A stretch of 64,000 bases of DNA from Levilactobacillus lanxiensis (GTDB lineage Bacteria > Bacillota > Bacilli > Lactobacillales > Lactobacillaceae), in the NCBI RefSeq assembly GCF_016861655.1, contig NZ_BOLN01000009.1:1-64000 (forward strand). Direction: 5' to 3'. Below, piece by piece: positions 1-64,000 of the stretch. Numbering within the stretch: position 1 is the first letter of the stretch; every line of letters begins with the position of its first letter. Position numbers and translations under genes: made by a program. The notes under the pieces were generated by a model, which worked only from the letters and a program-made list of their open reading frames with translations, ran no database searches and had not been told where the DNA came from.

Positions 1-5
1 TACCA

Positions 6-50
6 AAAAGCTGGTTGAGGAAAATCCGAAGATTTTCCTCAACCAGCTTT
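6..50. terminator. Strong palindromic terminator at window edge
   Basis: An 18-bp perfect stem (AGCTGGTTGAGGAAAATC and its complement) closes a CGAA loop and is flanked by A and T runs on both sides. It can terminate transcription in either direction, so it would serve both the NmrA-like gene on the minus strand and a gene left of the window. Confidence 0.8.
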
Positions 51-87
51 CATTTTGGAGACTTATGTCACAGCCCCTTTTTCTGGC

Positions 88-978
88 TTAATTGACTTGT
101 TTTTGGTAAACGTGGGCGAAGTCTTTAACAAATTCAGCTAGTTTCGTGAGTCCCAGTACGGGGTGGTGGGCACGATAATCAGCATAGAAGTCGCTGTCAC
201 GTTCATAGGCGGTCATCTTGACGTACTGGTGGGCGAAGCTAGCAGACATGCCGCTAGCAAGTAAGGCTTGTTCCATAGCGTCGTCGCTGATCTGTACCAG
301 CTTAATCTCGAAACCCAGAGCATGGCTTAGCAGGGCGGTAACTTCGGTATAATTTTTTTCATCACTAGCCACGTATTGAGAGGTGACCCCGGTTGCTGCA
401 GACGTTAACGCTGCGGCGGCAACGGGGACGATGTCGACTGGCGCGACCCATGAAGTGGGCTTGGTGAGACTGTTATTGGTATAAATGGTGTGATTTTGTT
501 TAATGGTGGTCAAGTTGCTGAAGAGGTTGTAGAACATGGCAGTTGGCCGCAAGAAGGTCAGGTTTACGTCGGGTAGTTCATGAGTGAGGACATCCTCGAT
601 GATATTGTAAATATGGAGTGCGCCAACCTCCGGCCCCATATTGGCGCCGACACTACTGAGGTTAACGACTCGTTTGACACCAGCAGTCTTCACGGCATGG
701 GCGTAGACCTCAGCTTGTTGGCGGCCGGCTGCAAAAATGTCCGCGTCATTATTAGCGGCGGTGATCATGAGGTAAACGGCATCAGCTCCGGCGAAAGCTT
801 GGCATAAGAAAGACTGGTCGGCGATGCTACCAATGGCAGGCGTGGCGCCTAATGCACGAATGTCGGCCGCCCGTTTGTCGCTGTGACTGATAATCGTAAC
901 GTCATGTCCAGCAGCGATTAAGGTTTGCGCTAAGGGTTTACTGATATGACCGAGGGAACCAGTTAAAGTGATTTTCAT
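88..978 (-). CDS. NmrA-like NAD(P)-binding oxidoreductase (atypical SDR)
   Basis: About 296 residues beginning MKITLTGSLGHISKP, which is the beta1-loop-alpha1 of a Rossmann fold. The TGSLGHI loop is a variant of the dinucleotide-binding motif. A later VVNLSSVGA segment fits the fourth strand of atypical SDRs of the NmrA/YtfG type, which act as NAD(P)H-dependent reductases or redox sensors. The ORF is open further upstream to 1203, but that part overlaps the divergent TetR gene, and an AG-rich ribosome site precedes position 978, so the internal ATG is chosen. The gene is divergent from the TetR gene with paired palindromes between them, which suggests it is the target of that repressor. The substrate is unknown. 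Confidence 0.8.
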   Translation of the reverse strand: MKITLTGSLGHISKPLAQTLIAAGHDVTIISHSDKRAADIRALGATPAIGSIADQSFLCQAFAGADAVYLMITAANNDADIFAAGRQQAEVYAHAVKTAGVKRVVNLSSVGANMGPEVGALHIYNIIEDVLTHELPDVNLTFLRPTAMFYNLFSNLTTIKQNHTIYTNNSLTKPTSWVAPVDIVPVAAAALTSAATGVTSQYVASDEKNYTEVTALLSHALGFEIKLVQISDDAMEQALLASGMSASFAHQYVKMTAYERDSDFYADYRAHHPVLGLTKLAEFVKDFAHVYQKQVN

Positions 979-998
979 AAATGAGGATCTTCTTTCAT

Positions 999-1054
999 AA
1001 AGTATAGGTCTATCTTTTAACGTGCCATCATTATAAGAGATAGACTTATCTTTT
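999..1054. promoter_or_regulatory. Paired TetR-type operators between divergent genes
   Basis: Two similar imperfect palindromes of about 20 bp lie at 999-1018 and 1035-1054. Both end in TATCTTTT and have A-rich left halves; the second is close to a perfect AAGAGATA-GACT-TATCTTTT. Their centres are 36 bp apart. They sit between the two divergent start codons, the expected place for an autoregulating TetR repressor. Binding is inferred. Confidence 0.6.
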
Positions 1055-1099
1055 GTCAACTGGTAAACTAAAGAAAACTGAAAAGGGAAATGATAAGTC

Positions 1100-1711
1100 G
1101 TGAAATTAAAAGACGAAGAAAAACATGATCGCTTGTTAAATGCCGCTGTATCAGTTCTGGCAAAGGGGGGAGTGGCCAACTTCTCCACGACGAAGGTGGC
1201 CAAGTTAGCGGGGATTCCCCAATCGAACCTCTATATTTACTTTCAGAATAAAGAGGCGTTGCTGGAGGCCACTTATCGGATGACCGTCCATCAGCAGAGT
1301 GTGGCTGTTGTGGCCGTCCTACAGGACCGAGATTCGTTAACCACGCAGCTAATGAGCAGTGTACAGGCACTATATCAATTTGCCCTAGCCCAGCCGGAGA
1401 CGGTGACAGCTCTTCAAGTGTTGCTGGATGATATTGAATTGAAGCACAAATGGGGCCTGAAACGAGATGACTTGGCAAATCAACGGATTCAGCAACTGAT
1501 CCAAACGGGCGTCGACCAGCATGTCTTGCGGGAGACTAATCAGAACTTTATTCGCTATTTTCTTGCGCGTCCCGTCTTTCACTATGTAGAAGGAATTCGT
1601 GCAGGCCTTTATCCGGATACTCCGGAAGCATTGACAGATTTAACGGCCATGATTATGGGGGCTGTTTTACAGCCAGATGTTTATCAGACTTGGTGCCAGG
1701 AAAAAATTTAA
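1100..1711 (+). CDS. TetR/AcrR family transcriptional regulator
   Basis: A 203-residue protein of usual TetR length. The N-terminal helix-turn-helix is at about residues 28-48 (FSTTKVAKLAGIPQSNLYIYF), followed by the NKEALL start of helix 4. The C-terminal ligand domain is not diagnostic. Translation starts at GTG 1100 after a weak AAAAGGG site. The gene is divergent from the NmrA-like oxidoreductase and a perfect-stem terminator follows it. The likely role is ligand-responsive repression of itself and its neighbour; the ligand cannot be read from sequence. Confidence 0.85.
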   Translation: MKLKDEEKHDRLLNAAVSVLAKGGVANFSTTKVAKLAGIPQSNLYIYFQNKEALLEATYRMTVHQQSVAVVAVLQDRDSLTTQLMSSVQALYQFALAQPETVTALQVLLDDIELKHKWGLKRDDLANQRIQQLIQTGVDQHVLRETNQNFIRYFLARPVFHYVEGIRAGLYPDTPEALTDLTAMIMGAVLQPDVYQTWCQEKI

Positions 1712-1722
1712 TCGAAACGACA

Positions 1723-1758
1723 AAAAGGATTTGATGGTCATTGCCATCAAATCCTTTT
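1723..1758. terminator. Terminator after TetR gene
   Basis: A 15-bp perfect stem, AAAAGGATTTGATGG and its complement, with a 6-nt loop. The A and T runs at its ends make it bidirectional, so it can also serve the minus-strand gene at 1811-2050. Confidence 0.85.
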
Positions 1759-1810
1759 AAGTTCAGTGTCACCGGTTAAAGTGTGCGATTTAAATTGTAA
1801 ATTGACTAAC

Positions 1811-2050
1811 TTAACGCCAGCAGCCCATTACGCTGCTCCAGTGGCCCATCATGGCGCTACTCCAGCCGCCCATACCGATGAATCCCCCCATGCCGACCAG
1901 TGCGATTCCAATCACCAAGAATATCCCCAATAAAACAGCGGTGTCGTGGTCGTGGTTCGTGCGCGGAATTAATTTTGCCACTAGAAAAATAATGAGTGCA
2001 ATCCCGGTAATGAGAATTAAGCCACCGGTTAGTAAATTGGCAGTCATCAT
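1811..2050 (-). CDS. Small two-helix membrane protein, function unknown
   Basis: A 79-residue protein with two hydrophobic segments, about residues 5-28 and 38-60, separated by a short loop PRTNHDHD. The C-terminal tail is rich in Gly, Met and Trp. Translation starts at ATG 2050 behind a GGGGGAG site. No family is recognised. The His/Asp loop and Met-rich tail could contact metal, but that is speculation. It stands alone between convergent and divergent neighbours. Confidence 0.6.
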   Translation of the reverse strand: MMTANLLTGGLILITGIALIIFLVAKLIPRTNHDHDTAVLLGIFLVIGIALVGMGGFIGMGGWSSAMMGHWSSVMGCWR

Positions 2051-2130
2051 AATATCTCCCCCTTTATGCCCCCATTATACAGAGTTTTCCGGAGAAAGGG
2101 GGAAATGGTTCCCGGGATTTCCGGGGCTAT

Positions 2131-2278
2131 GGTAAAATGGGACGTAATTACAGGTGGCCGTTAGTCGCTAATTATTCGGTGACTAGCCCAACCTGAAAGG
2201 TTTCGCCCCCTAACGACGGCCACCGCTGGTTAGCTGAAACTGGTTAGTTAAGTTTTTACTACGGTGGCGGGTGTCGTT
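2131..2278 (+). ncRNA. Candidate structured leader RNA with alternative pairing
   Basis: An extended -10 (TGGTAAAAT, 2130-2138) would start a transcript near 2145. A perfect 9-bp helix, 2153-2161 with 2216-2224, closes two hairpins: TAGTCGCT-type 2162-2169/2178-2185 and AACCT/AGGTT 2190-2194/2198-2202. Together they form a three-way junction. Its 3' strand could instead pair downstream, 2212-2217 with 2273-2278 and 2219-2225 with 2262-2268, next to a GGAGG site at 2279. That switch-like layout suggests a cis-regulatory RNA for the GcvH-like gene. It does not match a riboswitch class known to me. Confidence 0.5.
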
Positions 2279-2294
2279 GGAGGTACTGGAAACG

Positions 2295-2327
2295 ATGAAT
2301 AGGACAAAAAATAAGCGCAAGGGGTGA
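2295..2327 (+). CDS. Possible 10-codon leader peptide MNRTKNKRKG
   Basis: An ATG at 2295 follows a GGAGG at 2279-2283 with 11-nt spacing. The reading frame encodes a very basic decapeptide and stops at TGA 2325-2327, inside the ribosome site of the next gene. It may couple translation to the GcvH-like gene or be fortuitous. Confidence 0.3.
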   Translation: MNRTKNKRKG

Positions 2328-2332
2328 CAACA

Positions 2333-2650
2333 ATGATTGATCGAATTGAAGCAAGTGCGGATGCGCTGTGGTTAACGCCCGATGAAGAGGGGCGCCTGCG
2401 CTTGGGGTTTGCCGACGATGGTCGCGAGATGGTCGGCGACGTCACACGGATTTCCTGGCTGGTGACGGCTGGGCGCATCAAGTTGGGCACGCCATTTATG
2501 GTGGTTCACGGTGAGCGGGAAGACCTGACGTTGCGGTCGCCCTTTGCTGGTCGAATTCAGGCCATTAACCAGGCGCTTGAAGAACATCCGGAACGCTTAA
2601 ATGAACACAACGATGCCCTCGACTGGATGATTGAGCTAGTCGATGAGTAG
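2333..2650 (+). CDS. GcvH-like (lipoyl-domain fold) protein lacking the lipoyl lysine
   Basis: A 105-residue protein. The middle and end align by eye with glycine cleavage H protein: a VGDV..I segment, a VVHGEREDLTLRSPFAGRI stretch matching the lipoyl hairpin, and NQALEEHPERLNEH matching the conserved NEAL..PELVN region. At the usual lipoylated Lys there is an Arg. A role as lipoate carrier is therefore unlikely; the fold may have been kept for another purpose. ATG 2333 follows AAGGGG at good spacing and is preferred to GTG 2324. It is the first gene of a unit with the pseudouridine synthase and DUF1003 genes. Confidence 0.6.
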   Translation: MIDRIEASADALWLTPDEEGRLRLGFADDGREMVGDVTRISWLVTAGRIKLGTPFMVVHGEREDLTLRSPFAGRIQAINQALEEHPERLNEHNDALDWMIELVDE

Positions 2651-2665
2651 AAAGGGAGGGCCAAC

Positions 2666-3553
2666 ATGGAGTTGAGCTGGCAGGTGACGACGCCCGTCAC
2701 CAGTTTGAAACGTTTTTTAAATAATCAGGGGGTCAGCCACCGGGTCTTCAGCGACCTGAAGCAGGCGGGAACCATCCGCGTCAACGGCCAGGTGGTCACA
2801 CCAGCTGTTGATTTAAATGTGGGGGACACCGTCACGGTCGGCTTACCCGCCGAAGTTGCGGACGATGCCGTGGCGACGAGTGAGACGCCCATCACGGTGC
2901 TATTTGAAAACCGTGACTGGTTGGTGGTGGACAAGCCCGCTGGCCTCAACGTGGTGCCGGGACCCGCTAACCGCACGGATACGCTGGTCAACCGCATCAA
3001 GGGTTACTGGCTGGCCGAGGACGCGGAGAACCAGGTACCTCACATTTTGACGCGGCTGGACCGTTTTACGAGTGGGGTGGTCTGGGTTGCCCGGCACCGC
3101 TTGGCCAATAGCCTCGCGAGTCAGCTACAGGCGGCCCATCAGGTGGATAAACGCTATCTGGCGGTGGTCAGTGGTCAATTGCCTGACGACCACGGCATCA
3201 TTGATGCGCCGTTAGCCAGCGACCCGGCCGGCTACAACCAGATGGTCTCCCCGGACGGCAAGCCCGCGAAGACGGAGTACTGGGTCGAGAAGCGGTTTCC
3301 AAACGCCACGTTGGTTCGTGTGAAATTACATACGGGGCGGACGCACCAGATTCGCGCCCATTTTGCCTCGTTAGACCATCCCTTAGTCGGGGATGAGCTG
3401 TATGGCGGTCCGCAATTAGCGGGGATGACGCGCCAGGCGCTGCACGCCCACACGTTGGCATTTACGGACCCCTTTACCGGGGAAGATCGGGCCTTTACCA
3501 GTGCGCCACCCGCTGACTGGCAAGCCCTGATTCAACAATTATCTGAGGAGTGA
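2666..3553 (+). CDS. RluA-family pseudouridine synthase
   Basis: A 295-residue protein converting uridine to pseudouridine in RNA. An S4-like RNA-binding region occupies about residues 10-62. The catalytic motif RLDRFTSG lies at residues 130-137 with Asp132 as the nucleophile, and VDKPAGLNVVPG is the upstream family motif. A later LHTGRTHQIRAH motif also matches the RluA/RluD group. It starts 15 bp after the GcvH-like gene with a GGGAGG site. Target position (23S rRNA or tRNA) cannot be decided from sequence alone. Confidence 0.9.
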   Translation: MELSWQVTTPVTSLKRFLNNQGVSHRVFSDLKQAGTIRVNGQVVTPAVDLNVGDTVTVGLPAEVADDAVATSETPITVLFENRDWLVVDKPAGLNVVPGPANRTDTLVNRIKGYWLAEDAENQVPHILTRLDRFTSGVVWVARHRLANSLASQLQAAHQVDKRYLAVVSGQLPDDHGIIDAPLASDPAGYNQMVSPDGKPAKTEYWVEKRFPNATLVRVKLHTGRTHQIRAHFASLDHPLVGDELYGGPQLAGMTRQALHAHTLAFTDPFTGEDRAFTSAPPADWQALIQQLSEE

Positions 3554-3560
3554 CGAAACA

Positions 3561-4337
3561 ATGACAGAGGCGGACGAATTAACCTGCTTAGTCGATGGGG
3601 CCCCCATTTCGCTGGAGACGAGCCTACAGCTGGCGGAGCTGGACGTGGGGCTGCGGAACCGCATCAAGCGCGACTATCCCCAAAGCAAGCCGACCGATTA
3701 CATTTGCGGGCATCATTTATTAAAATACCGGTTAGACCACGTGGATGCGATGATCAACGCCGATTTAAAGCAGACAAAAAAGATTAATCACAAATTGACC
3801 AAGGCCCTGCAGAGCGACGACTACGACATCATCGACGTGAACGACAGCCTGAAGGAAAGTCTCACATTTGGCCAGAAGGTGTCCGATGACGTTGCCCGGT
3901 TCGGGGGCTCATGGGGCTTTATCCTCGTTTTCATGTTCGTCCTAATTGGCTGGATGATCGTTAATGGCCTGCACGTCTTTGGGGCGAACTTTGACAACTA
4001 CCCCTTCATTCTGTTAAATTTAGTCTTGAGCTGTGTCGCAGCGATTCAGGCACCCATCATCATGATGAGCCAGAACCGCTCCGCAGACCGGGACCGGATG
4101 ATGGCCGAAAACGACTATCACGTGAACCTCAAGTCCGAGCACGAACTGCGGTTACTTCACGCTAAGGTCGATCACTTGGCGCAGAACCAGGTCCCACACA
4201 CCATGGAGATCGAACGGTTTCAGTTAGAAATTTTAGGTGAAATTCGTCAAGAACTAGCCGAATTGCGGGAGGCCAAGGCCACCCCTGATGCGGCAGAACG
4301 AAGGGAGTCTCACCATGAGCAAGTGGATCACCGCTAG
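3561..4337 (+). CDS. DUF1003 family membrane protein
   Basis: A 258-residue protein. Hydrophobic segments at about residues 119-139 and 148-169 bracket an acidic loop, and NRSADRDRMMAENDYHVNLKSE is the characteristic DUF1003 stretch after the second helix. The C-terminus is Glu/Ala rich and likely helical. Its N-terminal 100 residues contain a HHLLKYRL segment typical of this family. The start at 3561 follows GAGGAG and lies 7 bp after the pseudouridine synthase, so co-transcription is likely. The family's function is not established. Confidence 0.8.
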   Translation: MTEADELTCLVDGAPISLETSLQLAELDVGLRNRIKRDYPQSKPTDYICGHHLLKYRLDHVDAMINADLKQTKKINHKLTKALQSDDYDIIDVNDSLKESLTFGQKVSDDVARFGGSWGFILVFMFVLIGWMIVNGLHVFGANFDNYPFILLNLVLSCVAAIQAPIIMMSQNRSADRDRMMAENDYHVNLKSEHELRLLHAKVDHLAQNQVPHTMEIERFQLEILGEIRQELAELREAKATPDAAERRESHHEQVDHR

Positions 4338-4398
4338 TCTCTTATTTATTGTTGGCTTAATCTTCGGCCAACGAGTCGCCGGGCACGTTGCCCATTAA
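4315..4398 (+). CDS. 27-residue single-pass membrane microprotein
   Basis: An ATG at 4315 follows AGGGAG with proper spacing and overlaps the last 23 bases of the DUF1003 gene in another frame. The product starts MSKWITASLLFIVGLIFGQR, a basic N-terminus then a hydrophobic helix, and ends GHVAH. A terminator starts 16 bp after the stop. The arrangement suggests a coupled small membrane protein that may partner with DUF1003; no family is recognised. Confidence 0.5.
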   Translation: MSKWITASLLFIVGLIFGQRVAGHVAH

Positions 4399-4413
4399 GT
4401 AAAATCTTTTTTG

Positions 4414-4458
4414 ATAGGCCTGACGGTCAGCGTTCGCGCTAACCGCCGGGCCTATTTC
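4414..4458 (+). terminator. Terminator of gcvH-like/rlu/DUF1003 unit
   Basis: ATAGGCC at 4414-4420 pairs with GGCCTAT at 4449-4455. An inner CGGTCAGCG/CGCTAACCG stem closes a TTCG loop. T residues follow. Confidence 0.7.
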
Positions 4459-4649
4459 TGTGGGGTTGAACGCTGGTTTTGTGCTGTAAGCACCAAATAA
4501 CTGACCGTCTATGATTGAAGATAAATCATGGTAAATGATTAGCAATTATTTGTTCATTACCATCCCTAAGCCATTCAGAAAAATAGTTTTTAATCGGGTA
4601 AGGTGCTACAGTTATCGCCGGAAATTATTGAAGAGTGAGGTGAGAGGTT

Positions 4650-4799
4650 ATGGTAAATACGCTAATAATATATGCGCATCCTTATAACTATCTCGTCTGT
4701 GTGATTAATTTGAATATGCCGGTTGATAAGGATTTTGTAAATAGATTCACTGAACAGGATGAAATTTACGCGGATCAGGTCCGAGCGCTGTGTCAATAA
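4650..4799 (+). pseudogene. Remnant of NAD(P)H-quinone oxidoreductase (flavodoxin-like)
   Basis: A 49-codon frame with a GAGGTGAGAGG site encodes MVNTLIIYAHPYN, the N-terminal strand and loop of NAD(P)H dehydrogenase (quinone)/Kef regulator flavodoxin-like proteins. It then jumps to VINLNMPVDKDFVNRFTEQDEIYAD, which resembles the second strand and following loop. Roughly 25 residues between them and everything after them are missing. It is probably an internally deleted decayed gene, though a translated short protein cannot be excluded. Confidence 0.5.
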
Positions 4800-4818
4800 T
4801 TGAGAAGAAAGTGAAGAG

Positions 4819-6015
4819 ATGAAAAATGTAAGACTTTATGTAGGCGTACTGAGAAAGTATAAGAGCTTGTTTATCTATATAACAATGTTTTATCTCTCTA
4901 TGGGAATTTCAAAGTATACGCAAATTCTATACTTTCAACAAAACGGCAAGTTAATAAACTTTTCGCTGGCATATTCGGCGATGGCCATTGCTGGCTCATT
5001 TTCTTTCTTGATAACCAATAGATTAGAAGGAATGAGTTTGAGAAAGGTTGCGAAAATTCTTGGATTAATTTACGCAACAGGTATGATTCTGAGAGTCTTC
5101 TTTCAAAGTAGCTGGATAGCTATTATCTCGGGCAGCATCTCAGGTTTTGGAGCGGCTATTCTAATCTTAGTAGTGAGAAAGTGGATTTATGCGGAGTCGG
5201 ATAAAAATCCGGAGGACAAGCAGATCCTAATTTCTTCTCGATACACAATAATGCAGATTACGTCATTACTAGCAACGCTAGTCACGGGGCTGATCCTATT
5301 CATTTTTTCATCAAGTAACGTCGTGTACATTGTAATCTTAGCGGCAACAGCTATGGCAATAATTTTGTTGCCGGCTAATTCCGTTCCTGCAGATGGTGAA
5401 ATCAAAATTGAAAAGAAATCAAAGGTCTTTGCATTGCCAGTAAATCGTGTTCGGGGTCTGTCGTATTTGGTTGCTGTCATCTTTATGGGAATAACAACTT
5501 CTATCGTTGATCCGATTGCTCCTGCACTACTGCGAGCCACTGGGTATAACGTTGGTGCGGTAAGTGTCATCATTACCTCCTTGGGGGTGGTGACCATGCT
5601 GTCCGCGTTCCTGTTTCAGCTACCGATTTTTAACAAGCAGCCAGCACGTTATTTTTGGCTTGTTGAGCTGTTTTCAGGGAGTATCATTATCTTCTGTGGG
5701 TTAATGACCCGAAATCAATACATTTGGATTATGATTGCTTTTATCGTAATGTCTGTCGAAGGTACAGGATTTTTTATACTGAAAGAACTAGTGGAATATG
5801 ATATGTTTCCCAAGGAAGAAACCGTCGTTTATTTAGGATTAGCACAATCAGGATTTTTGATTGGGGATGCAATCGGTGCGCCAGTAGGGACATTTCTTTT
5901 CCAGTTTGTAAGTGGACGAATTTTGCTTATATTGTATGGAGTAATGGCGATGATTTGTGGCTTTTCGTATATGGAGCTTTCTAAAGTATTTGAACGAGAT
6001 AAACTACGTGCTTGA
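4819..6015 (+). CDS. MFS-type membrane transporter
   Basis: A 398-residue very hydrophobic protein with about 12 membrane segments. Between them are short basic loops such as RLEGMSLRKVAK after the second helix, in the position of the MFS loop 2-3 motif, and a longer loop near residue 195 (EIKIEKKSKVF). It fits a 12-helix major facilitator; the substrate is unknown. The codon use is visibly more AT-rich than the neighbours, and the gene follows a flavodoxin-like remnant, which suggests acquisition by transfer. It has a weak GAAGAG-type site and ends before a terminator. Confidence 0.7.
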   Translation: MKNVRLYVGVLRKYKSLFIYITMFYLSMGISKYTQILYFQQNGKLINFSLAYSAMAIAGSFSFLITNRLEGMSLRKVAKILGLIYATGMILRVFFQSSWIAIISGSISGFGAAILILVVRKWIYAESDKNPEDKQILISSRYTIMQITSLLATLVTGLILFIFSSSNVVYIVILAATAMAIILLPANSVPADGEIKIEKKSKVFALPVNRVRGLSYLVAVIFMGITTSIVDPIAPALLRATGYNVGAVSVIITSLGVVTMLSAFLFQLPIFNKQPARYFWLVELFSGSIIIFCGLMTRNQYIWIMIAFIVMSVEGTGFFILKELVEYDMFPKEETVVYLGLAQSGFLIGDAIGAPVGTFLFQFVSGRILLILYGVMAMICGFSYMELSKVFERDKLRA

Positions 6016-6105
6016 AGCCAGAGAGACACTCACAGGGATTCAGTCCGACTTGCGAAGAGCTTTCTCTGAAAGAGGCATCACAATGTTTTTATTCATGGCT
6101 TTGAG

Positions 6106-6147
6106 AACAGCTCTCACTCACAAATTACATGAGTAAGAGCTGTTTTA
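6106..6147 (+). terminator. Terminator after MFS gene
   Basis: AACAGCTCTCACTCA pairs with TGAGTAAGAGCTGTT across a 9-nt loop, followed by TTTT. The remaining part of the gap up to 6309 shows nothing recognisable. Confidence 0.8.
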
Positions 6148-6309
6148 CTGAGTATTATTAGAGCTGGGATTATGTTCATTCAATCGTGACCAGCATGGGA
6201 TGAAATTATGCTATTTCGAATCACCTCAACACAGCAGGTGTCCTCCTGGAAGCCGCAGGCGGCAATTTACAGCAAACCCAGTCAGCAGTTCAGCCCCATA
6301 GCAAATTCG

Positions 6310-6338
6310 TTGACAAAGGCGCGGGGCTCCGGTAGGCT
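6310..6338 (+). promoter_or_regulatory. Promoter of GNAT gene
   Basis: TTGACA at 6310-6315, 17-bp spacer, TAGGCT at 6333-6338. A GGAGGA site and GTG start follow within 35 bp. Confidence 0.65.
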
Positions 6339-6368
6339 AGTGAGAGAACTAGAAATGGAGGATTTTTT

Positions 6369-6956
6369 GTGATAATTCGTGAAGCTCGACCAGTGGATGC
6401 GCCTCAAATAGCACCGCTGATGAACTTGATCTACGACGAAATGGCTTTGACCGACCTGGAAGACGTTCCAGGCCCCGATTTACTGAAGGTCATCACGGCG
6501 GCGTACCGTACGCGGACTTACTTGTCCGGTGCGGCAACCACGGTGGTGGCCGAGGCCAATGGCCAAGTAGTTGGGGTAGCATTTGGCTATCCGGGCGAAA
6601 AAGAAGACGTTGTAGATGACGTGATGACTCGCCTGGCAGCTAATAGTGCCGCTTTCGACGAACCATTTGATTTAGACTCAGAGACCGAAGCGGGTGAATG
6701 GTACTTGGATTCACTCGCTGTCTCACCGGACCATCAGGGCAAGGGAATCGGCCGCCAGTTGTTGCGGGCCTTACCCGTTTACGCCCAACGAGACCGGCAA
6801 TCGGTGATCGGCTTAAACGTCGATTTCGAAAACCCTGGCGCGATGCGGTTGTATGAACGCATGGGCTACGAGGTGACCGGGACACAGATGATTGGGGACC
6901 ATGAGTATTACCACATGCAACTAGAGATTGGCGAACGCGTCCGTCTCGCAAACTAA
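6369..6956 (+). CDS. GNAT family N-acetyltransferase
   Basis: A 195-residue acyl-CoA dependent N-acetyltransferase of the GNAT fold. The acetyl-CoA binding motif A is seen as LAVSPDHQGKGIGRQLL near residues 117-133, with the Q-x-x-G-x-G signature, followed by NPGAMRLYERMGYEVTG near the C-terminus. Start is GTG 6369 after GGAGGA. It has its own promoter and terminator and so is a single-gene unit. The acceptor substrate is unknown. Confidence 0.85.
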   Translation: MIIREARPVDAPQIAPLMNLIYDEMALTDLEDVPGPDLLKVITAAYRTRTYLSGAATTVVAEANGQVVGVAFGYPGEKEDVVDDVMTRLAANSAAFDEPFDLDSETEAGEWYLDSLAVSPDHQGKGIGRQLLRALPVYAQRDRQSVIGLNVDFENPGAMRLYERMGYEVTGTQMIGDHEYYHMQLEIGERVRLAN

Positions 6957-6968
6957 GTGATTTTTAGT

Positions 6969-7002
6969 AAGGCCACCCGGCACTAGTTGGGTGGCCTTTT
7001 TA
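6969..7002 (+). terminator. Terminator after GNAT gene
   Basis: AAGGCCACCC pairs with GGGTGGCCTT, followed by TTT. Confidence 0.85.
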
Positions 7003-7006
7003 GTCG

Positions 7007-7237
7007 TGAAAAATGGCAATGTGTGGCGCATTTCGTTCCCGACGGTGAGCTCAAGGCGCCCTGCTATGGGGTCGGTTCCAGCCTGAGAGGCGGGCTTCCA
7101 CCTCAACTTTGAGCCCAAGAGCGGTCTCAAAGGTTGTCCCGCGGGCTAGGTCGGGCAAGAACCCCGGCCAAGGCCGCCGACACAGCTGGGCGCCTTGGCT
7201 CACCTCTGGTCACTCCGGCAACGTCCGCATTTTCTCA
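7007..7237 (-). repeat. Palindromic repeat R1 (family A)
   Basis: The conserved core 7034-7213 reads on the minus strand from GTGACCAGAGG to GGGAACG. It contains the A-family hairpins and the CTGTGTCGG/CCACAGC-type stem, here more degenerate than in other copies. Flanking arms TGAAAAATG (7007) and its near complement ending at 7237 pair with one mismatch. The gap from here to R2 holds no gene. Confidence 0.7.
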
Positions 7238-7426
7238 GACTGGTAGCTGACAGAAGACGGTCACAGGTATTCCTGAATAAATGGTTGACTAGTGTTCTTA
7301 GGCTGTCAAAAGATTATTCAAAACTTTTTGTTGCAAATACAGCATAATTGATTTACACTAATTTCATCGATTCGATAGTTATTAGTTCACTTAGGCAGGT
7401 TGCCATGAGTGAGATTGGGACTAGGT

Positions 7427-7635
7427 AATCAATGTCAGTGACCAGAGGTGGGCCAAACTGACCAGCTGTGTCGGTGGTCTTAGCTGAGGGGGTTACTCAG
7501 CTTAGAGCACGGGACGTGCTTGGAAACTCGCGGGTCTTGCGAGGTTTCAAGCCGAGCTGGCAGACCGCTTCTCAGGCTGGCAGCGTTCCCCACAGCAGGG
7601 CGGTTTGAGCCCACCGCCGGGAACGGCAATTGATT
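7427..7635 (+). repeat. Palindromic repeat R2 (family A)
   Basis: The core 7438-7625 starts GTGACCAGAGGTGGGCC and ends GGGAACG. Hairpins are CTTAGCTGAG/CTCAGCTTAG and CTTGGAAACTCG/CGAGGTTTCAAG, followed by the AGACCGC..CTCAGGCTGG module and CCCCACAGC. Flanking arms AATCAAT (7427-7433) and ATTGATT (7629-7635) are complementary. The copy lies just upstream of the MarR gene, so it may be in its untranslated leader. Confidence 0.8.
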
Positions 7636-7653
7636 TGGCGAGGAGGGGAAGAA

Positions 7654-8106
7654 TTGACTGAAATTTTACGACCGCTGGGCAACATTTCGCGGGCCTTGGA
7701 TTCCATTGCGAATCATGAATTTCAACGGGTGCAGCTCACTAAAGGCCAGTATCTCTACCTGGCCCGGGTGGCCGAGCATCCCGGCATTATTTTAGAGCGA
7801 CTGGCCGAGCTGTTGCGGGTCGACCGCACAACGGCGGCCAGGGCCGTGCAGAAGCTGACGACTGCGGGTGTCTTGGAAAAGCGACCGGACGATACGAACC
7901 GCAAGATCAAGCGACTGTTCGTCACGGCGCAGGGTGAGCAGGTGTACCCGCTAGTCAAACGCGAAAATGACTACTCGAACAACCGCGCCCTCCAGGGATT
8001 CACCCCGGCCGAGGCGGCACAGTTAGCGAGCTACTTGGAACGCGTGGACGCGAACGTCGTGCAGGATTGGGTCGCCGTTAAACAAGGACAAACCAGAACT
8101 TATTAA
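7654..8106 (+). CDS. MarR family transcriptional regulator
   Basis: About 150 residues with the winged helix of MarR proteins: LTKGQYLYLARVAEHPGI, then LAELLRVDRTTAARAVQKL as recognition region and the wing RPDDTNRKIKRLFVT. TTG 7654 is chosen because AGGAGGGG lies at 7641-7648; an upstream TTG at 7630 lacks a site. It heads a likely four-gene unit with a GNAT enzyme, an unknown protein and an MFS exporter, a common set for a repressor of an efflux or detoxification operon. The ligand is unknown. Confidence 0.85.
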   Translation: MTEILRPLGNISRALDSIANHEFQRVQLTKGQYLYLARVAEHPGIILERLAELLRVDRTTAARAVQKLTTAGVLEKRPDDTNRKIKRLFVTAQGEQVYPLVKRENDYSNNRALQGFTPAEAAQLASYLERVDANVVQDWVAVKQGQTRTY

Positions 8107-8120
8107 AAGGAGCAAAAACA

Positions 8121-8639
8121 ATGACAGGAAAAATTAAATTATGCACCCCAGATGACGTAAAGGCTTTACAGGCGGTTAGTCGGGCAACATTTGCCGACAC
8201 GTTTGGCGCGGTGAACACACCGGCAGATTTGGCCAAGTATTTGGACGACAGTTACAACGAAGCCCAACTCCTACAGGAAATGCAACAACCGACGAGTCAA
8301 TTTTCCTTCATCCTAGTTGATGATCAGGTGGCGGGGTACGTGAAATTAAACTGGGGTCCTACGCAGTCCGAAGAGCAGGGCGATGGCAACCTGGAAATTG
8401 AACGGATCTACATCCTGCCTGAATTCAAACGTCAGGGACTGGGGAAGCAGCTGTACCAGTACGCCGTGGAAAAAGCGCAGGCGTTGCAGTTAGCTGCCAT
8501 TTGGTTGGGCGTTTGGGAAAATAATACGTCGGCCCAAAAGTTTTACGAGGCGATGGGCTTCAAGGAAATTGGCGACCACGTCTTCCAGCTAGGAACCTCA
8601 AAACAACGTGATTTAATTTTACAAAAGACGCTGGTATAA
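8121..8639 (+). CDS. GNAT family N-acetyltransferase
   Basis: A 172-residue acetyltransferase. Motif A is IERIYILPEFKRQGLGKQLY, with Q-G-L-G at the pyrophosphate loop, followed by AIWLGVWENNTSAQKFYEAMGF, the motif B region of PaiA/RimI-like proteins. AAAGGAG precedes the ATG, 14 bp after the MarR gene. Being co-directional with MarR and MFS genes suggests a role in modifying a toxic amine or polyamine, but the substrate is not shown by the sequence. Confidence 0.85.
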   Translation: MTGKIKLCTPDDVKALQAVSRATFADTFGAVNTPADLAKYLDDSYNEAQLLQEMQQPTSQFSFILVDDQVAGYVKLNWGPTQSEEQGDGNLEIERIYILPEFKRQGLGKQLYQYAVEKAQALQLAAIWLGVWENNTSAQKFYEAMGFKEIGDHVFQLGTSKQRDLILQKTLV

Positions 8640-8682
8640 TGAGGCTTACGTAAATAAAAAATGACGCATTGAGGAGACTGAC

Positions 8683-9090
8683 ATGAAAGATAATATTCAA
8701 ATGGGCGACGCTGATTTCGCCAAGATGATGCTGGTTCTGAAGGAGCCCGTGACGCAAGCCAACCACAAGGAATTCAAGTTCCTCGATGGTACCGAGACCG
8801 GTGAGATGCAAGAGATTGCCCCCGGTATCTGGGCGATGCCTGCCTACATGCAGGAAGATGATGACTTTACGATGTTCTTCCTGACGACGCAGATTGAATC
8901 GGGCGAGACCGTCATGGCCTTTGCGACCGGTGAAACGGCTGACGGCGATTTCCGATTGAGCCAACCCCTGGTGACGGGTGCCGGGCTGAACGTCTTGAAC
9001 GAACAGCAACCCAACCGGGCCAAACGTGTCTTAAAATTTTTAAATGATATTTCTAAAGCGGATGAGGGTAACTGGCGGATGGTCGATTAG
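8683..9090 (+). CDS. Hypothetical acidic protein
   Basis: A 135-residue soluble protein without signal peptide or membrane helix. It is rich in Asp, Glu, Met and Phe, with a segment EIAPGIWAMPAYMQEDDDFTMFFLTT. I recognise no family. A GAGGAG site precedes ATG 8683, and it lies between the GNAT and MFS genes of the same strand with 43 and 29-bp gaps, so co-expression is likely. Confidence 0.65.
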   Translation: MKDNIQMGDADFAKMMLVLKEPVTQANHKEFKFLDGTETGEMQEIAPGIWAMPAYMQEDDDFTMFFLTTQIESGETVMAFATGETADGDFRLSQPLVTGAGLNVLNEQQPNRAKRVLKFLNDISKADEGNWRMVD

Positions 9091-9119
9091 TCTTGGCGTG
9101 ACAAGTTGGAGGTGGTCGC

Positions 9120-10310
9120 ATGGAACAGACGACCAAGGCATTTAACCTGCCCCTCCTCCTCGCACCCTTTGTCTCGCGACTAGGTAGCACGCTGTACTTA
9201 TTCGGTTTAAATTGGTTCGTGGTGCAGGCCACGGGCAACGCGGCTCTACTGGGGATTATTCAGGCCATCGGTGGGGTCGTTTTATTTTTCGGCGATTTAC
9301 TCTGTGGGGTGGTCGTGGATAACTTTAATCGTAAACGCATCGTGGTCAGCGCGGAGTTGCTCAGCGTGATTGGTTGTTTGGCCTGTGCCTGGTGGCTGGA
9401 TCCCCAGCACATCACGGCGGGACCGTTGATTACCTTGACCGTGATTTTGGACGTGGGGCTGGCGTTTAGTTTGCCAGCGGCCAAGGCCATGATTCCGGAA
9501 CTGATTACCTTGGCGGGGCGGCAACGGTTCAACGCCGTCAGCAACACCCTGATTGATCTGGCCGACATCTGTGCGCCACTGATTGGTGGGGCGCTGCTGG
9601 CCATGCACTGGCTCGACCTGCGGGGATTCTTGGTGCTCAACGGCTCGTCCTTTCTCCTGTCGTTTCTCTTTTACCTCAGCATTCACTACCACCAGCCGGT
9701 CAAGGATGATTCCCGGTTGGGCGTGAAAGAAAGCCTGCTGACGGGCTGGCGCTACGTGTGGCAGCGGCCCGGCTTGGTGGAAACCATCGTGTTAGGCGGA
9801 CTGATCAACGTGCTCTATGCGGCGGTACGGTTAGTCTTGCCGTACAACGTCAATCACCTGTACGGAGGCGATTCGGCACGGTACAGTTACCTACTAATGA
9901 TTTTGGCGGTCGGCGGCATCCTGGGTGGACTGCGGTTGACCCTGGACCACCGGCCACCCAAGCGGCAGCAAAACTATGCCGACCTGATATTGGCCGCCGT
10001 GGCCCTGTTGGTTGCTGGGGTGTGGGCCAATTACTGGGTCCTGCTGGCGGTCAGCGGCGTCTTCGGTTTTTGCTATTCATGCTTTGAAATTCGGGCAATC
10101 ACCATCACCCAAGATTTAACGGCACCGGAGTTCTTGGGCCGGATGTTTGGCATTCTTTTCCTGGCCATCGATGCCTTTCAGCCCGTGGGGAGCTTTGTCT
10201 TCGGTTTCGTCACGGACTGGCTGGCAAATGGCACGCTAATTGTCATTGGCCTGCTGCTCTTAATGGGTTTGGGGCTTATCAATCGGTGGTATCAACGCTT
10301 AATTGGCTAA
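9120..10310 (+). CDS. MFS exporter (macrolide-efflux/EntS-like)
   Basis: A 396-residue transporter with about 12 hydrophobic segments. The N-terminus LLLAPFVSRLGSTLYLFGLNWFV and the loop CGVVVDNFNRKRIVV (D-x-x-x-R-K-R, motif A) fit the MFS_3 group of drug and siderophore exporters. DLTAPEFLGRMFGI in the second half is also usual for that group. It starts after TTGGAGGTGG. As the last gene of the MarR-headed unit, it probably exports a toxic compound under MarR control. Confidence 0.8.
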   Translation: MEQTTKAFNLPLLLAPFVSRLGSTLYLFGLNWFVVQATGNAALLGIIQAIGGVVLFFGDLLCGVVVDNFNRKRIVVSAELLSVIGCLACAWWLDPQHITAGPLITLTVILDVGLAFSLPAAKAMIPELITLAGRQRFNAVSNTLIDLADICAPLIGGALLAMHWLDLRGFLVLNGSSFLLSFLFYLSIHYHQPVKDDSRLGVKESLLTGWRYVWQRPGLVETIVLGGLINVLYAAVRLVLPYNVNHLYGGDSARYSYLLMILAVGGILGGLRLTLDHRPPKRQQNYADLILAAVALLVAGVWANYWVLLAVSGVFGFCYSCFEIRAITITQDLTAPEFLGRMFGILFLAIDAFQPVGSFVFGFVTDWLANGTLIVIGLLLLMGLGLINRWYQRLIG

Positions 10311-10332
10311 AAACGATAGTTAAGACAATGCG

Positions 10333-10361
10333 TTGACCTGGCTTGACGGACTCTCTATACT
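10333..10361 (+). promoter_or_regulatory. Promoter of uracil permease gene
   Basis: TTGACC at 10333-10338, 17-bp spacer, TATACT at 10356-10361. Confidence 0.75.
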
Positions 10362-10373
10362 AGGTACTAATCT

Positions 10374-10492
10374 ATTCCTTTAACGTTGTCCCGTGAGGCA
10401 GTGAAGGGTGCACGTTCTGGCAGTTGCCGGGCTAAGTCTAGGCTAAAAGGGTGGGCACATCGTTTCCTTACGGAGGCGATGTGCCTTTTTTT
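10374..10492 (+). promoter_or_regulatory. PyrR-dependent attenuator leader
   Basis: Just after the promoter, TTTAACGTTGTCCCGTGAGG (from 10379) resembles the PyrR RNA-binding hairpin of pyrimidine genes in Lactobacillales. Downstream, a GGCACATCG/CGATGTGCC stem with a T7 run (10454-10492) is a terminator. By family knowledge, UMP-bound PyrR stabilises the anti-antiterminator and stops transcription, so uptake is shut when pyrimidines are plentiful. Confidence 0.75.
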
Positions 10493-10520
10493 CTATCTCA
10501 TAACTTGGAGGTCTTTGTGC

Positions 10521-11792
10521 ATGAAAGAACCAACGCGTTACCGCAATCCGGATGCCTTGATTGATATTTGGGAGCGGCCCAGTTGGGGTCAGTGGTTTGG
10601 TCTCTCGCTTCAGCATTTATTTTCCATGTTTGGGTCCACGGTGCTGGTCCCGATTCTCGTCGGGTTAAATCCCGGCATTGCGCTGTTTAGTTCCGGTGTC
10701 GGCACCCTGATGTACATCTTGATCACGCGGGGGAAAATTCCTGCGTACATGGGGTCCAGTTTTTCCTTCATCGTGCCCATGGTGGCGCTGATGAAGACGA
10801 CCGGGTATCCTGGGATTGCCCAGGGGACGCTGGCGGTCGGGGCCGTTTACCTGATTGTGGCCCTGGTGGTCGCGATGATTGGGTCGGACTGGATCAACAA
10901 GGCCCTGCCGCCAATCGTGGTCGGGCCGATGGTCATGGTGATTGGGCTGTCACTAGCAAGTAGCGCCGCCCAGAAGGCCACAGTCGACAGCGCCGGTGTG
11001 TATCACTGGCAGTATTTTGCGGTGGCGATGGCCACGCTACTGCTGACGATTGGTTTTAATCTCTACTTACGCGGCTTCCTGTCGCTGGTGCCAATCCTGC
11101 TGGGCATCATCGCGGGCTATCTGATTGCCACGGCGGTCGGCCTGGTCAATTTCAAACCGGTCATGCAGGCGGCCTGGTTCCAGCTGCCCAGCTTTGAGGT
11201 CCCGCTACTGAGCTATCCACTGCACTTCTACTGGGGAGCCGTGATCAGTTTGGCACCGATTGCGTTCGTGACCATGACCGAGCACATCGGGCACATTACC
11301 GTGCTAAATGAACTGACGCACCGCAACTTCTTCGAAGACCCCGGCCTGCAGCACACGTTAGCGGGGGATGGCCTCGCCTCGATTATTGCCAGCTTTGTTG
11401 GGGGCCCACCCGTGACCTCTTACGGGGAAAACGTGGGTGTCCTGGCCATCACGCGGGTTCACAGTGTCTACGTCCTGATTGGGGCCGCGGTCTTCGCCGT
11501 CATCTTTAGCTTTGTCGGCAAGCTGAGCGCGCTGATTGAAAGTATCCCGAACCCCGTGATTGGTGGGATTAGCTTCCTACTATTCGGGGTGATTGCCTCC
11601 AGCGGGATGCGGATTCTGATTGAGAAGCACGTCGATTTCAATCGCAAACGCAACCTGATGATTGCCTCGGCCATTCTGGTCATTGGAATCGGCAACGCCT
11701 ACCTGAAGATTGGGCAGTATGAGTTTTCGGGGCTGGCAGTGGCGGCGGTGCTGGGTATCGTCTTAAACCTGGTCCTCCCAGACAACGATTAG
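10521..11792 (+). CDS. pyrP: Uracil permease (NCS2 family)
   Basis: A 423-residue nucleobase:cation symporter of the UraA/PyrP group. The start MKEPTRYRNPDALIDIWERP and the LSLQHLFSMFGSTVLVPILVG segment are typical. TMTEHIGHIT is the substrate-binding helix 8 region of UraA, and GDGLASIIASFVGGPPVTSYGENVGV is the helix 10 motif. The in-frame extension back to 10386 runs through the attenuator, so ATG 10521 with TTGGAGG is chosen. Regulation by PyrR fits uracil as substrate. Its last codons form the left arm of repeat R3. Confidence 0.92.
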   Translation: MKEPTRYRNPDALIDIWERPSWGQWFGLSLQHLFSMFGSTVLVPILVGLNPGIALFSSGVGTLMYILITRGKIPAYMGSSFSFIVPMVALMKTTGYPGIAQGTLAVGAVYLIVALVVAMIGSDWINKALPPIVVGPMVMVIGLSLASSAAQKATVDSAGVYHWQYFAVAMATLLLTIGFNLYLRGFLSLVPILLGIIAGYLIATAVGLVNFKPVMQAAWFQLPSFEVPLLSYPLHFYWGAVISLAPIAFVTMTEHIGHITVLNELTHRNFFEDPGLQHTLAGDGLASIIASFVGGPPVTSYGENVGVLAITRVHSVYVLIGAAVFAVIFSFVGKLSALIESIPNPVIGGISFLLFGVIASSGMRILIEKHVDFNRKRNLMIASAILVIGIGNAYLKIGQYEFSGLAVAAVLGIVLNLVLPDND

Positions 11793-12037
11793 TAACCATA
11801 CAGTCATGACATTTCCGCTCCCGACGGCGGGTTCAAGGTGCCCTGCTGTGGGGCCCACCTCCAGCCAAAGCAGGCGGTCTTCCGGTTCGTCTTGAAACCT
11901 CGTTGAGAATCACGAGTTTCCAAGGACGGCCCATGCCCTAGGCTAGGAAAGGACCCTAGCCAATGCCATCGACACAGCTGGGCACCTTGACCCGCCTCTG
12001 GTCGCTCAGACATCATGCTTGAGTTACTAATCGTTGT
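11782..12037 (-). repeat. Palindromic repeat R3 (family A)
   Basis: Core about 11815-12004 on the minus strand. The outer arms ACAACGATTAGTAAC (11782-11796) and GTTACTAATCGTTGT (12023-12037) are a perfect 15-bp inverted repeat. The left arm covers the final sense codon and stop codon of the uracil permease gene, so the right arm is an inverted copy of that gene end. Confidence 0.8.
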
Positions 12038-12130
12038 GGAATTTAGCTATAGTTGTCTGGTCTTCGTTCCAAATAGTGTGGGTACAGTTGCGCTTGTGCT
12101 TCAGAAATTCTGCCAATGATGATAAAGTGT

Positions 12131-12184
12131 AAACAAAGAGCGACCACAATTCTCCATGTACGGAGGGCTGTGGTCGCTTTGTTT
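12131..12184. terminator. Bidirectional terminator between R3 and R4
   Basis: AAACAAAG plus AGCGACCACA pairs with TGTGGTCGCT plus TTGTTT around an inner TCTCC/GGAGG-like stem. It suits convergent pyrP and azlD. Confidence 0.8.
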
Positions 12185-12214
12185 GGTTGTTAGATTAAGC
12201 ATGTACTGCGCTCA

Positions 12215-12452
12215 GTTGAAATGGTGTAGCAGATTGTCAGTGACCAGAGGTGGGTCAAGGTTGACAGCTGTGTCGATGGTCTTACCTGAGTGGTTCTCTC
12301 AGGTTAGAGCATGGGACGCCCTTGAAGACTGTGGTTTTCAGGCTTCAAGGCGAGGCGGAAGACCGCCCCTCAGGCTGGAGCCGTTCCCCACAGCAGGCAA
12401 CCTTGAACCCACCGTCGGGAACGGTCTACAACAATCTATTACAGCCATTTCA
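12215..12452 (+). repeat. Palindromic repeat R4 (family A)
   Basis: The core 12240-12423 starts GTGACCAGAGG. The third hairpin is ACCTGAG/CTCAGGT. Long arms TGAAATGGTGTAGCAGATTG (from 12217) and ACAATCTATTACAGCCATTT (from 12431) pair over about 21 bp with few mismatches. The right arm runs into the stop codon of azlD. Confidence 0.8.
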
Positions 12453-12782
12453 CCCAATAGAGAAGTAGCGGAGGACGGCCATGGCCATGATGCCCACGAC
12501 GACCACCATCAGGAGACTCTTGGTCAGCACGCCGGCTAGCGTGGCGGGGATGGCTGCCAGGCAGTTAGCGATGTTGAGCGTGGCTAAATGTCCCGCGTGG
12601 GCGACGAATAGACTCTCACAGCACAGCGCCGTCATGATGGTGATGGGCACGAAGGAGAGAAAGCTGATCAGCCACGCTGGCATGTTCAGTGATTTGACAA
12701 AGGCAAACGGGAGCACCCGTGACAGGACGGTGATGGCCCCGCAACCCAGGATGACCCAGAGCTCAGTTAGACTTATCGACAT
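12450..12782 (-). CDS. azlD: AzlD family branched-chain amino acid export subunit
   Basis: A 110-residue membrane protein with about four hydrophobic segments, typical AzlD size. The segment TVLSRVLPFAFVKSLNMPAW is characteristic of the family. Together with AzlC it exports branched-chain amino acids; the specificity here is inferred. Its start codon overlaps the last 10 bp of azlC, showing translational coupling. Its 3' end lies inside the right arm of repeat R4. Confidence 0.85.
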   Translation of the reverse strand: MSISLTELWVILGCGAITVLSRVLPFAFVKSLNMPAWLISFLSFVPITIMTALCCESLFVAHAGHLATLNIANCLAAIPATLAGVLTKSLLMVVVVGIMAMAVLRYFSIG

Positions 12783-13477
12783 TTTTTCAACTCCATTCCA
12801 AATAGACAGCCGGCGACGGTCGCCACTAGCAGGGCAAAGTTTTGACTCATCACGCCAATCAGGAAGTAATAGGCCAGCGCGACGAAGGCCATGACGCTCA
12901 ATTGCAGGGTCATTCCCAGATGTTTGTCACTAATCAGTTGTAAGTAGACCAGGCCGATGAACATCGCCGTCAGGGCGAAATCAAAGCCAAAACGGGTGGG
13001 GTCCGCAATCAGGCCGCCGAGGATGGCGCCGACGACGGTCGATAGGCCCCAGACTAAGTAGGCGATCACGTTGGCCGCGGACTGCCAAGCAAAGCTGAGT
13101 TTGCCGTTGGTCTTATTTTGCTTGTTCATGGCCAGGGCAAAGGTTTCGTCGGTCACCAGCGTCCCAATCAAGAGGTTACGCGTGAGGGACTCGTGTTTGA
13201 AATACTGCGCCAAACTGGTACTCATCAGAATCATCCGCGAGTTTACCAGGAAGGTCGAAATAAAAATAGCAGATAGCGGATCATGCAGCAGGAGCATGCT
13301 GGTGATAATGAATTGCGCGGAACCGGCGTAGACGACAAACGATAGCCCGGCGACCACTAACAAACTCAGGTGACTGGTGTGGGCGACGATGCCAAAAGCT
13401 AGGCCTACCCCGATATAGCCAAAGACGGTGGGGAGGACGTCACGAACCCCGGTCCGAAAGGTGAGTGAAGGACTCAT
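12773..13477 (-). CDS. azlC: AzlC family branched-chain amino acid exporter
   Basis: A 234-residue membrane permease. FRTGVRDVLPTVFGYIGVGL and SFVVYAGSAQFIITSMLL are AzlC signatures, and FLVNSRMILMSTSLA is the NxR segment conserved in the family. It forms the exporter with the overlapping azlD. The small MerR-like gene is divergent from it about 190 bp away and could be its regulator. Confidence 0.88.
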   Translation of the reverse strand: MSPSLTFRTGVRDVLPTVFGYIGVGLAFGIVAHTSHLSLLVVAGLSFVVYAGSAQFIITSMLLLHDPLSAIFISTFLVNSRMILMSTSLAQYFKHESLTRNLLIGTLVTDETFALAMNKQNKTNGKLSFAWQSAANVIAYLVWGLSTVVGAILGGLIADPTRFGFDFALTAMFIGLVYLQLISDKHLGMTLQLSVMAFVALAYYFLIGVMSQNFALLVATVAGCLFGMELKKCR

Positions 13478-13597
13478 AAGAGACTTCCTTTCTGTTCTCT
13501 AATTAGTTTTTAATTTCAAGTTTAGCGCTAACTTATGGCTGCGTAAACCCGTAATTTATTCGTAAGATTGTCATGTAAATTTTTTGAACTGAAAAGG

Positions 13598-13626
13598 TTG
13601 CATTTCGGTAAAGGTGGTTGTATGAT
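13598..13626 (+). promoter_or_regulatory. Promoter of small MerR-like gene
   Basis: TTGCAT at 13598-13603, 17-bp spacer, TATGAT at 13621-13626. Confidence 0.7.
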
Positions 13627-13664
13627 ACTCTCATTGATGTTGAATGAAAGTGAGGGTATGGGCG

Positions 13665-13904
13665 ATGAAGATGAACTTAACTGAATTGGCAGCATCAGCA
13701 CACGTTGACGCAAGCCGCATTGAGGATTACGTGAAGAATGGACTTTTAGGGAAGGAACATTCCGTCACGGAATTCGATGATTCAGATTTGTACTGGATCG
13801 ACATGATTCAATGTTTTCAGGATAACGGGACGTCTTTAGACGACTTATCCGGGTTATTACCACGTTGCCGTAAGGGCCAAACGCAGTTAACTCAGGTGAA
13901 TTAG
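13665..13904 (+). CDS. Short MerR-like DNA-binding protein
   Basis: A 79-residue protein beginning MKMNLTELAASAHVDASRIE, a MerR-type helix-turn-helix, continuing with DYVKNGLLG and DLYWIDMIQCFQDNGTSLDDL, which match the wing and second HTH helices of MerR. The effector-binding C-terminus of full-length MerR proteins is absent. ATG 13665 has GTGAGGG upstream; ATG 13644 has no site. It has its own promoter and terminator and is divergent from azlCD. Confidence 0.7.
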   Translation: MKMNLTELAASAHVDASRIEDYVKNGLLGKEHSVTEFDDSDLYWIDMIQCFQDNGTSLDDLSGLLPRCRKGQTQLTQVN

Positions 13905-13942
13905 CAAGTCATTAAGGTAATGAATCGGTAAAATGTACCACT

Positions 13943-13986
13943 AAGCAGCTCCGCGGGTCCAGCCCGTGAGCTGCTTTTCTTTTTGC
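13943..13986 (+). terminator. Terminator of MerR-like gene
   Basis: AAGCAGCTC pairs with GAGCTGCTT, followed by TTCTTTTT. Its 3' arm also forms the left arm of repeat R5. Confidence 0.85.
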
Positions 13987-14215
13987 CTTGGTGTTTGAAC
14001 TGCACTCCCGGCGGTGGTCCTTTGCTCCCCACGCTGTGGGGGACGACTGCGGCCTGAGAAGCGGTCCTCCGTCTCGCCTGGAAACCTCGAAAGACCCGAG
14101 TTTCCCAGGTCGCCCCATGGCCTAACCCGGGTGAGAAACCCCGGCTAAGGCCATCGACACAGCGAAGTCCGCAAAACCACCTCTGGTCGCTCACACAGGC
14201 AAAGGAAAACAGCTC
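13968..14215 (-). repeat. Palindromic repeat R5 (family A)
   Basis: Core about 14002-14194 on the minus strand, containing CTGAGAAGCGGTC and CACAGCG modules. The outer arms GAGCTGCTTTTCTTTTTGCC (13968) and GGCAAAGGAAAACAGCTC (to 14215) pair with small gaps. The left arm is the terminator of the preceding gene. Confidence 0.7.
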
Positions 14216-14228
14216 GTTCTTTTCATCT

Positions 14229-14390
14229 TTAACTAGTGTATTTGGACTCAGACTGTGAGGGACGATTTTCTTGAAGCCTCTCTGTATTCCGCGAGTTTTC
14301 AAGGTTGTCTTATGGGCTACGGAGGACACCTTGAGCTGTCTCTGACCGCTCACCTAAGCTAAATTAAGCAGCTTAGGTGTTTCTAGTTAA
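14229..14390 (-). repeat. Shortened palindromic repeat R6 (family A)
   Basis: A degraded copy lacking part of the middle. It keeps TTGAAGCCTC...GAGTTTTCAAGG and the GACCGCTCAC end. Arms TTAACTAG (14229-14236) and CTAGTTAA (14383-14390) are perfect complements. Inside its right end, CACCTAAGC/GCTTAGGTG makes a terminator-like hairpin. Confidence 0.55.
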
Positions 14391-14488
14391 GGATGATTAC
14401 CTCAACATATGACAACCTTCATGGGGATGACGGCGTTCTGCAGCCAATCCACCGCAAAAGTTGCCAATCCACACCACAGGAGCCGTGA

Positions 14489-14655
14489 GGGCGGGCAAAA
14501 TAAACTCAGCCGTGGGAATTATCTTAGTGGTGGGCTTTGCCACTTAGATAATTGGTGTCTTTGAAACTCGGTTCTCAGAGGTTCAAAGCAAGTCTGAAGA
14601 CCGCACTTTGGCTTCAGGCGTCCGCCCACAGCGTCACGGTTTATTTTGCCCGCCC
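14489..14655 (-). repeat. Palindromic repeat R7 (family B)
   Basis: Perfect 17-bp arms GGGCGGGCAAAATAAAC (14489-14505) and its complement (14639-14655). On the minus strand the core runs from CGTGACGCTGTGGGC to CCCACGGCTGA. The third hairpin is AATTATCTTAGTGG/CCACTTAGATAATT. Sequence outside the arms (GAGCCGTGAGG, GGTAAGGCGC) is shared with R8. Confidence 0.85.
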
Positions 14656-14708
14656 GGTAAGGCGCTGGCGAGAGACCATGTTGCCAACTATCATCAATTA
14701 CCGGATGC

Positions 14709-14757
14709 AAAAAGCACGTTCGGACCAACCTCACGGGATTGGACTGAACGTGCTTTT
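14709..14757. terminator. Terminator downstream of DUF4811 gene
   Basis: AAAAGCACGTTC pairs with GAACGTGCTTTT; an inner ACCAACC/GGATTGG-like stem adds length. It is placed to end the minus-strand lmrB-like unit. Confidence 0.8.
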
Positions 14758-14765
14758 AATCATGC

Positions 14766-15488
14766 TTATTTCTTGATCTGAGCAATCAACTGCTTCATCG
14801 CTTGTGCTTGGAAAGCAGCGGCAGCCTGTTGCGTGACCTTCTTTTGTTGCGCAGCGGACATGGTTGGGTTCTTGGTCATGGCGGCCATCACAGCCTTCTT
14901 GACGTAAACCGTGGCAGCGGCCTTTTGCTTAGCTTGGAAGCTCTTGGACTTCGCCATCTTTTGCAATTGCTTAGCCTGGGTGGCACTCAACACGGTCCAG
15001 TTCTTGTTGATGTAGATCGTGTTGGCTTCCTTCACGTAGGTGTGCCCGTTACCGGACAGGCCAAACCAGAAGCTGGCAGCGCCACTCTTGAATTCCCAGT
15101 ACGTCTTTTTCGTGACGATTCGGTTGGTGCCGGTCGTGCGCTTGACCACGTTTTTAGTCGTGACCTTAGCAGCCGTGTGACTGGTCTTCTTGGCGTTGGC
15201 ACTGGTCTTGTAAACGTAGACCTGGTGCTTGTTGGCCGTGCCAATGGGTTGGTACAGCATCATTGGCAGTTGCTTCGAGGGGGAAGCGGTGTAGATCTGT
15301 TGCGTTGAGGTCTTGGTGACCTGGTGCATCCCGTAGTGGTCATGGTCATTTTTCACCATGAAGAAGATGCTAGTCAGCAGGCCGATGACGGCAACGGCGG
15401 TCAGGATATTGCTGAGTGGCCGGTTCTGCACGTAAACGTAGAAGACAAAGGACAGGACGGCGCAAATAATCATTGAAAAGATAATCAT
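14766..15488 (-). CDS. DUF4811-type membrane-anchored protein
   Basis: A 240-residue protein with two N-terminal helices, about residues 2-20 and 30-46, then a basic Thr/Lys-rich extracellular-type domain and an Ala/Gln/Lys-rich C-terminal helix. Proteins of this type (DUF4811) are known next to DHA2-family multidrug exporters in lactobacilli, and here the start codon overlaps the stop of the exporter by a few bases. It probably assists or stabilises the exporter; direct evidence is lacking. Confidence 0.75.
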   Translation of the reverse strand: MIIFSMIICAVLSFVFYVYVQNRPLSNILTAVAVIGLLTSIFFMVKNDHDHYGMHQVTKTSTQQIYTASPSKQLPMMLYQPIGTANKHQVYVYKTSANAKKTSHTAAKVTTKNVVKRTTGTNRIVTKKTYWEFKSGAASFWFGLSGNGHTYVKEANTIYINKNWTVLSATQAKQLQKMAKSKSFQAKQKAAATVYVKKAVMAAMTKNPTMSAAQQKKVTQQAAAAFQAQAMKQLIAQIKK

Positions 15489-16993
15489 TAGGCGGCACCT
15501 CCTTCGGTAGCTTCCGCATTTTCTTGTTGCGCATTCTTATCGGCTAAATGGACGGAGCGGTTGCTGCCCTTCATGAAGAAGGCAACGACTAAGGCGACCA
15601 CACAGAAGCCAACGGCAATCCAGAAGGCGGCGTGGTAACCGGACAAGGTCGCGTTGATAGCACCATTAGCGTAGCTCAACGGGTTGGTCGTCAAGACGTG
15701 CTTGGCGGGCATTTGCCCCTTAGTCACGTTGGTCAAGACACTGATCAGAATGGCGGTCCCAACAGAACTAGCGACTTGCCGTTGTGTGTTGTTGACGGCG
15801 GTCCCATGAGAAATCATGTTCAGTGGTAAGGCGTTCATCCCAGCAGTGGTCGTTGGCATCATGACCATGGCAATCCCAAACATCCGCAGGGCGTACAGCA
15901 AGACGATGTACAGCGTTGACGTATCCTTGGTGATCCAGACGAATGGTAAGGTCCCAATCGTCAAGAGGAACATCCCCATCGTGGCCAAGCGTTTAGCCCC
16001 GAAACGGTCAAATGCACGCCCAGTAATGGGACTCATAATCCCCATCATGAGGGCCCCAGCTAACAGGGTCAACCCAGAATGGAAGGCCGACATCCCTTTA
16101 ACCATTTGCAGATAAAGGGGAATGACCATTTCGACTCCGACCATGGCCATGTTGACCACGGAACTCAGAATTGCAGAGATGGTGAATTCTTTTGATTTGT
16201 AAACCCGGAAGTTCAAGAACGGATCCTTCATGGTCAATTGACGCCAGATGAAGAGGCCTACGAAGATGAACCCGATGGCTAACGTGGAGAGGACAATGGC
16301 ACTGCCCCAACCGTCGTCACCAACGGAGGAGAACCCGTATAGCATGCTCCCGAAACCAATCGTGGATAAGATAACAGATAAGATATCTAATGGTTCCTTG
16401 TGGGTTTCCAGAACGCTGTGCATAATCCAGAAACTAGCGATAACAACCACGGCAACGATTGGAATGATCATCCCGAAGAGGTCACGCCAAGTCCAGTTGT
16501 CAATGACCCACCCGGATAAGGTTGGCCCAATGGCGGGTGCCAGGCCAATAACGATTCCGGCAAGCCCCATGGCAGTCCCACGTTTGTTAGCGGGGAAGAT
16601 GGTCAGCATCAAGGTTTGCAGTAATGGCATGGAAACCCCGACCCCAACGGCTTGGATGAGCCGGCCAATCAGCAACATTGGGAAGCTGACGGCGGACCAG
16701 CAGAGAATGGTACCGACTAAGAAGGTCGATATGGCCCCAATGTACAGCCATTTTGAACTGATCGTCGTGAGTAACCACGCACTAATTGGGATCATGATCC
16801 CGTTAACCAGTAAGAAACCGGTCGTTAACCATTGTACGGTGGAGGTCGAAACATCAAAGGCCTTCATCAGAGTTGGGTAGGCGGTACTTAAGATAGTTTG
16901 ATTCAGTACCGTACAGAAAGTTCCAATCAACAGTAGGACGACTAATAGCGTCCGGTTGTAGGACTTTCCGTTGGTATCAATTGCATTTCCCAA
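15488..16993 (-). CDS. DHA2 family multidrug MFS transporter (LmrB/EmrB-like)
   Basis: A 501-residue transporter with about 14 membrane segments. The segment LNQTILSTAYPTLMKAFDVSTSTVQWLTTGFLL is the DHA2 helix 1-2 signature, and LIGRLIQAVGVGVSMPLLQTL plus GIVIGLAPAIGPTLSGWVI is motif C. By family, it is a proton-driven drug exporter. It is translationally coupled to DUF4811 and divergent from a MerR-type regulator, with both promoters facing away from a shared region. Confidence 0.85.
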   Translation of the reverse strand: MGNAIDTNGKSYNRTLLVVLLLIGTFCTVLNQTILSTAYPTLMKAFDVSTSTVQWLTTGFLLVNGIMIPISAWLLTTISSKWLYIGAISTFLVGTILCWSAVSFPMLLIGRLIQAVGVGVSMPLLQTLMLTIFPANKRGTAMGLAGIVIGLAPAIGPTLSGWVIDNWTWRDLFGMIIPIVAVVVIASFWIMHSVLETHKEPLDILSVILSTIGFGSMLYGFSSVGDDGWGSAIVLSTLAIGFIFVGLFIWRQLTMKDPFLNFRVYKSKEFTISAILSSVVNMAMVGVEMVIPLYLQMVKGMSAFHSGLTLLAGALMMGIMSPITGRAFDRFGAKRLATMGMFLLTIGTLPFVWITKDTSTLYIVLLYALRMFGIAMVMMPTTTAGMNALPLNMISHGTAVNNTQRQVASSVGTAILISVLTNVTKGQMPAKHVLTTNPLSYANGAINATLSGYHAAFWIAVGFCVVALVVAFFMKGSNRSVHLADKNAQQENAEATEGGAA

Positions 16994-17032
16994 TTATAAT
17001 TCCCTCTTTTTCTTAAAATTAATTCTGCAATA

Positions 17033-17061
17033 ACTATACGCAGATTTGCTATCTTTGTCAA
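17033..17061 (-). promoter_or_regulatory. Promoter of lmrB-like gene
   Basis: On the minus strand, TTGACA (17056-17061), 17-bp spacer, TATAGT (17033-17038). Confidence 0.7.
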
Positions 17062-17099
17062 CTAGCTTGACATCCTTTTTAAAATATCTATACTAGTTG
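17056..17099 (+). promoter_or_regulatory. MerR gene promoter and inverted repeat
   Basis: TTGACA at 17067-17072, 16-bp spacer, TATACT at 17089-17094. CAACTAG (17059-17065) and CTAGTTG (17093-17099) bracket it as an inverted repeat. TGTCAA-CTAG-CTTGACA joins the -35 boxes of both divergent promoters, so one bound regulator could affect both. Confidence 0.6.
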
Positions 17100-17209
17100 G
17101 AGAAAAGGATACATCAATCTGAGAAGAACTCTTAAATTTTACAACCGTTTTCATTTAACCTATAATTGAATTTCTCTTAAAGCCATGACGAAGGGTGGAC
17201 GTTACGTAC

Positions 17210-17650
17210 ATGAACGAAGATGTCTCAAATTTATTAAAAAAAATGCCAATTGAAAAACTAATTTTAGGAATTGGCGATGTGGCCGCAGCAACTGGGGTGT
17301 CGCAGAGCCAGGTGCGCTACTGGGAGAGTAAGGGCTACATTCACAGCGAGAGCTCCAGCGATGGGAAGAACCGTAAGTTTTCCTATAAGACGGTGCTGAA
17401 GGTCCAACAGATTAAAACGTACTTGGACGATGGCTATACTTTAGCGGGGGCCGTTAAGCAAGCCCAACGGCGGGGCGCTTACTTTGACATGCTGCGTTCC
17501 TTCTTTGAGGGACGTTTCGTGACAATGGACATCGACGCGGAACATACTGAAATTAAGTTGGGGAGCTTTGATCCGGAGCCTGGCAAAGACCTAGTTGCTG
17601 AACGAATTGACGGTAAATGGCAATTTAAGCTGATTGCTAGCACGAAATAG
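17210..17650 (+). CDS. MerR family transcriptional regulator
   Basis: About 146 residues. The helix-turn-helix and wing are clear: LGIGDVAAATGVSQSQVRYW, then ESKGYIHSESSSDGKNRKFSY and VLKVQQIKTYLDDGYTLAGAVK. The C-terminus is a short beta-rich segment rather than a long coiled coil. ATG 17210 is preferred to GTG 17195 because AAGGGTGG lies upstream of the ATG. It is divergent from the LmrB-like exporter and probably regulates it. Confidence 0.82.
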   Translation: MNEDVSNLLKKMPIEKLILGIGDVAAATGVSQSQVRYWESKGYIHSESSSDGKNRKFSYKTVLKVQQIKTYLDDGYTLAGAVKQAQRRGAYFDMLRSFFEGRFVTMDIDAEHTEIKLGSFDPEPGKDLVAERIDGKWQFKLIASTK

Positions 17651-17945
17651 GGCGATTTCATTGTTTATCGCCGGTAAGAATGGTAATCTGAAGACACGGG
17701 AGAGCATTTGGTGGTTGGCAGAAAAAACTTTCGATACCAATCGATCTTCTGGCTGGATTGGTGGTCAATCATGTTGTTGACGTGTTGTGAAACCAGGCGA
17801 ATAACCATTAGTAATAGCGCGTTTATCTTGCGCATGGACTACGTTGGCACTATGTCAGCGTAAGCAATCGTGAAACTAAAACGACGTGTTTTATGAAAAA
17901 TAACATTTTTTATTTTTCACTCGCCTGCCGTTGCTCCCGCTAGGT
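17651..17945 (+). other. Gap after MerR gene; possible small RNA
   Basis: No credible ORF. A weak TTGACG (17777) with an A/T-rich hexamer 18 bp on could start a transcript ending at the terminator at 17948. GAAAAATAA/TTATTTTTC near 17896-17920 forms an AT hairpin. Low support. Confidence 0.25.
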
Positions 17946-17947
17946 TC

Positions 17948-17988
17948 ATCCGAGTTTAGAAAGTTCTCGGATGGGCTTTTTTTTTCGG
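17948..17988 (+). terminator. Strong terminator with T run
   Basis: CATCCGAG pairs with CTCGGATG, followed by GGC and nine T residues. It ends either the MerR transcript or a separate RNA from the gap before it. Confidence 0.85.
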
Positions 17989-18018
17989 CCTAAAATTGAT
18001 GTTGGAGTCCGCCTTACC

Positions 18019-18181
18019 GGGCAGCGTAAATGGGCCGGAACGCTGTGGGCGGGCGACTGAAGCCTGGGAAGCGGTCTTCAGCCTTACTTTGAGCCGCCAA
18101 GGTCGCGTCTCAAAGATACCAGTTATCTAACCGGCAGAGCCGGTAAGGTAACTCCCACGGCTGAGCCCATTTACGCCGCCC
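18019..18181 (+). repeat. Palindromic repeat R8 (family B)
   Basis: Arms GGGCAGCGTAAATGGGC (18019-18035) and GCCCATTTACGCCGCCC (18165-18181) pair with a single mismatch. Inside are CGCTGTGGG/CCCACGGC and three hairpins: CTGAAG/CTTCAG, CTTTGAG/CTCAAAG and AGTTATCTAACCGGC/GCCGGTAAGGTAACT. Conserved GCCTTACCGGG and CCCTCACGGCT lie at the outer ends. Confidence 0.88.
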
Positions 18182-18198
18182 TCACGGCTAACATAGAT

Positions 18199-18244
18199 TT
18201 AGACCGAAACAAGTCCACCGGTCCTGCGGTGTGTTGTTGGTCTA
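18199..18244. other. Long imperfect hairpin after R8
   Basis: TAGACC and ACAA pair with TTGT and GGTCTA around a CACCG/CGGTG inner stem. No T run follows, so it is not a standard terminator. The rest of the gap to 18480 shows nothing else. Confidence 0.4.
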
Positions 18245-18559
18245 GATCAGGATTACCGGGCCGGGGGATGTCTTCTATGGATAATGGACTGGGCGCCAAC
18301 AACAATTATATAAAGGCTAAAGTTACCAGGTAGGTATAAGCGTTAAGGGCCTGAAACGTTTATGAAAACATGAAATAACCTTAAGAAAATGAACGAAAAA
18401 TGAGAAACCAAATCGGCCATAAAACGCGTGGTTGTCAGCTTTCATGACTTTCTAGTGAAAATGTTTGGAAAAAGCGGATTTATTTTGTTGTATTCTTTGG
18501 CGAACGTGTTAAGATTACAAAATCGCTTTAAAACAAAACTAGAAGGATGGTGTTAACAC

Positions 18560-19123
18560 ATGCTGTTACGACAAGCTACTATGGCTGACTTACCACAAAT
18601 TGAATCGATTATCCGGGACGGACGAGAATTACTCGCTGCCCAAGCAATTGACCAATGGCAGGGGGCTTACCCCACCACGTCAATCTTAGTTGATGACATT
18701 CACCAAGGCTGGACCGTTGTTTTGGAAGAAAACAACGAAATTTTAGGGACCGCTGCATTGATTCCCGGGGAGGATCCGACCTATAAACAGATCGATGGTC
18801 AGTGGCTGACCAAGCAAGCCCCATACTTGGCTATTCACCGCGTAGCAGTATCTAGCCACCATCACGGTCGTGGACTGGCTGGGCAATTATTCCAACGGTT
18901 ATTTGACCAAATCGACCACGCTGCTTCTATCGAAAGTATCCGGATCGATACGCATCCCCAAAACATGGCGATGCAACACATCATCAAGAAGAGCGGTTTC
19001 AGTGAAACTGGGACGATTGATTTAGCCGCAGCGGGGATGCCCGGTACGACCGACTTTGCCTACGAACGGTTAACGGCCAACGCTAAGCCAGCACATCTGG
19101 CAACGACTGAAACGGTTAAGTAG
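18560..19123 (+). CDS. GNAT family N-acetyltransferase
   Basis: A 187-residue acetyltransferase. Motif A is IHRVAVSSHHHGRGLAGQLF (H-G-R-G-L-A), preceded by an acidic beta-strand region and followed by IRIDTHPQNMAMQHIIKKSGF, which is the RimI-like motif B. It begins MLLRQATMADLPQIESIIRDG, the usual GNAT N-terminal strand and helix. AAGGATGG precedes the start. A weak TTGTAT-16-TAAGAT promoter lies at 18488-18515. The acceptor substrate is unknown. Confidence 0.85.
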   Translation: MLLRQATMADLPQIESIIRDGRELLAAQAIDQWQGAYPTTSILVDDIHQGWTVVLEENNEILGTAALIPGEDPTYKQIDGQWLTKQAPYLAIHRVAVSSHHHGRGLAGQLFQRLFDQIDHAASIESIRIDTHPQNMAMQHIIKKSGFSETGTIDLAAAGMPGTTDFAYERLTANAKPAHLATTETVK

Positions 19124-19192
19124 GACAACGACTGACCTGACGGGTCTGGGTGCCATTTACTGACGCCAAAATAAACTTAAATCTACTATAAT

Positions 19193-19232
19193 AAAGGGTT
19201 GGTTTCGCTTTCAGCGGAATCGACCCTTTTTC
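19193..19232 (+). terminator. Terminator after GNAT gene
   Basis: AAAGGGTTGGTTTCGCT pairs with AGCGGAATCGACCCTTT across TTC, followed by T residues. Confidence 0.8.
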
Positions 19233-19332
19233 GTAGGTCTTGCCGATTGCTGAGATGGATTATAGTTATGCGAAGAGTAGGGGGTATCGGAAGAGCAGGT
19301 TGGCGAACGGGTCTAAACCAGTCTCAGCCGCA

Positions 19333-19499
19333 GGGGTCCGGAAAAATGGGCTAAGCCGTGGGAGTCGTCTAACCGGCTAGGCCGGTTAGACGACTGGTAC
19401 CTTTGAGACGCGCCCTTGGCGGCTCAAAGTAAGGCTGAAGACCGCCTCCCAGGCTTCAACCGTCCGCCCACAGCGTCACGGCCCATTTTTTCGGACCCC
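19333..19499 (-). repeat. Palindromic repeat R9 (family B)
   Basis: Arms GGGGTCCGGAAAAATGGGC (19333-19351) and GCCCATTTTTTCGGACCCC (19481-19499) match at 18 of 19 pairs. The third hairpin AGTCGTCTAACCGGC/GCCGGTTAGACGACT is nearly perfect. The copy lies upstream of the CDF gene. Confidence 0.88.
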
Positions 19500-19608
19500 G
19501 GAGGCGAAATCAAGACACAAGACCCAAGAACCAACAAAAACGTGAGGTTCGCCGAAAACCGGCTTTTCAATTACCCTAAACTCTGCGATAATGGAGAGTA
19601 GCAAGGTA

Positions 19609-20520
19609 ATGGGGGCGGAGCAATTGGAGAAGAGTCTGTCGGGCGGTCGGTTCCTACTGGTCACCGTGTTAAATGTGGTCATTACGATTTTTGAATTGGT
19701 AGGGGGCCTGTTTTCTGGGAGCCTGTCACTGCTGTCCGATGCGTTTCATAATTTAGGGGATGCGTTCTCCGTGGTACTGAGTTACGCGGCGCACCGCATT
19801 GGGGGGCGCCGTCAGACCCGGAGCAACACGTATGGGTACCGCCGCGCTGAGATTTTAACGGCGCTGTTAAATGCCGGCGTGCTGGTCATTATTTCTCTGG
19901 TTTTGGCGGGTGAGGCCGTACGGCGTTTGCTGCATCCGGAACCGGTCAAGGGTGATATCATGTTGCTGGTGGCCGTCATTAGTTTTCTGGCCAACCTGTT
20001 TTCCACGGTGTTACTCAACCATGGCGCCAAGCACAACCTGAACATTCGGGCCACGTACCTGCACCTGTTGAGCGATGCCTTGGCTTCCGTGGGGGTTATC
20101 GTGGGGGCCGTGCTGATCACTGTTTGGCAGATCAGCTGGGTCGACCCGTTGATTACGATTTTGGTGGCCGCGTACATCGTGTACGAGTCGTGGCCCATCA
20201 TCAAGCAGACGTTTGGTATCCTGATGGAAGCCTCACCGAAGCTGGACTACGATGCGATTGCCCACGACCTCTGCCAACTGCCTGAGGTCGAAGGGGTCCA
20301 TCATATTCACGCCTGGTTAATTGATGAGAACAACATTGTTTTCTCAGTCCACGTGAACATGGACGACCTGCCTTTGAGCAAAATCGAACCAATCTACCGG
20401 CAGATAGAAGCACTACTGTGTCACAAGTATGGGGTGAACCACGTAACGATTCAGGCCGAGTGCCGACGGGGTCAGGACGAAGATCTCTTCTATGATCAGA
20501 ACGACTGGCGGCATGATTAG
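19609..20520 (+). CDS. Cation diffusion facilitator (CzcD/ZitB-like)
   Basis: A 303-residue metal/proton antiporter with six membrane helices and a cytoplasmic C-terminal domain. The helix 2 motif SLLSDAFHNLGDAFSV carries the His and Asp metal ligands, and the helix 5 motif LHLLSDALASVG carries the second pair. The C-terminal LPEVEGVHHIHAWLI is the conserved dimer domain strand. By family it exports Zn2+ or a similar ion. ATG 19609 is preferred to ATG 19591, which overlaps a TGCGATAAT extended -10. A DtxR-type regulator follows on the same strand. Confidence 0.88.
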   Translation: MGAEQLEKSLSGGRFLLVTVLNVVITIFELVGGLFSGSLSLLSDAFHNLGDAFSVVLSYAAHRIGGRRQTRSNTYGYRRAEILTALLNAGVLVIISLVLAGEAVRRLLHPEPVKGDIMLLVAVISFLANLFSTVLLNHGAKHNLNIRATYLHLLSDALASVGVIVGAVLITVWQISWVDPLITILVAAYIVYESWPIIKQTFGILMEASPKLDYDAIAHDLCQLPEVEGVHHIHAWLIDENNIVFSVHVNMDDLPLSKIEPIYRQIEALLCHKYGVNHVTIQAECRRGQDEDLFYDQNDWRHD

Positions 20521-20581
20521 CCTTGCACTTCGGGGAAATTCGCGGTATAAATGAGACACAATCTAGATGAGGTGAACTGTG

Positions 20582-21229
20582 ATGACTCCGATGAAGGAGG
20601 ATTATTTAAAAATTATTTTCGAGCTGGGTGGCAAACAGAAAAAGGTTTCCAACAAACAAATTGCCATTAGCTTGAATATTGCGGCCGGTTCCGTAACGGA
20701 AATGGTCAACAAGATGGCCGCGGAAGGCCTGGCTGAGCATACGCCCTATGCCGGGATTTCGTTGACCAACAAAGGGATTCGGCTGGCGGAAGATTTGGTC
20801 CGTAAGCACCGAATCTGGGAAGTTTTCTTAGTCGAGAAGCTGAACTATGATTTGCCTGACGTGCATGATGAGGCTGAGGTTTTGGAACACGTAACGAGTG
20901 CTAAAATGGTCAACGCTCTGGATGACATGTTGGGGAACCCCACGCACTGTCCCCATGGTGGCGTGATTCCCGACCGTTACGGCCACTATCACGAAGATAG
21001 TCATACCGTGTTGAACGATGCCGCCGACGGAGAAATTGTGTCGGTCGACCGATTCATTGATAACCATGATCTGTTAACCTATCTGGGCGATTTGAAATTG
21101 GATATCGGGGATCAACTAAAGGTCTTGAAGCACGATCCGTTCGAGGGTCCCGTGACGGTGCAAAACCTGACGGACAACGCCGAACTCATCGTGAGTTACA
21201 AGGCGGCCCACTACATTTTTGTTAAATAA
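20582..21229 (+). CDS. DtxR/MntR family metalloregulator
   Basis: About 215 residues. The N-terminal winged helix (MKEDYLKIIFELG, VSNKQIAISLNIAAGSVTEM) is followed by a dimerisation domain with RKHRIWEVFLVEKL, HDEAEVLEHVTS and HCPHGG metal-binding segments. The C-terminal 70 residues are FeoA/SH3-like. GAGGTG at 20569-20574 favours ATG 20582. It lies 61 bp after the cation exporter and may control it or metal uptake; Mn or Fe is typical of the family. Confidence 0.88.
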   Translation: MTPMKEDYLKIIFELGGKQKKVSNKQIAISLNIAAGSVTEMVNKMAAEGLAEHTPYAGISLTNKGIRLAEDLVRKHRIWEVFLVEKLNYDLPDVHDEAEVLEHVTSAKMVNALDDMLGNPTHCPHGGVIPDRYGHYHEDSHTVLNDAADGEIVSVDRFIDNHDLLTYLGDLKLDIGDQLKVLKHDPFEGPVTVQNLTDNAELIVSYKAAHYIFVK

Positions 21230-21245
21230 GCTTGAAATTTTGGTT

Positions 21246-21273
21246 AGTCTGCGACCTCGGTTGCGGACTTTTT
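21246..21273 (+). terminator. Terminator after DtxR gene
   Basis: AGTCTGCGAC pairs with GTTGCGGACT across CTCG, followed by TTTTTA. Confidence 0.7.
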
Positions 21274-21341
21274 ATTTGGCCGGAGTTAGAAATTTTGGGT
21301 AAATGTTAAATTGTGTATTTCCCCAGCCGGGCGCCATGCCG

Positions 21342-21347
21342 TATAAT
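21342..21347 (+). promoter_or_regulatory. -10 element of thrE unit
   Basis: A perfect TATAAT stands 34 bp before the start; the -35 is poor. Confidence 0.5.
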
Positions 21348-21380
21348 AGTCGAAAAGTCTAAAAAGAGAAGGGGACCGGG

Positions 21381-22136
21381 ATGAGTAGTCAAAAAAAGCG
21401 GGACCAATTAATCTTGCACACCGCGCTTACCGCCGGCAGGATCATGATTGAAAATGGCTCGGAAATTGAGCGGGTCGAGGATACGATGACCCGCATCGCC
21501 CACAATGCCGGGGCGCAGACCAGTCAGCTATTCGTGATGATCACCGGGATTCTCATGGCCATCAACGGCGAGGTGGGGGCTCAGATTGAACCCGTCAAGC
21601 GCCGGACCTTTGATTTGGAAAAAATTGCCGTGGTCAACGACCTGTCGCGCCAGTATGCCGATCACAAGATTGACCTGCGTCAGTTCGCCGACCGGTTGGA
21701 CCATCTGGACAGTGTCAGCCGGTACTTTCCGTTTTGGCTCCAGATGGTGGCCGCGGCCATGGTCAGTGGGCCATTGGAAGTGGTTTTCCGGCACAATCTG
21801 CCAGACTTCTGGATCACCTGTTTGGTGGGGATGCTGGGCTGGTGGGTCTACTACGTGCTGAACAAATTCATTCAGATTCGGTTCTTGTCCGAATTTACTG
21901 CGGCGGCCGCCATTGGCGTGATGGCCGTGGTGTTCGTGCATATGGGTCTGGGCAATAGCGTCGATGACATTATCATTGGGAGCGTCATGCCCCTGGTTCC
22001 CGGGGTGCCCATCACCAACTCGGTGCGCGATATCCTTGCCGGCAACCTGGTCAGCGGGCCCGCCCGTGGCGTCGAGGCTCTGGTGAGTGCGGCCGCGATT
22101 GGCTTTGGTATCGCCATGGTCTTACAATTTCTATGA
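21381..22136 (+). CDS. Threonine/serine exporter, ThrE N-terminal half (DUF1212)
   Basis: A 251-residue protein matching the first half of ThrE/YjjP. The cytoplasmic N-terminal ALTAGRIMIENGSEIERVEDTM motif is diagnostic, and about five membrane segments follow, with PLVPGVPITNSVRDILAGN near the end. By family it exports threonine or serine with the second half encoded next. Start ATG 21381 follows GAGAAGGGG. It is co-transcribed with the 151-residue gene 16 bp downstream. Confidence 0.88.
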   Translation: MSSQKKRDQLILHTALTAGRIMIENGSEIERVEDTMTRIAHNAGAQTSQLFVMITGILMAINGEVGAQIEPVKRRTFDLEKIAVVNDLSRQYADHKIDLRQFADRLDHLDSVSRYFPFWLQMVAAAMVSGPLEVVFRHNLPDFWITCLVGMLGWWVYYVLNKFIQIRFLSEFTAAAAIGVMAVVFVHMGLGNSVDDIIIGSVMPLVPGVPITNSVRDILAGNLVSGPARGVEALVSAAAIGFGIAMVLQFL

Positions 22137-22152
22137 GTGAGGAGGAAACGGC

Positions 22153-22608
22153 ATGTCGGTCTTAGAATTTATCATCGAAGTGGCGGGAACCTACGTGGCC
22201 ACGCTTGCCTTTGGCATCCTCATCAACATCCCCCGGCGCGCGCTCAACGTGGGCGGCTGGATTGGGGTGCTGGGCTATGTGCTGTACCGCTTCACCGTGT
22301 TGTGGGGCGGCGGCTACGTGATTGGCAACCTGCTGGGCGCCGTGGCGATTGGGGTCGCCTCGCTGCAGGCGGCTAAATTAAAAAAGATGCCGATGATTCT
22401 CTTTAACATCCCGGCCATTGTGCCGCTGGTGCCTGGGGGTCAGGCGTACCAGATGATCAAAAACTTTGCGCTGGGCAATAACTCCACGGCGCTGGTCTTC
22501 TTGCTCCAGGTGGTCATGATTTCCGGGGCAATCGCCTTTGGCTTTCTCCTCTCGGAATTGGTCAACCGGATTCAACGCCGCTTCTGGCGGCACCGGAAGC
22601 GTTTATAA
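22153..22608 (+). CDS. Threonine/serine exporter, ThrE C-terminal half (DUF3815)
   Basis: A 151-residue membrane protein with about four to five helices. FGILINIPRRALNVGGWIGVLG and FNIPAIVPLVPGGQAYQMI are signatures of the YjjB half of the split ThrE exporter. It depends on the preceding gene to form a complete transporter, and AGGAGG precedes its start. The separate-halves arrangement is usual in Firmicutes. Confidence 0.88.
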   Translation: MSVLEFIIEVAGTYVATLAFGILINIPRRALNVGGWIGVLGYVLYRFTVLWGGGYVIGNLLGAVAIGVASLQAAKLKKMPMILFNIPAIVPLVPGGQAYQMIKNFALGNNSTALVFLLQVVMISGAIAFGFLLSELVNRIQRRFWRHRKRL

Positions 22609-22712
22609 AAGTGTTAATACTGGGGAGAAGCCTAGAAATTTAGGTGTGGGGTGGTATACTCATTGCTAGGGGTTTTTCCCAGAATCGGGTATGACGAAAG
22701 GAATAAATAATC

Positions 22713-23381
22713 ATGATGCTATTTAATAAGGACCGCGATCGGCCGTGGAAGTTTACGCTTGCCACCATACTGTTCTTGGTCGTGGCCGTTTACATAAAGG
22801 CGCAAAACGCCTACGTGGATTTTCTGGATTCATCGATTGTCGATGTGATTCAGAAGAACCAACCGGGGTGGAAAACGCTGCTGTATCGGGGAGTAACGAG
22901 TCTAGCGGAACCGAAATTGGACATTATTTGGGTGTTGATTCTGGCGTTTCTGCTGTGGGGCTTCAAGTTCAAAATTCCTGCACTCTGGTGTCTGGCGACA
23001 CTGGCCGGGGGGGATGTCATTGCCAGCCTGGTTAAGAGCCTGGTCAAACGTGCGCGGCCATCGGGTCACCTGGCCATCGATGACGGCTACAGTTTCCCCA
23101 GTGGTCACGTGTTCGGCACCTTCCTGCTGATTGCGATGATCTGGGTCATCCTGATGCCGATGATCATGGCAGCCTGGAAAGCATGGCTGCTCCGAATCGT
23201 CCTCATTGTGTGGATGGTGCTGGTCATGATCTCCCGGGTGTACTTAAACGCCCACTTCCCAACGGATACGATTGGGGCAGTCCTGCTGGCTTACCTGTGG
23301 TTACAGGTGGCAGAGGGGCTGTACATTCGCTTAGCGCCGATGATGCAACACTGGCCTTTGCTGAAGAAATCTGAAATTTAA
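22713..23381 (+). CDS. PAP2 superfamily phosphatase
   Basis: A 222-residue membrane phosphatase with about six helices. Motif C1 is KSLVKRARP, C2 is SFPSGHVFG, and C3 is SRVYLNAHFPTD, with the catalytic His pair. Such proteins dephosphorylate lipid phosphates, for example undecaprenyl pyrophosphate or phosphatidylglycerophosphate; the substrate is not determined here. An extended -10 (TGGTATACT, 22652-22660) and GAAAGGA site precede it. Confidence 0.9.
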   Translation: MMLFNKDRDRPWKFTLATILFLVVAVYIKAQNAYVDFLDSSIVDVIQKNQPGWKTLLYRGVTSLAEPKLDIIWVLILAFLLWGFKFKIPALWCLATLAGGDVIASLVKSLVKRARPSGHLAIDDGYSFPSGHVFGTFLLIAMIWVILMPMIMAAWKAWLLRIVLIVWMVLVMISRVYLNAHFPTDTIGAVLLAYLWLQVAEGLYIRLAPMMQHWPLLKKSEI

Positions 23382-23384
23382 TGA

Positions 23385-23426
23385 GAACGTGCCAACCACT
23401 TTTTCCAGTGGCTGACACGTTTTTTC
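23385..23426 (+). terminator. Terminator after PAP2 gene
   Basis: AACGTGCCAACCACT pairs with AGTGGCTGACACGTT, followed by TTTTT. Confidence 0.85.
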
Positions 23427-23459
23427 TATGGGCTAAATTTTGTTGTTGGATTCGCCTCC

Positions 23460-23624
23460 GGGATGGTGAAAATATACCGTGACGCTGTGGGCGCGCGTCT
23501 GGAGCCAAAGGGCGGTCTCCAGACTTACTTTGAGCCGCTGAGAAGCGCGTCTCAAAGATAGCAGTTCCCTAAGCGGCAAAGCCACTAAGGGAACTCCCAC
23601 GGCTGAGTATATTTTCACCATCCC
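23460..23624 (+). repeat. Palindromic repeat R10 (family B)
   Basis: Perfect 18-bp arms GGGATGGTGAAAATATAC (23460-23477) and complement (23607-23624). Inner CGCTGTGGG/CCCACGGC. Hairpins are GTCTGGAG/CTCCAGAC, CTTTGAG/CTCAAAG and AGTTCCCT/AGGGAACT. Their sequences differ from R8 yet remain paired. Confidence 0.9.
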
Positions 23625-23807
23625 TGCGGCTGACACTTGTTTAGCCCGTAGAAACGGTGTTGTGGTGAGTAGTATAAATTTTCTGATATTTCTATTGCAG
23701 TGGTCAGCACGCTGGTTCCGGCCAGTGTTGTGGTGAATATTGATTTAGCGTTTAAGACTCTATCATCGAATAATAGTTGTCGTTGAAGAGGGAAGAGGCA
23801 AAAGAAA

Positions 23808-23850
23808 ACACCTCCACGTAAAAAAATGCGTGAAGGCGTCTGAAAAAAGT
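23808..23850 (-). terminator. Probable terminator for the hydrolase gene
   Basis: On the minus strand ACGCCTTCACGCA and ACGTGGAGGTGT pair and a T-rich tail follows. It lies downstream of the hydrolase gene and beyond R11. Confidence 0.5.
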
Positions 23851-23922
23851 CAATTTGTTAAATTAATGTACCCACAGTAAAACACGAAATGGACCGAATT
23901 GGGCTAACACTGCGTCAGTCGT

Positions 23923-24170
23923 CCGGTCAGTGAAAAGTTTCGCACCACGTGAGTGACCAGAGGCGGATCAAGACGGGCAGCTGTGTCGGTGGTCTTAACT
24001 GAGTGATTTTCTCAGTTTAGAGCACGGGACGACCTTGGAGACTCGCGATTTTTAGCGAGGCTTCAAGGCGAGGCCCCAGACCGCTCTTCAGGCTGGTGTC
24101 GTTCCCCACAGCAGACCGTCTTGAATCCGCCGCCGGGAACGGACTGAGCGGGACCATTTTCACCGCCCGG
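23923..24170 (+). repeat. Palindromic repeat R11 (family A)
   Basis: Core 23953-24141 from GTGACCAGAGG to GGGAACG. The third hairpin is AACTGAG/CTCAGTT. Arms CCGGTCAGTGAAAA (23923-23936) and TTTTCACCGCCCGG (24157-24170) pair at 11 of 14. The outer right end GCCCGGCAAGGCG resembles the outer end of family B copies, linking the two families. Confidence 0.8.
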
Positions 24171-24193
24171 CAAGGCGAATGAACGCGGAAGTG

Positions 24194-24988
24194 CTAGTCC
24201 AGTTCGTGGAGCCATTCTTCGGCTAGGTCGACCCAGTGCGCCACGTGTGGCAGCGCCGTCCCCGGCTTCCAAGCCGTGACGCGGTTGGCTAACGCTAAGC
24301 CGTGGGGGCCTTGATGGAAGACGTGAAGCTCCGTGTCCACGTTGGCCGCGATTGATGCTTGGGCGTAGTCGAAGGCGTTTTGCACGGGCACCAGGGGATC
24401 CTCTGCGGTGACCCAGATGAAGGTGGCGACGTTACGACTGTTGACGAGCTTATCCGCCGCGATGCTGGTCGGATCATCCGTCCATTTTGCCAGCATGTCT
24501 GCATCCGTGGGGTAGCCCGCTGCCGGCGTGATGACCGGGTAGCCGAGAATGACGGCCCGCGGTTTAATTTCGTAGGGCGTCGTGCCAGCTAATTTGTTAA
24601 AGGCCTCGTCGTGCCACAGGTCGTTGAACAGCGCGGTAATGTGACCGCCGACGGAGAAGCCCGCCACGAAGATATGATCCGTGTCAATCTGCCAGTTGTT
24701 GGCATTGCGCCGCAGCAGGGCCATCCCCTTAGCCAGTTCCACGACGGGCGTAGGCAACAGCGGCGTCTTTTCACCGACAAACGTGTAGCGCAGGAAGAAG
24801 GCCTGGTAGCCACGCGCTGACCAGGCTAACGCCAAGTCCTCGGCCTGTTGTTCAGGGATGTGGGTGTAGTTGCCGCCGGGAACGATGATGATGGCGGGAT
24901 AGGTGCCCGTGTCTTCAGCTGGCTCGCGCAGATACCCTTGTAAGTAAGCCTTCGACGTGGGCGCGAGTGGCAAAGTGATTGTTTTCAA
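24194..24988 (-). CDS. Alpha/beta hydrolase (esterase/xylan-esterase-like)
   Basis: A 264-residue hydrolase. VPGGNY at residues 36-41 is the oxyanion-hole turn, GFSVGG at 110-115 is the nucleophile elbow with Ser112, an acidic residue is in TAEDPLVPV, and the His is in HQGPHGLALA. No signal peptide is seen, so it acts in the cytoplasm. The sequence resembles the BD-FAE/esterase-lipase group that cleaves small acyl or acetyl esters; the substrate is unknown. The start follows an AGGTTT-type site. Confidence 0.85.
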   Translation of the reverse strand: MKTITLPLAPTSKAYLQGYLREPAEDTGTYPAIIIVPGGNYTHIPEQQAEDLALAWSARGYQAFFLRYTFVGEKTPLLPTPVVELAKGMALLRRNANNWQIDTDHIFVAGFSVGGHITALFNDLWHDEAFNKLAGTTPYEIKPRAVILGYPVITPAAGYPTDADMLAKWTDDPTSIAADKLVNSRNVATFIWVTAEDPLVPVQNAFDYAQASIAANVDTELHVFHQGPHGLALANRVTAWKPGTALPHVAHWVDLAEEWLHELD

Positions 24989-25207
24989 TTGCGAAACCTC
25001 CCAAAATAAGTCATGATAAGATTAATTGTTTCGTGAACGCGACCGCTCACAGATTTGTGGACGGCTCCTGTCAACGAAACGGGGTTCGGTCGCCGATGGA
25101 CTGGCCGAACGCATTCACCTTAAAGTATACCGCATTCACCAACGGGTTAGGTAGTGACCTGACAAGTTGCGTGGTGCGGGGATGATGAGAAATGAGGGGG
25201 TCAGGTG

Positions 25208-25753
25208 ATGGAGAAAATGAGTGAGACGGCGCGGGTGCGGTTACGGCCGCTGACCGAAAGTGACTTCCCGGGGTACCAACGCCTGTTGACGTTGCCGGCT
25301 GTGGCCGCGGCGAACGGGTCACCCGCCGATGCGGACCCGGAACAGGTCAAACGGTGGCTGGCGGCTGACCGCCAAAGTCCCTTTGCGTTTACCATAGAAG
25401 ACAAGGCGACACGTCGCTTCATGGGGACGATTTTATTTTATCAGCACACCGGGGATGCGGGTGAGCCAAGCACAGGCGAGTATGACCTGGGGTATTTTCT
25501 GGACCCCATCGACTGGGGACAGGGCATCATGCCCGAGGCCTTGGACGGCAGTCTGCAACTGGTCCGGCAGGCGAGTCAGCAGCCACAGACCGTCTGGGCA
25601 ACCTGCTATCTCAGCAACCATCGGTCGGCCCGGGTCTTAGAAAAGTTAGGCTTTCAGCTGGTCTTGGACCATTTTGTCGGGCCCAGCATCACGGGTGAAC
25701 CCGTGGCCCCACAGGCTTTGTATCGGTTGACGCTGCAACCAGTAGAAAAATAA
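25208..25753 (+). CDS. RimJ/RimL-type GNAT acetyltransferase
   Basis: A 181-residue protein starting MEKMSETARVRLRPLTESDF, the RimJ/RimL N-terminus. The acetyl-CoA region is YDLGYFLDPIDWGQGIMPEAL, and YLSNHRSARVLEKLGF is the conserved C-terminal turn. It acetylates a protein N-terminus or small amine; the acceptor is unknown. GAGGGGG precedes ATG 25208. Confidence 0.85.
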   Translation: MEKMSETARVRLRPLTESDFPGYQRLLTLPAVAAANGSPADADPEQVKRWLAADRQSPFAFTIEDKATRRFMGTILFYQHTGDAGEPSTGEYDLGYFLDPIDWGQGIMPEALDGSLQLVRQASQQPQTVWATCYLSNHRSARVLEKLGFQLVLDHFVGPSITGEPVAPQALYRLTLQPVEK

Positions 25754-25776
25754 TGCATTCTAATCGAAATTTCATC

Positions 25777-25805
25777 TTGCAATATTTGGTAGGGATGCGT
25801 ATACT
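25777..25805 (+). promoter_or_regulatory. Promoter of lysP leader
   Basis: TTGCAA at 25777-25782, 17-bp spacer, TATACT at 25800-25805. Confidence 0.75.
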
Positions 25806-25817
25806 ACAGAGTATCGA

Positions 25818-26060
25818 ATAGAAGAGGTGCGACCAACAAGAGTCGCTTTCCTGAGATGGGTCAACATCGCAGATGGAAAGCAAAAGGGGCGGTCGCCGAA
25901 ACCTGCGCGTGAGGACATAGCGTGTAGGTTGGGTCCTGGTTGAATAAATCAGGGACTGTCGCAGCCGAATAGGGGTTGCGGGGCGCTTTCAACGATATTG
26001 ACTTGGAATAATGAATTTTCCAATCTCTTTCGCGGGCTTTTATTGCGAAGGAGATTTTTT
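25818..26060 (+). promoter_or_regulatory. Lysine riboswitch (L box) with terminator
   Basis: GAAGAGGTGCG at 25821, an AAGAGTCGC element, the GGAAAGC..AAGGGGCGGTCGCCGAA stretch and a distal TGTCGCAGCC match the conserved core of lysine riboswitches. A terminator AATCTCTTTCGC/GCGAAGGAGATT with T6 lies at 26022-26060. Lysine binding is expected to favour termination, so permease expression rises when lysine is scarce. Confidence 0.85.
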
Positions 26061-26115
26061 AGTTCACTGGGTCGTTTCGAGGAAGTCCTTCTAAAATAAG
26101 AAGGAGGAAACATTT

Positions 26116-27627
26116 ATGGAACAAAGTATGACAAACGCAACAACCAGCGGGGCCTCTGATCAGGTCAAGCGGGGCCTCAAGACACGTCACGTCTCAATGA
26201 TCGCGTTAGGTGGCTGTATTGGGACCGGGTTATTCGTCGCCAGTGGGTCGGCTATTTCAACGGCCGGGCCTGGTGGTGCGCTGGTTGCTTACGTTGCCAT
26301 GGGTCTGATGGTGTACTTCCTGATGACCAGCTTGGGTGAAATGGCCACGAACATGCCAATCTCTGGCTCGTTCGCTGCTTACTCAGCCAAGTACGTTGAT
26401 CCAGCCTTAGGGTTTGCCATGGGCTGGAACTACTGGTTCAACTGGGCCATTACGGTTGCCGTTGATATTTCAACCGCCGCACTGGTCATGAAGTTTTGGT
26501 TACCCGGGGTCCCAAGTTGGATCTGGAGTGCCATTGCATTAGGCATCGTCTTCCTGATCAACGCCTTGGCCGTTCAAGCCTTTGGGGAAACGGAATTCTG
26601 GATGTCCTTGATCAAGGTTGTCACCATCTTCGTCTTCTTAGCCGTTGGGTTAATGACCATCGTGGGAATCATGGGTGGTCACGCCACTGGCTTGGAAAAC
26701 TTCACGTACAAGAAGGCCCCATTCGTTGGGGGCTTCCCCGCAATTCTGAGTGTCTTCGTGGTTGCTGGGTTCTCGTTCCAAGGAACTGAATTGGTTGGGA
26801 TTACCGCTGGTGAATCTGAAGATCCAGCACACAGTGTTCCCAAGGCCATCAATTCCGTATTCTGGCGGATTATCTTATTCTACATTTTAGCTATTTTTGT
26901 GATTGCCGCCGTTTTACCTTACACCAGTAAGGATCTGTTAGGTTCTTCCGCAACCGACATCGCCATCAGTCCTTTCACGTTGGTCTTCCAGCGTGCCGGC
27001 TTGGCCGCTGCCGCTAGTGTGATGAACGCCGTTATCTTAACGTCCGTGATTTCCGCTGCAAACTCTGGGATGTACGCTTCCACACGGATGTTGTACTCCC
27101 TGTCTAAGGAAGGTTACGCACCACAATTGTTCGAAAAGACTGGGAAGAACGGGATTCCTTATCCTGCCTTGTTTGCCACGACCATTGTCGCTGCGTTGAC
27201 CTTTATCAGTAGTATTGCGGGTCCACAAATCTACATGTGGCTGGTTGCTGCTAGTGGGCTGACCGGGTTCATCGCTTGGTTCGGGATTGCGCTGTCACAT
27301 TACCGGTTCCGTCGGGCATTCATCAAGCAAGGACACAAGCTGTCCGAACTGAGCTATCACGCAAAGTGGTTCCCAATCGGACCAATCCTGGCGTTGATTC
27401 TCTGTGTGGCTGTGATTGTTGGGCAAGACCCACAATCCTTCTTCTCAGGTAACTGGGAACAAGTCTTGGTCACCTACATCAGTGTGCCATTGGTCTTAGT
27501 CCTTTACATCGGCTACAAGATCAAGAAGCACACCAAGTTGATTCCGCTGAGCGAAGTTGACGTTGCCCCTGTTCATAAGGAAGGCACGTTAAAAGAAGTT
27601 AAGGCGGATGCTACTTCAAACGATTAA
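26116..27627 (+). CDS. lysP: Lysine-specific permease (APC family)
   Basis: A 503-residue amino acid permease with 12 helices. The N-terminus RGLKTRHVSMIALGGCIGTG and the next segment LFVASGSAISTAGPGG are the APC/AAT signature, and FQGTELVGITAGESEDPAHS is conserved in LysP and related permeases. AAGGAGG precedes ATG 26116. The lysine riboswitch upstream makes lysine the most likely substrate. A terminator ends this single-gene unit. Confidence 0.93.
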   Translation: MEQSMTNATTSGASDQVKRGLKTRHVSMIALGGCIGTGLFVASGSAISTAGPGGALVAYVAMGLMVYFLMTSLGEMATNMPISGSFAAYSAKYVDPALGFAMGWNYWFNWAITVAVDISTAALVMKFWLPGVPSWIWSAIALGIVFLINALAVQAFGETEFWMSLIKVVTIFVFLAVGLMTIVGIMGGHATGLENFTYKKAPFVGGFPAILSVFVVAGFSFQGTELVGITAGESEDPAHSVPKAINSVFWRIILFYILAIFVIAAVLPYTSKDLLGSSATDIAISPFTLVFQRAGLAAAASVMNAVILTSVISAANSGMYASTRMLYSLSKEGYAPQLFEKTGKNGIPYPALFATTIVAALTFISSIAGPQIYMWLVAASGLTGFIAWFGIALSHYRFRRAFIKQGHKLSELSYHAKWFPIGPILALILCVAVIVGQDPQSFFSGNWEQVLVTYISVPLVLVLYIGYKIKKHTKLIPLSEVDVAPVHKEGTLKEVKADATSND

Positions 27628-27670
27628 ACTAGAAATTAGTGTGGGCACACGAAATTTTTAAATAAATCTG

Positions 27671-27714
27671 AACGGCGTCTAGTCGGCGAATAGTCGGTCT
27701 AGGCGCCGTTTTTA
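27671..27714 (+). terminator. Terminator of lysP
   Basis: AACGGCGTCTAGTCGGC pairs with GTCGGTCTAGGCGCCGTT, followed by TTTT. Confidence 0.85.
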
Positions 27715-27748
27715 ACGGATTGGCTAGAGAGAAAATGGCCACGACATA

Positions 27749-27777
27749 TTGTCTTTTACCCATGAGGTTGGTACAAT
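27749..27777 (+). promoter_or_regulatory. Promoter of deoxynucleoside kinase gene
   Basis: TTGTCT at 27749-27754, 17-bp spacer, TACAAT at 27772-27777. Confidence 0.7.
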
Positions 27778-27842
27778 ATGTGGTGTTGAAATTTTGGCCG
27801 GACGAAAAAAGCCGGCGCGTCGTTATTTAAAGGAGAGATTGC

Positions 27843-28475
27843 ATGCTTGTATTATCGGGAACTATCGGAGCCGGCAAAACGAGTTTAACCACTTTGTTAG
27901 CCGAACACTTAAACAAACCAGCATTTTATGAATCAGTGGATGACAACAAAATCTTGCCACTGTTCTACCAGAACCCCCAGAAGTATGCTTTCTTGCTTCA
28001 AATTTACTTCTTAAACAAGCGTTTGGACAACATCAAGGCTGCCAACGCCGATGATGAAAGTGTTTTGGACCGCTCAATCTTTGAGGATTCCTTACTCTTC
28101 CATTTGAACGCCGACTTAGGCCGGGCCACCAGCACGGAAGTCGACATCTACGATTCCCTGTTGGCCAACATGATGCAAGAATTACCTGACGCGACACACA
28201 AGAAGAACCCAGACTTACTGATTCACATCAACATCTCCTTTGAAACGATGCTGGAACGGATCAAGAAGCGCGGCCGGTCATACGAACAAATCGACCATGA
28301 CCCCAGCCTCTACAAATACTACCAAGAACTCGATCAACGTTACGTTGACTGGTACAACGCCTACGACAAGTCACCTAAGATGCAAATTGACGGCGACAAG
28401 CTGGACTTCGTGGAAGACCCAGCTGCGCGTGACCAAGTCTTACACTTGATTGACGAAAAAATTGCTTCACTGTAA
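27843..28475 (+). CDS. Deoxynucleoside kinase (dGK/dAK type)
   Basis: A 210-residue kinase. The P-loop GTIGAGKT lies at residues 6-13, the LDRSIFED (DRS) motif near residues 75-82 matches the deoxyadenosine/deoxyguanosine kinases of lactobacilli, and RIKKRGRSYEQ is the lid. It phosphorylates purine deoxynucleosides for salvage in the cytoplasm. Which of the two kinase partners it represents cannot be decided. AAAGGAGAG precedes the start. Confidence 0.88.
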   Translation: MLVLSGTIGAGKTSLTTLLAEHLNKPAFYESVDDNKILPLFYQNPQKYAFLLQIYFLNKRLDNIKAANADDESVLDRSIFEDSLLFHLNADLGRATSTEVDIYDSLLANMMQELPDATHKKNPDLLIHINISFETMLERIKKRGRSYEQIDHDPSLYKYYQELDQRYVDWYNAYDKSPKMQIDGDKLDFVEDPAARDQVLHLIDEKIASL

Positions 28476-28493
28476 AACATTGCTACAAAAATA

Positions 28494-28531
28494 AAGTGGT
28501 TCCGCGCCCCCGGGCACGGAGCCACTTTTGC
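28494..28531 (+). terminator. Terminator of deoxynucleoside kinase gene
   Basis: AAGTGGTTCCGCGC pairs with GCACGGAGCCACTT, followed by TTG. Confidence 0.8.
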
Positions 28532-28551
28532 TTAGCGCTACTTCCACCTCC

Positions 28552-28718
28552 AGTCACTCAAATGGGCTGCCCTATGGGGAACGCTTGAAGCCTGAGAAGC
28601 GGTCTTCAAGCTCGCCTTTAAGCCGCAAAAATCGCGTCTTAAAGGTCGTCCGGTGTTCTAAGGCCGAGAAGTCCGCTCGGTCTAAGAACACCGACACAGG
28701 GCAGTCCATTTGGTGACT
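28552..28718 (+). repeat. Palindromic repeat R12 (hybrid of A and B)
   Basis: Arms AGTCACTCAAATGG and CTGCCCT (28552-28573) pair with AGGGCAGTCCATTTGGTGAC (from 28698) with one bulge and one mismatch. Hairpins are CTTGAAG/CTTCAAG, CTTTAAG/CTTAAAG and GGTGTTCT/AGAACACC. It ends with the CACCGACACAG of family A, so it is an intermediate form. Confidence 0.82.
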
Positions 28719-28969
28719 TCCGGTTCCAGTAGCACTAAGCAAAAGTGGCCGGCTCTTTGATTGTATAGTGGGGGATGACTTTGCCGTTCGCTAAATGGCT
28801 ACAACATTGCGGTAGGTCCCTGAGCGAATCTGAGGCTGCGTCAGTTACTTTAATGACCTGCTAGTGTTGTTGGAGGGGTAAAGCAGGATATACGTCAAAT
28901 AACACGCACATGAGGGGACGTTGACCACTACCACTGTCAGCCAGAGTGAGACAGGGCGGCTAGGACCAC

Positions 28970-29210
28970 GCCAATTGAAAATGGTATGGCCAGTCTAAGT
29001 GACCAGAGGCGGGCCAAGGCGAGCAGCTGTGTCGGTGTTCTTAACTGAGGGGGCTTCTCAGTTTAGAACACGGGACAACCTTTGAGACCGCTCCCCAGGC
29101 TCAAAGTTGAGGTGGAAGCCCGTCCCTCAGGCTGGAACCGGCCCCACAGCAGGGAACCTTGAGCCCGCCGCCGGGAACGAACAACTAGCCAAGCCCCATT
29201 TTCAATTGGC
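28970..29210 (+). repeat. Palindromic repeat R13 (family A)
   Basis: Core 28999-29179 from GTGACCAGAGGCGGGCC to GGGAACG. Perfect 15-bp arms GCCAATTGAAAATGG (28970-28984) and complement (29196-29210) lie about 15 bp outside it. The right arm directly abuts the serS promoter. The gap 28719-28969 shows no other feature. Confidence 0.85.
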
Positions 29211-29212
29211 AA

Positions 29213-29241
29213 TTGTCATTGGAAAAGAAATGCGGTATGAT
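29213..29241 (+). promoter_or_regulatory. Promoter of serS
   Basis: TTGTCA at 29213-29218, 17-bp spacer, TATGAT at 29236-29241. Confidence 0.8.
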
Positions 29242-29244
29242 GAG

Positions 29245-29461
29245 TGTATTCAAAAACACGAAGTGCCTATCCAGTAGACGGCCAGAGAAGCGGGGCAAGC
29301 TGCAAACCGCAACGTCGAACATTCCAGCACTAACTAAAGTGGGCGGGTAATGCCGCACGGTGCAGACCGTTATCATGTTCAAGGGTGTAACTGGGTGAAC
29401 CAGCTGCGAACTTGGGTGGTACCGCGAAGGTCTTCGTCCCATGTGACGGAGGCCTTTTTTG
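29245..29461 (+). promoter_or_regulatory. Serine T-box leader
   Basis: The T-box sequence GGGTGGTACCGCG lies at 29414-29426, followed by a terminator AAGGTCTTCGTC/GACGGAGGCCTT with T6. Stem I with an AGAGAAG bulge and a GAACATTCCA specifier loop precedes it; TCC at 29323-29325 is a serine codon. Uncharged tRNA-Ser should prevent termination and raise serS expression. Confidence 0.9.
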
Positions 29462-29494
29462 TATCATCCGTGAAAAAGAGAGGAGCACAACTGT

Positions 29495-30766
29495 ATGTTA
29501 GATTTGAAATTGATTCGCCAAGAACCAGATTTTATTAAAGAAAAATTAGCCACGCGGGGTGTTGATCCCGCTGATATCGATAGCTTACTGGCTTTGGATG
29601 CCCAACGCCGGGAACTGATCGTTAAGAGTGAAACCATGAAGGCCCAACGGAACACGGTCTCCGATGAAATTTCGCAATTGAAGCGCAACAAGGAAGACGC
29701 CAACGATAAGATTACCGAGATGCGTCAGGTCAGCGCCGACATCAAGAAGATCGATGCCGACCTCGATGACTTAAAGGCCCAGGTGCACGATGCCGCTGCC
29801 CATTTACCAAACATTCCCAACGACAACGTGCCAGTTGGCTTAACGGAAGACGGTAGCGTTGAGATCCGTCAATGGGGCGAGAAGCCTAACTTGGACTTTA
29901 CGCCTAAGGCTCACTACGAATTGGGCGAAGACTTAGGCATCCTGGACTTTGAGGCCGGTGCCAAGGTTTCCGGTAGCCGTTACCTCTACTACTTGGGCTT
30001 GGGCGCACGTCTGGAACGGGCCGTTTACAACTTCTTCTTGGACGAAAATACCAAGGCGGGGTTCAAAGAAGTTTTGCCACCTTACATCGTCAACGATGAC
30101 TCGATGTACGGGACTGGCCAATTCCCTAAGTTTAAGGAAGATGTTTACCAGTTACGCGACGAAGACATGACGTTGATTCCAACCGCCGAGGTGCCATTGG
30201 TCAACTATTACCGTGACGAAGTGATCCCTGAAGAGGACCTGCCAGTTTGGTTCACGGCCTTGACGCCAGCATTCCGGTCCGAAGCCGGGAGTGCCGGGCG
30301 TGACACCCGAGGACTGATTCGCTTACACCAATTTAACAAGGTTGAAATGGTGAAGTTCTGTAAGCCAGAAAACTCATGGGATGAACTGGAAGCTTTGACG
30401 AAACACGCTGAGAGCCTCTTACAGAAGTTGGGCTTGGCTTACCATGTGATTACGTTGACGACCAGCGACATGAGCTTTACGGCCGCCATGACGCATGATT
30501 TGGAGGTCTGGTTCCCAGAACAAAACACGTACCGGGAAATTTCCAGCTGCTCAAACACGACGGACTTCCAAGCACGTCGGGCCCACATCCAATATCGAGA
30601 TGACAATGGCAAGTTGCAATACGTTCACGCGTTGAACGGTTCTGGTTTGGCCGTTGGTCGGGCCGTGGCCGCTATTTTGGAAAACTACCAAAACGCCGAC
30701 GGTTCCGTGACGATTCCGGATGTCCTGGTGCCTTACATGGGTGGCGTCACCAAGATCACCAAGTAG
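29495..30766 (+). CDS. serS: Seryl-tRNA synthetase
   Basis: A 423-residue class II aminoacyl-tRNA synthetase charging tRNA-Ser. The N-terminal long coiled coil (about residues 30-100) binds the tRNA variable arm. Motif 2 is [20 protein letters not shown], and motif 3 is [15 protein letters not shown] near the C-terminus. It starts after GAGAGGAG and is controlled by a serine T-box. Confidence 0.97.
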
Positions 30767-30798
30767 GACTTAAAAATCAAATAAGCCTGAATCACTAG

Positions 30799-30847
30799 CA
30801 GGTGGGTTCCTTATCCGTGATGGATAGGGGGTCTGCCTGTTTTTTGT
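30799..30847 (+). terminator. Terminator of serS
   Basis: CAGGTGGGTTCCTTATCC pairs with GGATAGGGGGTCTGCCTG, followed by TTTTTT. Confidence 0.75.
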
Positions 30848-30922
30848 GTGCGAAATGCGGGGGTGGGGAGTGAGTGAAAAAACAATTTTTTGAATATTTT
30901 TGAATATTTTTGTAATTTCTAG

Positions 30923-30951
30923 TTGACGAGTTATGGGGTTTCGTATAAAAT
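30923..30951 (+). promoter_or_regulatory. Upstream promoter of tRNA cluster region
   Basis: TTGACG at 30923-30928, 17-bp spacer, TAAAAT at 30946-30951. The following 200 bp hold several short AT-rich hairpins and no ORF, so a leader or small RNA is possible. Confidence 0.5.
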
Positions 30952-31147
30952 AGTTTTTGTTGGTTAATTAGTCCATCACGCAGAACGCTGATGAGCTAGC
31001 CAACCGGGAATTGCGAGAAATAAACTTCTCAAAGTTTTTCGAAAAAAAACTAGCTTTTTCATTCTGAATGAGCTACAATGTTACTTGTCGTCAAGCGATT
31101 AGTTATTCAACCAACGAATATTTATTCAAAATATTTTAAAAAAGTTG

Positions 31148-31176
31148 TTGACATCATCTGCTAGACATGGTAAATT
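31148..31176 (+). promoter_or_regulatory. Promoter of tRNA cluster
   Basis: TTGACA at 31148-31153, 17-bp spacer, TAAATT at 31171-31176, 48 bp before the first tRNA. Confidence 0.8.
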
Positions 31177-31224
31177 GTAATAGTTGTTTCGAACGAGGAC
31201 ATCAGTTCTTGTTTCGGGAAATAT

Positions 31225-31297
31225 GGAGGATTAGCTCAGTTGGGAGAGCGTCTGCCTTACAAGCAGAGGGTCACAGGTTCGAGCCCTGTATCCTCCA
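31225..31297 (+). tRNA. tRNA-Val (TAC)
   Basis: Cloverleaf with GGAGGAT/ATCCTCC acceptor, loop CTTACAA giving anticodon TAC, and GGTTCGAGCC T arm. No CCA is encoded. Confidence 0.95.
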
Positions 31298-31335
31298 TTG
31301 GGACCCCGGTCCCTGGCGGTTAGTTCGCCAACGTT

Positions 31336-31417
31336 GCAGGTGTGGCGGAACTGGCAGACGCGCTAGATTTAGGTTCTAGTGTCTTATGACGTGGGGGTTC
31401 GAGTCCCTTCACCTGCA
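31336..31417 (+). tRNA. tRNA-Leu (TAG)
   Basis: Class II tRNA with a variable arm. Acceptor GCAGGTG/CACCTGC; loop TTTAGGT, anticodon TAG. Confidence 0.95.
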
Positions 31418-31453
31418 TTAACTAAATATTGCAAAATATTTTAAAAATATTTT

Positions 31454-31526
31454 GCCGACTTAGCTCAGTTGGCAGAGCATCTCACTAGTAATGAGGAGGT
31501 CGGAGGTTCGAATCCTCTAGTCGGCA
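31454..31526 (+). tRNA. tRNA-Thr (AGT)
   Basis: Acceptor GCCGACT/AGTCGGC; anticodon loop CTAGTAA gives anticodon AGT, reading ACU. A34 outside tRNA-Arg is uncommon in bacteria. Confidence 0.9.
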
Positions 31527-31553
31527 TGGCACCATAAATAAAATAGCCAATTT

Positions 31554-31625
31554 GCGGAAGTAGTTCAGTGGTAGAACATCACCTTGCCATGGTGGGGGTC
31601 GCGGGTTCGAATCCCGTCTTCCGCT
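31554..31625 (+). tRNA. tRNA-Gly (GCC)
   Basis: Acceptor GCGGAAG/CTTCCGC; loop TTGCCAT, anticodon GCC. Confidence 0.95.
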
Positions 31626-31636
31626 TTTGCCCTTTT

Positions 31637-31722
31637 GCCGGGGTGGCGGAATTGGCAGACGCACAGGACTTAAAATCCTGCGGTCAGTGATGACCGTACC
31701 GGTTCGATCCCGGTCCTCGGCA
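31637..31722 (+). tRNA. tRNA-Leu (TAA)
   Basis: Class II tRNA with a variable arm. Acceptor GCCGGGG/CCTCGGC; loop CTTAAAA, anticodon TAA. Confidence 0.95.
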
Positions 31723-31744
31723 TTCAACAACTTAATATCATTAT

Positions 31745-31818
31745 GCACCCATAGCGCAACTGGATAGAGTGTCTGACTACGAATCAGAAGGTTGTAGGTT
31801 CGACTCCTACTGGGTGCA
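31745..31818 (+). tRNA. tRNA-Arg (ACG)
   Basis: Acceptor GCACCCA/TGGGTGC; loop CTACGAA, anticodon ACG, normally edited to inosine by TadA. Confidence 0.95.
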
Positions 31819-31855
31819 TTTTTGTTGCTTATGAATAACCGCATAAGCAATTTTT
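31819..31855 (+). terminator. Terminator-like hairpin inside tRNA cluster
   Basis: TTGCTTATG pairs with CATAAGCAA, followed by TTTTT. No new promoter fits before the next tRNA, so it may be a partial terminator or a processing signal. Confidence 0.5.
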
Positions 31856-31929
31856 CGGGAAGTAGCTCAGCTTGGTAGAGCACCTGGTTTGGGACCAGGG
31901 GGTCGCAGGTTCGAATCCTGTCTTCCCGA
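31856..31929 (+). tRNA. tRNA-Pro (TGG)
   Basis: Acceptor CGGGAAG/CTTCCCG; loop TTTGGGA, anticodon TGG. Confidence 0.95.
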
Positions 31930-31958
31930 TAAACTGACGCAAGGTCAGCGGGCTATTT

Positions 31959-32032
31959 CGGGAAGTAGCTCAGCTTGGTAGAGCACCACGTTCGGGACGT
32001 GGGGGTCGCAAGTTCAAATCTTGTCTTCCCGA
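31959..32032 (+). tRNA. tRNA-Pro (CGG)
   Basis: Nearly identical to the preceding tRNA-Pro except for the anticodon stem and loop (TTCGGGA, anticodon CGG) and a few T-arm bases. It probably arose by tandem duplication. Confidence 0.95.
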
Positions 32033-32063
32033 TTTTTTTATCCCGAATTACATACGAAAAATG

Positions 32064-32109
32064 AAACGGTCACTTCCTTACTAATTGTTTGGAAGTCGGC
32101 CGTTTTTTT
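32064..32109 (+). terminator. Terminator of tRNA cluster
   Basis: AACGGTCACTTCC pairs with GGAAGTCGGCCGTT, followed by seven T residues. Confidence 0.8.
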
Positions 32110-32155
32110 GTTATGCTTATCTTCCAGAACTTCTCGGTGAAATGCGGTCTAATCC

Positions 32156-32184
32156 TTTGCATTTTCATGGAAAGTTCGTATAAT
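32156..32184 (+). promoter_or_regulatory. Promoter of ctsR-clpC
   Basis: TTTGCA at 32156-32161, 17-bp spacer, TATAAT at 32179-32184. Confidence 0.8.
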
Positions 32185-32187
32185 ATT

Positions 32188-32202
32188 AGTCAACATTAGT
32201 CA
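32188..32202 (+). promoter_or_regulatory. CtsR-box-like direct repeat
   Basis: AGTCAACATTAGTCA is a direct repeat close to the CtsR consensus of two GTCAAA half sites. It lies just after the -10, where CtsR would block transcription of its own operon. Confidence 0.6.
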
Positions 32203-32230
32203 GAAGAACTGCACCGAAGGGGGGACGATA

Positions 32231-32698
32231 ATGGAGAATCAAAATATTTCAGATATTATTGAGTCTTACCTGAAGCAGATTTTGGCTGAGTCTCAGCAGG
32301 TGGAAATCCGGCGTGCGGAAATTGCCGACCAGTTTAATGTCGTGCCATCGCAGATCAACTATGTGATCAAGACCCGCTTTACGATTCAGGACGGCTACGT
32401 CGTTCAGAGTAAACGCGGTGGCGGTGGTTATATTCGCATTGAAAAGGTCAAGTTGCTCGACAACCTAGATTTCATCGATTCACTAGTGAGCGCGGTGGGG
32501 GACCATATTACCCGCCACGATGGCCTATCGGTGGTCCGGAGCCTATTTGAGGCTGGGTCGATTAATCGGCAAGAGGCCAATATCATCCTGGCAGCAATCG
32601 ATAAGGATGCCGTCAATACGGGTGACCGGGCTCTGAATGAACGTGTCCGCGCCCAGATTCTGATTTCAATTTTAAATCACCTACGTTACGAGAGTTAA
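32231..32698 (+). CDS. ctsR: Transcriptional repressor of class III stress genes CtsR
   Basis: A 155-residue CtsR. ISDIIESYLKQIL, then RRAEIADQFNVVPSQINYVI and the Gly-rich wing SKRGGGGYIRIEK are diagnostic. It represses clp genes at normal temperature and is removed in stress; here it is encoded 17 bp before clpC, a classical arrangement. GAAGGGGGG precedes ATG 32231. Confidence 0.95.
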   Translation: MENQNISDIIESYLKQILAESQQVEIRRAEIADQFNVVPSQINYVIKTRFTIQDGYVVQSKRGGGGYIRIEKVKLLDNLDFIDSLVSAVGDHITRHDGLSVVRSLFEAGSINRQEANIILAAIDKDAVNTGDRALNERVRAQILISILNHLRYES

Positions 32699-32715
32699 GA
32701 AAGTGAGGAGTTGCA

Positions 32716-35211
32716 ATGGATAACCTATTTACACCGAGTGCTAAGAGCGTCCTTGTATTGGCACAGGAACAAGCAAAATATTTCAAGCACCAGGCAGTCG
32801 GTACGGAACACTTGCTGTTAGCCCTCACCATTGAAAAAAACGGGATCGCCAACAAAGTCTTACAACAATTTTCTGTCGGCGACGATGATGTCCGCGAAGA
32901 GATCGAACGCTTTACGGGGTATGGCACGCTGGCTGACATGGATAAAGACAGCTACCTGCCATACTCACCCAAAGCCAAGGCCATGTTAGCCTTAGCCGGT
33001 GACGAAGCGAAGCGGTTGGGCGCCTCAAAGATTGGGACGGAACACTTGCTGTTAGCCCTACTGAGTGACGACACCATTTTGTCGTCCCGCATCTTAACGA
33101 ATTTAAACGTCGAATTGAACGATGCCCGCAAGGTTGTCTTGCGTAAGCTGGGCATCTCTGACACGCCTAAACGTCGTGGCGATGCCCGTTCACGTCGCGG
33201 GGCAGCGGCTTCACAAGGTGGCACACCAACTTTAGACTCCTTAGCCCGTAACTTAACGGATGCGGCTAAGGAAGGCCGAATGGACCCAACCGTTGGCCGG
33301 AACAAGGAAGTTAAACGCGTTATCCAAATCCTAAGTCGGCGGACCAAGAACAACCCCGTTCTGATTGGGGAACCTGGGGTTGGGAAGACGGCGATTGCTG
33401 AAGGCTTAGCCCAACGCATCGTTGCCGGAAACGTTCCCGAAGACATGCAAAACAAGCGCCTGATGATGCTCGACATGGGCTCGTTGGTCGCTGGGACCAA
33501 GTATCGTGGTGAATTTGAAGATCGGCTGAAGAAGGTCATCGAAGAAATTTACAACGATGGGCAAGTGATTCTCTTTATTGATGAATTACACACGCTTATT
33601 GGTGCCGGTGGGGCTGAAGGGGCGATTGATGCCTCGAACATCTTGAAGCCAGCGCTGGCCCGGGGCGAACTCCAAACCATTGGGGCCACCACGTTGGACG
33701 AGTACCAAAAGTACATTGAATCCGACGCTGCCCTTGAACGACGGTTTGCGACGGTTCAGGTCAACGAACCAACGCCAGCTGAAGCCACAGAAATTCTGCA
33801 AGGCTTACGGCCACGTTATGAAGACCATCATCACGTGAATATCACGGATGAAGCCATTGACCAAGCCGTTAAGCTATCAACCCGTTACATCAGTGACCGG
33901 TTCTTACCTGATAAGGCCATTGATTTAATGGATGAAGCGGCAGCCAAGGTGCGTATCGACCAAATGGACAAGCCAACGGCGGCAACCAAGCAGGCACAAG
34001 CCTTAAAGGACTTGGCTGACGAGAAGGAAAAGGCCATTGAACAACAAGACTTCGAACGCGCTGCTAAGCTGCGGGAGAAAGAAATGGCGCTCCGAGAAAA
34101 GGTTGAGGCGCGTCAGGCGAAGGCCGCTGCCGCAACCGACGATGACACCCATCAGTACGCACTAGACGTGACTGGTGAGGACGTGGCGGACGTTGTGGCT
34201 GAGTGGACCGGCGTACCGGTCACCCAGCTGAAGCAAACGGACGCTGATCGACTGGTCAACCTGGAAAAGATTTTGCATAACCGGGTTATTGGTCAAGAGG
34301 AAGCTGTTTCTGCTGTGTCTCGGGCCATCCGGCGGGCACGTTCCGGATTGAAAGATCCGAACCGTCCAATTGGGTCCTTCATGTTCCTTGGCCCAACCGG
34401 GGTCGGGAAGACCGAATTGGCGAAGGCGCTGGCTGAAGCCATGTTCGGTTCTGAAGACAACATGATCCGGGTCGACATGAGTGAGTACATGGAAAAATAC
34501 TCAACCAGTCGTTTGATTGGGTCGGCGCCAGGTTACGTGGGCTACGACGAAGGTGGCCAGCTGACTGAAAAAGTTCGGCAAAAGCCTTACTCAGTCGTCC
34601 TCTTTGATGAAGTTGAAAAGGCCCATCCGGATGTCTTTAACATTTTGCTGCAAGTCTTAGACGATGGGTACCTGACCGACTCTAAGGGACGTAAGGTTGA
34701 TTTCCGAAACACGATCTTGATCATGACGTCTAACCTGGGGGCCACGAAGCTGCGGGATGAAAAGACCGTCGGATTCGGGGCTGAAGACATGGCCAACAGC
34801 TACAAGGCAATGTCCGATACCATCCGGGCAACCCTGAAGCAGTCATTCCGTCCAGAATTCTTGAACCGAATCGATGAAACGGTCATTTTCCACTCACTGC
34901 GGAAGCCAGAACTCCACGAAATTGTGAAGCTGATGGCTAAGCACATCGTGGACCGGGTGGCTGAACAAGACATCAAGTTGAAGATTACGCCAGCGGCGAT
35001 TGATGCCGTGGCTAAGGCGGGCTTCGATCCTGAGTACGGAGCACGGCCAATTCGGCGGGCACTGCAGACGCAGGTCGAAGACAAGCTGAGCGAATCTCTG
35101 TTGAACGGTGAGGTCAAGACCGGTGATCAAGTCACGATTGGCGCAACGAAGGGTGAAGTAACGGTTAACGTGAAGTCACCAGAAGCCAAGAAGACGGTTG
35201 CCAGTCACTAG
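32716..35211 (+). CDS. clpC: ATP-dependent Clp protease ATPase subunit ClpC
   Basis: An 831-residue HSP100 ATPase. Two Clp N repeats span about residues 1-150. The first AAA+ domain has [13 protein letters not shown], a UVR-like coiled region (residues about 430-460) sits between the domains, and the second AAA+ domain has [13 protein letters not shown] and Walker [11 protein letters not shown]. It unfolds proteins for ClpP. It follows ctsR in one operon and so is likely heat-inducible through CtsR. Confidence 0.97.
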
Positions 35212-35264
35212 AAGCCTTAAATAATAGAAGAATCGTTGAAATGAAAAACTAAAAGTACGCGATT

Positions 35265-35321
35265 GTCAGCAGGCACTTGCCACCACAGGGTGTGAGGCTG
35301 ACGGTCGGGTGCTTTTTTGTT
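35265..35321 (+). terminator. Terminator of ctsR-clpC
   Basis: GTCAGC and GCTGAC enclose inner pairing, then GGGTGC and six T residues follow. Confidence 0.55.
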
Positions 35322-35408
35322 GTGCCCTGGGAGCAGTTAACGGTTAGGGAATTTGTTACGATTTGACTAGAAAATAACTTGGTCTAACAAGCGATAAGTG
35401 AGATGTGG

Positions 35409-35516
35409 TAAACTGAACTCAACTAGAAAAGACCTGGTGTTAAGTAGAAGTGTCCGCAGCCTTCTGCTGGCCCCATAGTTAACCGCAGACACGGTTACCG
35501 GAATTGGGCATCAGGT
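35409..35516 (+). ncRNA. Candidate structured leader with kissing loops
   Basis: After a TGTGGTAAACT extended -10 (35405-35414), ACCTGGTG (35432-35439) pairs with CATCAGGT (35509-35516). This closes hairpins GTAGAAG/CTTCTGC (35444-35450/35461-35467) and TAACCG/CGGTTA (35480-35485/35492-35497). Loop bases TGTC (35451-35454) and GACA (35488-35491) are complementary. A regulatory leader for the TetR gene is inferred. Confidence 0.4.
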
Positions 35517-35538
35517 ATCAAATGAGAGGACGGAAGCC

Positions 35539-36141
35539 ATGAAGAGAGAAGAACAGTTAAGCCACACGCATGCGGCCATCTTGAAGGCAGCCCGGGAACA
35601 GTTCTTGTCCCAAGGATACCAAGCCACATCGACCAGAGATATCGCCAAGGAGGTCGGCATTACCCAGCCGGCCCTTTATCATCATTTCAGTGATAAGGAG
35701 GTCATCTTCTTAGAGGTAATCAAGGCGGTCGGTGCAGAGGTCCAGCAGGGCATTCTCGCCGTTAACGATGAGCTGGCGACAGTTGACCAACCAGATCCAG
35801 TCGCAGCCTTAACTGAGGTGACAGAGGTCCTGACGGGGGTGCATCCACGCGACGTCTTCACGGTGATCCACAGTAGCTTCCGGTTCTTGAAGCCAGAGAA
35901 CAAGCGGCAACTGGGGATGGTCTTCATGCAAGACTACCTGACGCCCTTACAACAGTTCTTTGAACTTGGTGTGGTCACGTTACAACCGGACATTGAGCCC
36001 AAAGACGCGGCTTCTTTCTATTTGACTAGTCTGAGTCCGCTGTTCAACACGTTCCACCACGTCGGCCCAACCGATGCCTCACAGCATGAGCAGACGCTGG
36101 CCCTGGTTCGCTTGATTTTATTTGGCGTTGCCGTTAAATAA
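35539..36141 (+). CDS. TetR/AcrR family transcriptional regulator
   Basis: A 200-residue regulator. HTH at about residues 31-55 (ATSTRDIAKEVGITQPALYHHF) and FSDKEVIFLEVI are typical TetR. The C-terminal domain has no recognised ligand signature. It is monocistronic with a folded 5' leader; the following gene is rpoB, which is unlikely to be a target. Start ATG 35539 with GAGAGGA upstream. Confidence 0.85.
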   Translation: MKREEQLSHTHAAILKAAREQFLSQGYQATSTRDIAKEVGITQPALYHHFSDKEVIFLEVIKAVGAEVQQGILAVNDELATVDQPDPVAALTEVTEVLTGVHPRDVFTVIHSSFRFLKPENKRQLGMVFMQDYLTPLQQFFELGVVTLQPDIEPKDAASFYLTSLSPLFNTFHHVGPTDASQHEQTLALVRLILFGVAVK

Positions 36142-36154
36142 TGAGTGTTCCTTA

Positions 36155-36183
36155 TTGACATTTAGCGATAGATTTAGTATTAT
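36155..36183 (+). promoter_or_regulatory. Promoter of rpoBC
   Basis: TTGACA at 36155-36160, 17-bp spacer, TATTAT at 36178-36183. Confidence 0.85.
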
Positions 36184-36189
36184 ATCATT

Positions 36190-36380
36190 TGTATGCAACT
36201 GTGAACTGAAATTGAACGCGCCGATATATTGTCCGGTAGCGTCCATTATAAGAAGCCAAAAGCAAGCAACTTGTTTGTTTTTGGATTTTTTTTGCCAAAA
36301 AACCGGGTGTAGATGCATTTGTAATCAAAATGTAACATTCGGTTTGGCCGGTCACAGAATAAATAGGAGAGGTGAACAAC
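36190..36380 (+). promoter_or_regulatory. rpoB leader with attenuator-like hairpin
   Basis: A hairpin near 36256-36284 (CCAAAA..CAAG/CTTG..TTTTGG) precedes T8 and looks like a terminator inside the leader. It is followed by a helix GCCAAAAAACCG/CGGTTTGGC at 36294-36348. Leaders of rpoB in Lactobacillales carry a described conserved RNA motif (lacto-rpoB); this leader may be that motif, but that was not checked. Confidence 0.6.
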
Positions 36381-39300
36381 TTGGCAGGACACTTAGTGAA
36401 ATACGGGAAACACCGTACGCGCCGTAGCTATTCGCGAATCAAGGAAGTCCTTGATTTACCTAACTTGATTGAAATTCAAACCAATTCCTACAACTGGTTC
36501 CTCGACGAAGGTTTGCGCGATATGTTCGACGACATCATGCCAATCGAAGATTTTCAAGGAAACCTTTCGTTAGAGTTTGTTGATTATCAATTACTTGAAC
36601 CCAAATATACTGTGGATGAAGCACGGGAGCACGATGCCAACTATTCAGCACCACTGCACGTGACTTTACGTTTAACCAACCACGAAACGGGCGAAATCAA
36701 ATCACAAGACGTCTTCTTTGGTGACTTCCCATTAATGACAGCCCAAGGGACTTTCATTATTAACGGGGCAGAACGGGTTATTGTTTCTCAATTAGTCCGC
36801 TCACCAGGGGTTTACTTCAATGAAGATACTGACAAGAACGGCCGGACCGTCTTCGGTGCCACGGTCATTCCTAACCGGGGTGCCTGGTTAGAATTCGAAA
36901 CCGACGCGAAGAACGTTTCTTACGTCCGGATTGACCGGACGCGGAAGATTCCAATGACCGAATTAGTTCGGGCCTTAGGATTCGGTTCCGATGATGAAAT
37001 CTTGGATATTTTAGGGGATAACGAAAGTCTTTCCCAAACCTTGGAAAAGGATATCCACAAGAACACCGACGATTCCCGTGTCGAAGAGTCCTTAAAGGAC
37101 ATCTACGAACGCCTACGCCCAGGTGAACCTAAGACGGCTGACTCTTCACGGAGCTTGCTGACCGCACGGTTCTTTGATCCTAAGCGTTACGACATGGCTC
37201 CCGTTGGTCGTTACAAGACGAACAAGAAGCTGAGCTTAAAGACCCGTCTGTTGGGCCTGACTTTAGCCGAAACGTTGGCCGACCCTGATACCGGTGAAAT
37301 CATCGCGCAAAAGGGAACGGTCGTTGACAAGGACGTTATGAAGACGTTGGCCCCATTCTTGGATCAAGACGATTTCAAGATGGTCACCTTCCAACCTTCA
37401 GACGAGGCCGTTGTCACTGAACCCCTTAAATTACAAATCATTAAGGTGCAATCACCTGATGACCCAGAACAAGAAGTCCCTGTTATTGGGAACGGCAACA
37501 TTGATATTAAGCTGAAGCACATTCGCCCAGCCGACATCATTGCTTCCATGAACTACTTCTTCGACCTGCAAATTGGGATTGGGAACACCGATGATATTGA
37601 CCACTTGGGTAACCGGCGGATTCGTTCCGTGGGTGAACTTCTGCAAAACCAATTCCGGATCGGTTTATCCCGGATGGAACGGGTTGTGCGTGAACGGATG
37701 TCTATTCAAGATGCTGCGACGGTAACGCCACAACAATTGATCAACATTCGCCCAGTTGTGGCTTCTATCAAGGAATTCTTTGGTTCCTCACAACTGTCTC
37801 AATTCATGGATCAGACCAACCCACTGGGTGAATTAACCCATAAGCGGCGTCTGTCCGCCCTTGGGCCTGGTGGTTTGACCCGTGACCGTGCCGGTTATGA
37901 AGTTCGGGACGTGCACTACACCCACTACGGTCGGATGTGCCCAATTGAAACCCCTGAAGGTCCTAACATTGGTTTGATCAACAGTCTTTCCAGTTACGCT
38001 CGGGTTAACAAGTATGGGTTCATCGAAACGCCATACCGTCGTGTTTCATGGGATACGCACAAGGTTACCGACAAGATCGATTACCTGACTGCTGATGAAG
38101 AAGATAACTACGTTGTGGCCCAAGCCAACACGCCGTTAAAAGATGATGGTTCATTCGACACGGAAACGATTATGGCCCGTGACGAAGATAATAACATCGA
38201 AACTTCTGCTGACCGGATTGACTACATGGATGTTTCGCCTAAGCAAGTTGTTGCCGTGGCCACTGCATGTATTCCTTTCTTGGAAAACGATGACTCCAAC
38301 CGTGCCTTGATGGGTGCCAACATGCAACGGCAAGCTGTGCCATTGCTGGACCCACATGCGCCATTAGTTGGGACTGGTATCGAATACAAGGCTGCCCATG
38401 ACTCCGGTGTTGCTTTAATTAGTCAACACGAAGGAACTGTTGAATACGTTGATGCTCGTGAAATCCGAGTTCGGCGTGAAGACGGTGCTTTGGACACCTA
38501 CAAGCTGATGAAGTTCCGCCGGTCAAACGGTGGGAAGAACTACAACCAACGTCCAATCGTTAAGGTTGGCGATCACGTCGACAACGACGAAATCTTGGCT
38601 GATGGTCCTTCAATGGAAAATGGGGAATTAGCCTTAGGCCAAAACCCATTAGTTGCCTTCATGACTTGGCAAGGGTACAACTTCGAAGATGCCATCGGGA
38701 TCAACGAACGGTTGGTTCGCGATGATGTTTACACGTCGATTCATATTGAAGAATACGAATCAGAAGCACGTGACACGAAGCTTGGACCTGAAGAAATGAC
38801 TCGCGAAATCCCTAACGTTGGTGAAGACGCCTTGAAGAACTTGGACGAAGACGGCATTATCCGGATTGGTGCTGAAGTTCAAGACGGCGACATCTTAGTG
38901 GGTAAGGTAACGCCTAAGGGTGTCACTGAATTATCTGCTGAAGAACGTTTACTCCATGCCATCTTTGGTGAAAAGGCCCGTGAAGTACGGGATACTTCTC
39001 TTAAGGTGCCACATGGTGGTGGCGGGATCATCCAGGATGTTAAGATCTTCACGCGTGAAAACGGTGATGAACTTTCTCCTGGTGTTAACATGATGGTTCG
39101 GGTCTACATCGCGCAAAAGCGGAAGATCCAAGTTGGTGACAAGATGTCTGGTCGTCATGGTAACAAGGGGACTGTTTCAGTCGTTATCCCTGAAGAAGAT
39201 ATGCCATACATGCCAGATGGTACGCCAATCGACATCATGCTGAGTCCCATGGGTGTGCCTTCCCGGATGAACATCGGGCAAGTGCTCGAATTGCATTTGG

Positions 39301-39995
39301 GGATGGCCGCTCGTAAGTTAGGGATTCACGTCGCAACGCCTGTCTTTGATGGTGCGCGTGATACTGATATCGCTGACGCTATCAAGGAAGCTGGGATGGC
39401 TTCTGACGCCAAGACCGTCTTATATGATGGCCGGACTGGTGAACCATTTGATAAGCGGGTTGCCGTTGGTGTCATGAACTACCTGAAGTTGGCCCACATG
39501 GTCGACGACAAGATGCACGCCCGTTCCATTGGACCTTACTCACTGGTTACGCAACAACCACTTGGTGGTAAAGCGCAATTTGGTGGCCAACGGTTTGGTG
39601 AAATGGAAGTTTGGGCTTTGGAAGCTTATGGTGCCGCTTATACGTTACAAGAAATCTTAACGTACAAGTCTGATGACGTGGTTGGACGGGTTAAGACCTA
39701 CGAAGCCATTGTTAAGGGCGATCCAATTCCTAAGCCTGGTGTCCCTGAATCATTCCGTGTTCTGGTCAAGGAATTACAATCCTTGGGTCTGGATATGAAG
39801 GTCTTAAACGGGAACAACGAAGAAATTGAACTCCGTGATATGGATGACGATGACGATGATGTTGTGAACGTTGATGCTTTGAGCAAGTATGCCCAACAGC
39901 AAGAAGAACAGCGGAAAGCCGCTGCGCAGACCGGTGATAGCAAGGCTGCATCAACATCAACAAAAAATGAAAGTCAACCGAACACGCAAGACTAA
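36381..39995 (+). CDS. rpoB: DNA-directed RNA polymerase subunit beta
   Basis: A 1204-residue beta subunit, forming with alpha, beta-prime and sigma the core enzyme. TTG 36381 ([20 protein letters not shown]) is preferred to GTG 36372 because AGGAGAGG lies at a good distance. Recognisable features include [31 protein letters not shown] (rifampicin region) and [10 protein letters not shown]. The acidic C-terminal tail after residue 1150 is low-complexity. It is followed by rpoC after 21 bp. Confidence 0.98.
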
Positions 39996-40016
39996 TTAAT
40001 AAGGGAGGTCGCTTCT

Positions 40017-43000
40017 TTGGTCGATGTCAATAAGTTCGAAAGCATGCAGATCGGGCTGGCTTCACCTGATAAGATCCGTAGCTGGTCTTACGGGGAAGTC
40101 AAGAAGCCTGAAACCATCAACTACCGGACATTAAAGCCTGAAAAAGATGGGCTGTTCGACGAGCGGATTTTCGGTCCTACCAAGGACTGGGAATGTGCCT
40201 GTGGGAAATACAAGCGGATCCGTTACAAGGGTGTCGTTTGTGACCGTTGTGGGGTTGAAGTTACCCGTTCTAAGGTTCGTCGTGAACGGATGGGCCATAT
40301 CGAATTGGCTGCTCCTGTAACCCACATCTGGTACTTCAAGGGTATTCCAAGTCGGATGGGCTTGGTCCTGGACATGAGTCCTCGTGCACTTGAAGAAATC
40401 ATCTACTTTGCCTCATACGTTGTCCTGGATCCAGGTAACACGCCACTCGAAAAGAAGCAATTGCTTTCCGAACGTGATTACCGCGACAAGCTCGTTGAAT
40501 ACGGGCGTGACGCTTTCAAGGCCGAAATGGGTGCCGAAGCTATCAAGAAGTTATTGATGGCCGTAGATCTTGATAAAGAAGTCACTGAATTAAAAGAAGA
40601 ATTGAAGGAAGCTACTGGTCAGAAACGGACGCGTGCCGTTCGTCGTCTGGACATTCTGGAAGCCTTCGTTACTTCAGGTAACCGTCCGGAGTGGATGGTA
40701 ATGGATGCTATTCCGGTAATCCCACCTGATCTTCGTCCAATGGTACAACTCGAAGGTGGCCGTTTCGCGACGTCTGACCTGAACGACTTGTACCGGCGGG
40801 TTATCAACCGGAACAGCCGGTTGAAGCGTTTGCTGGACTTAAATGCACCTGGAATCATCGTTCAAAACGAAAAGCGGATGCTCCAAGAAGCCGTTGACGC
40901 CTTGATCGATAACGGTCGTCGTGGCCGTCCAGTGGCTGGTCCTGGTAACCGTCCATTGAAGTCTCTTTCACACATGTTGAAAGGGAAGCAAGGACGTTTC
41001 CGTCAAAACTTGTTAGGGAAGCGGGTTGACTACTCTGGTCGTTCCGTTATTGACGTAGGTCCTTCCCTCAAGTTCAACCAAATGGGTCTGCCAGTGCCAA
41101 TGGCTTTGGAATTATTCCGGCCATTCATCATGAAGGAATTGGTTGCCCGTGGGTTGGCTTCAAACATTAAGAACGCTAAGCGCCAAATCGACCGTGAAGA
41201 TGACGATGTCTTTAACGTTTTGGAAGACGTCATCAAGGAACACCCCGTTCTGTTGAACCGGGCCCCTACGCTTCACCGTTTGGGGATTCAAGCGTTCGAA
41301 CCAGTCTTGGTTAGTGGTAAAGCTATGCGTCTTCACCCATTGGCTTGTGAAGCTTACAACGCCGATTTCGATGGGGACCAAATGGCCATTCACGTGCCTT
41401 TATCTGACGAAGCACAAGCTGAAGCACGTTTGCTGATGTTAGCTGCTCACCATATCCTGGCTCCTGCCAGTGGTAAGCCAGTTGTTGCGCCTTCTCAAGA
41501 TATGGTTATCGGGAACTACTACCTGACCATGGAAGAAGATAACCGTGAAGGGGAAGGTATGATCTTTACCGACCTCAACGAAGCTGTTCTGGCTTACCGG
41601 AACGGTTTGGTTCACTGGCACAGTCGTGTGGGTGTTCAGGTTTCTTCCATGCCAGACAAGCCATTTACTGACGAACAACGTAGCAAGATTATGGTGACGA
41701 CCGTTGGGAAGTTGATCTTCAACAACATCCTGCCTAAGTCATTCCCATACTTGAACGAACCAACTAGCACGAACTTGAATGGTGCCGTTCCAGATAAGTA
41801 CTTCTTGGAACCTGGTGAAGACATTCATGATTACCTGCAAAATGCAGAAATCATTGGACCATTCAAGAAGGGCTTCTTGTCCGACATCATTGCTGCCGTT
41901 TACCAACAATACAAGGTTACGGCTACTTCAGAACTGCTTGACCGGATCAAGGACTTGGGTTACAACGAATCAACTAAGTCTGGCCTGACGGTTGGGATGG
42001 TCGATGTTACCGACTTGAAAGAAAAGCCAGAAATCATCGATGCTGCCCACAAGCAGGTTGCCACGGTCACGAAGCAATTCCGTCGTGGGTTGATTACGGA
42101 TCACGAACGTTACGAACGGGTTATTGGTATCTGGAACGATGCCAAGGATGACATTCAAAACGCCTTGATTCACAGTTTTGACCAACAGAACCCTATCTTT
42201 ATGATGAGTGATTCTGGTGCCCGGGGGAACATTTCTAACTTTACGCAGCTTGCCGGTATGCGTGGTCTGATGGCCGCACCTAGTGGTGACATCATGGAGC
42301 TGCCTATCACGTCTAACTTCCGTGAAGGCCTGTCTGTGATGGAAATGTTTATCTCGACCCATGGGGCTCGTAAAGGGATGACCGATACGGCCCTCAAGAC
42401 TGCCAACTCAGGTTACCTGACTCGGCGGTTGGTCGATGTTGCCCAAGACGTTATCATTCGGGAAAAGGATTGTGGGACTGACCGTGGTTTGAAGATTCGT
42501 GCCATCACTGATGGAAACGAAATGATCGAACCATTGTACGACCGGATCTTAGGGCGTTACACCCAAAAGACCGTCTACGATCCAAAGACTGGGGACGTTA
42601 TCGTTCCTAAGAACCAAATGATCGTTGAAGACACAGCACAAAAGATCGTTGATGCTGGTGTTGAAGAAGTTACCATTCGTTCCGCCTTTACTTGCAACAC
42701 TGAACATGGTGTTTGCGAACATTGTTACGGCCGGAACATGGCTACTGGTGACGAAGTTGAAGTTGGTGAAGCTGTTGGGACTGTTGCCGCGCAATCTATC
42801 GGTGAACCTGGTACCCAGCTGACCATGCGTAACTTCCATACCGGTGGTGTTGCCGGGAACGAAGATATTACCCAAGGGCTTCCTCGTGTTCAAGAATTAT
42901 TTGAATCTCGGAACCCTAAAGGTAAAGCTGAGATTACCGAAGTTACTGGGACGGTTGAATCAATCGAAGAAAACCCAGCTGAACGGACCAAGGAAATCAC

Positions 43001-43664
43001 CATTAAGGGTGAAGCCGATACGCGGAGTTACACGTTACCGATCACTGCCCGCATGCGGGTTACTGAAGGCGACTTTATCCACCGTGGTTCTGCATTGAAC
43101 TATGGGTCTGTTGATCCTAAGGAAATGCTGCGGGTTCGCGATGTCTTATCAACTGAAACTTACATCTTAGGTGAAGTTCAACGTGTTTACCGGATGCAAG
43201 GTGTTGCTATCAGTGATAAGCATGTGGAAATCATGGTTCGTCAGATGTTACGGAAGGTCCGCATCATGGACCCAGGTGACACTGATGTCTTACCTGGTAC
43301 TTTGATGGATATTCAAGACTTCCGTCGCGCTAACTACCAGACGTTGATCGATGGTGGCATTGCTGCTACCGCACGTCCAGTTATCTTGGGGATTACCAAG
43401 GCTGCCTTGGAAACGAACAGTTTCTTGTCAGCCGCATCCTTCCAGGAAACGACGCGTGTCTTGACCGATGCAGCTATTCGGGGCAAGAACGATCCACTGG
43501 TTGGTTTGAAGGAAAACGTTATTATTGGGAAGATTATTCCTGCCGGGACTGGGATGCCAGATTACCGTCAGATCAAGCCCAAAGAAGTTGGCGGTACGTC
43601 AACCGAAGGCGTTTACTCTATCAGCGACTTAGAAAAACAAATGCAAGAAGACTCACAGGCTTAG
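40017..43664 (+). CDS. rpoC: DNA-directed RNA polymerase subunit beta-prime
   Basis: A 1215-residue subunit. The N-terminal zinc ribbon [20 protein letters not shown] starts near residue 60. The catalytic [10 protein letters not shown] motif, with three Asp residues holding Mg2+, and the trigger/bridge region [14 protein letters not shown] are present. TTG 40017 has a GGGAGG site and begins [20 protein letters not shown]. It shares the operon with rpoB. Confidence 0.98.
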
Positions 43665-43685
43665 TGACAACTAGGCAACGTGGTC

Positions 43686-43718
43686 GGGGGCTCGTCAGTG
43701 ATGGCGGGCCCTTTTTGT
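43686..43718 (+). terminator. Terminator of rpoBC
   Basis: GGGGCTCGTC and GGCGGGCCC pair with some G-U pairs, followed by TTTTT. Confidence 0.7.
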
Positions 43719-43747
43719 GTTGAAATGCCGTTTGTATTGCGTTCGAG

Positions 43748-44401
43748 CTAGCGGGTTTCTGACCACAGCCACCAGCAAGTCGCACTGATGACTAGGTAGG
43801 GGAGAAAGGCGATGCGACGAGACGCACTTCGTTGTAAAAGGGCCAGCGTGCTAGCCAATAAGATCCAGCGGGCAGTCGCAGTCATTCCCCAGAGCAGGAG
43901 GTAGCTGAGCATCATTTCGCAATCGCCGTCGCCAAGCAAGGGTTGTCGCCAACGCGGCCACAGCAGTCGGATGCTTAGTGCGGCGATTAAGGTCAGTAGT
44001 ATGGTGAGTGGCGTGTGTCCCCAAAGAACGAAGGGCAGGGTCGCGTAACTGATCCAGCCGGGAAAAGTTTGAGTGCGTGCGTCGCAGAGCGCGGCGAAGG
44101 CCCAGAGTCCTAACCAAATTAAGTGCGTGCCCGTAGTTGGGTGCAGCATCGTTAGCAGAAGGCCGACGGTGACTTCCATGATGAACGTCGTCGCGGGAAT
44201 TGCTGTGTGACAGTAATGACAGCGTCCGCGAAGTAGTAGGTAACTGAACACGGGCACCAGTTGCCAGTGCGCCAAGGGTGTTTGACAGGTATCACAGTGA
44301 GAAGCGGGGTAGTAGGGAGACGCGTCGATGGCGTATCGGTCCGCCATGGCCGTTAACCAGGAGCCGATACAAGTGCCGTAAATGAATAGAATAATTGTCA
44401 T
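43748..44401 (-). CDS. Prepilin peptidase (ComC-like, A24 family)
   Basis: A 217-residue membrane protease. The zinc-binding pairs CDTC and CHYC lie near residues 36 and 61, and the catalytic aspartates are in LCDARTQTFPGW and GDGDCE. About six membrane helices are visible. It processes type IV-like pilins or competence pseudopilins. ATG 44401 follows AGGTG; the longer frame from 44494 lacks a site. It stands alone, antisense, between rpoC and rpsL, with no pilin gene in this window. Confidence 0.85.
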   Translation of the reverse strand: MTIILFIYGTCIGSWLTAMADRYAIDASPYYPASHCDTCQTPLAHWQLVPVFSYLLLRGRCHYCHTAIPATTFIMEVTVGLLLTMLHPTTGTHLIWLGLWAFAALCDARTQTFPGWISYATLPFVLWGHTPLTILLTLIAALSIRLLWPRWRQPLLGDGDCEMMLSYLLLWGMTATARWILLASTLALLQRSASRRIAFLPYLVISATCWWLWSETR

Positions 44402-44473
44402 GAAAGTTTCACCTCTATAGGTTAACTCCGTAAAAAATGTCGAAATGTTTCTGCAAAATTCGGCCGTGGCTGG

Positions 44474-44502
44474 TTGACAGGGGTTTTCTGGCATGGTATT
44501 CT
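44474..44502 (+). promoter_or_regulatory. Promoter of the str operon
   Basis: TTGACA at 44474-44479, 17-bp spacer, TATTCT at 44497-44502. The leader is about 180 nt, and TCCACA near 44588 could pair with TGTGGA near 44637. A regulatory leader for S12 is possible. Confidence 0.75.
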
Positions 44503-44683
44503 ATTCAAGGTGCTTTTCGCAGACAGGTCTCGGGTATTCATTACCGGACATGCTGACTGACGGCGGGGAGGACACTTCAATTAAATCTCCACATGGGTCG
44601 TCTTTTTTCTTTACAGGAAAATGAACCACCTGGATGTGTGGACTTAAAACTCTAGAAAGAATACGGAAAGGAGGACTATTTAG

Positions 44684-45097
44684 ATGCCTACTATCAACCA
44701 ATTGGTGCGTAAAGGTCGTAAATCTAAAAGTTCTAAATCAGATGCCCCAGCTTTAAACTACGGGTATAACAGTTTCAAAAAAGCTCAAGTTAAGAATCCA
44801 GCTCCACAAAAGCGTGGGGTTGCTACTCGTGTCGGTACCATGACACCAAAGAAGCCTAACTCTGCTTTACGTAAATATGCACGTGTGCGGTTGTCAAACT
44901 TAATTGAAGTGACTGCTTACATTCCTGGTATTGGTCACAACCTTCAAGAACATAGTGTTGTGCTTATCCGGGGCGGCCGGGTTAAGGATTTACCTGGGGT
45001 TCGTTACCACATTATCCGTGGTGCCCTCGATACTGCCGGTGTTACTGACCGTCGTCAAGGTCGTTCTAAGTACGGTACCAAGAAGCCTAAGGACTAG
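44684..45097 (+). CDS. rpsL: 30S ribosomal protein S12
   Basis: A 137-residue S12 at the decoding centre of the 30S subunit. [13 protein letters not shown], then [19 protein letters not shown] and the [10 protein letters not shown] loop, which contains residues linked to streptomycin resistance elsewhere, are conserved. AAAGGAGG precedes the ATG. It heads the str operon with rpsG and fusA. Confidence 0.98.
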
Positions 45098-45120
45098 ACC
45101 GAGACTACTAGATATAATAA

Positions 45121-45150
45121 GGGTTAGGCGCACGGTTGCCGTCGACTAAC
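45121..45150 (+). promoter_or_regulatory. Hairpin between rpsL and rpsG
   Basis: GGTTAG and CTAACC enclose CGG/CCG. It lacks a T run and may affect S7 translation or RNA processing. Confidence 0.5.
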
Positions 45151-45181
45151 CTGTAACAGCATTTCAAGGAGGATATTATCA

Positions 45182-45652
45182 ATGCCTAGAAAAGGAAACG
45201 TACAAAAGCGTGAAGTCCTTCCTGATCCAATTTACAATTCAAAGTTGGTCACTCGTCTGATCAACCATACGATGATGGATGGGAAACGTGGAACTTCAAC
45301 TAAAATCATTTATGGTGCCTTCGACATCATTAAGAACGAAACTGGTAACGATCCAGTGGAAGTCTTCGAAGAAGCAATGAAGAACGTTATGCCAGTCTTG
45401 GAAGTTAAGGCTCGGCGTGTTGGTGGGTCAAACTACCAAGTTCCTATCGAAGTTCGGCCAGACCGTCGGACGACGTTAGGTCTTCGTTGGATGGTTCAGT
45501 ACTCTCGTTTACGTGGCGAACACACGATGGTTGAACGACTTGCTCGTGAAATCATGGACGCTGCTAACAACACCGGTGCTGCCGTTAAGAAGCGTGAAGA
45601 CACCCACCGGATGGCAGATGCCAACCGTGCCTTCGCTCACTACCGCTGGTAA
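45182..45652 (+). CDS. rpsG: 30S ribosomal protein S7
   Basis: A 156-residue S7 that nucleates assembly of the 30S head on 16S r[21 protein letters not shown] and the [19 protein letters not shown] segment are diagnostic. AAGGAGGA precedes the start. It is the second gene of the str operon; in many bacteria S7 is the operon's autoregulator, which the sequence here does not show directly. Confidence 0.98.
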
Positions 45653-45758
45653 GAGCAGCTATCGCACTGCTTTACTTGTAGTGTGATAAAATGTTAAAAG
45701 CAATGTGTCCTGAGGACTACTTGCTGCTAACTTAAGGGAGTAATCCTTTAATCCAGAG

Positions 45759-45799
45759 GTGGCTACTAAAATCAATTGCGATGTTAGTAGTCACTTTTT
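45759..45799 (+). terminator. Attenuator-like hairpin upstream of fusA
   Basis: GTGGCTACTAA (45759-45769) pairs with TTAGTAGTCAC (45784-45794) and TTTTT follows. It stands between S7 and EF-G and can act as a partial terminator. A conditional role is inferred. Confidence 0.6.
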
Positions 45800-45842
45800 G
45801 GCACAATCTACGATCAATTTTGAGAGGAGTTACACATTAATC

Positions 45843-47942
45843 ATGGCTAATACTCGTGAATTTCCGCTTGAGAAGACTCGTAACATCGGTATCATGGCTC
45901 ATATTGATGCCGGGAAGACGACGACTACTGAGCGTATCCTGTATTATACTGGTAAAATCCACAAGATTGGTGAAACCCATGATGGGGCTTCACAAATGGA
46001 CTGGATGGAACAAGAACAAGAACGGGGTATTACGATCACTTCTGCCGCTACTACTGCGGAATGGAAGGGTCACCGGATTAACATCATTGACACCCCAGGA
46101 CACGTGGACTTCACTGTTGAAGTTGAACGTTCCCTGCGTGTGCTTGATGGTGCCGTAGCCGTCTTAGACGGTCAAGCCGGTGTTGAACCTCAAACCGAAA
46201 CTGTTTGGCGTCAAGCCTCAGACTTCGATGTTCCTCGTATCGTGTTCGTTAACAAGATGGATAAGCTGGGTGCCGACTTCGACTTCTCAGTTAACTCTAT
46301 CCACGAACGCTTACAAGCGAACGCCTTAGCCTTACAAATGGCTATTGGTGCTGAAGATGACTTTGCCGGTGTCGTAGACTTGATTGAAATGAAAGCCTAC
46401 GTTTACGACAAGGATGCTTTAGGTGCCGACTGGGATACTGTTGATATTCCAGACGACATGAAGGAAGAAGCCCAAAAGCGTCATGAGGCTATGATCGAAA
46501 GCGTCGCTGATGTTGACGATGAAATCATGGAAAAGTACCTTGAAGGTGAAGAAATCACCAAGGCCGAACTGAAGGCCGCTATCCGTCGGGCAACGTTGAA
46601 GCTGGAATTATTCCCAGTCTTCGCCGGTTCTGCCTTCAAGGATAAAGGTGTTCAGATGTTGATGGATGCCGTTGTGGACTACTTACCGTCCCCATTGGAT
46701 GTTAAGCCTTACAACGCGACTGTTCCTGATACTGAAGAAGCCGTTGAATTACGTGCCGATGATGATGCGCCATTCGCTGCCTTAGCATTTAAGGTTGCTA
46801 CTGACCCATTCGTTGGTCGTTTGACTTACATCCGGGTTTACTCCGGTACTCTGGAAGCTGGTTCTTACGTCTTAAACGCGACGAAGGACAAGCGTGAACG
46901 TGTTGGTCGTTTGCTGCAAATGCATTCAAATCACCGTCAAGAAATTCCAGAAGTCTTCTCCGGTGATATCGCTGGGGCCATCGGTTTGAAGAACACCACT
47001 ACTGGTGATTCTTTGACTGACCCAGATCACCCACTTCACTTGGAATCAATGGACTTCCCTGAACCAGTTATTCAGGTTGCCATTGAACCTAAGACGAAGG
47101 CTGACCAAGCCAAAATGAACGTTGCTCTTCAAAAGCTTTCTGAAGAAGACCCAACTTTAAAGGCTGAAACGAACCCTGAAACTGGTGAAACTTTACTTGC
47201 CGGGATGGGTGAACTTGCTTTGGATATCATCATCGATCGGATGAAGCGTGAATTCAAGGTTGAAGCTAACATTGGTGCCCCACAAGTTGCCTACCGTGAA
47301 GCCTTCACGAAGTCAACTAAGGTCCAAGGTAAGTTTGTTCGCCAATCTGGTGGTAAAGGTCAATATGGTGACGTTTGGATCGAATTCAGTCCTAACGAAC
47401 GTGGTAAGGGTTACGAATTCGAAGACGCTATCGTTGGTGGGGTTGTTCCTCGTGAATTTATCCCTTCAGTTGACCAAGGTCTGAAAGAAGCCATGGCAAA
47501 CGGTGTCTTAGCCGGTTACCCATTGGTTGACGTTAAGGCCAAGTTATACGATGGTAGTTACCATGAAGTCGATTCTAGTGAAGCAGCCTTCAAGGTTGCC
47601 GCATCATTGGCTTTACGGAAGGCTGTCCAAACTGCTGGCCCTGTTATTCTTGAACCAATCATGAAGGTTGATATCTTGGTTCCTGAAGAATACATGGGTG
47701 ATATCATGGGCCAAGTTACCGCTCGTCGTGGTAAGGTTGATGGTATGGAAGCACGTGGTAACGCACAAATGATTCATTCATTCGTTCCGTTAGCTGAAAT
47801 GTTTGGTTACGCTACGACGTTACGTTCTGCATCTCAAGGTCGTGGGACCTTTACCATGACGTTTGATCACTACGAACCAACGCCTAAGAGTGTTCAAGCT
47901 GACATTATCAAGAAGAATGGCGGCACTCCAGTCGAAGACTAG
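45843..47942 (+). CDS. fusA: Elongation factor G
   Basis: A 699-residue translational GTPase catalysing translocation. G1 [16 protein letters not shown]3 DTPGHVDF and G4 NKMDKLGA are intact. ATG 45843 ([14 protein letters not shown]) is chosen over upstream frames because GAGAGGAG lies before it. It ends the str operon; tuf is not present here. Confidence 0.98.
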
Positions 47943-47962
47943 TCTGTCCTCACTCTTTAATA

Positions 47963-47999
47963 AGAAACGTCTGACCTCCGGGTTGGGCGTTTTTTTTTA
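47963..47999 (+). terminator. Terminator of str operon
   Basis: AACGTCTGACC pairs with GGTTGGGCGTT, followed by nine T residues. Confidence 0.85.
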
Positions 48000-48115
48000 T
48001 GGAAAAATCCGACCCACATCCGACAACTCATCGTCACAGAACGTGGTGTCTTGCGTTATAATAATCTGTGCGTGCCTTGAGGGCTACGCGGACCTAGAGT
48101 ATTGGAGAGTGAGTT

Positions 48116-49444
48116 ATGGAAGAGTTATTCGAACGCGCTCCGATTCCACGGGCGTATTTTAAGCTGGCTTTACCGGTCGTTCTTGCGATGGTCGCCAGCA
48201 TGATTTACAATTTGGCCGACACGTTCTTCGTTTCGCAAACCCAGAACACCAATTTAGTGGCAGGTGTCGCGCTGTGTACGCCATTATTTTCCTTATTAAT
48301 TGCCTTAGGCGACATCTTCGGCTTAGGCGGGAGTTCATTAATTTCACGGTTGCTGGGTGAGAAGGCCTATGCAACCAGCAGTCGCGTTAGCAGTTTCTGT
48401 CTGTATGGTGCGGTGGTTATCGGTCTAGCGACAACGGTGGTGCTGTTAGTCTTTAGGCGACCCATTTTACAGTTGTTAGGGGCGACCACGGCAACGTACG
48501 CGTATGCCAAACAGTTTTACAGCATCATGGCGATTGGTGCGATGCCCATCATTGTCTCCATCGTTCCGGGCAATCTGATTCGCACGGAAGGGTTCGCCAC
48601 TCAGTCCATGATTGGGACGATGGTCGGAACCGTTATTACGATTATATTGGATCCACTTCTGATCTTTCCGCTGGGAATGGGGGCAGCTGGGGCAGCGTTA
48701 GCAACGGTCATTGGCTACACGATATCCGCCATGATTCTGGTTGGGCTAACCAAACGTTATTGTCAGGTCATCTCAATTGATGTGAAGCAGAGTCGGATTA
48801 ACGGGGGACTGATCCGTCAGGTCCTGTTTATCGGCATCCCAGGATCAATCACGAATCTCATGCAGGCATTTGGGACCACGATTCTAAATCGGTACCTGGT
48901 GGACTACGGGCCAACACGGGTGGCCGCGATGGGGATTGTCCTTAAGGTGTATATGATTGTGATGTTGGTGATGGTCGGCTTTGCTTTTGGGGCTCAGCCA
49001 TTGATTGGTTATACGTTCGGTGCCAAAAACATGGCGCGGTTCAAAAAAATCTTACACTTTGATCTCATGGTGGAAGTCGTCTATGCGCTAGTGCTGGCAA
49101 TCATCCTAATGGTCTTTGCACCGCAAATCATTGGTCTGTTCCTTCATAATACTGCGGTGGTTACGGCAGGAACGTATATGCTACGGGCATTCTTGCTAAC
49201 GACGCCGTTTGTTGGGGCAATCCTAGTGTATACAACGGTGTTCCAGAGCACGGGGAAGGCGAGTGGTGCCTTCATCATGTCGATTGCGCGGCAGGGGGCC
49301 GTGTTCTACCTGGCCATTGTCATTGGAGCGCACGTCGCTGGCTATCATGGCGTCATCTGGGCGCAACCGATTGCTGATGTCCTAACCTGTGTCATTGGGT
49401 GGGGGTTAGCAAGATACCTATTTAATAGAAGAAACCGGGATTGA
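48116..49444 (+). CDS. MATE family multidrug efflux protein
   Basis: A 442-residue protein with 12 helices. ALPVVLAMVASMIYNLADTFFV and FGLGGSSLISRLLGE are the MATE N-terminal signatures; PLLIFPLGMGAAGAALATVI is the repeat in the middle and APQIIGLFL in the second half. By family it is a Na+ or H+ driven exporter of cationic drugs. It starts after TTGGAGAG and stands alone between the str and S10 operons. Confidence 0.88.
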   Translation: MEELFERAPIPRAYFKLALPVVLAMVASMIYNLADTFFVSQTQNTNLVAGVALCTPLFSLLIALGDIFGLGGSSLISRLLGEKAYATSSRVSSFCLYGAVVIGLATTVVLLVFRRPILQLLGATTATYAYAKQFYSIMAIGAMPIIVSIVPGNLIRTEGFATQSMIGTMVGTVITIILDPLLIFPLGMGAAGAALATVIGYTISAMILVGLTKRYCQVISIDVKQSRINGGLIRQVLFIGIPGSITNLMQAFGTTILNRYLVDYGPTRVAAMGIVLKVYMIVMLVMVGFAFGAQPLIGYTFGAKNMARFKKILHFDLMVEVVYALVLAIILMVFAPQIIGLFLHNTAVVTAGTYMLRAFLLTTPFVGAILVYTTVFQSTGKASGAFIMSIARQGAVFYLAIVIGAHVAGYHGVIWAQPIADVLTCVIGWGLARYLFNRRNRD

Positions 49445-49541
49445 CTCCAAATTAACTGAACTGACCCCTAGCTTTGAAATTGATTTGGATCAAGCTGTCA
49501 ATGTTTTTTACAAAAAGATTTGAGAAATTCTGTTAAAACCC

Positions 49542-49570
49542 TTGTCAGTCGGCGTTTTATTTAGTATGAT
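49542..49570 (+). promoter_or_regulatory. Promoter of S10-spc-alpha operon
   Basis: TTGTCA at 49542-49547, 17-bp spacer, TATGAT at 49565-49570. The roughly 165-nt leader has GC-rich hairpins (GGCCGCTTTGCC) and could be a regulatory target. Confidence 0.85.
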
Positions 49571-49738
49571 AGTCAAGTGCTGTATTTCCCCGAGCATTTT
49601 ATGCCCCGGGGGTTCGGTTCAAAAGCTTAAGCGATGATGTGGGAGATTGCGACACGCCCGGCCGCTTTGCCATGAGGGCGTAGCGGGAATTTCCACGGAG
49701 TTAGTCTTATTTTTAAAATAGACGAAGGAGGGAACACA

Positions 49739-50047
49739 ATGGCAAAACAAAAAATTCGGATTCGGTTGAAGGCATACGAACATCGCATCCTTGACCAATC
49801 AGCGGACAAGATTGTTGAAACAGCAAAGAGAACTGGTGCCGGCATCTCAGGTCCAATTCCTTTACCAACTGAACGGACGATCTACACCGTATTACGTTCA
49901 CCACATAAGTTTAAGGACTCACGTGAACAATTCGAAATGCGGACGCACAAGCGTCTGATTGATATCGTTAACCCAACGCCAAAGACGGTCGACTCATTAA
50001 TGAAGCTTGACCTGCCTAGCGGTGTTGATATCGAAATCAAGTTATAA
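49739..50047 (+). CDS. rpsJ: 30S ribosomal protein S10
   Basis: A 102-residue S10 of the 30S head, also a NusB partner in antitermination. The [20 protein letters not shown] start and [20 protein letters not shown] loop are diagnostic. AAGGAGGG precedes it, and it heads the large ribosomal operon. Confidence 0.98.
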
Positions 50048-50092
50048 TTTCCAAAGCAAGTAAATTAATACAATATAATCGGAGGTGTACTC

Positions 50093-50743
50093 ATGACCAC
50101 TAAAGGAATCTTAGGGAAAAAGGTCGGGATGACGCAAGTCTTCACTGATGCTGGCGAATTAATCCCCGTTACTGTTGTCGAAGCAACGCCAAACGTTGTG
50201 TTACAAGTTAAGACGATGGAAAACGACGGTTACGAAGCCATTCAACTTGGTTACCAAGACAAGCGTGAAGTACTCAGCAACAAGCCCGAACAAGGTCATG
50301 TAGCAAAAGCAAACACGACTCCTAAGCGCTTCATTCGTGAATTCAGAGATGTTGAGCTGGGAGATTACAAGGTAGCAGACGAAGTTAAAGTTGATACCTT
50401 CCAAGCAGGAGACATCGTTGATGTCACTGGTATCACTAAAGGTCATGGATACCAAGGTAACATTCACAAAGACGGTCAAAGCCGTGGCCCTATGGCCCAT
50501 GGTTCTCGTTACCACCGTCGTCCAGGTTCTCTGGGTGCCATCATTAACCGGGTATTCCCTGGTATGAAGCTTCCAGGTCGGATGGGTAACAAACAAGTTA
50601 CTATCCAAAACCTTGTGATTGTTAAAGCTGACGTTGATAACAACGTTCTGTTGATCAAGGGTAATGTGCCTGGTGCTAACAAGTCACTCGTTACTGTTAA
50701 GAGTGCTGTTCGCCCACCACGCCCTAAGCAATCTGAAAAATAA
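50093..50743 (+). CDS. rplC: 50S ribosomal protein L3
   Basis: A 216-residue L3, which binds 23S rRNA near the peptidyl transferase centre. [15 protein letters not shown] and [14 protein letters not shown] are diagnostic. The gene is 45 bp after rpsJ with a GGAGGTG site. Confidence 0.97.
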
Positions 50744-50764
50744 ATAGGAAGGGAGGATAATTAA

Positions 50765-51388
50765 ATGACAAGCGTAGCATTATACAAACAAGATGGTAGC
50801 CAAAACGGCAACGTTGATTTGAACGCTGATATCTTCGGCATCGAACCTAACGAAAACGTCGTATTCGACACGATTTTGATGCAACGAGCTTCCATGCGCC
50901 AAGGAACCCACGCCGTTAAAAACCGGAGTGCCGTTCGTGGTGGTGGTAAGAAGCCATGGCGTCAAAAGGGTACTGGTCGTGCCCGTCAAGGTTCCATCCG
51001 TTCCCCACAATGGGTCGGTGGTGGTGTGGTCTTTGGACCAACCCCTCGTTCATACAGTTACCGCCTTCCTAAGAAGGTTGGCCGTTTAGCATTGAAGTCA
51101 GTTCTTTCACAAAAGGTTCTTGACGAGAGCTTAGTCGTTCTTGATGGCTTAGCATTCGACGCACCTAAGACGAAAGAATTCGCTGCAGTGTTGGCTGGTT
51201 TGAATGTCACTACTAAGACGTTGGTTGTCCTTGAAGACGACAACGTAACTGCTGCTTTAGCAGCCCGTAACTTAGCAAACGTTAAGGTTATTCCAGCCAA
51301 GAGCTTGAATGTCCTTGATATCGCTGATGCGGACAAGTTAGTGATTACCCAACCAGCTCTTTCTCAAGTAGAGGAGGTGCTCGCATAA
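50765..51388 (+). CDS. rplD: 50S ribosomal protein L4
   Basis: A 207-residue L4 lining the peptide exit tunnel. [20 protein letters not shown] is the conserved loop. The stop codon overlaps the start of rplW by one base (TAATG), giving translational coupling. A role in operon autoregulation is known in E. coli only. Confidence 0.97.
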
Positions 51389-51675
51389 TGGAATCACGTG
51401 ACATTATCTTACGCCCAGTTGTTACCGAAGCTACGATGGCAACTATGGACGACAAGCGTTACACCTTTGACGTTGACGTACGAGCAACCAAGACTCAAGT
51501 CAAGCATGCCGTAGAAGACATCTTTGACGTCAAGGTTGTTAAAGTTAACATCATGAATTTGAAAGGTAAGAAGAAGCGTCAAGGACGTTACGAAGGCTAC
51601 ACTAAGAAGCGTCGTAAGGCCATTGTCAGCTTATCTGCCGATTCAAAAGAAATCAAGTTATTCAACGAAGAATAA
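51388..51675 (+). CDS. rplW: 50S ribosomal protein L23
   Basis: A 95-residue L23 at the exit tunnel, docking site for trigger factor and [20 protein letters not shown] and [18 protein letters not shown] are typical. It is coupled to rplD. Confidence 0.97.
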
Positions 51676-51701
51676 AATCTCAGATATAGGAGGGAAATAA
51701 C

Positions 51702-52550
51702 GTGGCGATTAAGAAATACAAACCAACAAGCAATGGTCGTCGTAATATGACGAGCTTGGTTTACAAAGACGTCATCACTAAGACGACTCCTGAAAAGTCA
51801 TTGCTTGATTCACAAAGTCACTCTGCTGGCCGTAACAACGCTGGTAAGATGACTGTCCGTCATCGTGGCGGTGGTAACAAGCGTCAATACCGGATCATCG
51901 ATTTCAAGCGGATTAAGGATGATGTTCCAGCAACGGTTAAGGCTATCGAATACGATCCTAACCGGACTGCTAACATTGCATTATTAGTTTACGCTGATGG
52001 TGTTAAGTCATACATCATTGCACCTAAGGGCTTAAAGGTTGGCGCACAAGTTCAATCTGGTCCAGATGCTGATATCAAGATCGGTAATACTTTACCATTG
52101 AAGAACATTCCTTTTGGGACTGTCATTCACAACATCGAATTGAAGCCTGGTAAGGGTGGCCAATTGGTCCGTTCTGCTGGCACTTCAGCTCAATTGTTAG
52201 GTAAAGCTAACGACGAAAAGTACGTGTTAGTTCGTTTATCTTCCGGTGAAGTTCGGATGATCTTAAACGTTAACCGTGCAACTATCGGTGCCGTAGGTAA
52301 CGAAGAACACGAATTGGTTAACGTTGGTAAAGCCGGCCGTAACCGTTGGGCTGGTCAACGTCCTCACGTTCGTGGTTCTGTTATGAACCCTAACGATCAC
52401 CCACATGGTGGTGGTGAAGGTAAAGCACCTGTTGGTTTACCATCTCCTCTTTCTCCATGGGGTAAGAAGACTGTTGGTAAGAAGACACGTTCTAAGAAGA
52501 ACAAGACTGAGAAGTTCATTGTTCGTCACCGTAAAGGTTCTAAGATGTAA
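51702..52550 (+). CDS. rplB: 50S ribosomal protein L2
   Basis: A 282-residue L2 needed for subunit association and the peptidyl transferase centre. [20 protein letters not shown] is the conserved C-terminal motif with the key His. GTG start at 51702 with TAGGAGGG. 81 bp with two hairpins separate it from rpsS. Confidence 0.97.
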
Positions 52551-52553
52551 TCA

Positions 52554-52606
52554 ACATCCGATACTTCGGATGTACAGAGACCTGGTTGTCATCGGCATTA
52601 CCGATG
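52554..52606 (+). promoter_or_regulatory. Twin hairpins between rplB and rpsS
   Basis: ACATCCGA/TCGGATGT (52554-52573) and CATCGG/CCGATG (52590-52606) form adjacent stems just before the rpsS ribosome site. A role in regulation or RNA processing is possible. Confidence 0.5.
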
Positions 52607-52631
52607 CGCCACAAGTAGAGGAGGTTTCATA

Positions 52632-52907
52632 ATGGGTCGTAGTTTGAAAAAAGGACCTTTCGCCGATGCGCACTTACTGAAAAAGGTTGATGCGCAAAAG
52701 GATCAAGACAAAAAGGCTGTCATCAAGACCTGGTCCCGTCGGTCTACTATTTTCCCTAGCTTTGTTGGTTTAACTATTGCTGTATATGATGGACGGAAGC
52801 ACGTACCAGTTTTCGTTCAAGAAGATATGGTAGGCCACAAGCTTGGCGAATTCGTACCAACCCGGACATTCCGTGGTCATGGTGGCGACGACAAGAAAAC
52901 TCGTTGA
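52632..52907 (+). CDS. rpsS: 30S ribosomal protein S19
   Basis: A 91-residue S19. [19 protein letters not shown] and [10 protein letters not shown] are diagnostic. It complexes with S13 at the 30S head. Start follows GAGGAGG. Confidence 0.97.
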
Positions 52908-52924
52908 TAAGGAGGATTTAACAA

Positions 52925-53281
52925 ATGGCTGAACAAGTTACATCAGCGCAAGCAACTGCTAAAACAGTTCGTATTGCTGCTCGCAAAATTCGCCTTGTCA
53001 TCGATCTTATCCGCGGCAAGAGCGTCGCTGAAGCAATTGCAATTTTAAAGTTCACACCCCGTGGAGCTTCACCGGTTGTGGAAAAAGTTTTAAACTCTGC
53101 TATTGCTAACGCAGAAAACAATTTTGATTTAGAACGTCAAGATCTAATCGTTAGCGAAGCCTATGTGAACGAAGGACCAACCCTCAAGCGGTTCCGTCCT
53201 CGTGCCAAAGGCTCTGCTTCACCAATCAACAAACGTACGAGTCACATTACGGTTGTTGTATCTGAAAAAGAGGAGGGATAA
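52925..53281 (+). CDS. rplV: 50S ribosomal protein L22
   Basis: A 118-residue L22 at the exit tunnel constriction. [19 protein letters not shown] and the [16 protein letters not shown] hairpin, site of macrolide-resistance changes elsewhere, are present. It is followed by rpsC after 3 bp. Confidence 0.97.
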
Positions 53282-53284
53282 CGC

Positions 53285-53944
53285 GTGGGTCAAAAAGTAA
53301 ATCCAACTGGATTACGGGTCGGTATCATTCGCGACTGGGAAGCAAAGTGGTATGCTGAAAAGGATTTCGCTGCTTACCTGAAGGAAGACCTTCAAATCCG
53401 TAAATTTATCGAAAAGCGTCTCGTTGACGCATCTGTATCAACTGTTGAGATTGAACGGGCTGCAAACCGCGTCAACATCTCAATCCACACTGCCAAGCCA
53501 GGGATGGTTATTGGTAAGGGTGGTTCCGAAGTCGAAAATCTCCGTAAGGAATTGAACGACTTGACTGGCAAGCGTGTCCACATCAACATCGTGGAAATCA
53601 AAAAGCCAGACTTGGATGCCAAGTTGGTCGGCGAAAACATTGCTCGTCAATTGGAAGGCCGTGTTGCATTCCGTCGTGCTATGCGTGGAACGATGCAACG
53701 GACTATGCGTTCTGGCGCCAAGGGTGTTAAGACGCAAGTTGCTGGTCGTTTAAACGGTGCTGACATGTCCCGTGTCGAAAGCTATGCTGAAGGTACGGTT
53801 CCTCTGCACACGTTGCGTGCTGACATTGATTACGCTTGGGTTGAAGCGCACACTACTTATGGTTCTTTAGGTGTTAAAACCTGGATCTACCGTGGTGAAA
53901 TTCTTCCCGAAAAGAAACAATCTAACGGACAAGGAGGGAAATAA
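53285..53944 (+). CDS. rpsC: 30S ribosomal protein S3
   Basis: A 219-residue S3 with KH domain ([18 protein letters not shown]). It is at the mRNA entry. GTG 53285 begins [27 protein letters not shown] precedes it; rplP follows after 2 bp. Confidence 0.97.
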
Positions 53945-53946
53945 AC

Positions 53947-54381
53947 ATGCTGGTACCTAAGCGAGTAAAGTTCCGTCGTGTCCACCGTGGTAAGCTTCGC
54001 GGCGAAGCCAAGGGTGGTAAGAGCGTTGCCTTCGGCGATTACGGTTTGCAAGCGTTGGATTCCAAGTGGATCACCAACCGTCAAATCGAAGCTGCCCGTG
54101 TGGCAATTACACGTTACATGAAGCGTGGTGGGAAAGTTTGGATTAAAATTTTCCCTCACAAATCCTACACTGCTAAAGGTGTTGGGGTTCGGATGGGTAA
54201 TGGTAAAGGTACGCCTGATGGCTGGGTAGCCCCAGTTAAGCGCGGTAAGATTATGTTTGAAGTGGGTGGCGTTTCTGAAGAAACTGCCCGCGAAGCATTA
54301 CGCCTGGCTGCCATGAAACTTCCCGTTCGTACGAAAGTTTTAGCACGAGAGGAAGTAGGTGGCGAATCAAATGAAAATTAA
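53947..54381 (+). CDS. rplP: 50S ribosomal protein L16
   Basis: A 144-residue L16 near the A site. [19 protein letters not shown] and [16 protein letters not shown] are typical. It overlaps the start of rpmC by 11 bp. Confidence 0.97.
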
Positions 54382-54565
54382 AGAAATCAACGAATTAACC
54401 ACTGCTGAAATGCTCGATAAAGAAAAGAGCTACAAGGACGAATTATTTAACCTGCGTTTCCAATTAGCTACTGGTCAATTGGAAAACACTGCACGGTTGA
54501 AGCAAGTTCGCAAGAACATTGCGCGGATTAAGACCGCTCTTCGCCAACAAGAACTGAACAAGTAG
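54371..54565 (+). CDS. rpmC: 50S ribosomal protein L29
   Basis: A 64-residue L29. [20 protein letters not shown] and [20 protein letters not shown] are diagnostic. ATG 54371 is chosen by comparison with known L29 starts; an upstream GTG at 54359 would add four residues. Confidence 0.93.
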
Positions 54566-54593
54566 AATACGATAAGAAGGAGGTCACTAATAC

Positions 54594-54860
54594 ATGAGTG
54601 ATGCACGTAATAACCGCAAGGTTTACCGTGGTCGTGTCGTTTCCGACAAAATGGAAAAGACGATCACTGTCGTTGTAGAAACGACGAAGACTGATGCACG
54701 ATATGGCAAGCGTGTCAAGTACTCCAAGAAGTACAAGGCACATGACGAAAACAACGAAGCCCACACAGGCGACATTGTTGAAATCATGGAAACTCGTCCT
54801 CTGTCTGCTACCAAGCGGTTCCGCTTAGTCGACATTGTTGAAAAAGCAGTAATCATTTAG
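54594..54860 (+). CDS. rpsQ: 30S ribosomal protein S17
   Basis: An 88-residue S17. [20 protein letters not shown] is the OB-fold signature. It binds 16S rRNA early in assembly. AAGGAGG precedes it. Confidence 0.97.
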
Positions 54861-54909
54861 GTGTCGTTTTATCGTATTCTGAATTAGAACTGAAGGGAGG
54901 ACACTTACA

Positions 54910-55278
54910 GTGATCCAACAAGAAAGTCGCTTAAAGGTAGCTGATAACTCTGGCGCCCGCGAAATTTTGACCATTAAGGTTCTGGGTGGCTCCAAGCGTC
55001 GCTACGCCGGAATTGGTGATGTCATTGTCGCTACTATCAAACAAGCAACACCAGGTGGCGTTGTCAAAAAAGGTGACGTTGTGAAGGCCGTTGTCGTACG
55101 TACGAAGTCTCGTGTACGTCGTAACGACGGTTCATACATCAGCTTTGATGAAAATGCTGCAGTGCTGATCAAAGACGATAAGAGCCCACAAGGGACTCGG
55201 ATCTTCGGACCAGTTGCACGTGAATTACGTGACAACGATTTCATGAAGATTATCTCATTAGCACCCGAAGTACTGTAA
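54910..55278 (+). CDS. rplN: 50S ribosomal protein L14
   Basis: A 122-residue L14 at the subunit interface. [19 protein letters not shown] and [23 protein letters not shown] are typical. GTG start at 54910 after AAGGGAGG. Confidence 0.97.
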
Positions 55279-55312
55279 TTAAGAAACGTTTAACAAGGAG
55301 GTGCCCACAGGA

Positions 55313-55624
55313 ATGCTTATTAAAACTGGTGACAAGGTCCGCGTGATCGCTGGCAAAGATAAAGGCAAAGAAGGAACTGTATCTAAGGTCCTGAATGCTA
55401 AGAACCGCGTGATCGTTAAAGGTATCAACATGATTAAGAAGCACCAAAAAGCTACTCAATCAAACCCCCAAGGCGGGATCATTGATATCGAAGCGCCAAT
55501 TCACGCATCCAACGTTATGCTCATCGATCCTTCGAACAACGAACCAACCCGGCTTGGCGTTCGAGTAGAAGATGGTCACAAAGTCCGTTTCGCTAAGAAG
55601 TCCGGCGAAACCATCGACAAATAA
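55313..55624 (+). CDS. rplX: 50S ribosomal protein L24
   Basis: A 103-residue L24, an assembly initiator. The KOW motif [18 protein letters not shown] is clear. ATG 55313 is chosen because AAGGAGGTG lies 9 bp upstream; GTG 55301 would overlap that site. Confidence 0.95.
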
Positions 55625-55649
55625 TCTTTGAAAGGAGGAACATAATTTC

Positions 55650-56192
55650 ATGTCAGCTCGTTTAAAAGAAAAATTCGTAAATGAAATTACCCCATCATTG
55701 GTGGAAAAGTTCAGTTACAGTTCTGTTATGCAAACGCCGAAGATCGAAAAGATCGTTTTGAACATGGGTGTTGGTGATGCTGTTTCCAACGCTAAGAACC
55801 TGGACGAAGCCGTTGAAGAGTTGGGTTTGATTTCTGGTCAAAAGCCATTGGTTACTAAGGCCAAGAAGTCAATCGCCACTTTCCGTCTTCGTGAAGGTAT
55901 GTCAATCGGTGCTAAGGTTACCCTCCGCGGTGACCGGATGTACGAATTCCTGGACAAGTTAATCAACGTGTCATTGCCACGTGTTCGTGACTTCCGTGGT
56001 GTAAGTACCCGGGCCTTTGATGGTCGTGGGAACTACACTCTGGGTGTTAAGGAACAATTGATTTTCCCAGAAATTAACTTTGATAACGTTAACCGTGTTC
56101 GTGGTTTGGACATCGTTATCGTTACGACGGCTAACACTGATGAAGAGTCACGTGAATTACTGACTCAATTCGGTATGCCGTTTGCACACTAA
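55650..56192 (+). CDS. rplE: 50S ribosomal protein L5
   Basis: A 180-residue L5 binding 5S r[23 protein letters not shown] and [19 protein letters not shown] are diagnostic. AAAGGAGG precedes the ATG. Confidence 0.97.
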
Positions 56193-56212
56193 TAAAAGGA
56201 GGTTCACACAAA

Positions 56213-56398
56213 TTGGCTAAGAAATCTCAAATTGCTAAGAACAAGCGTCCTGCGAAGTTCTCTACTCAGAATTATACTCGTTGCGAACGTTGTGGACGTC
56301 CACACTCTGTTTATCAAAAGTTCCATCTTTGCCGTATCTGCATGCGGGAATTAGCCCACAAGGGTCAAATTCCTGGCATGAAGAAGGCTAGTTGGTAA
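56213..56398 (+). CDS. rpsZ: 30S ribosomal protein S14 type Z
   Basis: A 61-residue zinc-binding S14. [20 protein letters not shown] carries the four Cys ligands. TTG start at 56213 after AAAGGAGG. A zinc-free paralogue may exist elsewhere in the genome; it is not in this window. Confidence 0.97.
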
Positions 56399-56432
56399 AA
56401 CGGAATTTTAAACAAAGGGAGGGTAAACGTTA

Positions 56433-56831
56433 ATGTCCATGACTGATCCTATTGCAGACTTCTTGACGCGGATTCGTAACGCGAACATGGTTCGCCACGA
56501 ATCACTCGAAGTACCTGCATCTACAATTAAACGCGACATCGCTGAAATCCTGAAGCGCGAAGGTTTCATCCGCAACGTTGAATACATCGATGATGACAAG
56601 CAAGGCATCATCCGCGTATTCCTCAAGTACGGTAAGGATAACCAACGCGTCATCAGTGGTTTAAAGCGTATTTCAAAGCCCGGCTTACGTTCATACGTTA
56701 AGGCCGACGCTGTACCAAAGGTATTAAACGGTTTGGGTATCGCTATTATCTCCACCTCTGAAGGTGTAATTACTGATAAAGAAGCGCGCGCCAAGAAAAT
56801 CGGTGGCGAAGTTCTCGCCTACGTTTGGTAA
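56433..56831 (+). CDS. rpsH: 30S ribosomal protein S8
   Basis: A 132-residue S8. [20 protein letters not shown] and the C-terminal GGEVLAYVW are diagnostic. In E. coli it regulates the spc operon; whether it does so here is unknown. GGGAGGG precedes it. Confidence 0.97.
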
Positions 56832-56861
56832 AACTTTTAAGAAGATAGGAGGTGCCTTACA

Positions 56862-57398
56862 GTGAGTCGTATTGGTTATAAAACTGTCAACGTCCCAGCC
56901 GGCGTTGAAGTTAAACGCGATGGTGATCAAGTAACGGTTAAGGGTCCTAAGGGTTCCTTAACTCGGACTTTCTCTGACTTCATTACGATGAAGATCAGCG
57001 ACGGTGCAGTTGACTTTGATCGTCCAGATAACAACAACAAGACGCGGGCCCTTCATGGGACTCAGCGGGCTAACTTGAACAACATGGTTGAAGGTGTTGT
57101 CAATGGCTTTGCTAAGACCTTGAAGCTGGTCGGTGTTGGTTACCGTGTTCAAGCTAAGGGTAAGACCTTGGTATTGAGCGTTGGTTATTCCAACCCAGTT
57201 GAAATGGCTATTCCAGAAACCTTGGAAGTTAAGGTTCCGGATAACACCACTATCAACATTTCCGGTATTAGTAAGCAAGAAGTCGGTGACTTCGCTGCTG
57301 AAATCCGTGCCGTTCGTTCACCAGAACCTTACAAGGGTAAAGGTATCCGTTACGAAAACGAATATGTTCGTATCCGCGAAGGTAAAACTGGTAAGTAA
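56862..57398 (+). CDS. rplF: 50S ribosomal protein L6
   Basis: A 178-residue L6 with two related domains. [16 protein letters not shown] and [25 protein letters not shown] are typical. GTG start at 56862 after TAGGAGGTG. Confidence 0.97.
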
Positions 57399-57444
57399 CA
57401 TTAATGCAGCTTAATGCTGATAATTCTACAAAGAGGTGACTATT

Positions 57445-57801
57445 TTGATTACGAAACCAGATAAGAACAAGACACGTCAAAAGCGTCATATGCGTGTCCG
57501 GAACAAAATTTCTGGAACTGCAGAACGCCCACGCTTAAACGTTTTCCGCTCTAACAAAAACATCTACGCTCAAGTCATTGATGACGTAGCGGGTGTCACG
57601 CTTGTTAGTGCCTCGACGTTAGATAGTGATGTGAATGGTGACAACAAGACCGACCAAGCTAAGGCTGTTGGTGTTTTAGTTGCTAAGCGCGCTGTCGAAA
57701 AGAAAATTAGCAATGTTGTGTTTGATCGTGGTGGGTACTTGTACCATGGCCGTGTTCAAGCATTGGCAGAAGCTGCTCGCGAAAACGGGCTGAAATTTTA
57801 A
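57445..57801 (+). CDS. rplR: 50S ribosomal protein L18
   Basis: A 118-residue L18 binding 5S r[23 protein letters not shown], then [23 protein letters not shown] 57445 has AAGAGGTG upstream; the GTG at 57436 lies inside that site and is rejected. Confidence 0.93.
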
Positions 57802-57823
57802 CAGTAAGGAGGAATAACCACAC

Positions 57824-58327
57824 ATGGCAAAATTTATTGATCCTGACAAGTTAGAGCTTGAAGACAACGTTGTTGCTATCAACCGTATCACTAAGGTTGT
57901 AAAAGGTGGCCGTCGTCTCCGGTTCTCTGCTCTTGTCATCGTCGGCGATAAGAACGGTCACGTTGGCTTTGGTACTGGTAAAGCTCAAGAAGTTCCAGAA
58001 GCTATCCGTAAAGCCGTTGAAGCCGCTCGTAAGAACCTGATCGAAGTACCTATCGTGGGAACGACCATTCCTCACGAAGTTCTCGGTTCATACGGTGGGG
58101 GCAAGATTATGCTCAAGCCTGCCGCTGAAGGTTCCGGGGTTACTGCTGGTGGCTCAGTTCGTTCCGTCATGGAATTAGCTGGTGTCGCTGACGTTACTTC
58201 CAAGCGTTTAGGTTCTAACACGCCAGTCAACGCTGTCCGGGCCACCTTTGATGGTTTGGCTCAGTTGAAGCGTGCTGAAGAAGTTGCCGCTCTCCGTGGT
58301 GTCTCTCTTCAACACTTAGCTGAATAA
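57824..58327 (+). CDS. rpsE: 30S ribosomal protein S5
   Basis: A 167-residue S5 important for decoding accuracy. [20 protein letters not shown] and [20 protein letters not shown] are diagnostic. AAGGAGG precedes it. Confidence 0.97.
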
Positions 58328-58341
58328 GGAGGGGTATTAAA

Positions 58342-58524
58342 ATGGCTCAATTAAAAGTTACTTTAATTCATAGTGTTGCTCACCGCCTCCCTAAACAGCG
58401 GAAGATTGTGGAAGCTTTAGGTTTACACCGTGTTAACAGCACGGTTTTACAACCAGACAATGAAGCTACCCGCGGTGCGCTTTTCCAAGTTGCACATTTA
58501 ATTAAGGTTGAAGAAGTTAAATAG
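58342..58524 (+). CDS. rpmD: 50S ribosomal protein L30
   Basis: A 60-residue L30. [21 protein letters not shown], then [29 protein letters not shown] precedes it. Confidence 0.96.
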
Positions 58525-58559
58525 TTTTCATATCATTAAATAAGGAGGTGCGCAATAGC

Positions 58560-58994
58560 ATGAAGTTGAATGAATTAAAACCTGCTGAAGGCTCACGGAA
58601 GGTTCGTAACCGGGTTGGCCGTGGTGATTCATCTGGTAATGGTAAGACCTCTGGTCGTGGCCAAAAGGGTCAAAAGGCTCGTAGCAAGACTCGTTTGGGT
58701 TTTGAAGGTGGCCAAATGCCATTGTACCGTCGGATCCCAAAGCGTGGGTTTACCAACATTAACCGTAAGGAATTTGCTGTCGTAAACTTAGCTGCTTTGA
58801 ACGTCTTTGATGATGGTGCTGAAGTAACTCCAGCTGCCCTGGTTGAAGCCGGTATCGTTAAAAACGAAAAGTCCGGTGTTAAGATCTTGGGTAACGGTGA
58901 GTTAACGAAGAAGTTGACGGTGAAAGCCGCTAAGTTCTCCAAGTCAGCCGCCCAAGCTATCGAGGCTGCTGGTGGTAAAACTGAGGTGATTTAA
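58560..58994 (+). CDS. rplO: 50S ribosomal protein L15
   Basis: A 144-residue L15. [20 protein letters not shown] and the [20 protein letters not shown] stretch are diagnostic. ATG 58560 with AAGGAGGTG upstream is preferred to GTG 58548. The stop overlaps the secY start by one base. Confidence 0.96.
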
Positions 58995-60304
58995 TGCTAT
59001 CAAGCTTGAAAAACGCCTTTAAGATTAAAGACATTCGTAAAAAAATTCTCTTTACTCTATTGGTTTTGATTGTCTTTCGGTTGGGTACTTATATTACCGT
59101 CCCCGGCATTAACGCAAAGGCACTTCAAAGCGTTGCGTCTTCTGGATTGGTTAGTATTTTAGATACCTTCAGTGGTGGTGGGTTAACAAACTATTCCATC
59201 TTTGCGATGGGGGTTTCACCATACATCACTGCACAAATCGTTATTCAATTGCTACAAATGGACATCGTTCCACGATTCGTTGAATGGAGCAAGCAAGGGG
59301 ATACTGGTCGACGGAAATTGAATCAAGCCACACGATACTTAGCGATTGCTTTAGCATTCGTTCAATCCATCGGTATCACGGCTGGTTTCAGTGCTTTAAG
59401 TTCATTGAAACTGGTTCAAAATCCAAGTGTTGCAACGTACTTGTCAATCGGGTTAATCCTGACTGGTGGGACGATGTTAACCACTTGGATGGGTGATATG
59501 ATTACAGATCGTGGGTTAGGGAACGGGATTTCAATGATTATCTTTGCGGGTATCATTGCTCGGACCCCAACTTCTGTTTACAAGCTTTACCAAACTTACT
59601 TTGTCGATGCCGATAAGGGAACTTTGTGGAAGAGTGTTATTTTCATCTTAGCTTTAATCGTCTTGGTTTTGGTCATTGTGACCTTTACCACCTGGGTTCA
59701 GCAAGCTGAACGACGTGTACCTATGCAATACACGCGTCGGGTATCTGGTTCACCAGATAGTAGCTACCTTCCATTAAAGGTTAACGTTGCCGGGGTTATC
59801 CCCGTCATCTTCGCGAGTTCGTTTATTGCTACGCCACAGACTATTCTGATGGCGTTCCAAAACACCCACTCTCAAGATGCTTGGTACCAAACCTTAACGG
59901 ATGTCTTCAACATGCAAACGTTCGATGGTGCCATTTTGTACACTGTTCTGATCATTGTGTTCACGTTCTTCTATGCGTTCGTACAAGTTAACCCAGAAAA
60001 GTTAGCTGAGAACCTGCAAAAGCAGGGGAGCTACATTCCTGGTGTTTGGCCTGGTCACGAAACACAATCATATGTTTCCAACTTATTGATGCGTCTCAGC
60101 ACTGTTGGGGCACTCTTCCTTGGATTCATTTCCTTGATTCCGTTATTAGCCCAAAACCTTTGGGACTTAGATGAGTCAATTGGTTTAGGTGGTACCAGCC
60201 TCTTAATCGTCGTTGGTGTTGCTATCGAAACCATGCGGCAAGTTGACGGATTAATGATGAAGCGCGAATACGTTGGCTTTATCCAAGATCCAGAACCAGC
60301 TTAA
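58994..60304 (+). CDS. secY: Protein translocase subunit SecY
   Basis: A 436-residue protein with ten helices forming the Sec channel. LGTYITVPGINAKAL, the loop GVSPYITAQIVIQLLQMD and the ENLQKQGSYIPGVWPGHET loop are typical. It is coupled to rplO. It works with SecE and SecA, encoded elsewhere. Confidence 0.97.
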   Translation: MLSSLKNAFKIKDIRKKILFTLLVLIVFRLGTYITVPGINAKALQSVASSGLVSILDTFSGGGLTNYSIFAMGVSPYITAQIVIQLLQMDIVPRFVEWSKQGDTGRRKLNQATRYLAIALAFVQSIGITAGFSALSSLKLVQNPSVATYLSIGLILTGGTMLTTWMGDMITDRGLGNGISMIIFAGIIARTPTSVYKLYQTYFVDADKGTLWKSVIFILALIVLVLVIVTFTTWVQQAERRVPMQYTRRVSGSPDSSYLPLKVNVAGVIPVIFASSFIATPQTILMAFQNTHSQDAWYQTLTDVFNMQTFDGAILYTVLIIVFTFFYAFVQVNPEKLAENLQKQGSYIPGVWPGHETQSYVSNLLMRLSTVGALFLGFISLIPLLAQNLWDLDESIGLGGTSLLIVVGVAIETMRQVDGLMMKREYVGFIQDPEPA

Positions 60305-60313
60305 TGAGTTTCC

Positions 60314-60358
60314 AGCGGGTGTGTTGATCTATTTAGCACACCTGCTTGTGTTTTTCGG
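60314..60358 (+). terminator. Partial terminator between secY and adk
   Basis: AGCGGGTGTG pairs with CACACCTGCT, followed by TGTGTTTTT. As the operon continues, readthrough or an extra promoter is expected. Confidence 0.55.
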
Positions 60359-60385
60359 GCAAATTTTCGAATAAGGAGAACGAAC

Positions 60386-61045
60386 ATGACAGCAATGAAT
60401 TTGATCCTCATGGGTTTACCAGGAGCCGGTAAAGGTACCCAAGCCGAAAAGATTATCAAGGAGTTCCACTTACCGCATATTTCTACGGGAGACATCTTCC
60501 GTGAAGCGATGAAGAACGAAACTGAAATGGGCTTGGCTGCTAAAAAGTTCATCGATAAAGGTGAACTGGTACCGGACGAAGTGACGAACGGCATTGTTCG
60601 TGACCGGTTAGCTCAGGATGATACCAAAGACGGGTTCATGTTGGATGGGTTCCCCCGTTCCATTGTTCAGGCCGAAGCGTTAAATACGTTTGGCCCTGAA
60701 TTGGATCGGACCATCAACGCCGTGATCAATATTCACGTTGAGCCAGATGTCTTGGTTGAACGCCTTTCTGGTCGTTATATCTGCCGCAACTGTGGGGCAA
60801 CCTACCATAAGCTGTACAAACAGCCTAAAGTTGAAGGCACTTGTGATGTCTGTGGTAGTCATGACTTCTATCAACGGGAAGACGATAAGCCTGAAACGGT
60901 GAAGAACCGGTTGGCAGTGAATTTGAAAGCAAATACACCGCTGATCGAGTACTACACCGAGAAGGACTTATTGTTCACTGTTGATGGTGACCGTGACATC
61001 GATGACGTGTACGTCGACATCGAAAAGATCCTGAAGAACCTGTAG
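60386..61045 (+). CDS. adk: Adenylate kinase
   Basis: A 219-residue kinase making two ADP from ATP and AMP. P-loop GLPGAGKGT at residues 10-18, the DGFPRS motif and a zinc-binding lid CRNC...CDVC show the long zinc type. AAGGAGAA precedes ATG 60386. Location between secY and infA is the standard Gram-positive order. Confidence 0.97.
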
Positions 61046-61060
61046 GAAGTATCATAGTTC

Positions 61061-61089
61061 TTGCGTCTTAGTGAGAATTATGGTAAGCT
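61061..61089 (+). promoter_or_regulatory. Internal promoter before infA
   Basis: TTGCGT at 61061-61066, 17-bp spacer, TAAGCT at 61084-61089. It would give infA and the alpha operon extra expression. A hairpin AGCCTGT/ACAGGTGCT follows in the 120-nt leader. Confidence 0.6.
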
Positions 61090-61209
61090 TATTCAGGTTT
61101 AGCCTGTAAATGGCGCGCTGTCGCAATTCACAGGTGCTAGGTGGGGGCAAGTTGTTGTCTCTACCGCTTTTACGTGTATTTTACACGCAATTAAAAGGGA
61201 GGTACTTTC

Positions 61210-61428
61210 GTGGCGAAAAGCGATGTCATCGAAGTCGAAGGTAAAGTTACCGAAACATTGCCTAACGCAATGTTCCGGGTCGAATTAGAAAACGGTCATG
61301 AGATTCTCGCTCACGTTTCCGGTAAGATTCGGATGCACTACATCCGGATTCTGCCTGGTGACCGAGTAACTGTTGAAATGTCACCGTATGACTTGTCTAA
61401 AGGCCGGATTACTTATCGGTTTAAGTAA
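61210..61428 (+). CDS. infA: Translation initiation factor IF-1
   Basis: A 72-residue OB-fold factor. [20 protein letters not shown] and [20 protein letters not shown] are diagnostic. GTG start at 61210 after AAGGGAGG. Confidence 0.97.
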
Positions 61429-61457
61429 CCGCCTGGACAGATGTAGGAGGGATATTC

Positions 61458-61577
61458 ATGAAAGTAAGACCATCAGTTAAGCCAATGTGCGAACACTGCA
61501 AGGTTATCAAGCGTAAGGGTCGAGTAATGGTTATTTGCTCAGCCAACCCTAAGCATAAACAACGCCAGGGTAAGTAA
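61458..61577 (+). CDS. rpmJ: 50S ribosomal protein L36
   Basis: A 39-residue protein, [20 protein letters not shown] then [19 protein letters not shown]. Cys11, Cys14, Cys27 and His33 form the zinc site. GGAGGG precedes ATG 61458. It is too short for many gene tracks but is clearly real by position and sequence. Confidence 0.96.
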
Positions 61578-61603
61578 TTTCAATTTATAGGAGGTGCACT
61601 TAA

Positions 61604-61969
61604 ATGCCACGTATTGCTGGAGTGGATTTACCACGTGATAAGAAAATCGCTTACGGTTTAACTTACATTTTTGGTATTGGTATCAACACCGCGCACAAGA
61701 TTGTTGCGGATGCTGGAGTATCAGAAGACGTTCGGGTTCGCGATATGACACCTGATCAAGAAGACAAGATTCGTGCCGAAGTTGACAAGTACAAGGTCGA
61801 AGGTGACTTACGTCGTGAAGTTAGCCTGAACATCAAGAACTTGCAAGAAATCGGTTCTTATCGTGGAATGCGTCACCGTCGCGGTTTGCCTGTTCGCGGC
61901 CAACACACCAAAAACAATGCCCGCACTCGGAAGGGTAAAGCCGTTTCCGTTGCAGGTAAGAAGAAGTAA
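61604..61969 (+). CDS. rpsM: 30S ribosomal protein S13
   Basis: A 121-residue S13. [20 protein letters not shown] and [20 protein letters not shown] are diagnostic. It contacts the 50S subunit and P-site tRNA. AGGAGGTG precedes it. Confidence 0.97.
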
Positions 61970-61986
61970 AGGAGGGTTATCACTTT

Positions 61987-62376
61987 ATGGCTACTAGAAA
62001 AACTAGTCGCAAGCGTCGGGTCAAGAAGAATATTGAATCCGGTGTTGCACACATCCATGCTACGTTTAACAACACATTAGTTATGATCACTGACGTTCAA
62101 GGGAACGCTATTGCTTGGTCATCAGCTGGTGCCTTAGGGTTCAAGGGTAGTCGGAAGTCAACGCCATTTGCTGCACAAATGGCCGCTGAAGCCGCTGCTA
62201 AAGCATCACAAGAACACGGTGTTAAGTCCGTTGAAGTTGCTGTCAAGGGTCCTGGTTCAGGACGTGAAGCTGCTATCCGGGCAATCCAAGCTGCTGGTAT
62301 CGAAGTTACGGCTATTCGTGACGTTACGCCAGTGCCTCATAATGGTACTCGTCCTCCAAAGCGCCGTCGGGTTTAA
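61987..62376 (+). CDS. rpsK: 30S ribosomal protein S11
   Basis: A 129-residue S11. [18 protein letters not shown] and [13 protein letters not shown] are typical. It forms the platform near the E site. AAGGAGGG precedes it. Confidence 0.97.
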
Positions 62377-62463
62377 CGTGAGCGTTTCATTAATGAGGGC
62401 AACCTTCATGATGGGATTGACTTATAGGAGCTCAACGCGGTTTGAAAGGGGTAAACGATAAGA

Positions 62464-63414
62464 ATGATTGAATTTGAAAAGCCTAACATTCATAAAATTG
62501 ACGAAAGTAGCAACTACGGTAAGTTTGTTGTTGAACCGTTGGAACGTGGTTACGGGACAACGCTTGGCAACTCCTTACGTCGGATTCTGCTTTCATCATT
62601 ACCTGGTGCAGCTGTTACCAGCATTCAAATCGACGGGGTTCTGCATGAGTTTTCGACTGTCGAAGGAGTCGTAGAAGACGTCACGCAAATCATCTTGAAC
62701 GTTAAGAAGATTGCGCTGAAGTTAAACGGTGCCGACGATCAGGAAGAAACAATGGAGATCAACGTTAAGGGACCTGCTCAAATCACCGCTGGTGATATTG
62801 TTGCTGGTGCCGACGTTGACGTTTTGAACCCAGATCTGTACATTGCTACAGTTGCAGATGGGGCAACGTTCCACATGCGAATGACTGCAGACAAGGGCCG
62901 GGGATATGTCTCTGCTGACGAGAACAAAACTCGTAACACAGATATGCCAATTGGTGTCTTAGCTGTGGATTCCATTTACACCCCAATCGAACGGGTTAAC
63001 TACCAAGTAGAGAATGCACGGGTTGGCCAACGGGCTGACTATGATAAATTGACCCTGGATGTTTGGACGAATGGTTCAATTAATCCAAGCGAAGCCATTG
63101 CTCTGGCTGCAAAGATCTTGACCGAACATTTGGCTATGTTTGTCGACCTGACTGACGAAGCTAAGAATGCGGAAATCATGGTTGAAAAGGAAGAAACTCA
63201 CAAGGAAAAGATGCTTGAGATGACCATCGAAGAGCTCGACTTGTCCGTTCGTTCTTACAACTGCTTGAAGCGTGCTGGTATCAACACGGTCCAAGAATTG
63301 AACAACAAGACTGAAGCAGACATGATGAAGGTTCGTAACTTGGGTCGCAAGTCCCTTGAAGAAGTTAAGGCTAAGTTAGCTGACTTAGGTTTGTCACTTC
63401 GGAAGGAAGACTAA
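62464..63414 (+). CDS. rpoA: DNA-directed RNA polymerase subunit alpha
   Basis: A 316-residue alpha subunit. The N-terminal assembly domain has [20 protein letters not shown]; the C-terminal domain begins near residue 248 with [20 protein letters not shown], contacting UP elements and activators. It follows rpsK after 87 bp and precedes rplQ. Confidence 0.98.
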
Positions 63415-63444
63415 TTTTAGACACTCAAAGGAGGGTTTCTGGTT

Positions 63445-63828
63445 ATGAGTTACCGTAAATTACAACGGACTAGTTCTCAACGTCGTGCCTTATTACGCGA
63501 TTTGACCACTAGTTTAATCTTGAACGGCCGCATCGAAACGACCGAAGCACGCGCTAAGGAAGTTCGCAAGACGGCTGACCAAATGATTACCTTGGGTAAG
63601 CAAGGCGACTTACACGCTCGTCGTCAAGCCGCTGCTTTCATCCGTAACGTTGTTGCAGATGTTAAAGAAGATGGCGATGATGTCGTTGTCACTAGTGCTT
63701 TACAAAAGGTATTTAGCGAATTGGCTCCTAAGTACGCTGATCGTAACGGTGGTTACACGCGTATCTTGAAGACGATGCCTCGTCGCGGTGATGGCGCTGC
63801 TATGGCCATCTTGGAATTTGTTGACTAG
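63445..63828 (+). CDS. rplQ: 50S ribosomal protein L17
   Basis: A 127-residue L17. [20 protein letters not shown] is diagnostic. AAGGAGGG precedes the ATG. It is the last gene of the cluster in this window; in lactobacilli the ECF transporter genes often follow. Confidence 0.97.
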
Positions 63829-64000
63829 TTTTAGTTAGACAATTCAAGGAGTGATCACGTCCTTAAACGTGGTGAATCGGTTACAAATTAATCACTAGAA
63901 CTATGTGGTATAGAGCGCTACGATGATGGGGAATTCTTTCCGAGTCTAGCTTGAATGGGGGCATCTGCCTCAGCGCCGCTGGTTTGTTAGTGATTTTTTT
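63829..64000 (+). ncRNA. Structured region after rplQ ending in a T run
   Basis: AATCACTA (63890-63897) pairs with TAGTGATT (63988-63995), enclosing about 90 nt, and T residues reach the window end. Inside, GCGCT and AGCGC, and GGGGGCA and TGCCTC, can pair. An earlier CACGT/ACGTG hairpin lies near 63856-63872. It looks like an elaborate terminator or a leader RNA. Confidence 0.4.

What the first reader, a model, noticed from the sequence alone, without database searches (positions are those of the whole stretch)
7007..29210. Thirteen copies of a structured palindromic repeat family in 22 kb
R1-R13 lie at 7007, 7427, 11782, 12215, 13968, 14229, 14489, 18019, 19333, 23460, 23923, 28552 and 28970. 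All are intergenic or touch only gene ends, in both orientations, and none occurs from 29211 to the window end. Each folds as an outer paired stem, then a GTGGG or CTGTG-type stem, then three hairpins. Family B reads CGTGACGCTGTGGGC to CCCACGGCTGA. Family A reads GTGACCAGAGG to GGGAACG and is related to B in reverse, with R12 intermediate. No ORF is inside. It may be a non-autonomous mobile element, a structured RNA family or a chromosome-organising site.
Basis: seen in the sequence. Interest (0 to 1): 0.85.

Follow-up and report, generated by a model that had tools for sequence, protein, structure and literature searches.

The report
Structured repeats that bracket bacterial genes
Lactic acid bacteria of the brevis group carry hundreds of copies of a hairpin-rich DNA repeat that nearly always points the same end at the nearest gene; our searches turned up no description of it, and it looks like an old mobile element that spread as a folded strand.

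Summary
In detail: 12 full copies plus one remnant (R6) lie at 7-29 kb and none beyond. Families A and B are homologous on the same strand, not reversed. The genome is an unnamed Levilactobacillus near L. mulengensis. A sample of 864 kb holds 207 copies, about 700 by extrapolation. The fold (closing stem plus three hairpins) has strong covariation within the genome and across genera; G-U versus A-C counts say that one strand folds, whichever way the neighbouring gene runs. In one intergenic gap neighbours are -+ (41), ++ (8), -- (7), never +-; three other genera agree (12 of 12 -+). Copies persist at the same places in related species, yet cores swap, delete and appear anew. Matches occur in 42 of 201 Lactobacillaceae genomes; distant copies outside the family resemble part of the S. 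pyogenes small RNA SSRC8. No Rfam family reaches threshold; no plasmid or phage match was found. Best reading: an undescribed BOX-like, non-autonomous repeat spread through its folded + strand. The cause of the facing rule is open.

The parts
7063..7188 (-). R1 core (A type), beyond the terminator-like hairpin after the GNAT ORF ending at 6956
   Evidence: CM R1, 105.8 bits; GNAT by Pfam; hairpin by eye; L. mulengensis has only a partial match here (26.8 bits)
7463..7596 (+). R2 core (A type), 3' side towards the MarR-family ORF starting at 7630
   Evidence: 131.6 bits; MarR by Pfam; the L. wangkuiensis copy has the window's 5' part and the L. mulengensis 3' part
11845..11980 (-). R3 core (A type), 3' side close to the stop codon of the xanthine/uracil permease ORF (ends 11792)
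   Evidence: 109.1 bits; Pfam Xan_ur_permease. ACAACGATTAGTAAC at the ORF end recurs inverted on the far side of the copy (sequence)
12265..12394 (+). R4 core (A type), 3' side towards the stop end of the minus-strand AzlD ORF 12450-12782
   Evidence: 128.5 bits; AzlD by Pfam; 95.8% identical to an L. mulengensis copy at another site
14033..14165 (-). R5 core (A type)
   Evidence: 122.9 bits
14252..14374 (-). R6, probable decayed copy beside R5
   Evidence: 13.9 bits, E 0.26; similar remnant in L. wangkuiensis
14507..14632 (+). R7 core (B type)
   Evidence: 101 bits
18042..18163 (-). R8 core (B type); its 3' tail begins just after a terminator-like T-run
   Evidence: 98.7 bits; T-run by eye
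19353..19474 (+). R9 core (B type)
   Evidence: 97.9 bits
23484..23605 (-). R10 core (B type) within long arms (about 23440-23670)
   Evidence: 101.7 bits; same arms around an A-type core in L. wangkuiensis
23978..24112 (+). R11 core (A type), 3' side towards the stop codon of the minus-strand BD-FAE-family ORF 24194-24988
   Evidence: 135.7 bits; BD-FAE by Pfam; an element matches at this gene-end position in 10 of 31 named Levilactobacillus loci
28571..28702 (-). R12 core (A/B intermediate)
   Evidence: 119.4 bits; arms 28521-28557 / 28713-28749 are 81% complementary
29024..29150 (+). R13 core (A type), upstream of the seryl-tRNA synthetase ORF starting at 29495
   Evidence: 114.3 bits; Pfam

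Best explanation
These are copies of one high-copy family of interspersed structured repeats (full form about 250-330 bp: a base such as GCC-GNA-GG .. CC-GNA-GGC, a stem that differs from site to site, then a conserved core with a CTGTG/CACAG stem and three hairpins). Most likely it is a non-autonomous, BOX-like mobile repeat. Its active form is the folded PLUS strand (RNA or single-stranded DNA), which an unidentified host or element protein copies into new sites. The 3' side ends up next to an ORF boundary. Old copies stay for a long time and evolve by recombination and conversion between copies. Shown: family, fold, strand bias, copy density, facing rule, turnover. Inferred: mobility in trans, nature of the intermediate, and that polar insertion or selection on neighbouring transcripts makes the facing rule.
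For: 207 copies in 864 kb; at least 150 in the genome (capped). Covariation in 102 copies from Levilactobacillus and other genera: 91.8% of cells paired against 68.3% shuffled, 37 of 40 pairs with double changes, 858 double-change cells against 249; slid controls at most 160. In pairs at least 70% Watson-Crick, G-U 97 against A-C 32 on the plus strand; the same bias next to gene 3' ends (52:18) and 5' ends (28:10), so the folding strand does not depend on the gene's direction. Turnover: of 34 intergenic gaps aligned in three species about 93% identical, 19 have the same element string and 15 differ: added copies, deletion between tandem copies, A/B core swaps inside conserved arms, and one copy of opposite orientation. 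Facing rule: 166 of 189 nearer a gene on the 3' side, 78 of 88 single copies; same-gap neighbours -+ 41, ++ 8, -- 7, +- 0. L. mulengensis 56 of 62 and L. wangkuiensis 49 of 50, no +- neighbour (largely the same loci as the own genome, where 40 of 48 obey in that region). Five genomes of three other genera: 33 of 37, neighbours 12 of 12 -+.
Against: No autonomous partner or target-site duplication was found, and no transposase search was run. No match in the plasmid or phage collections in six blastn searches with four queries (A and the L202 relative in both, B and an L. brevis CD0817 copy in plasmids only); odd for an active mobile element, though blastn may miss diverged copies. The cores are not AT-rich as MITEs often are (GC 0.47-0.68). 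The 86 bases on the 5' side of one L. mulengensis insertion have no other match better than E 0.03 in three genomes, so no donor was seen. The facing rule follows from no mobility model known to me.
Confidence: 0.55

Rival explanations
1. Host-used gene-boundary element acting in transcripts: plus-strand fold in 5' leaders, minus-strand hairpin after stop codons (mRNA processing, stabilisation or termination). Selection on the transcript keeps the orientation.
For: The 3' side nearly abuts ORFs: median gap beyond the arm 5 nt to stop codons (n 95) and 70 nt to start codons (n 77), against 177 (n 46) and 243 nt (n 48) on the 5' side (examples). Only 14 of the 95 stop-facing gaps hold a separate terminator by our test. 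At one gene end, species without the element go from stop codon straight to a terminator-like hairpin (by eye). The facing rule and -+ pairs recur across genera.
Against: The G-U bias favours the plus strand equally next to 3' ends, where the transcript would carry the minus strand. Presence varies between near species. Promoter-like sites are densest between the element's 3' side and the gene (17 sites, 1.14/kb, against 0.36-0.48/kb elsewhere), so some copies lie upstream of the promoter, outside the transcript.
Confidence: 0.22
2. Trans-acting structured RNA family dispersed as many RNA genes.
For: One-strand fold with conserved mismatches across genera. Distant relatives match, on the same strand, part (model 145-210 of 281) of Rfam SSRC8_2 below threshold (36 bits, gathering 72); SSRC8 was seen on Northern blots in S. 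pyogenes (PMC3675131, passages read).
Against: No sense promoter enrichment on the 5' side (0.36/kb), and hundreds of copies.
Confidence: 0.1
3. Chromosome-organising or protein-binding DNA site that brackets gene blocks as inverted pairs.
For: Strict -+ rule within gaps; no plasmid match.
Against: Strong single-strand fold constraint and variable positions; no partner protein known; no consistent replication-strand bias across six blocks.
Confidence: 0.05
4. Passive hairpins kept palindromic by quasi-palindrome correction during replication, with no function of the fold.
For: Outer arms differ from site to site yet stay complementary (own arms median score 8.35, arms swapped between copies 2.8; 30 of 86 exceed the 95% control).
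Against: Mismatches such as an internal A-G recur across genera, which correction would erase, and the G-U excess on one strand is not expected.
Confidence: 0.05

Closest known systems
BOX elements of Streptococcus pneumoniae and relatives (PMC3049150; passages and section 6 read)
   Same: Intergenic, many copies, strongly folded, modular, slow turnover; that paper judges them parasitic. Short similar end motifs (AGCCGCAGG and GG(C/T)AAGGCG) at the base of the stem (compared by eye).
   Different: No tandem boxB-like modules; three-hairpin core; BOX end profiles have no match at element ends in the sample, and the reverse profiles reach BOX ends only at E 12 to 20; CM R2 finds nothing in 12 BOX loci.
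SSRC8 small RNA of Streptococcus pyogenes (Rfam RF02616)
   Same: Two hairpins matched on the same strand by distant relatives (36 bits, E 1.5e-7). That relative is itself multicopy in genome G343 (40 full or partial matches, the scoring cap).
   Different: Half the gathering score; only model 145-210 of 281; the Levilactobacillus copies in the window do not match it.
REP/REPIN elements with RAYT transposases (recalled)
   Same: High-copy extragenic palindromes, often in inverted pairs.
   Different: REP units are far smaller and simpler (recalled); here each unit is about 250 bp with three hairpins; RAYT not searched.
Integron attC sites (recalled)
   Same: One-strand folded sites that sit right after stop codons.
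   Different: Here both ends of genes carry the element, in inverted orientation; the GTTAAAC/GTTTAAC ends stand in the opposite order and were not seen by eye in the other-genus copies printed.

Membership tests
BOX elements | boxA, tandem boxB and boxC modules | tested here: not met
   No significant profile match of ends in either direction; no R2 match in 12 BOX-bearing loci. boxB and boxC were not modelled separately
BOX elements | High-copy intergenic repeat with extensive secondary structure | tested here: met
MITE | Terminal inverted repeats | tested here: inconclusive
   Many Levilactobacillus copies end GGGTTAAAC .. GTTTAACCC-like, but outer arms vary by site
MITE | Target-site duplication | tested here: inconclusive
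   None seen by eye in the few copies with an apparently empty site; sample too small
MITE | Transposase of a parent element | not tested
   No transposase search was run
Any Rfam 15 family | Gathering score | tested here: not met
   No family reaches it at the copies scanned: window and loci L202, L203, L204, L206, L207; SSRC8_2 sub-threshold in L202 and L203 only
REPIN/RAYT | Short REP palindromes plus a RAYT gene | not tested
   Unit size does not fit; RAYT not searched
Integron attC | RYYYAAC .. GTTRRRY ends and an integron integrase | not tested
   End order differs by eye; integrase not searched

The most novel reading that the evidence does not exclude
A family-wide gene-bracketing element: hundreds of structured elements per genome, turned so that the 3' side meets the coding region, form an inverted pair around transcription units and act there, as a strand-specific RNA or single-stranded DNA structure, to insulate or process each unit. 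It would be shared from Lactobacillaceae to streptococcus-like relatives.
Probability: 0.2. Interest if true: 0.88.

Novelty: new variant of a known kind. Interest (0 to 1): 0.66.

Why it matters
Cores alone make up 3.0% of the sampled sequence, more with arms, so this is a very dense structured repeat family. It carries a strong polarity rule relative to coding regions that neither simple transposition nor simple transcription effects predict. The rule makes the old question of whether such repeats are parasites or devices testable, since one can invert, delete or move single copies. It also affects annotation, strain typing and expression work in food lactobacilli.

Tried and rejected
Own-promoter RNA gene: no sense promoter enrichment on the 5' side. 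Transduced donor DNA beside the L. mulengensis copy: not found elsewhere. Extra helix GGGAC/GTCCC closing the last two hairpins: pairs well but shows little covariation beyond expectation. Replication-strand bias: none consistent. BOX homology by ends: not significant. Internal ORF or autonomous version: none seen among 207 matches, but a copy split by a long insert could escape the model. Paper searches listed nothing on this repeat; I saw the listings only, and most subscription journals are not in the library. Not tested: partner transposase, RNA-seq, strain-level empty sites.

Rows dropped before counts: one search kept 90 of 120 nhmmer rows (score at least 60, nearly full length, no duplicates; all rows of loci L001, L031 and L034 left out). 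One search used 203 of 207 (score at least 45). One search counted 189 of 203 (1 inside a called ORF, 13 without a flanking ORF in the stretch). A3 holds 150 of 207. Searches used 189 and 188 copies (score at least 60, away from stretch ends). One search used 122 of 150 (25 far from a gene, 3 unplaced). One search used 86 copies and 117, those with recognisable ends. One search placed 37 of 38 copies. One search folded 120 of 189. One search covered 41 loci that I chose, leaving out loci without hits and second copies of the nearest relatives. ORFs were called by longest-ORF rules, and ORFs under 200 aa over elements were discarded, so the 'inside a gene' count is biased low. The G000 stretches were chosen by me, not at random. 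Many copies are related, so the counts are not probabilities.
Full report
CHECK. A covariance model of the 131-position core (R1), built from 90 own-genome cores that include these 12, finds 12 of them in the window at E 2.1e-21 or better and nothing up to E 1 after 29211; the thirteenth, R6, is a remnant (E 0.26). The repeats were also found without a model. A and B are subfamilies of one element in the same orientation.

WHERE IT IS. The window is contig C9 of a 3.03 Mb genome. The ORF at 24194-24988 is 98% identical to proteins of Levilactobacillus mulengensis and L. wangkuiensis; contig lengths identify G016 and G029 as these two. R1 matches 33 of 35 genomes of the genus, own included, and 42 of 201 genomes in 9 of 40 genera of the family at E 1e-5. 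Model R2, built from copies of several genera, matches 14 of 295 genomes of the order, 2 of them outside the family with one match each, and 1 of 299 of the class, the own genome. The wide searches used strict filters and caps, so these are lower bounds.

COPY NUMBER. A sample of 864 kb (window plus 40 stretches) holds 207 matches at E 0.01, which extrapolates to about 726 in the genome.

FOLD. In 90 own-genome copies, 30 of 40 pairs show double changes and 454 cells have them, against 138 in shuffles. Across genera, 91.8% of cells pair, 37 of 40 pairs have double changes, and slid controls fall to 47% or less (the alignment is fitted to the model). Conserved features include unpaired positions inside stems. 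On the plus strand G-U outnumbers A-C 97 to 32 in mostly Watson-Crick pairs; over all pairs of the own-genome set the figures are closer, 144 to 109, in part because one position is C-A in B copies. RNA folding energy is lower for the plus strand in 100 of 120 copies folded (not independent of the first measure). The bias is the same next to gene 3' ends (52:18) and 5' ends (28:10). Some other genera carry a compact form that lacks one hairpin.

ARMS. Outside the core the two arms are complementary but differ between sites: own arms score 8.35 (median), arms swapped between copies 2.8. Full copies end with AGCCG(C/T)..GG and CC..GG..GGCG, and often with GGGTTAAAC and GTTTAACCC-like tails. In R3 the end of the neighbouring ORF recurs inverted on the far side, and an L. 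mulengensis copy has arms partly made of local sequence (read by eye). This suggests, but does not prove, that arms are copied from the site.

THE FACING RULE. Of 189 placed copies, 166 are nearer to a gene on their 3' side; the gene shows its 3' end in 105 cases and its 5' end in 84. Of 88 copies alone in their gap, 78 obey. Among 56 neighbours within one gap, 41 are -+, 8 ++, 7 -- and none +-; with independent orientations the absence of +- would have a chance of about 2e-7. With a gene between, neighbours are mixed: ++ 41, +- 41, -+ 16, -- 10, so strict bracketing of every block is not seen. The gap beyond the arm is 5 nt to a stop codon and 70 nt to a start codon (medians), against 177 and 243 nt on the 5' side. 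The rule repeats in L. mulengensis (56 of 62) and L. wangkuiensis (49 of 50), mostly at loci shared with the own genome, and in five genomes of three other genera (33 of 37; neighbours 12 of 12 -+). In the window the order is - + - + - (-) + - + - + - +.

TURNOVER. At the gene end next to R11, 10 of 31 named species carry a matching element in the same place; species without it show stop codon then a terminator-like hairpin, and at least four (L117, L119, L127, L131) show fragments or truncated copies by eye. Of 34 gaps aligned in three species, 19 have the same element string and 15 differ. Seen there: an A core inside arms that carry a B core elsewhere, deletion between tandem copies, 5' and 3' parts of different origin, extra copies, and one gap where one species has a copy of opposite orientation. 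One extra L. mulengensis copy is 95.8% identical to R4 at another site.

PROMOTERS. Promoter-like sites are densest between the 3' side and the gene, pointing at the gene (17 sites, 1.14/kb), and not enriched on the 5' side (19 sites, 0.36/kb). Some copies thus lie just outside a transcription unit, others in leaders.

LINKS. Rfam has no match at the copies scanned. The distant copies in G343 and G464 match SSRC8_2 below threshold, on the same strand as the element; SSRC8 was verified by Northern blot and its ends mapped in S. pyogenes (PMC3675131, passages read). G343 holds 40 matches (the scoring cap) to its copy, and G464 also carries BOX-primer sites. BOX elements are the closest known kind (PMC3049150, passages and section 6); end motifs look alike by eye, but no profile test supports homology. 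No plasmid or phage match was found in six searches.

JUDGEMENT. The family is real, large and, as far as these searches show, undescribed. A parasitic, BOX-like origin with a folded plus-strand intermediate explains fold, strand bias, spread and turnover. It does not by itself explain why the 3' side so regularly meets coding regions. That rule is the surprising part and the reason to follow up.

Noticed in passing
L202:1339-1449, L202:461-573, L203:1630-1742: Distant multicopy relatives outside Lactobacillaceae match Rfam SSRC8_2 sub-threshold; the L203 copy lies just upstream of an ORF (1783-2274) that reads like purE (by eye).
   Followed up: partly
L182-L187, L204, L206, L207, L209: Compact variants with a core of about 90-110 nt in other genera; in L207 three tandem minus-strand copies (6779, 6947, 7115) precede a plus copy (7350).
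   Followed up: partly
window 25814-25996: Lysine riboswitch upstream of an amino-acid permease ORF (26116-27627).
   Followed up: no
window 10373-10491: PyrR-binding-site-like leader just below the Rfam gathering score (50.9 of 54) at the start of the xanthine/uracil permease ORF.
   Followed up: no
window 29300-29480: T-box-like leader before the seryl-tRNA synthetase ORF, downstream of R13 (by eye; one search reported no T-box there).
   Followed up: no
window 31225-32032: Cluster of eight tRNA genes.
   Followed up: no
window 23606-23920: The spacer between the divergent copies R10 and R11 aligns poorly with L. wangkuiensis although the genomes are about 93% identical (by eye).
   Followed up: no
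L118, L122, L123, L126, L129-L135: No match at E 0.01 in the stretch around the orthologous gene in 11 of 31 named loci, including L. brevis ATCC 14869.
   Followed up: no
L216, L217 and other BOX loci: BOX repeats begin near TAGCCGCAGG and contain CGGCAAGGCG near the other end, resembling the base of the Levilactobacillus element.
   Followed up: yes
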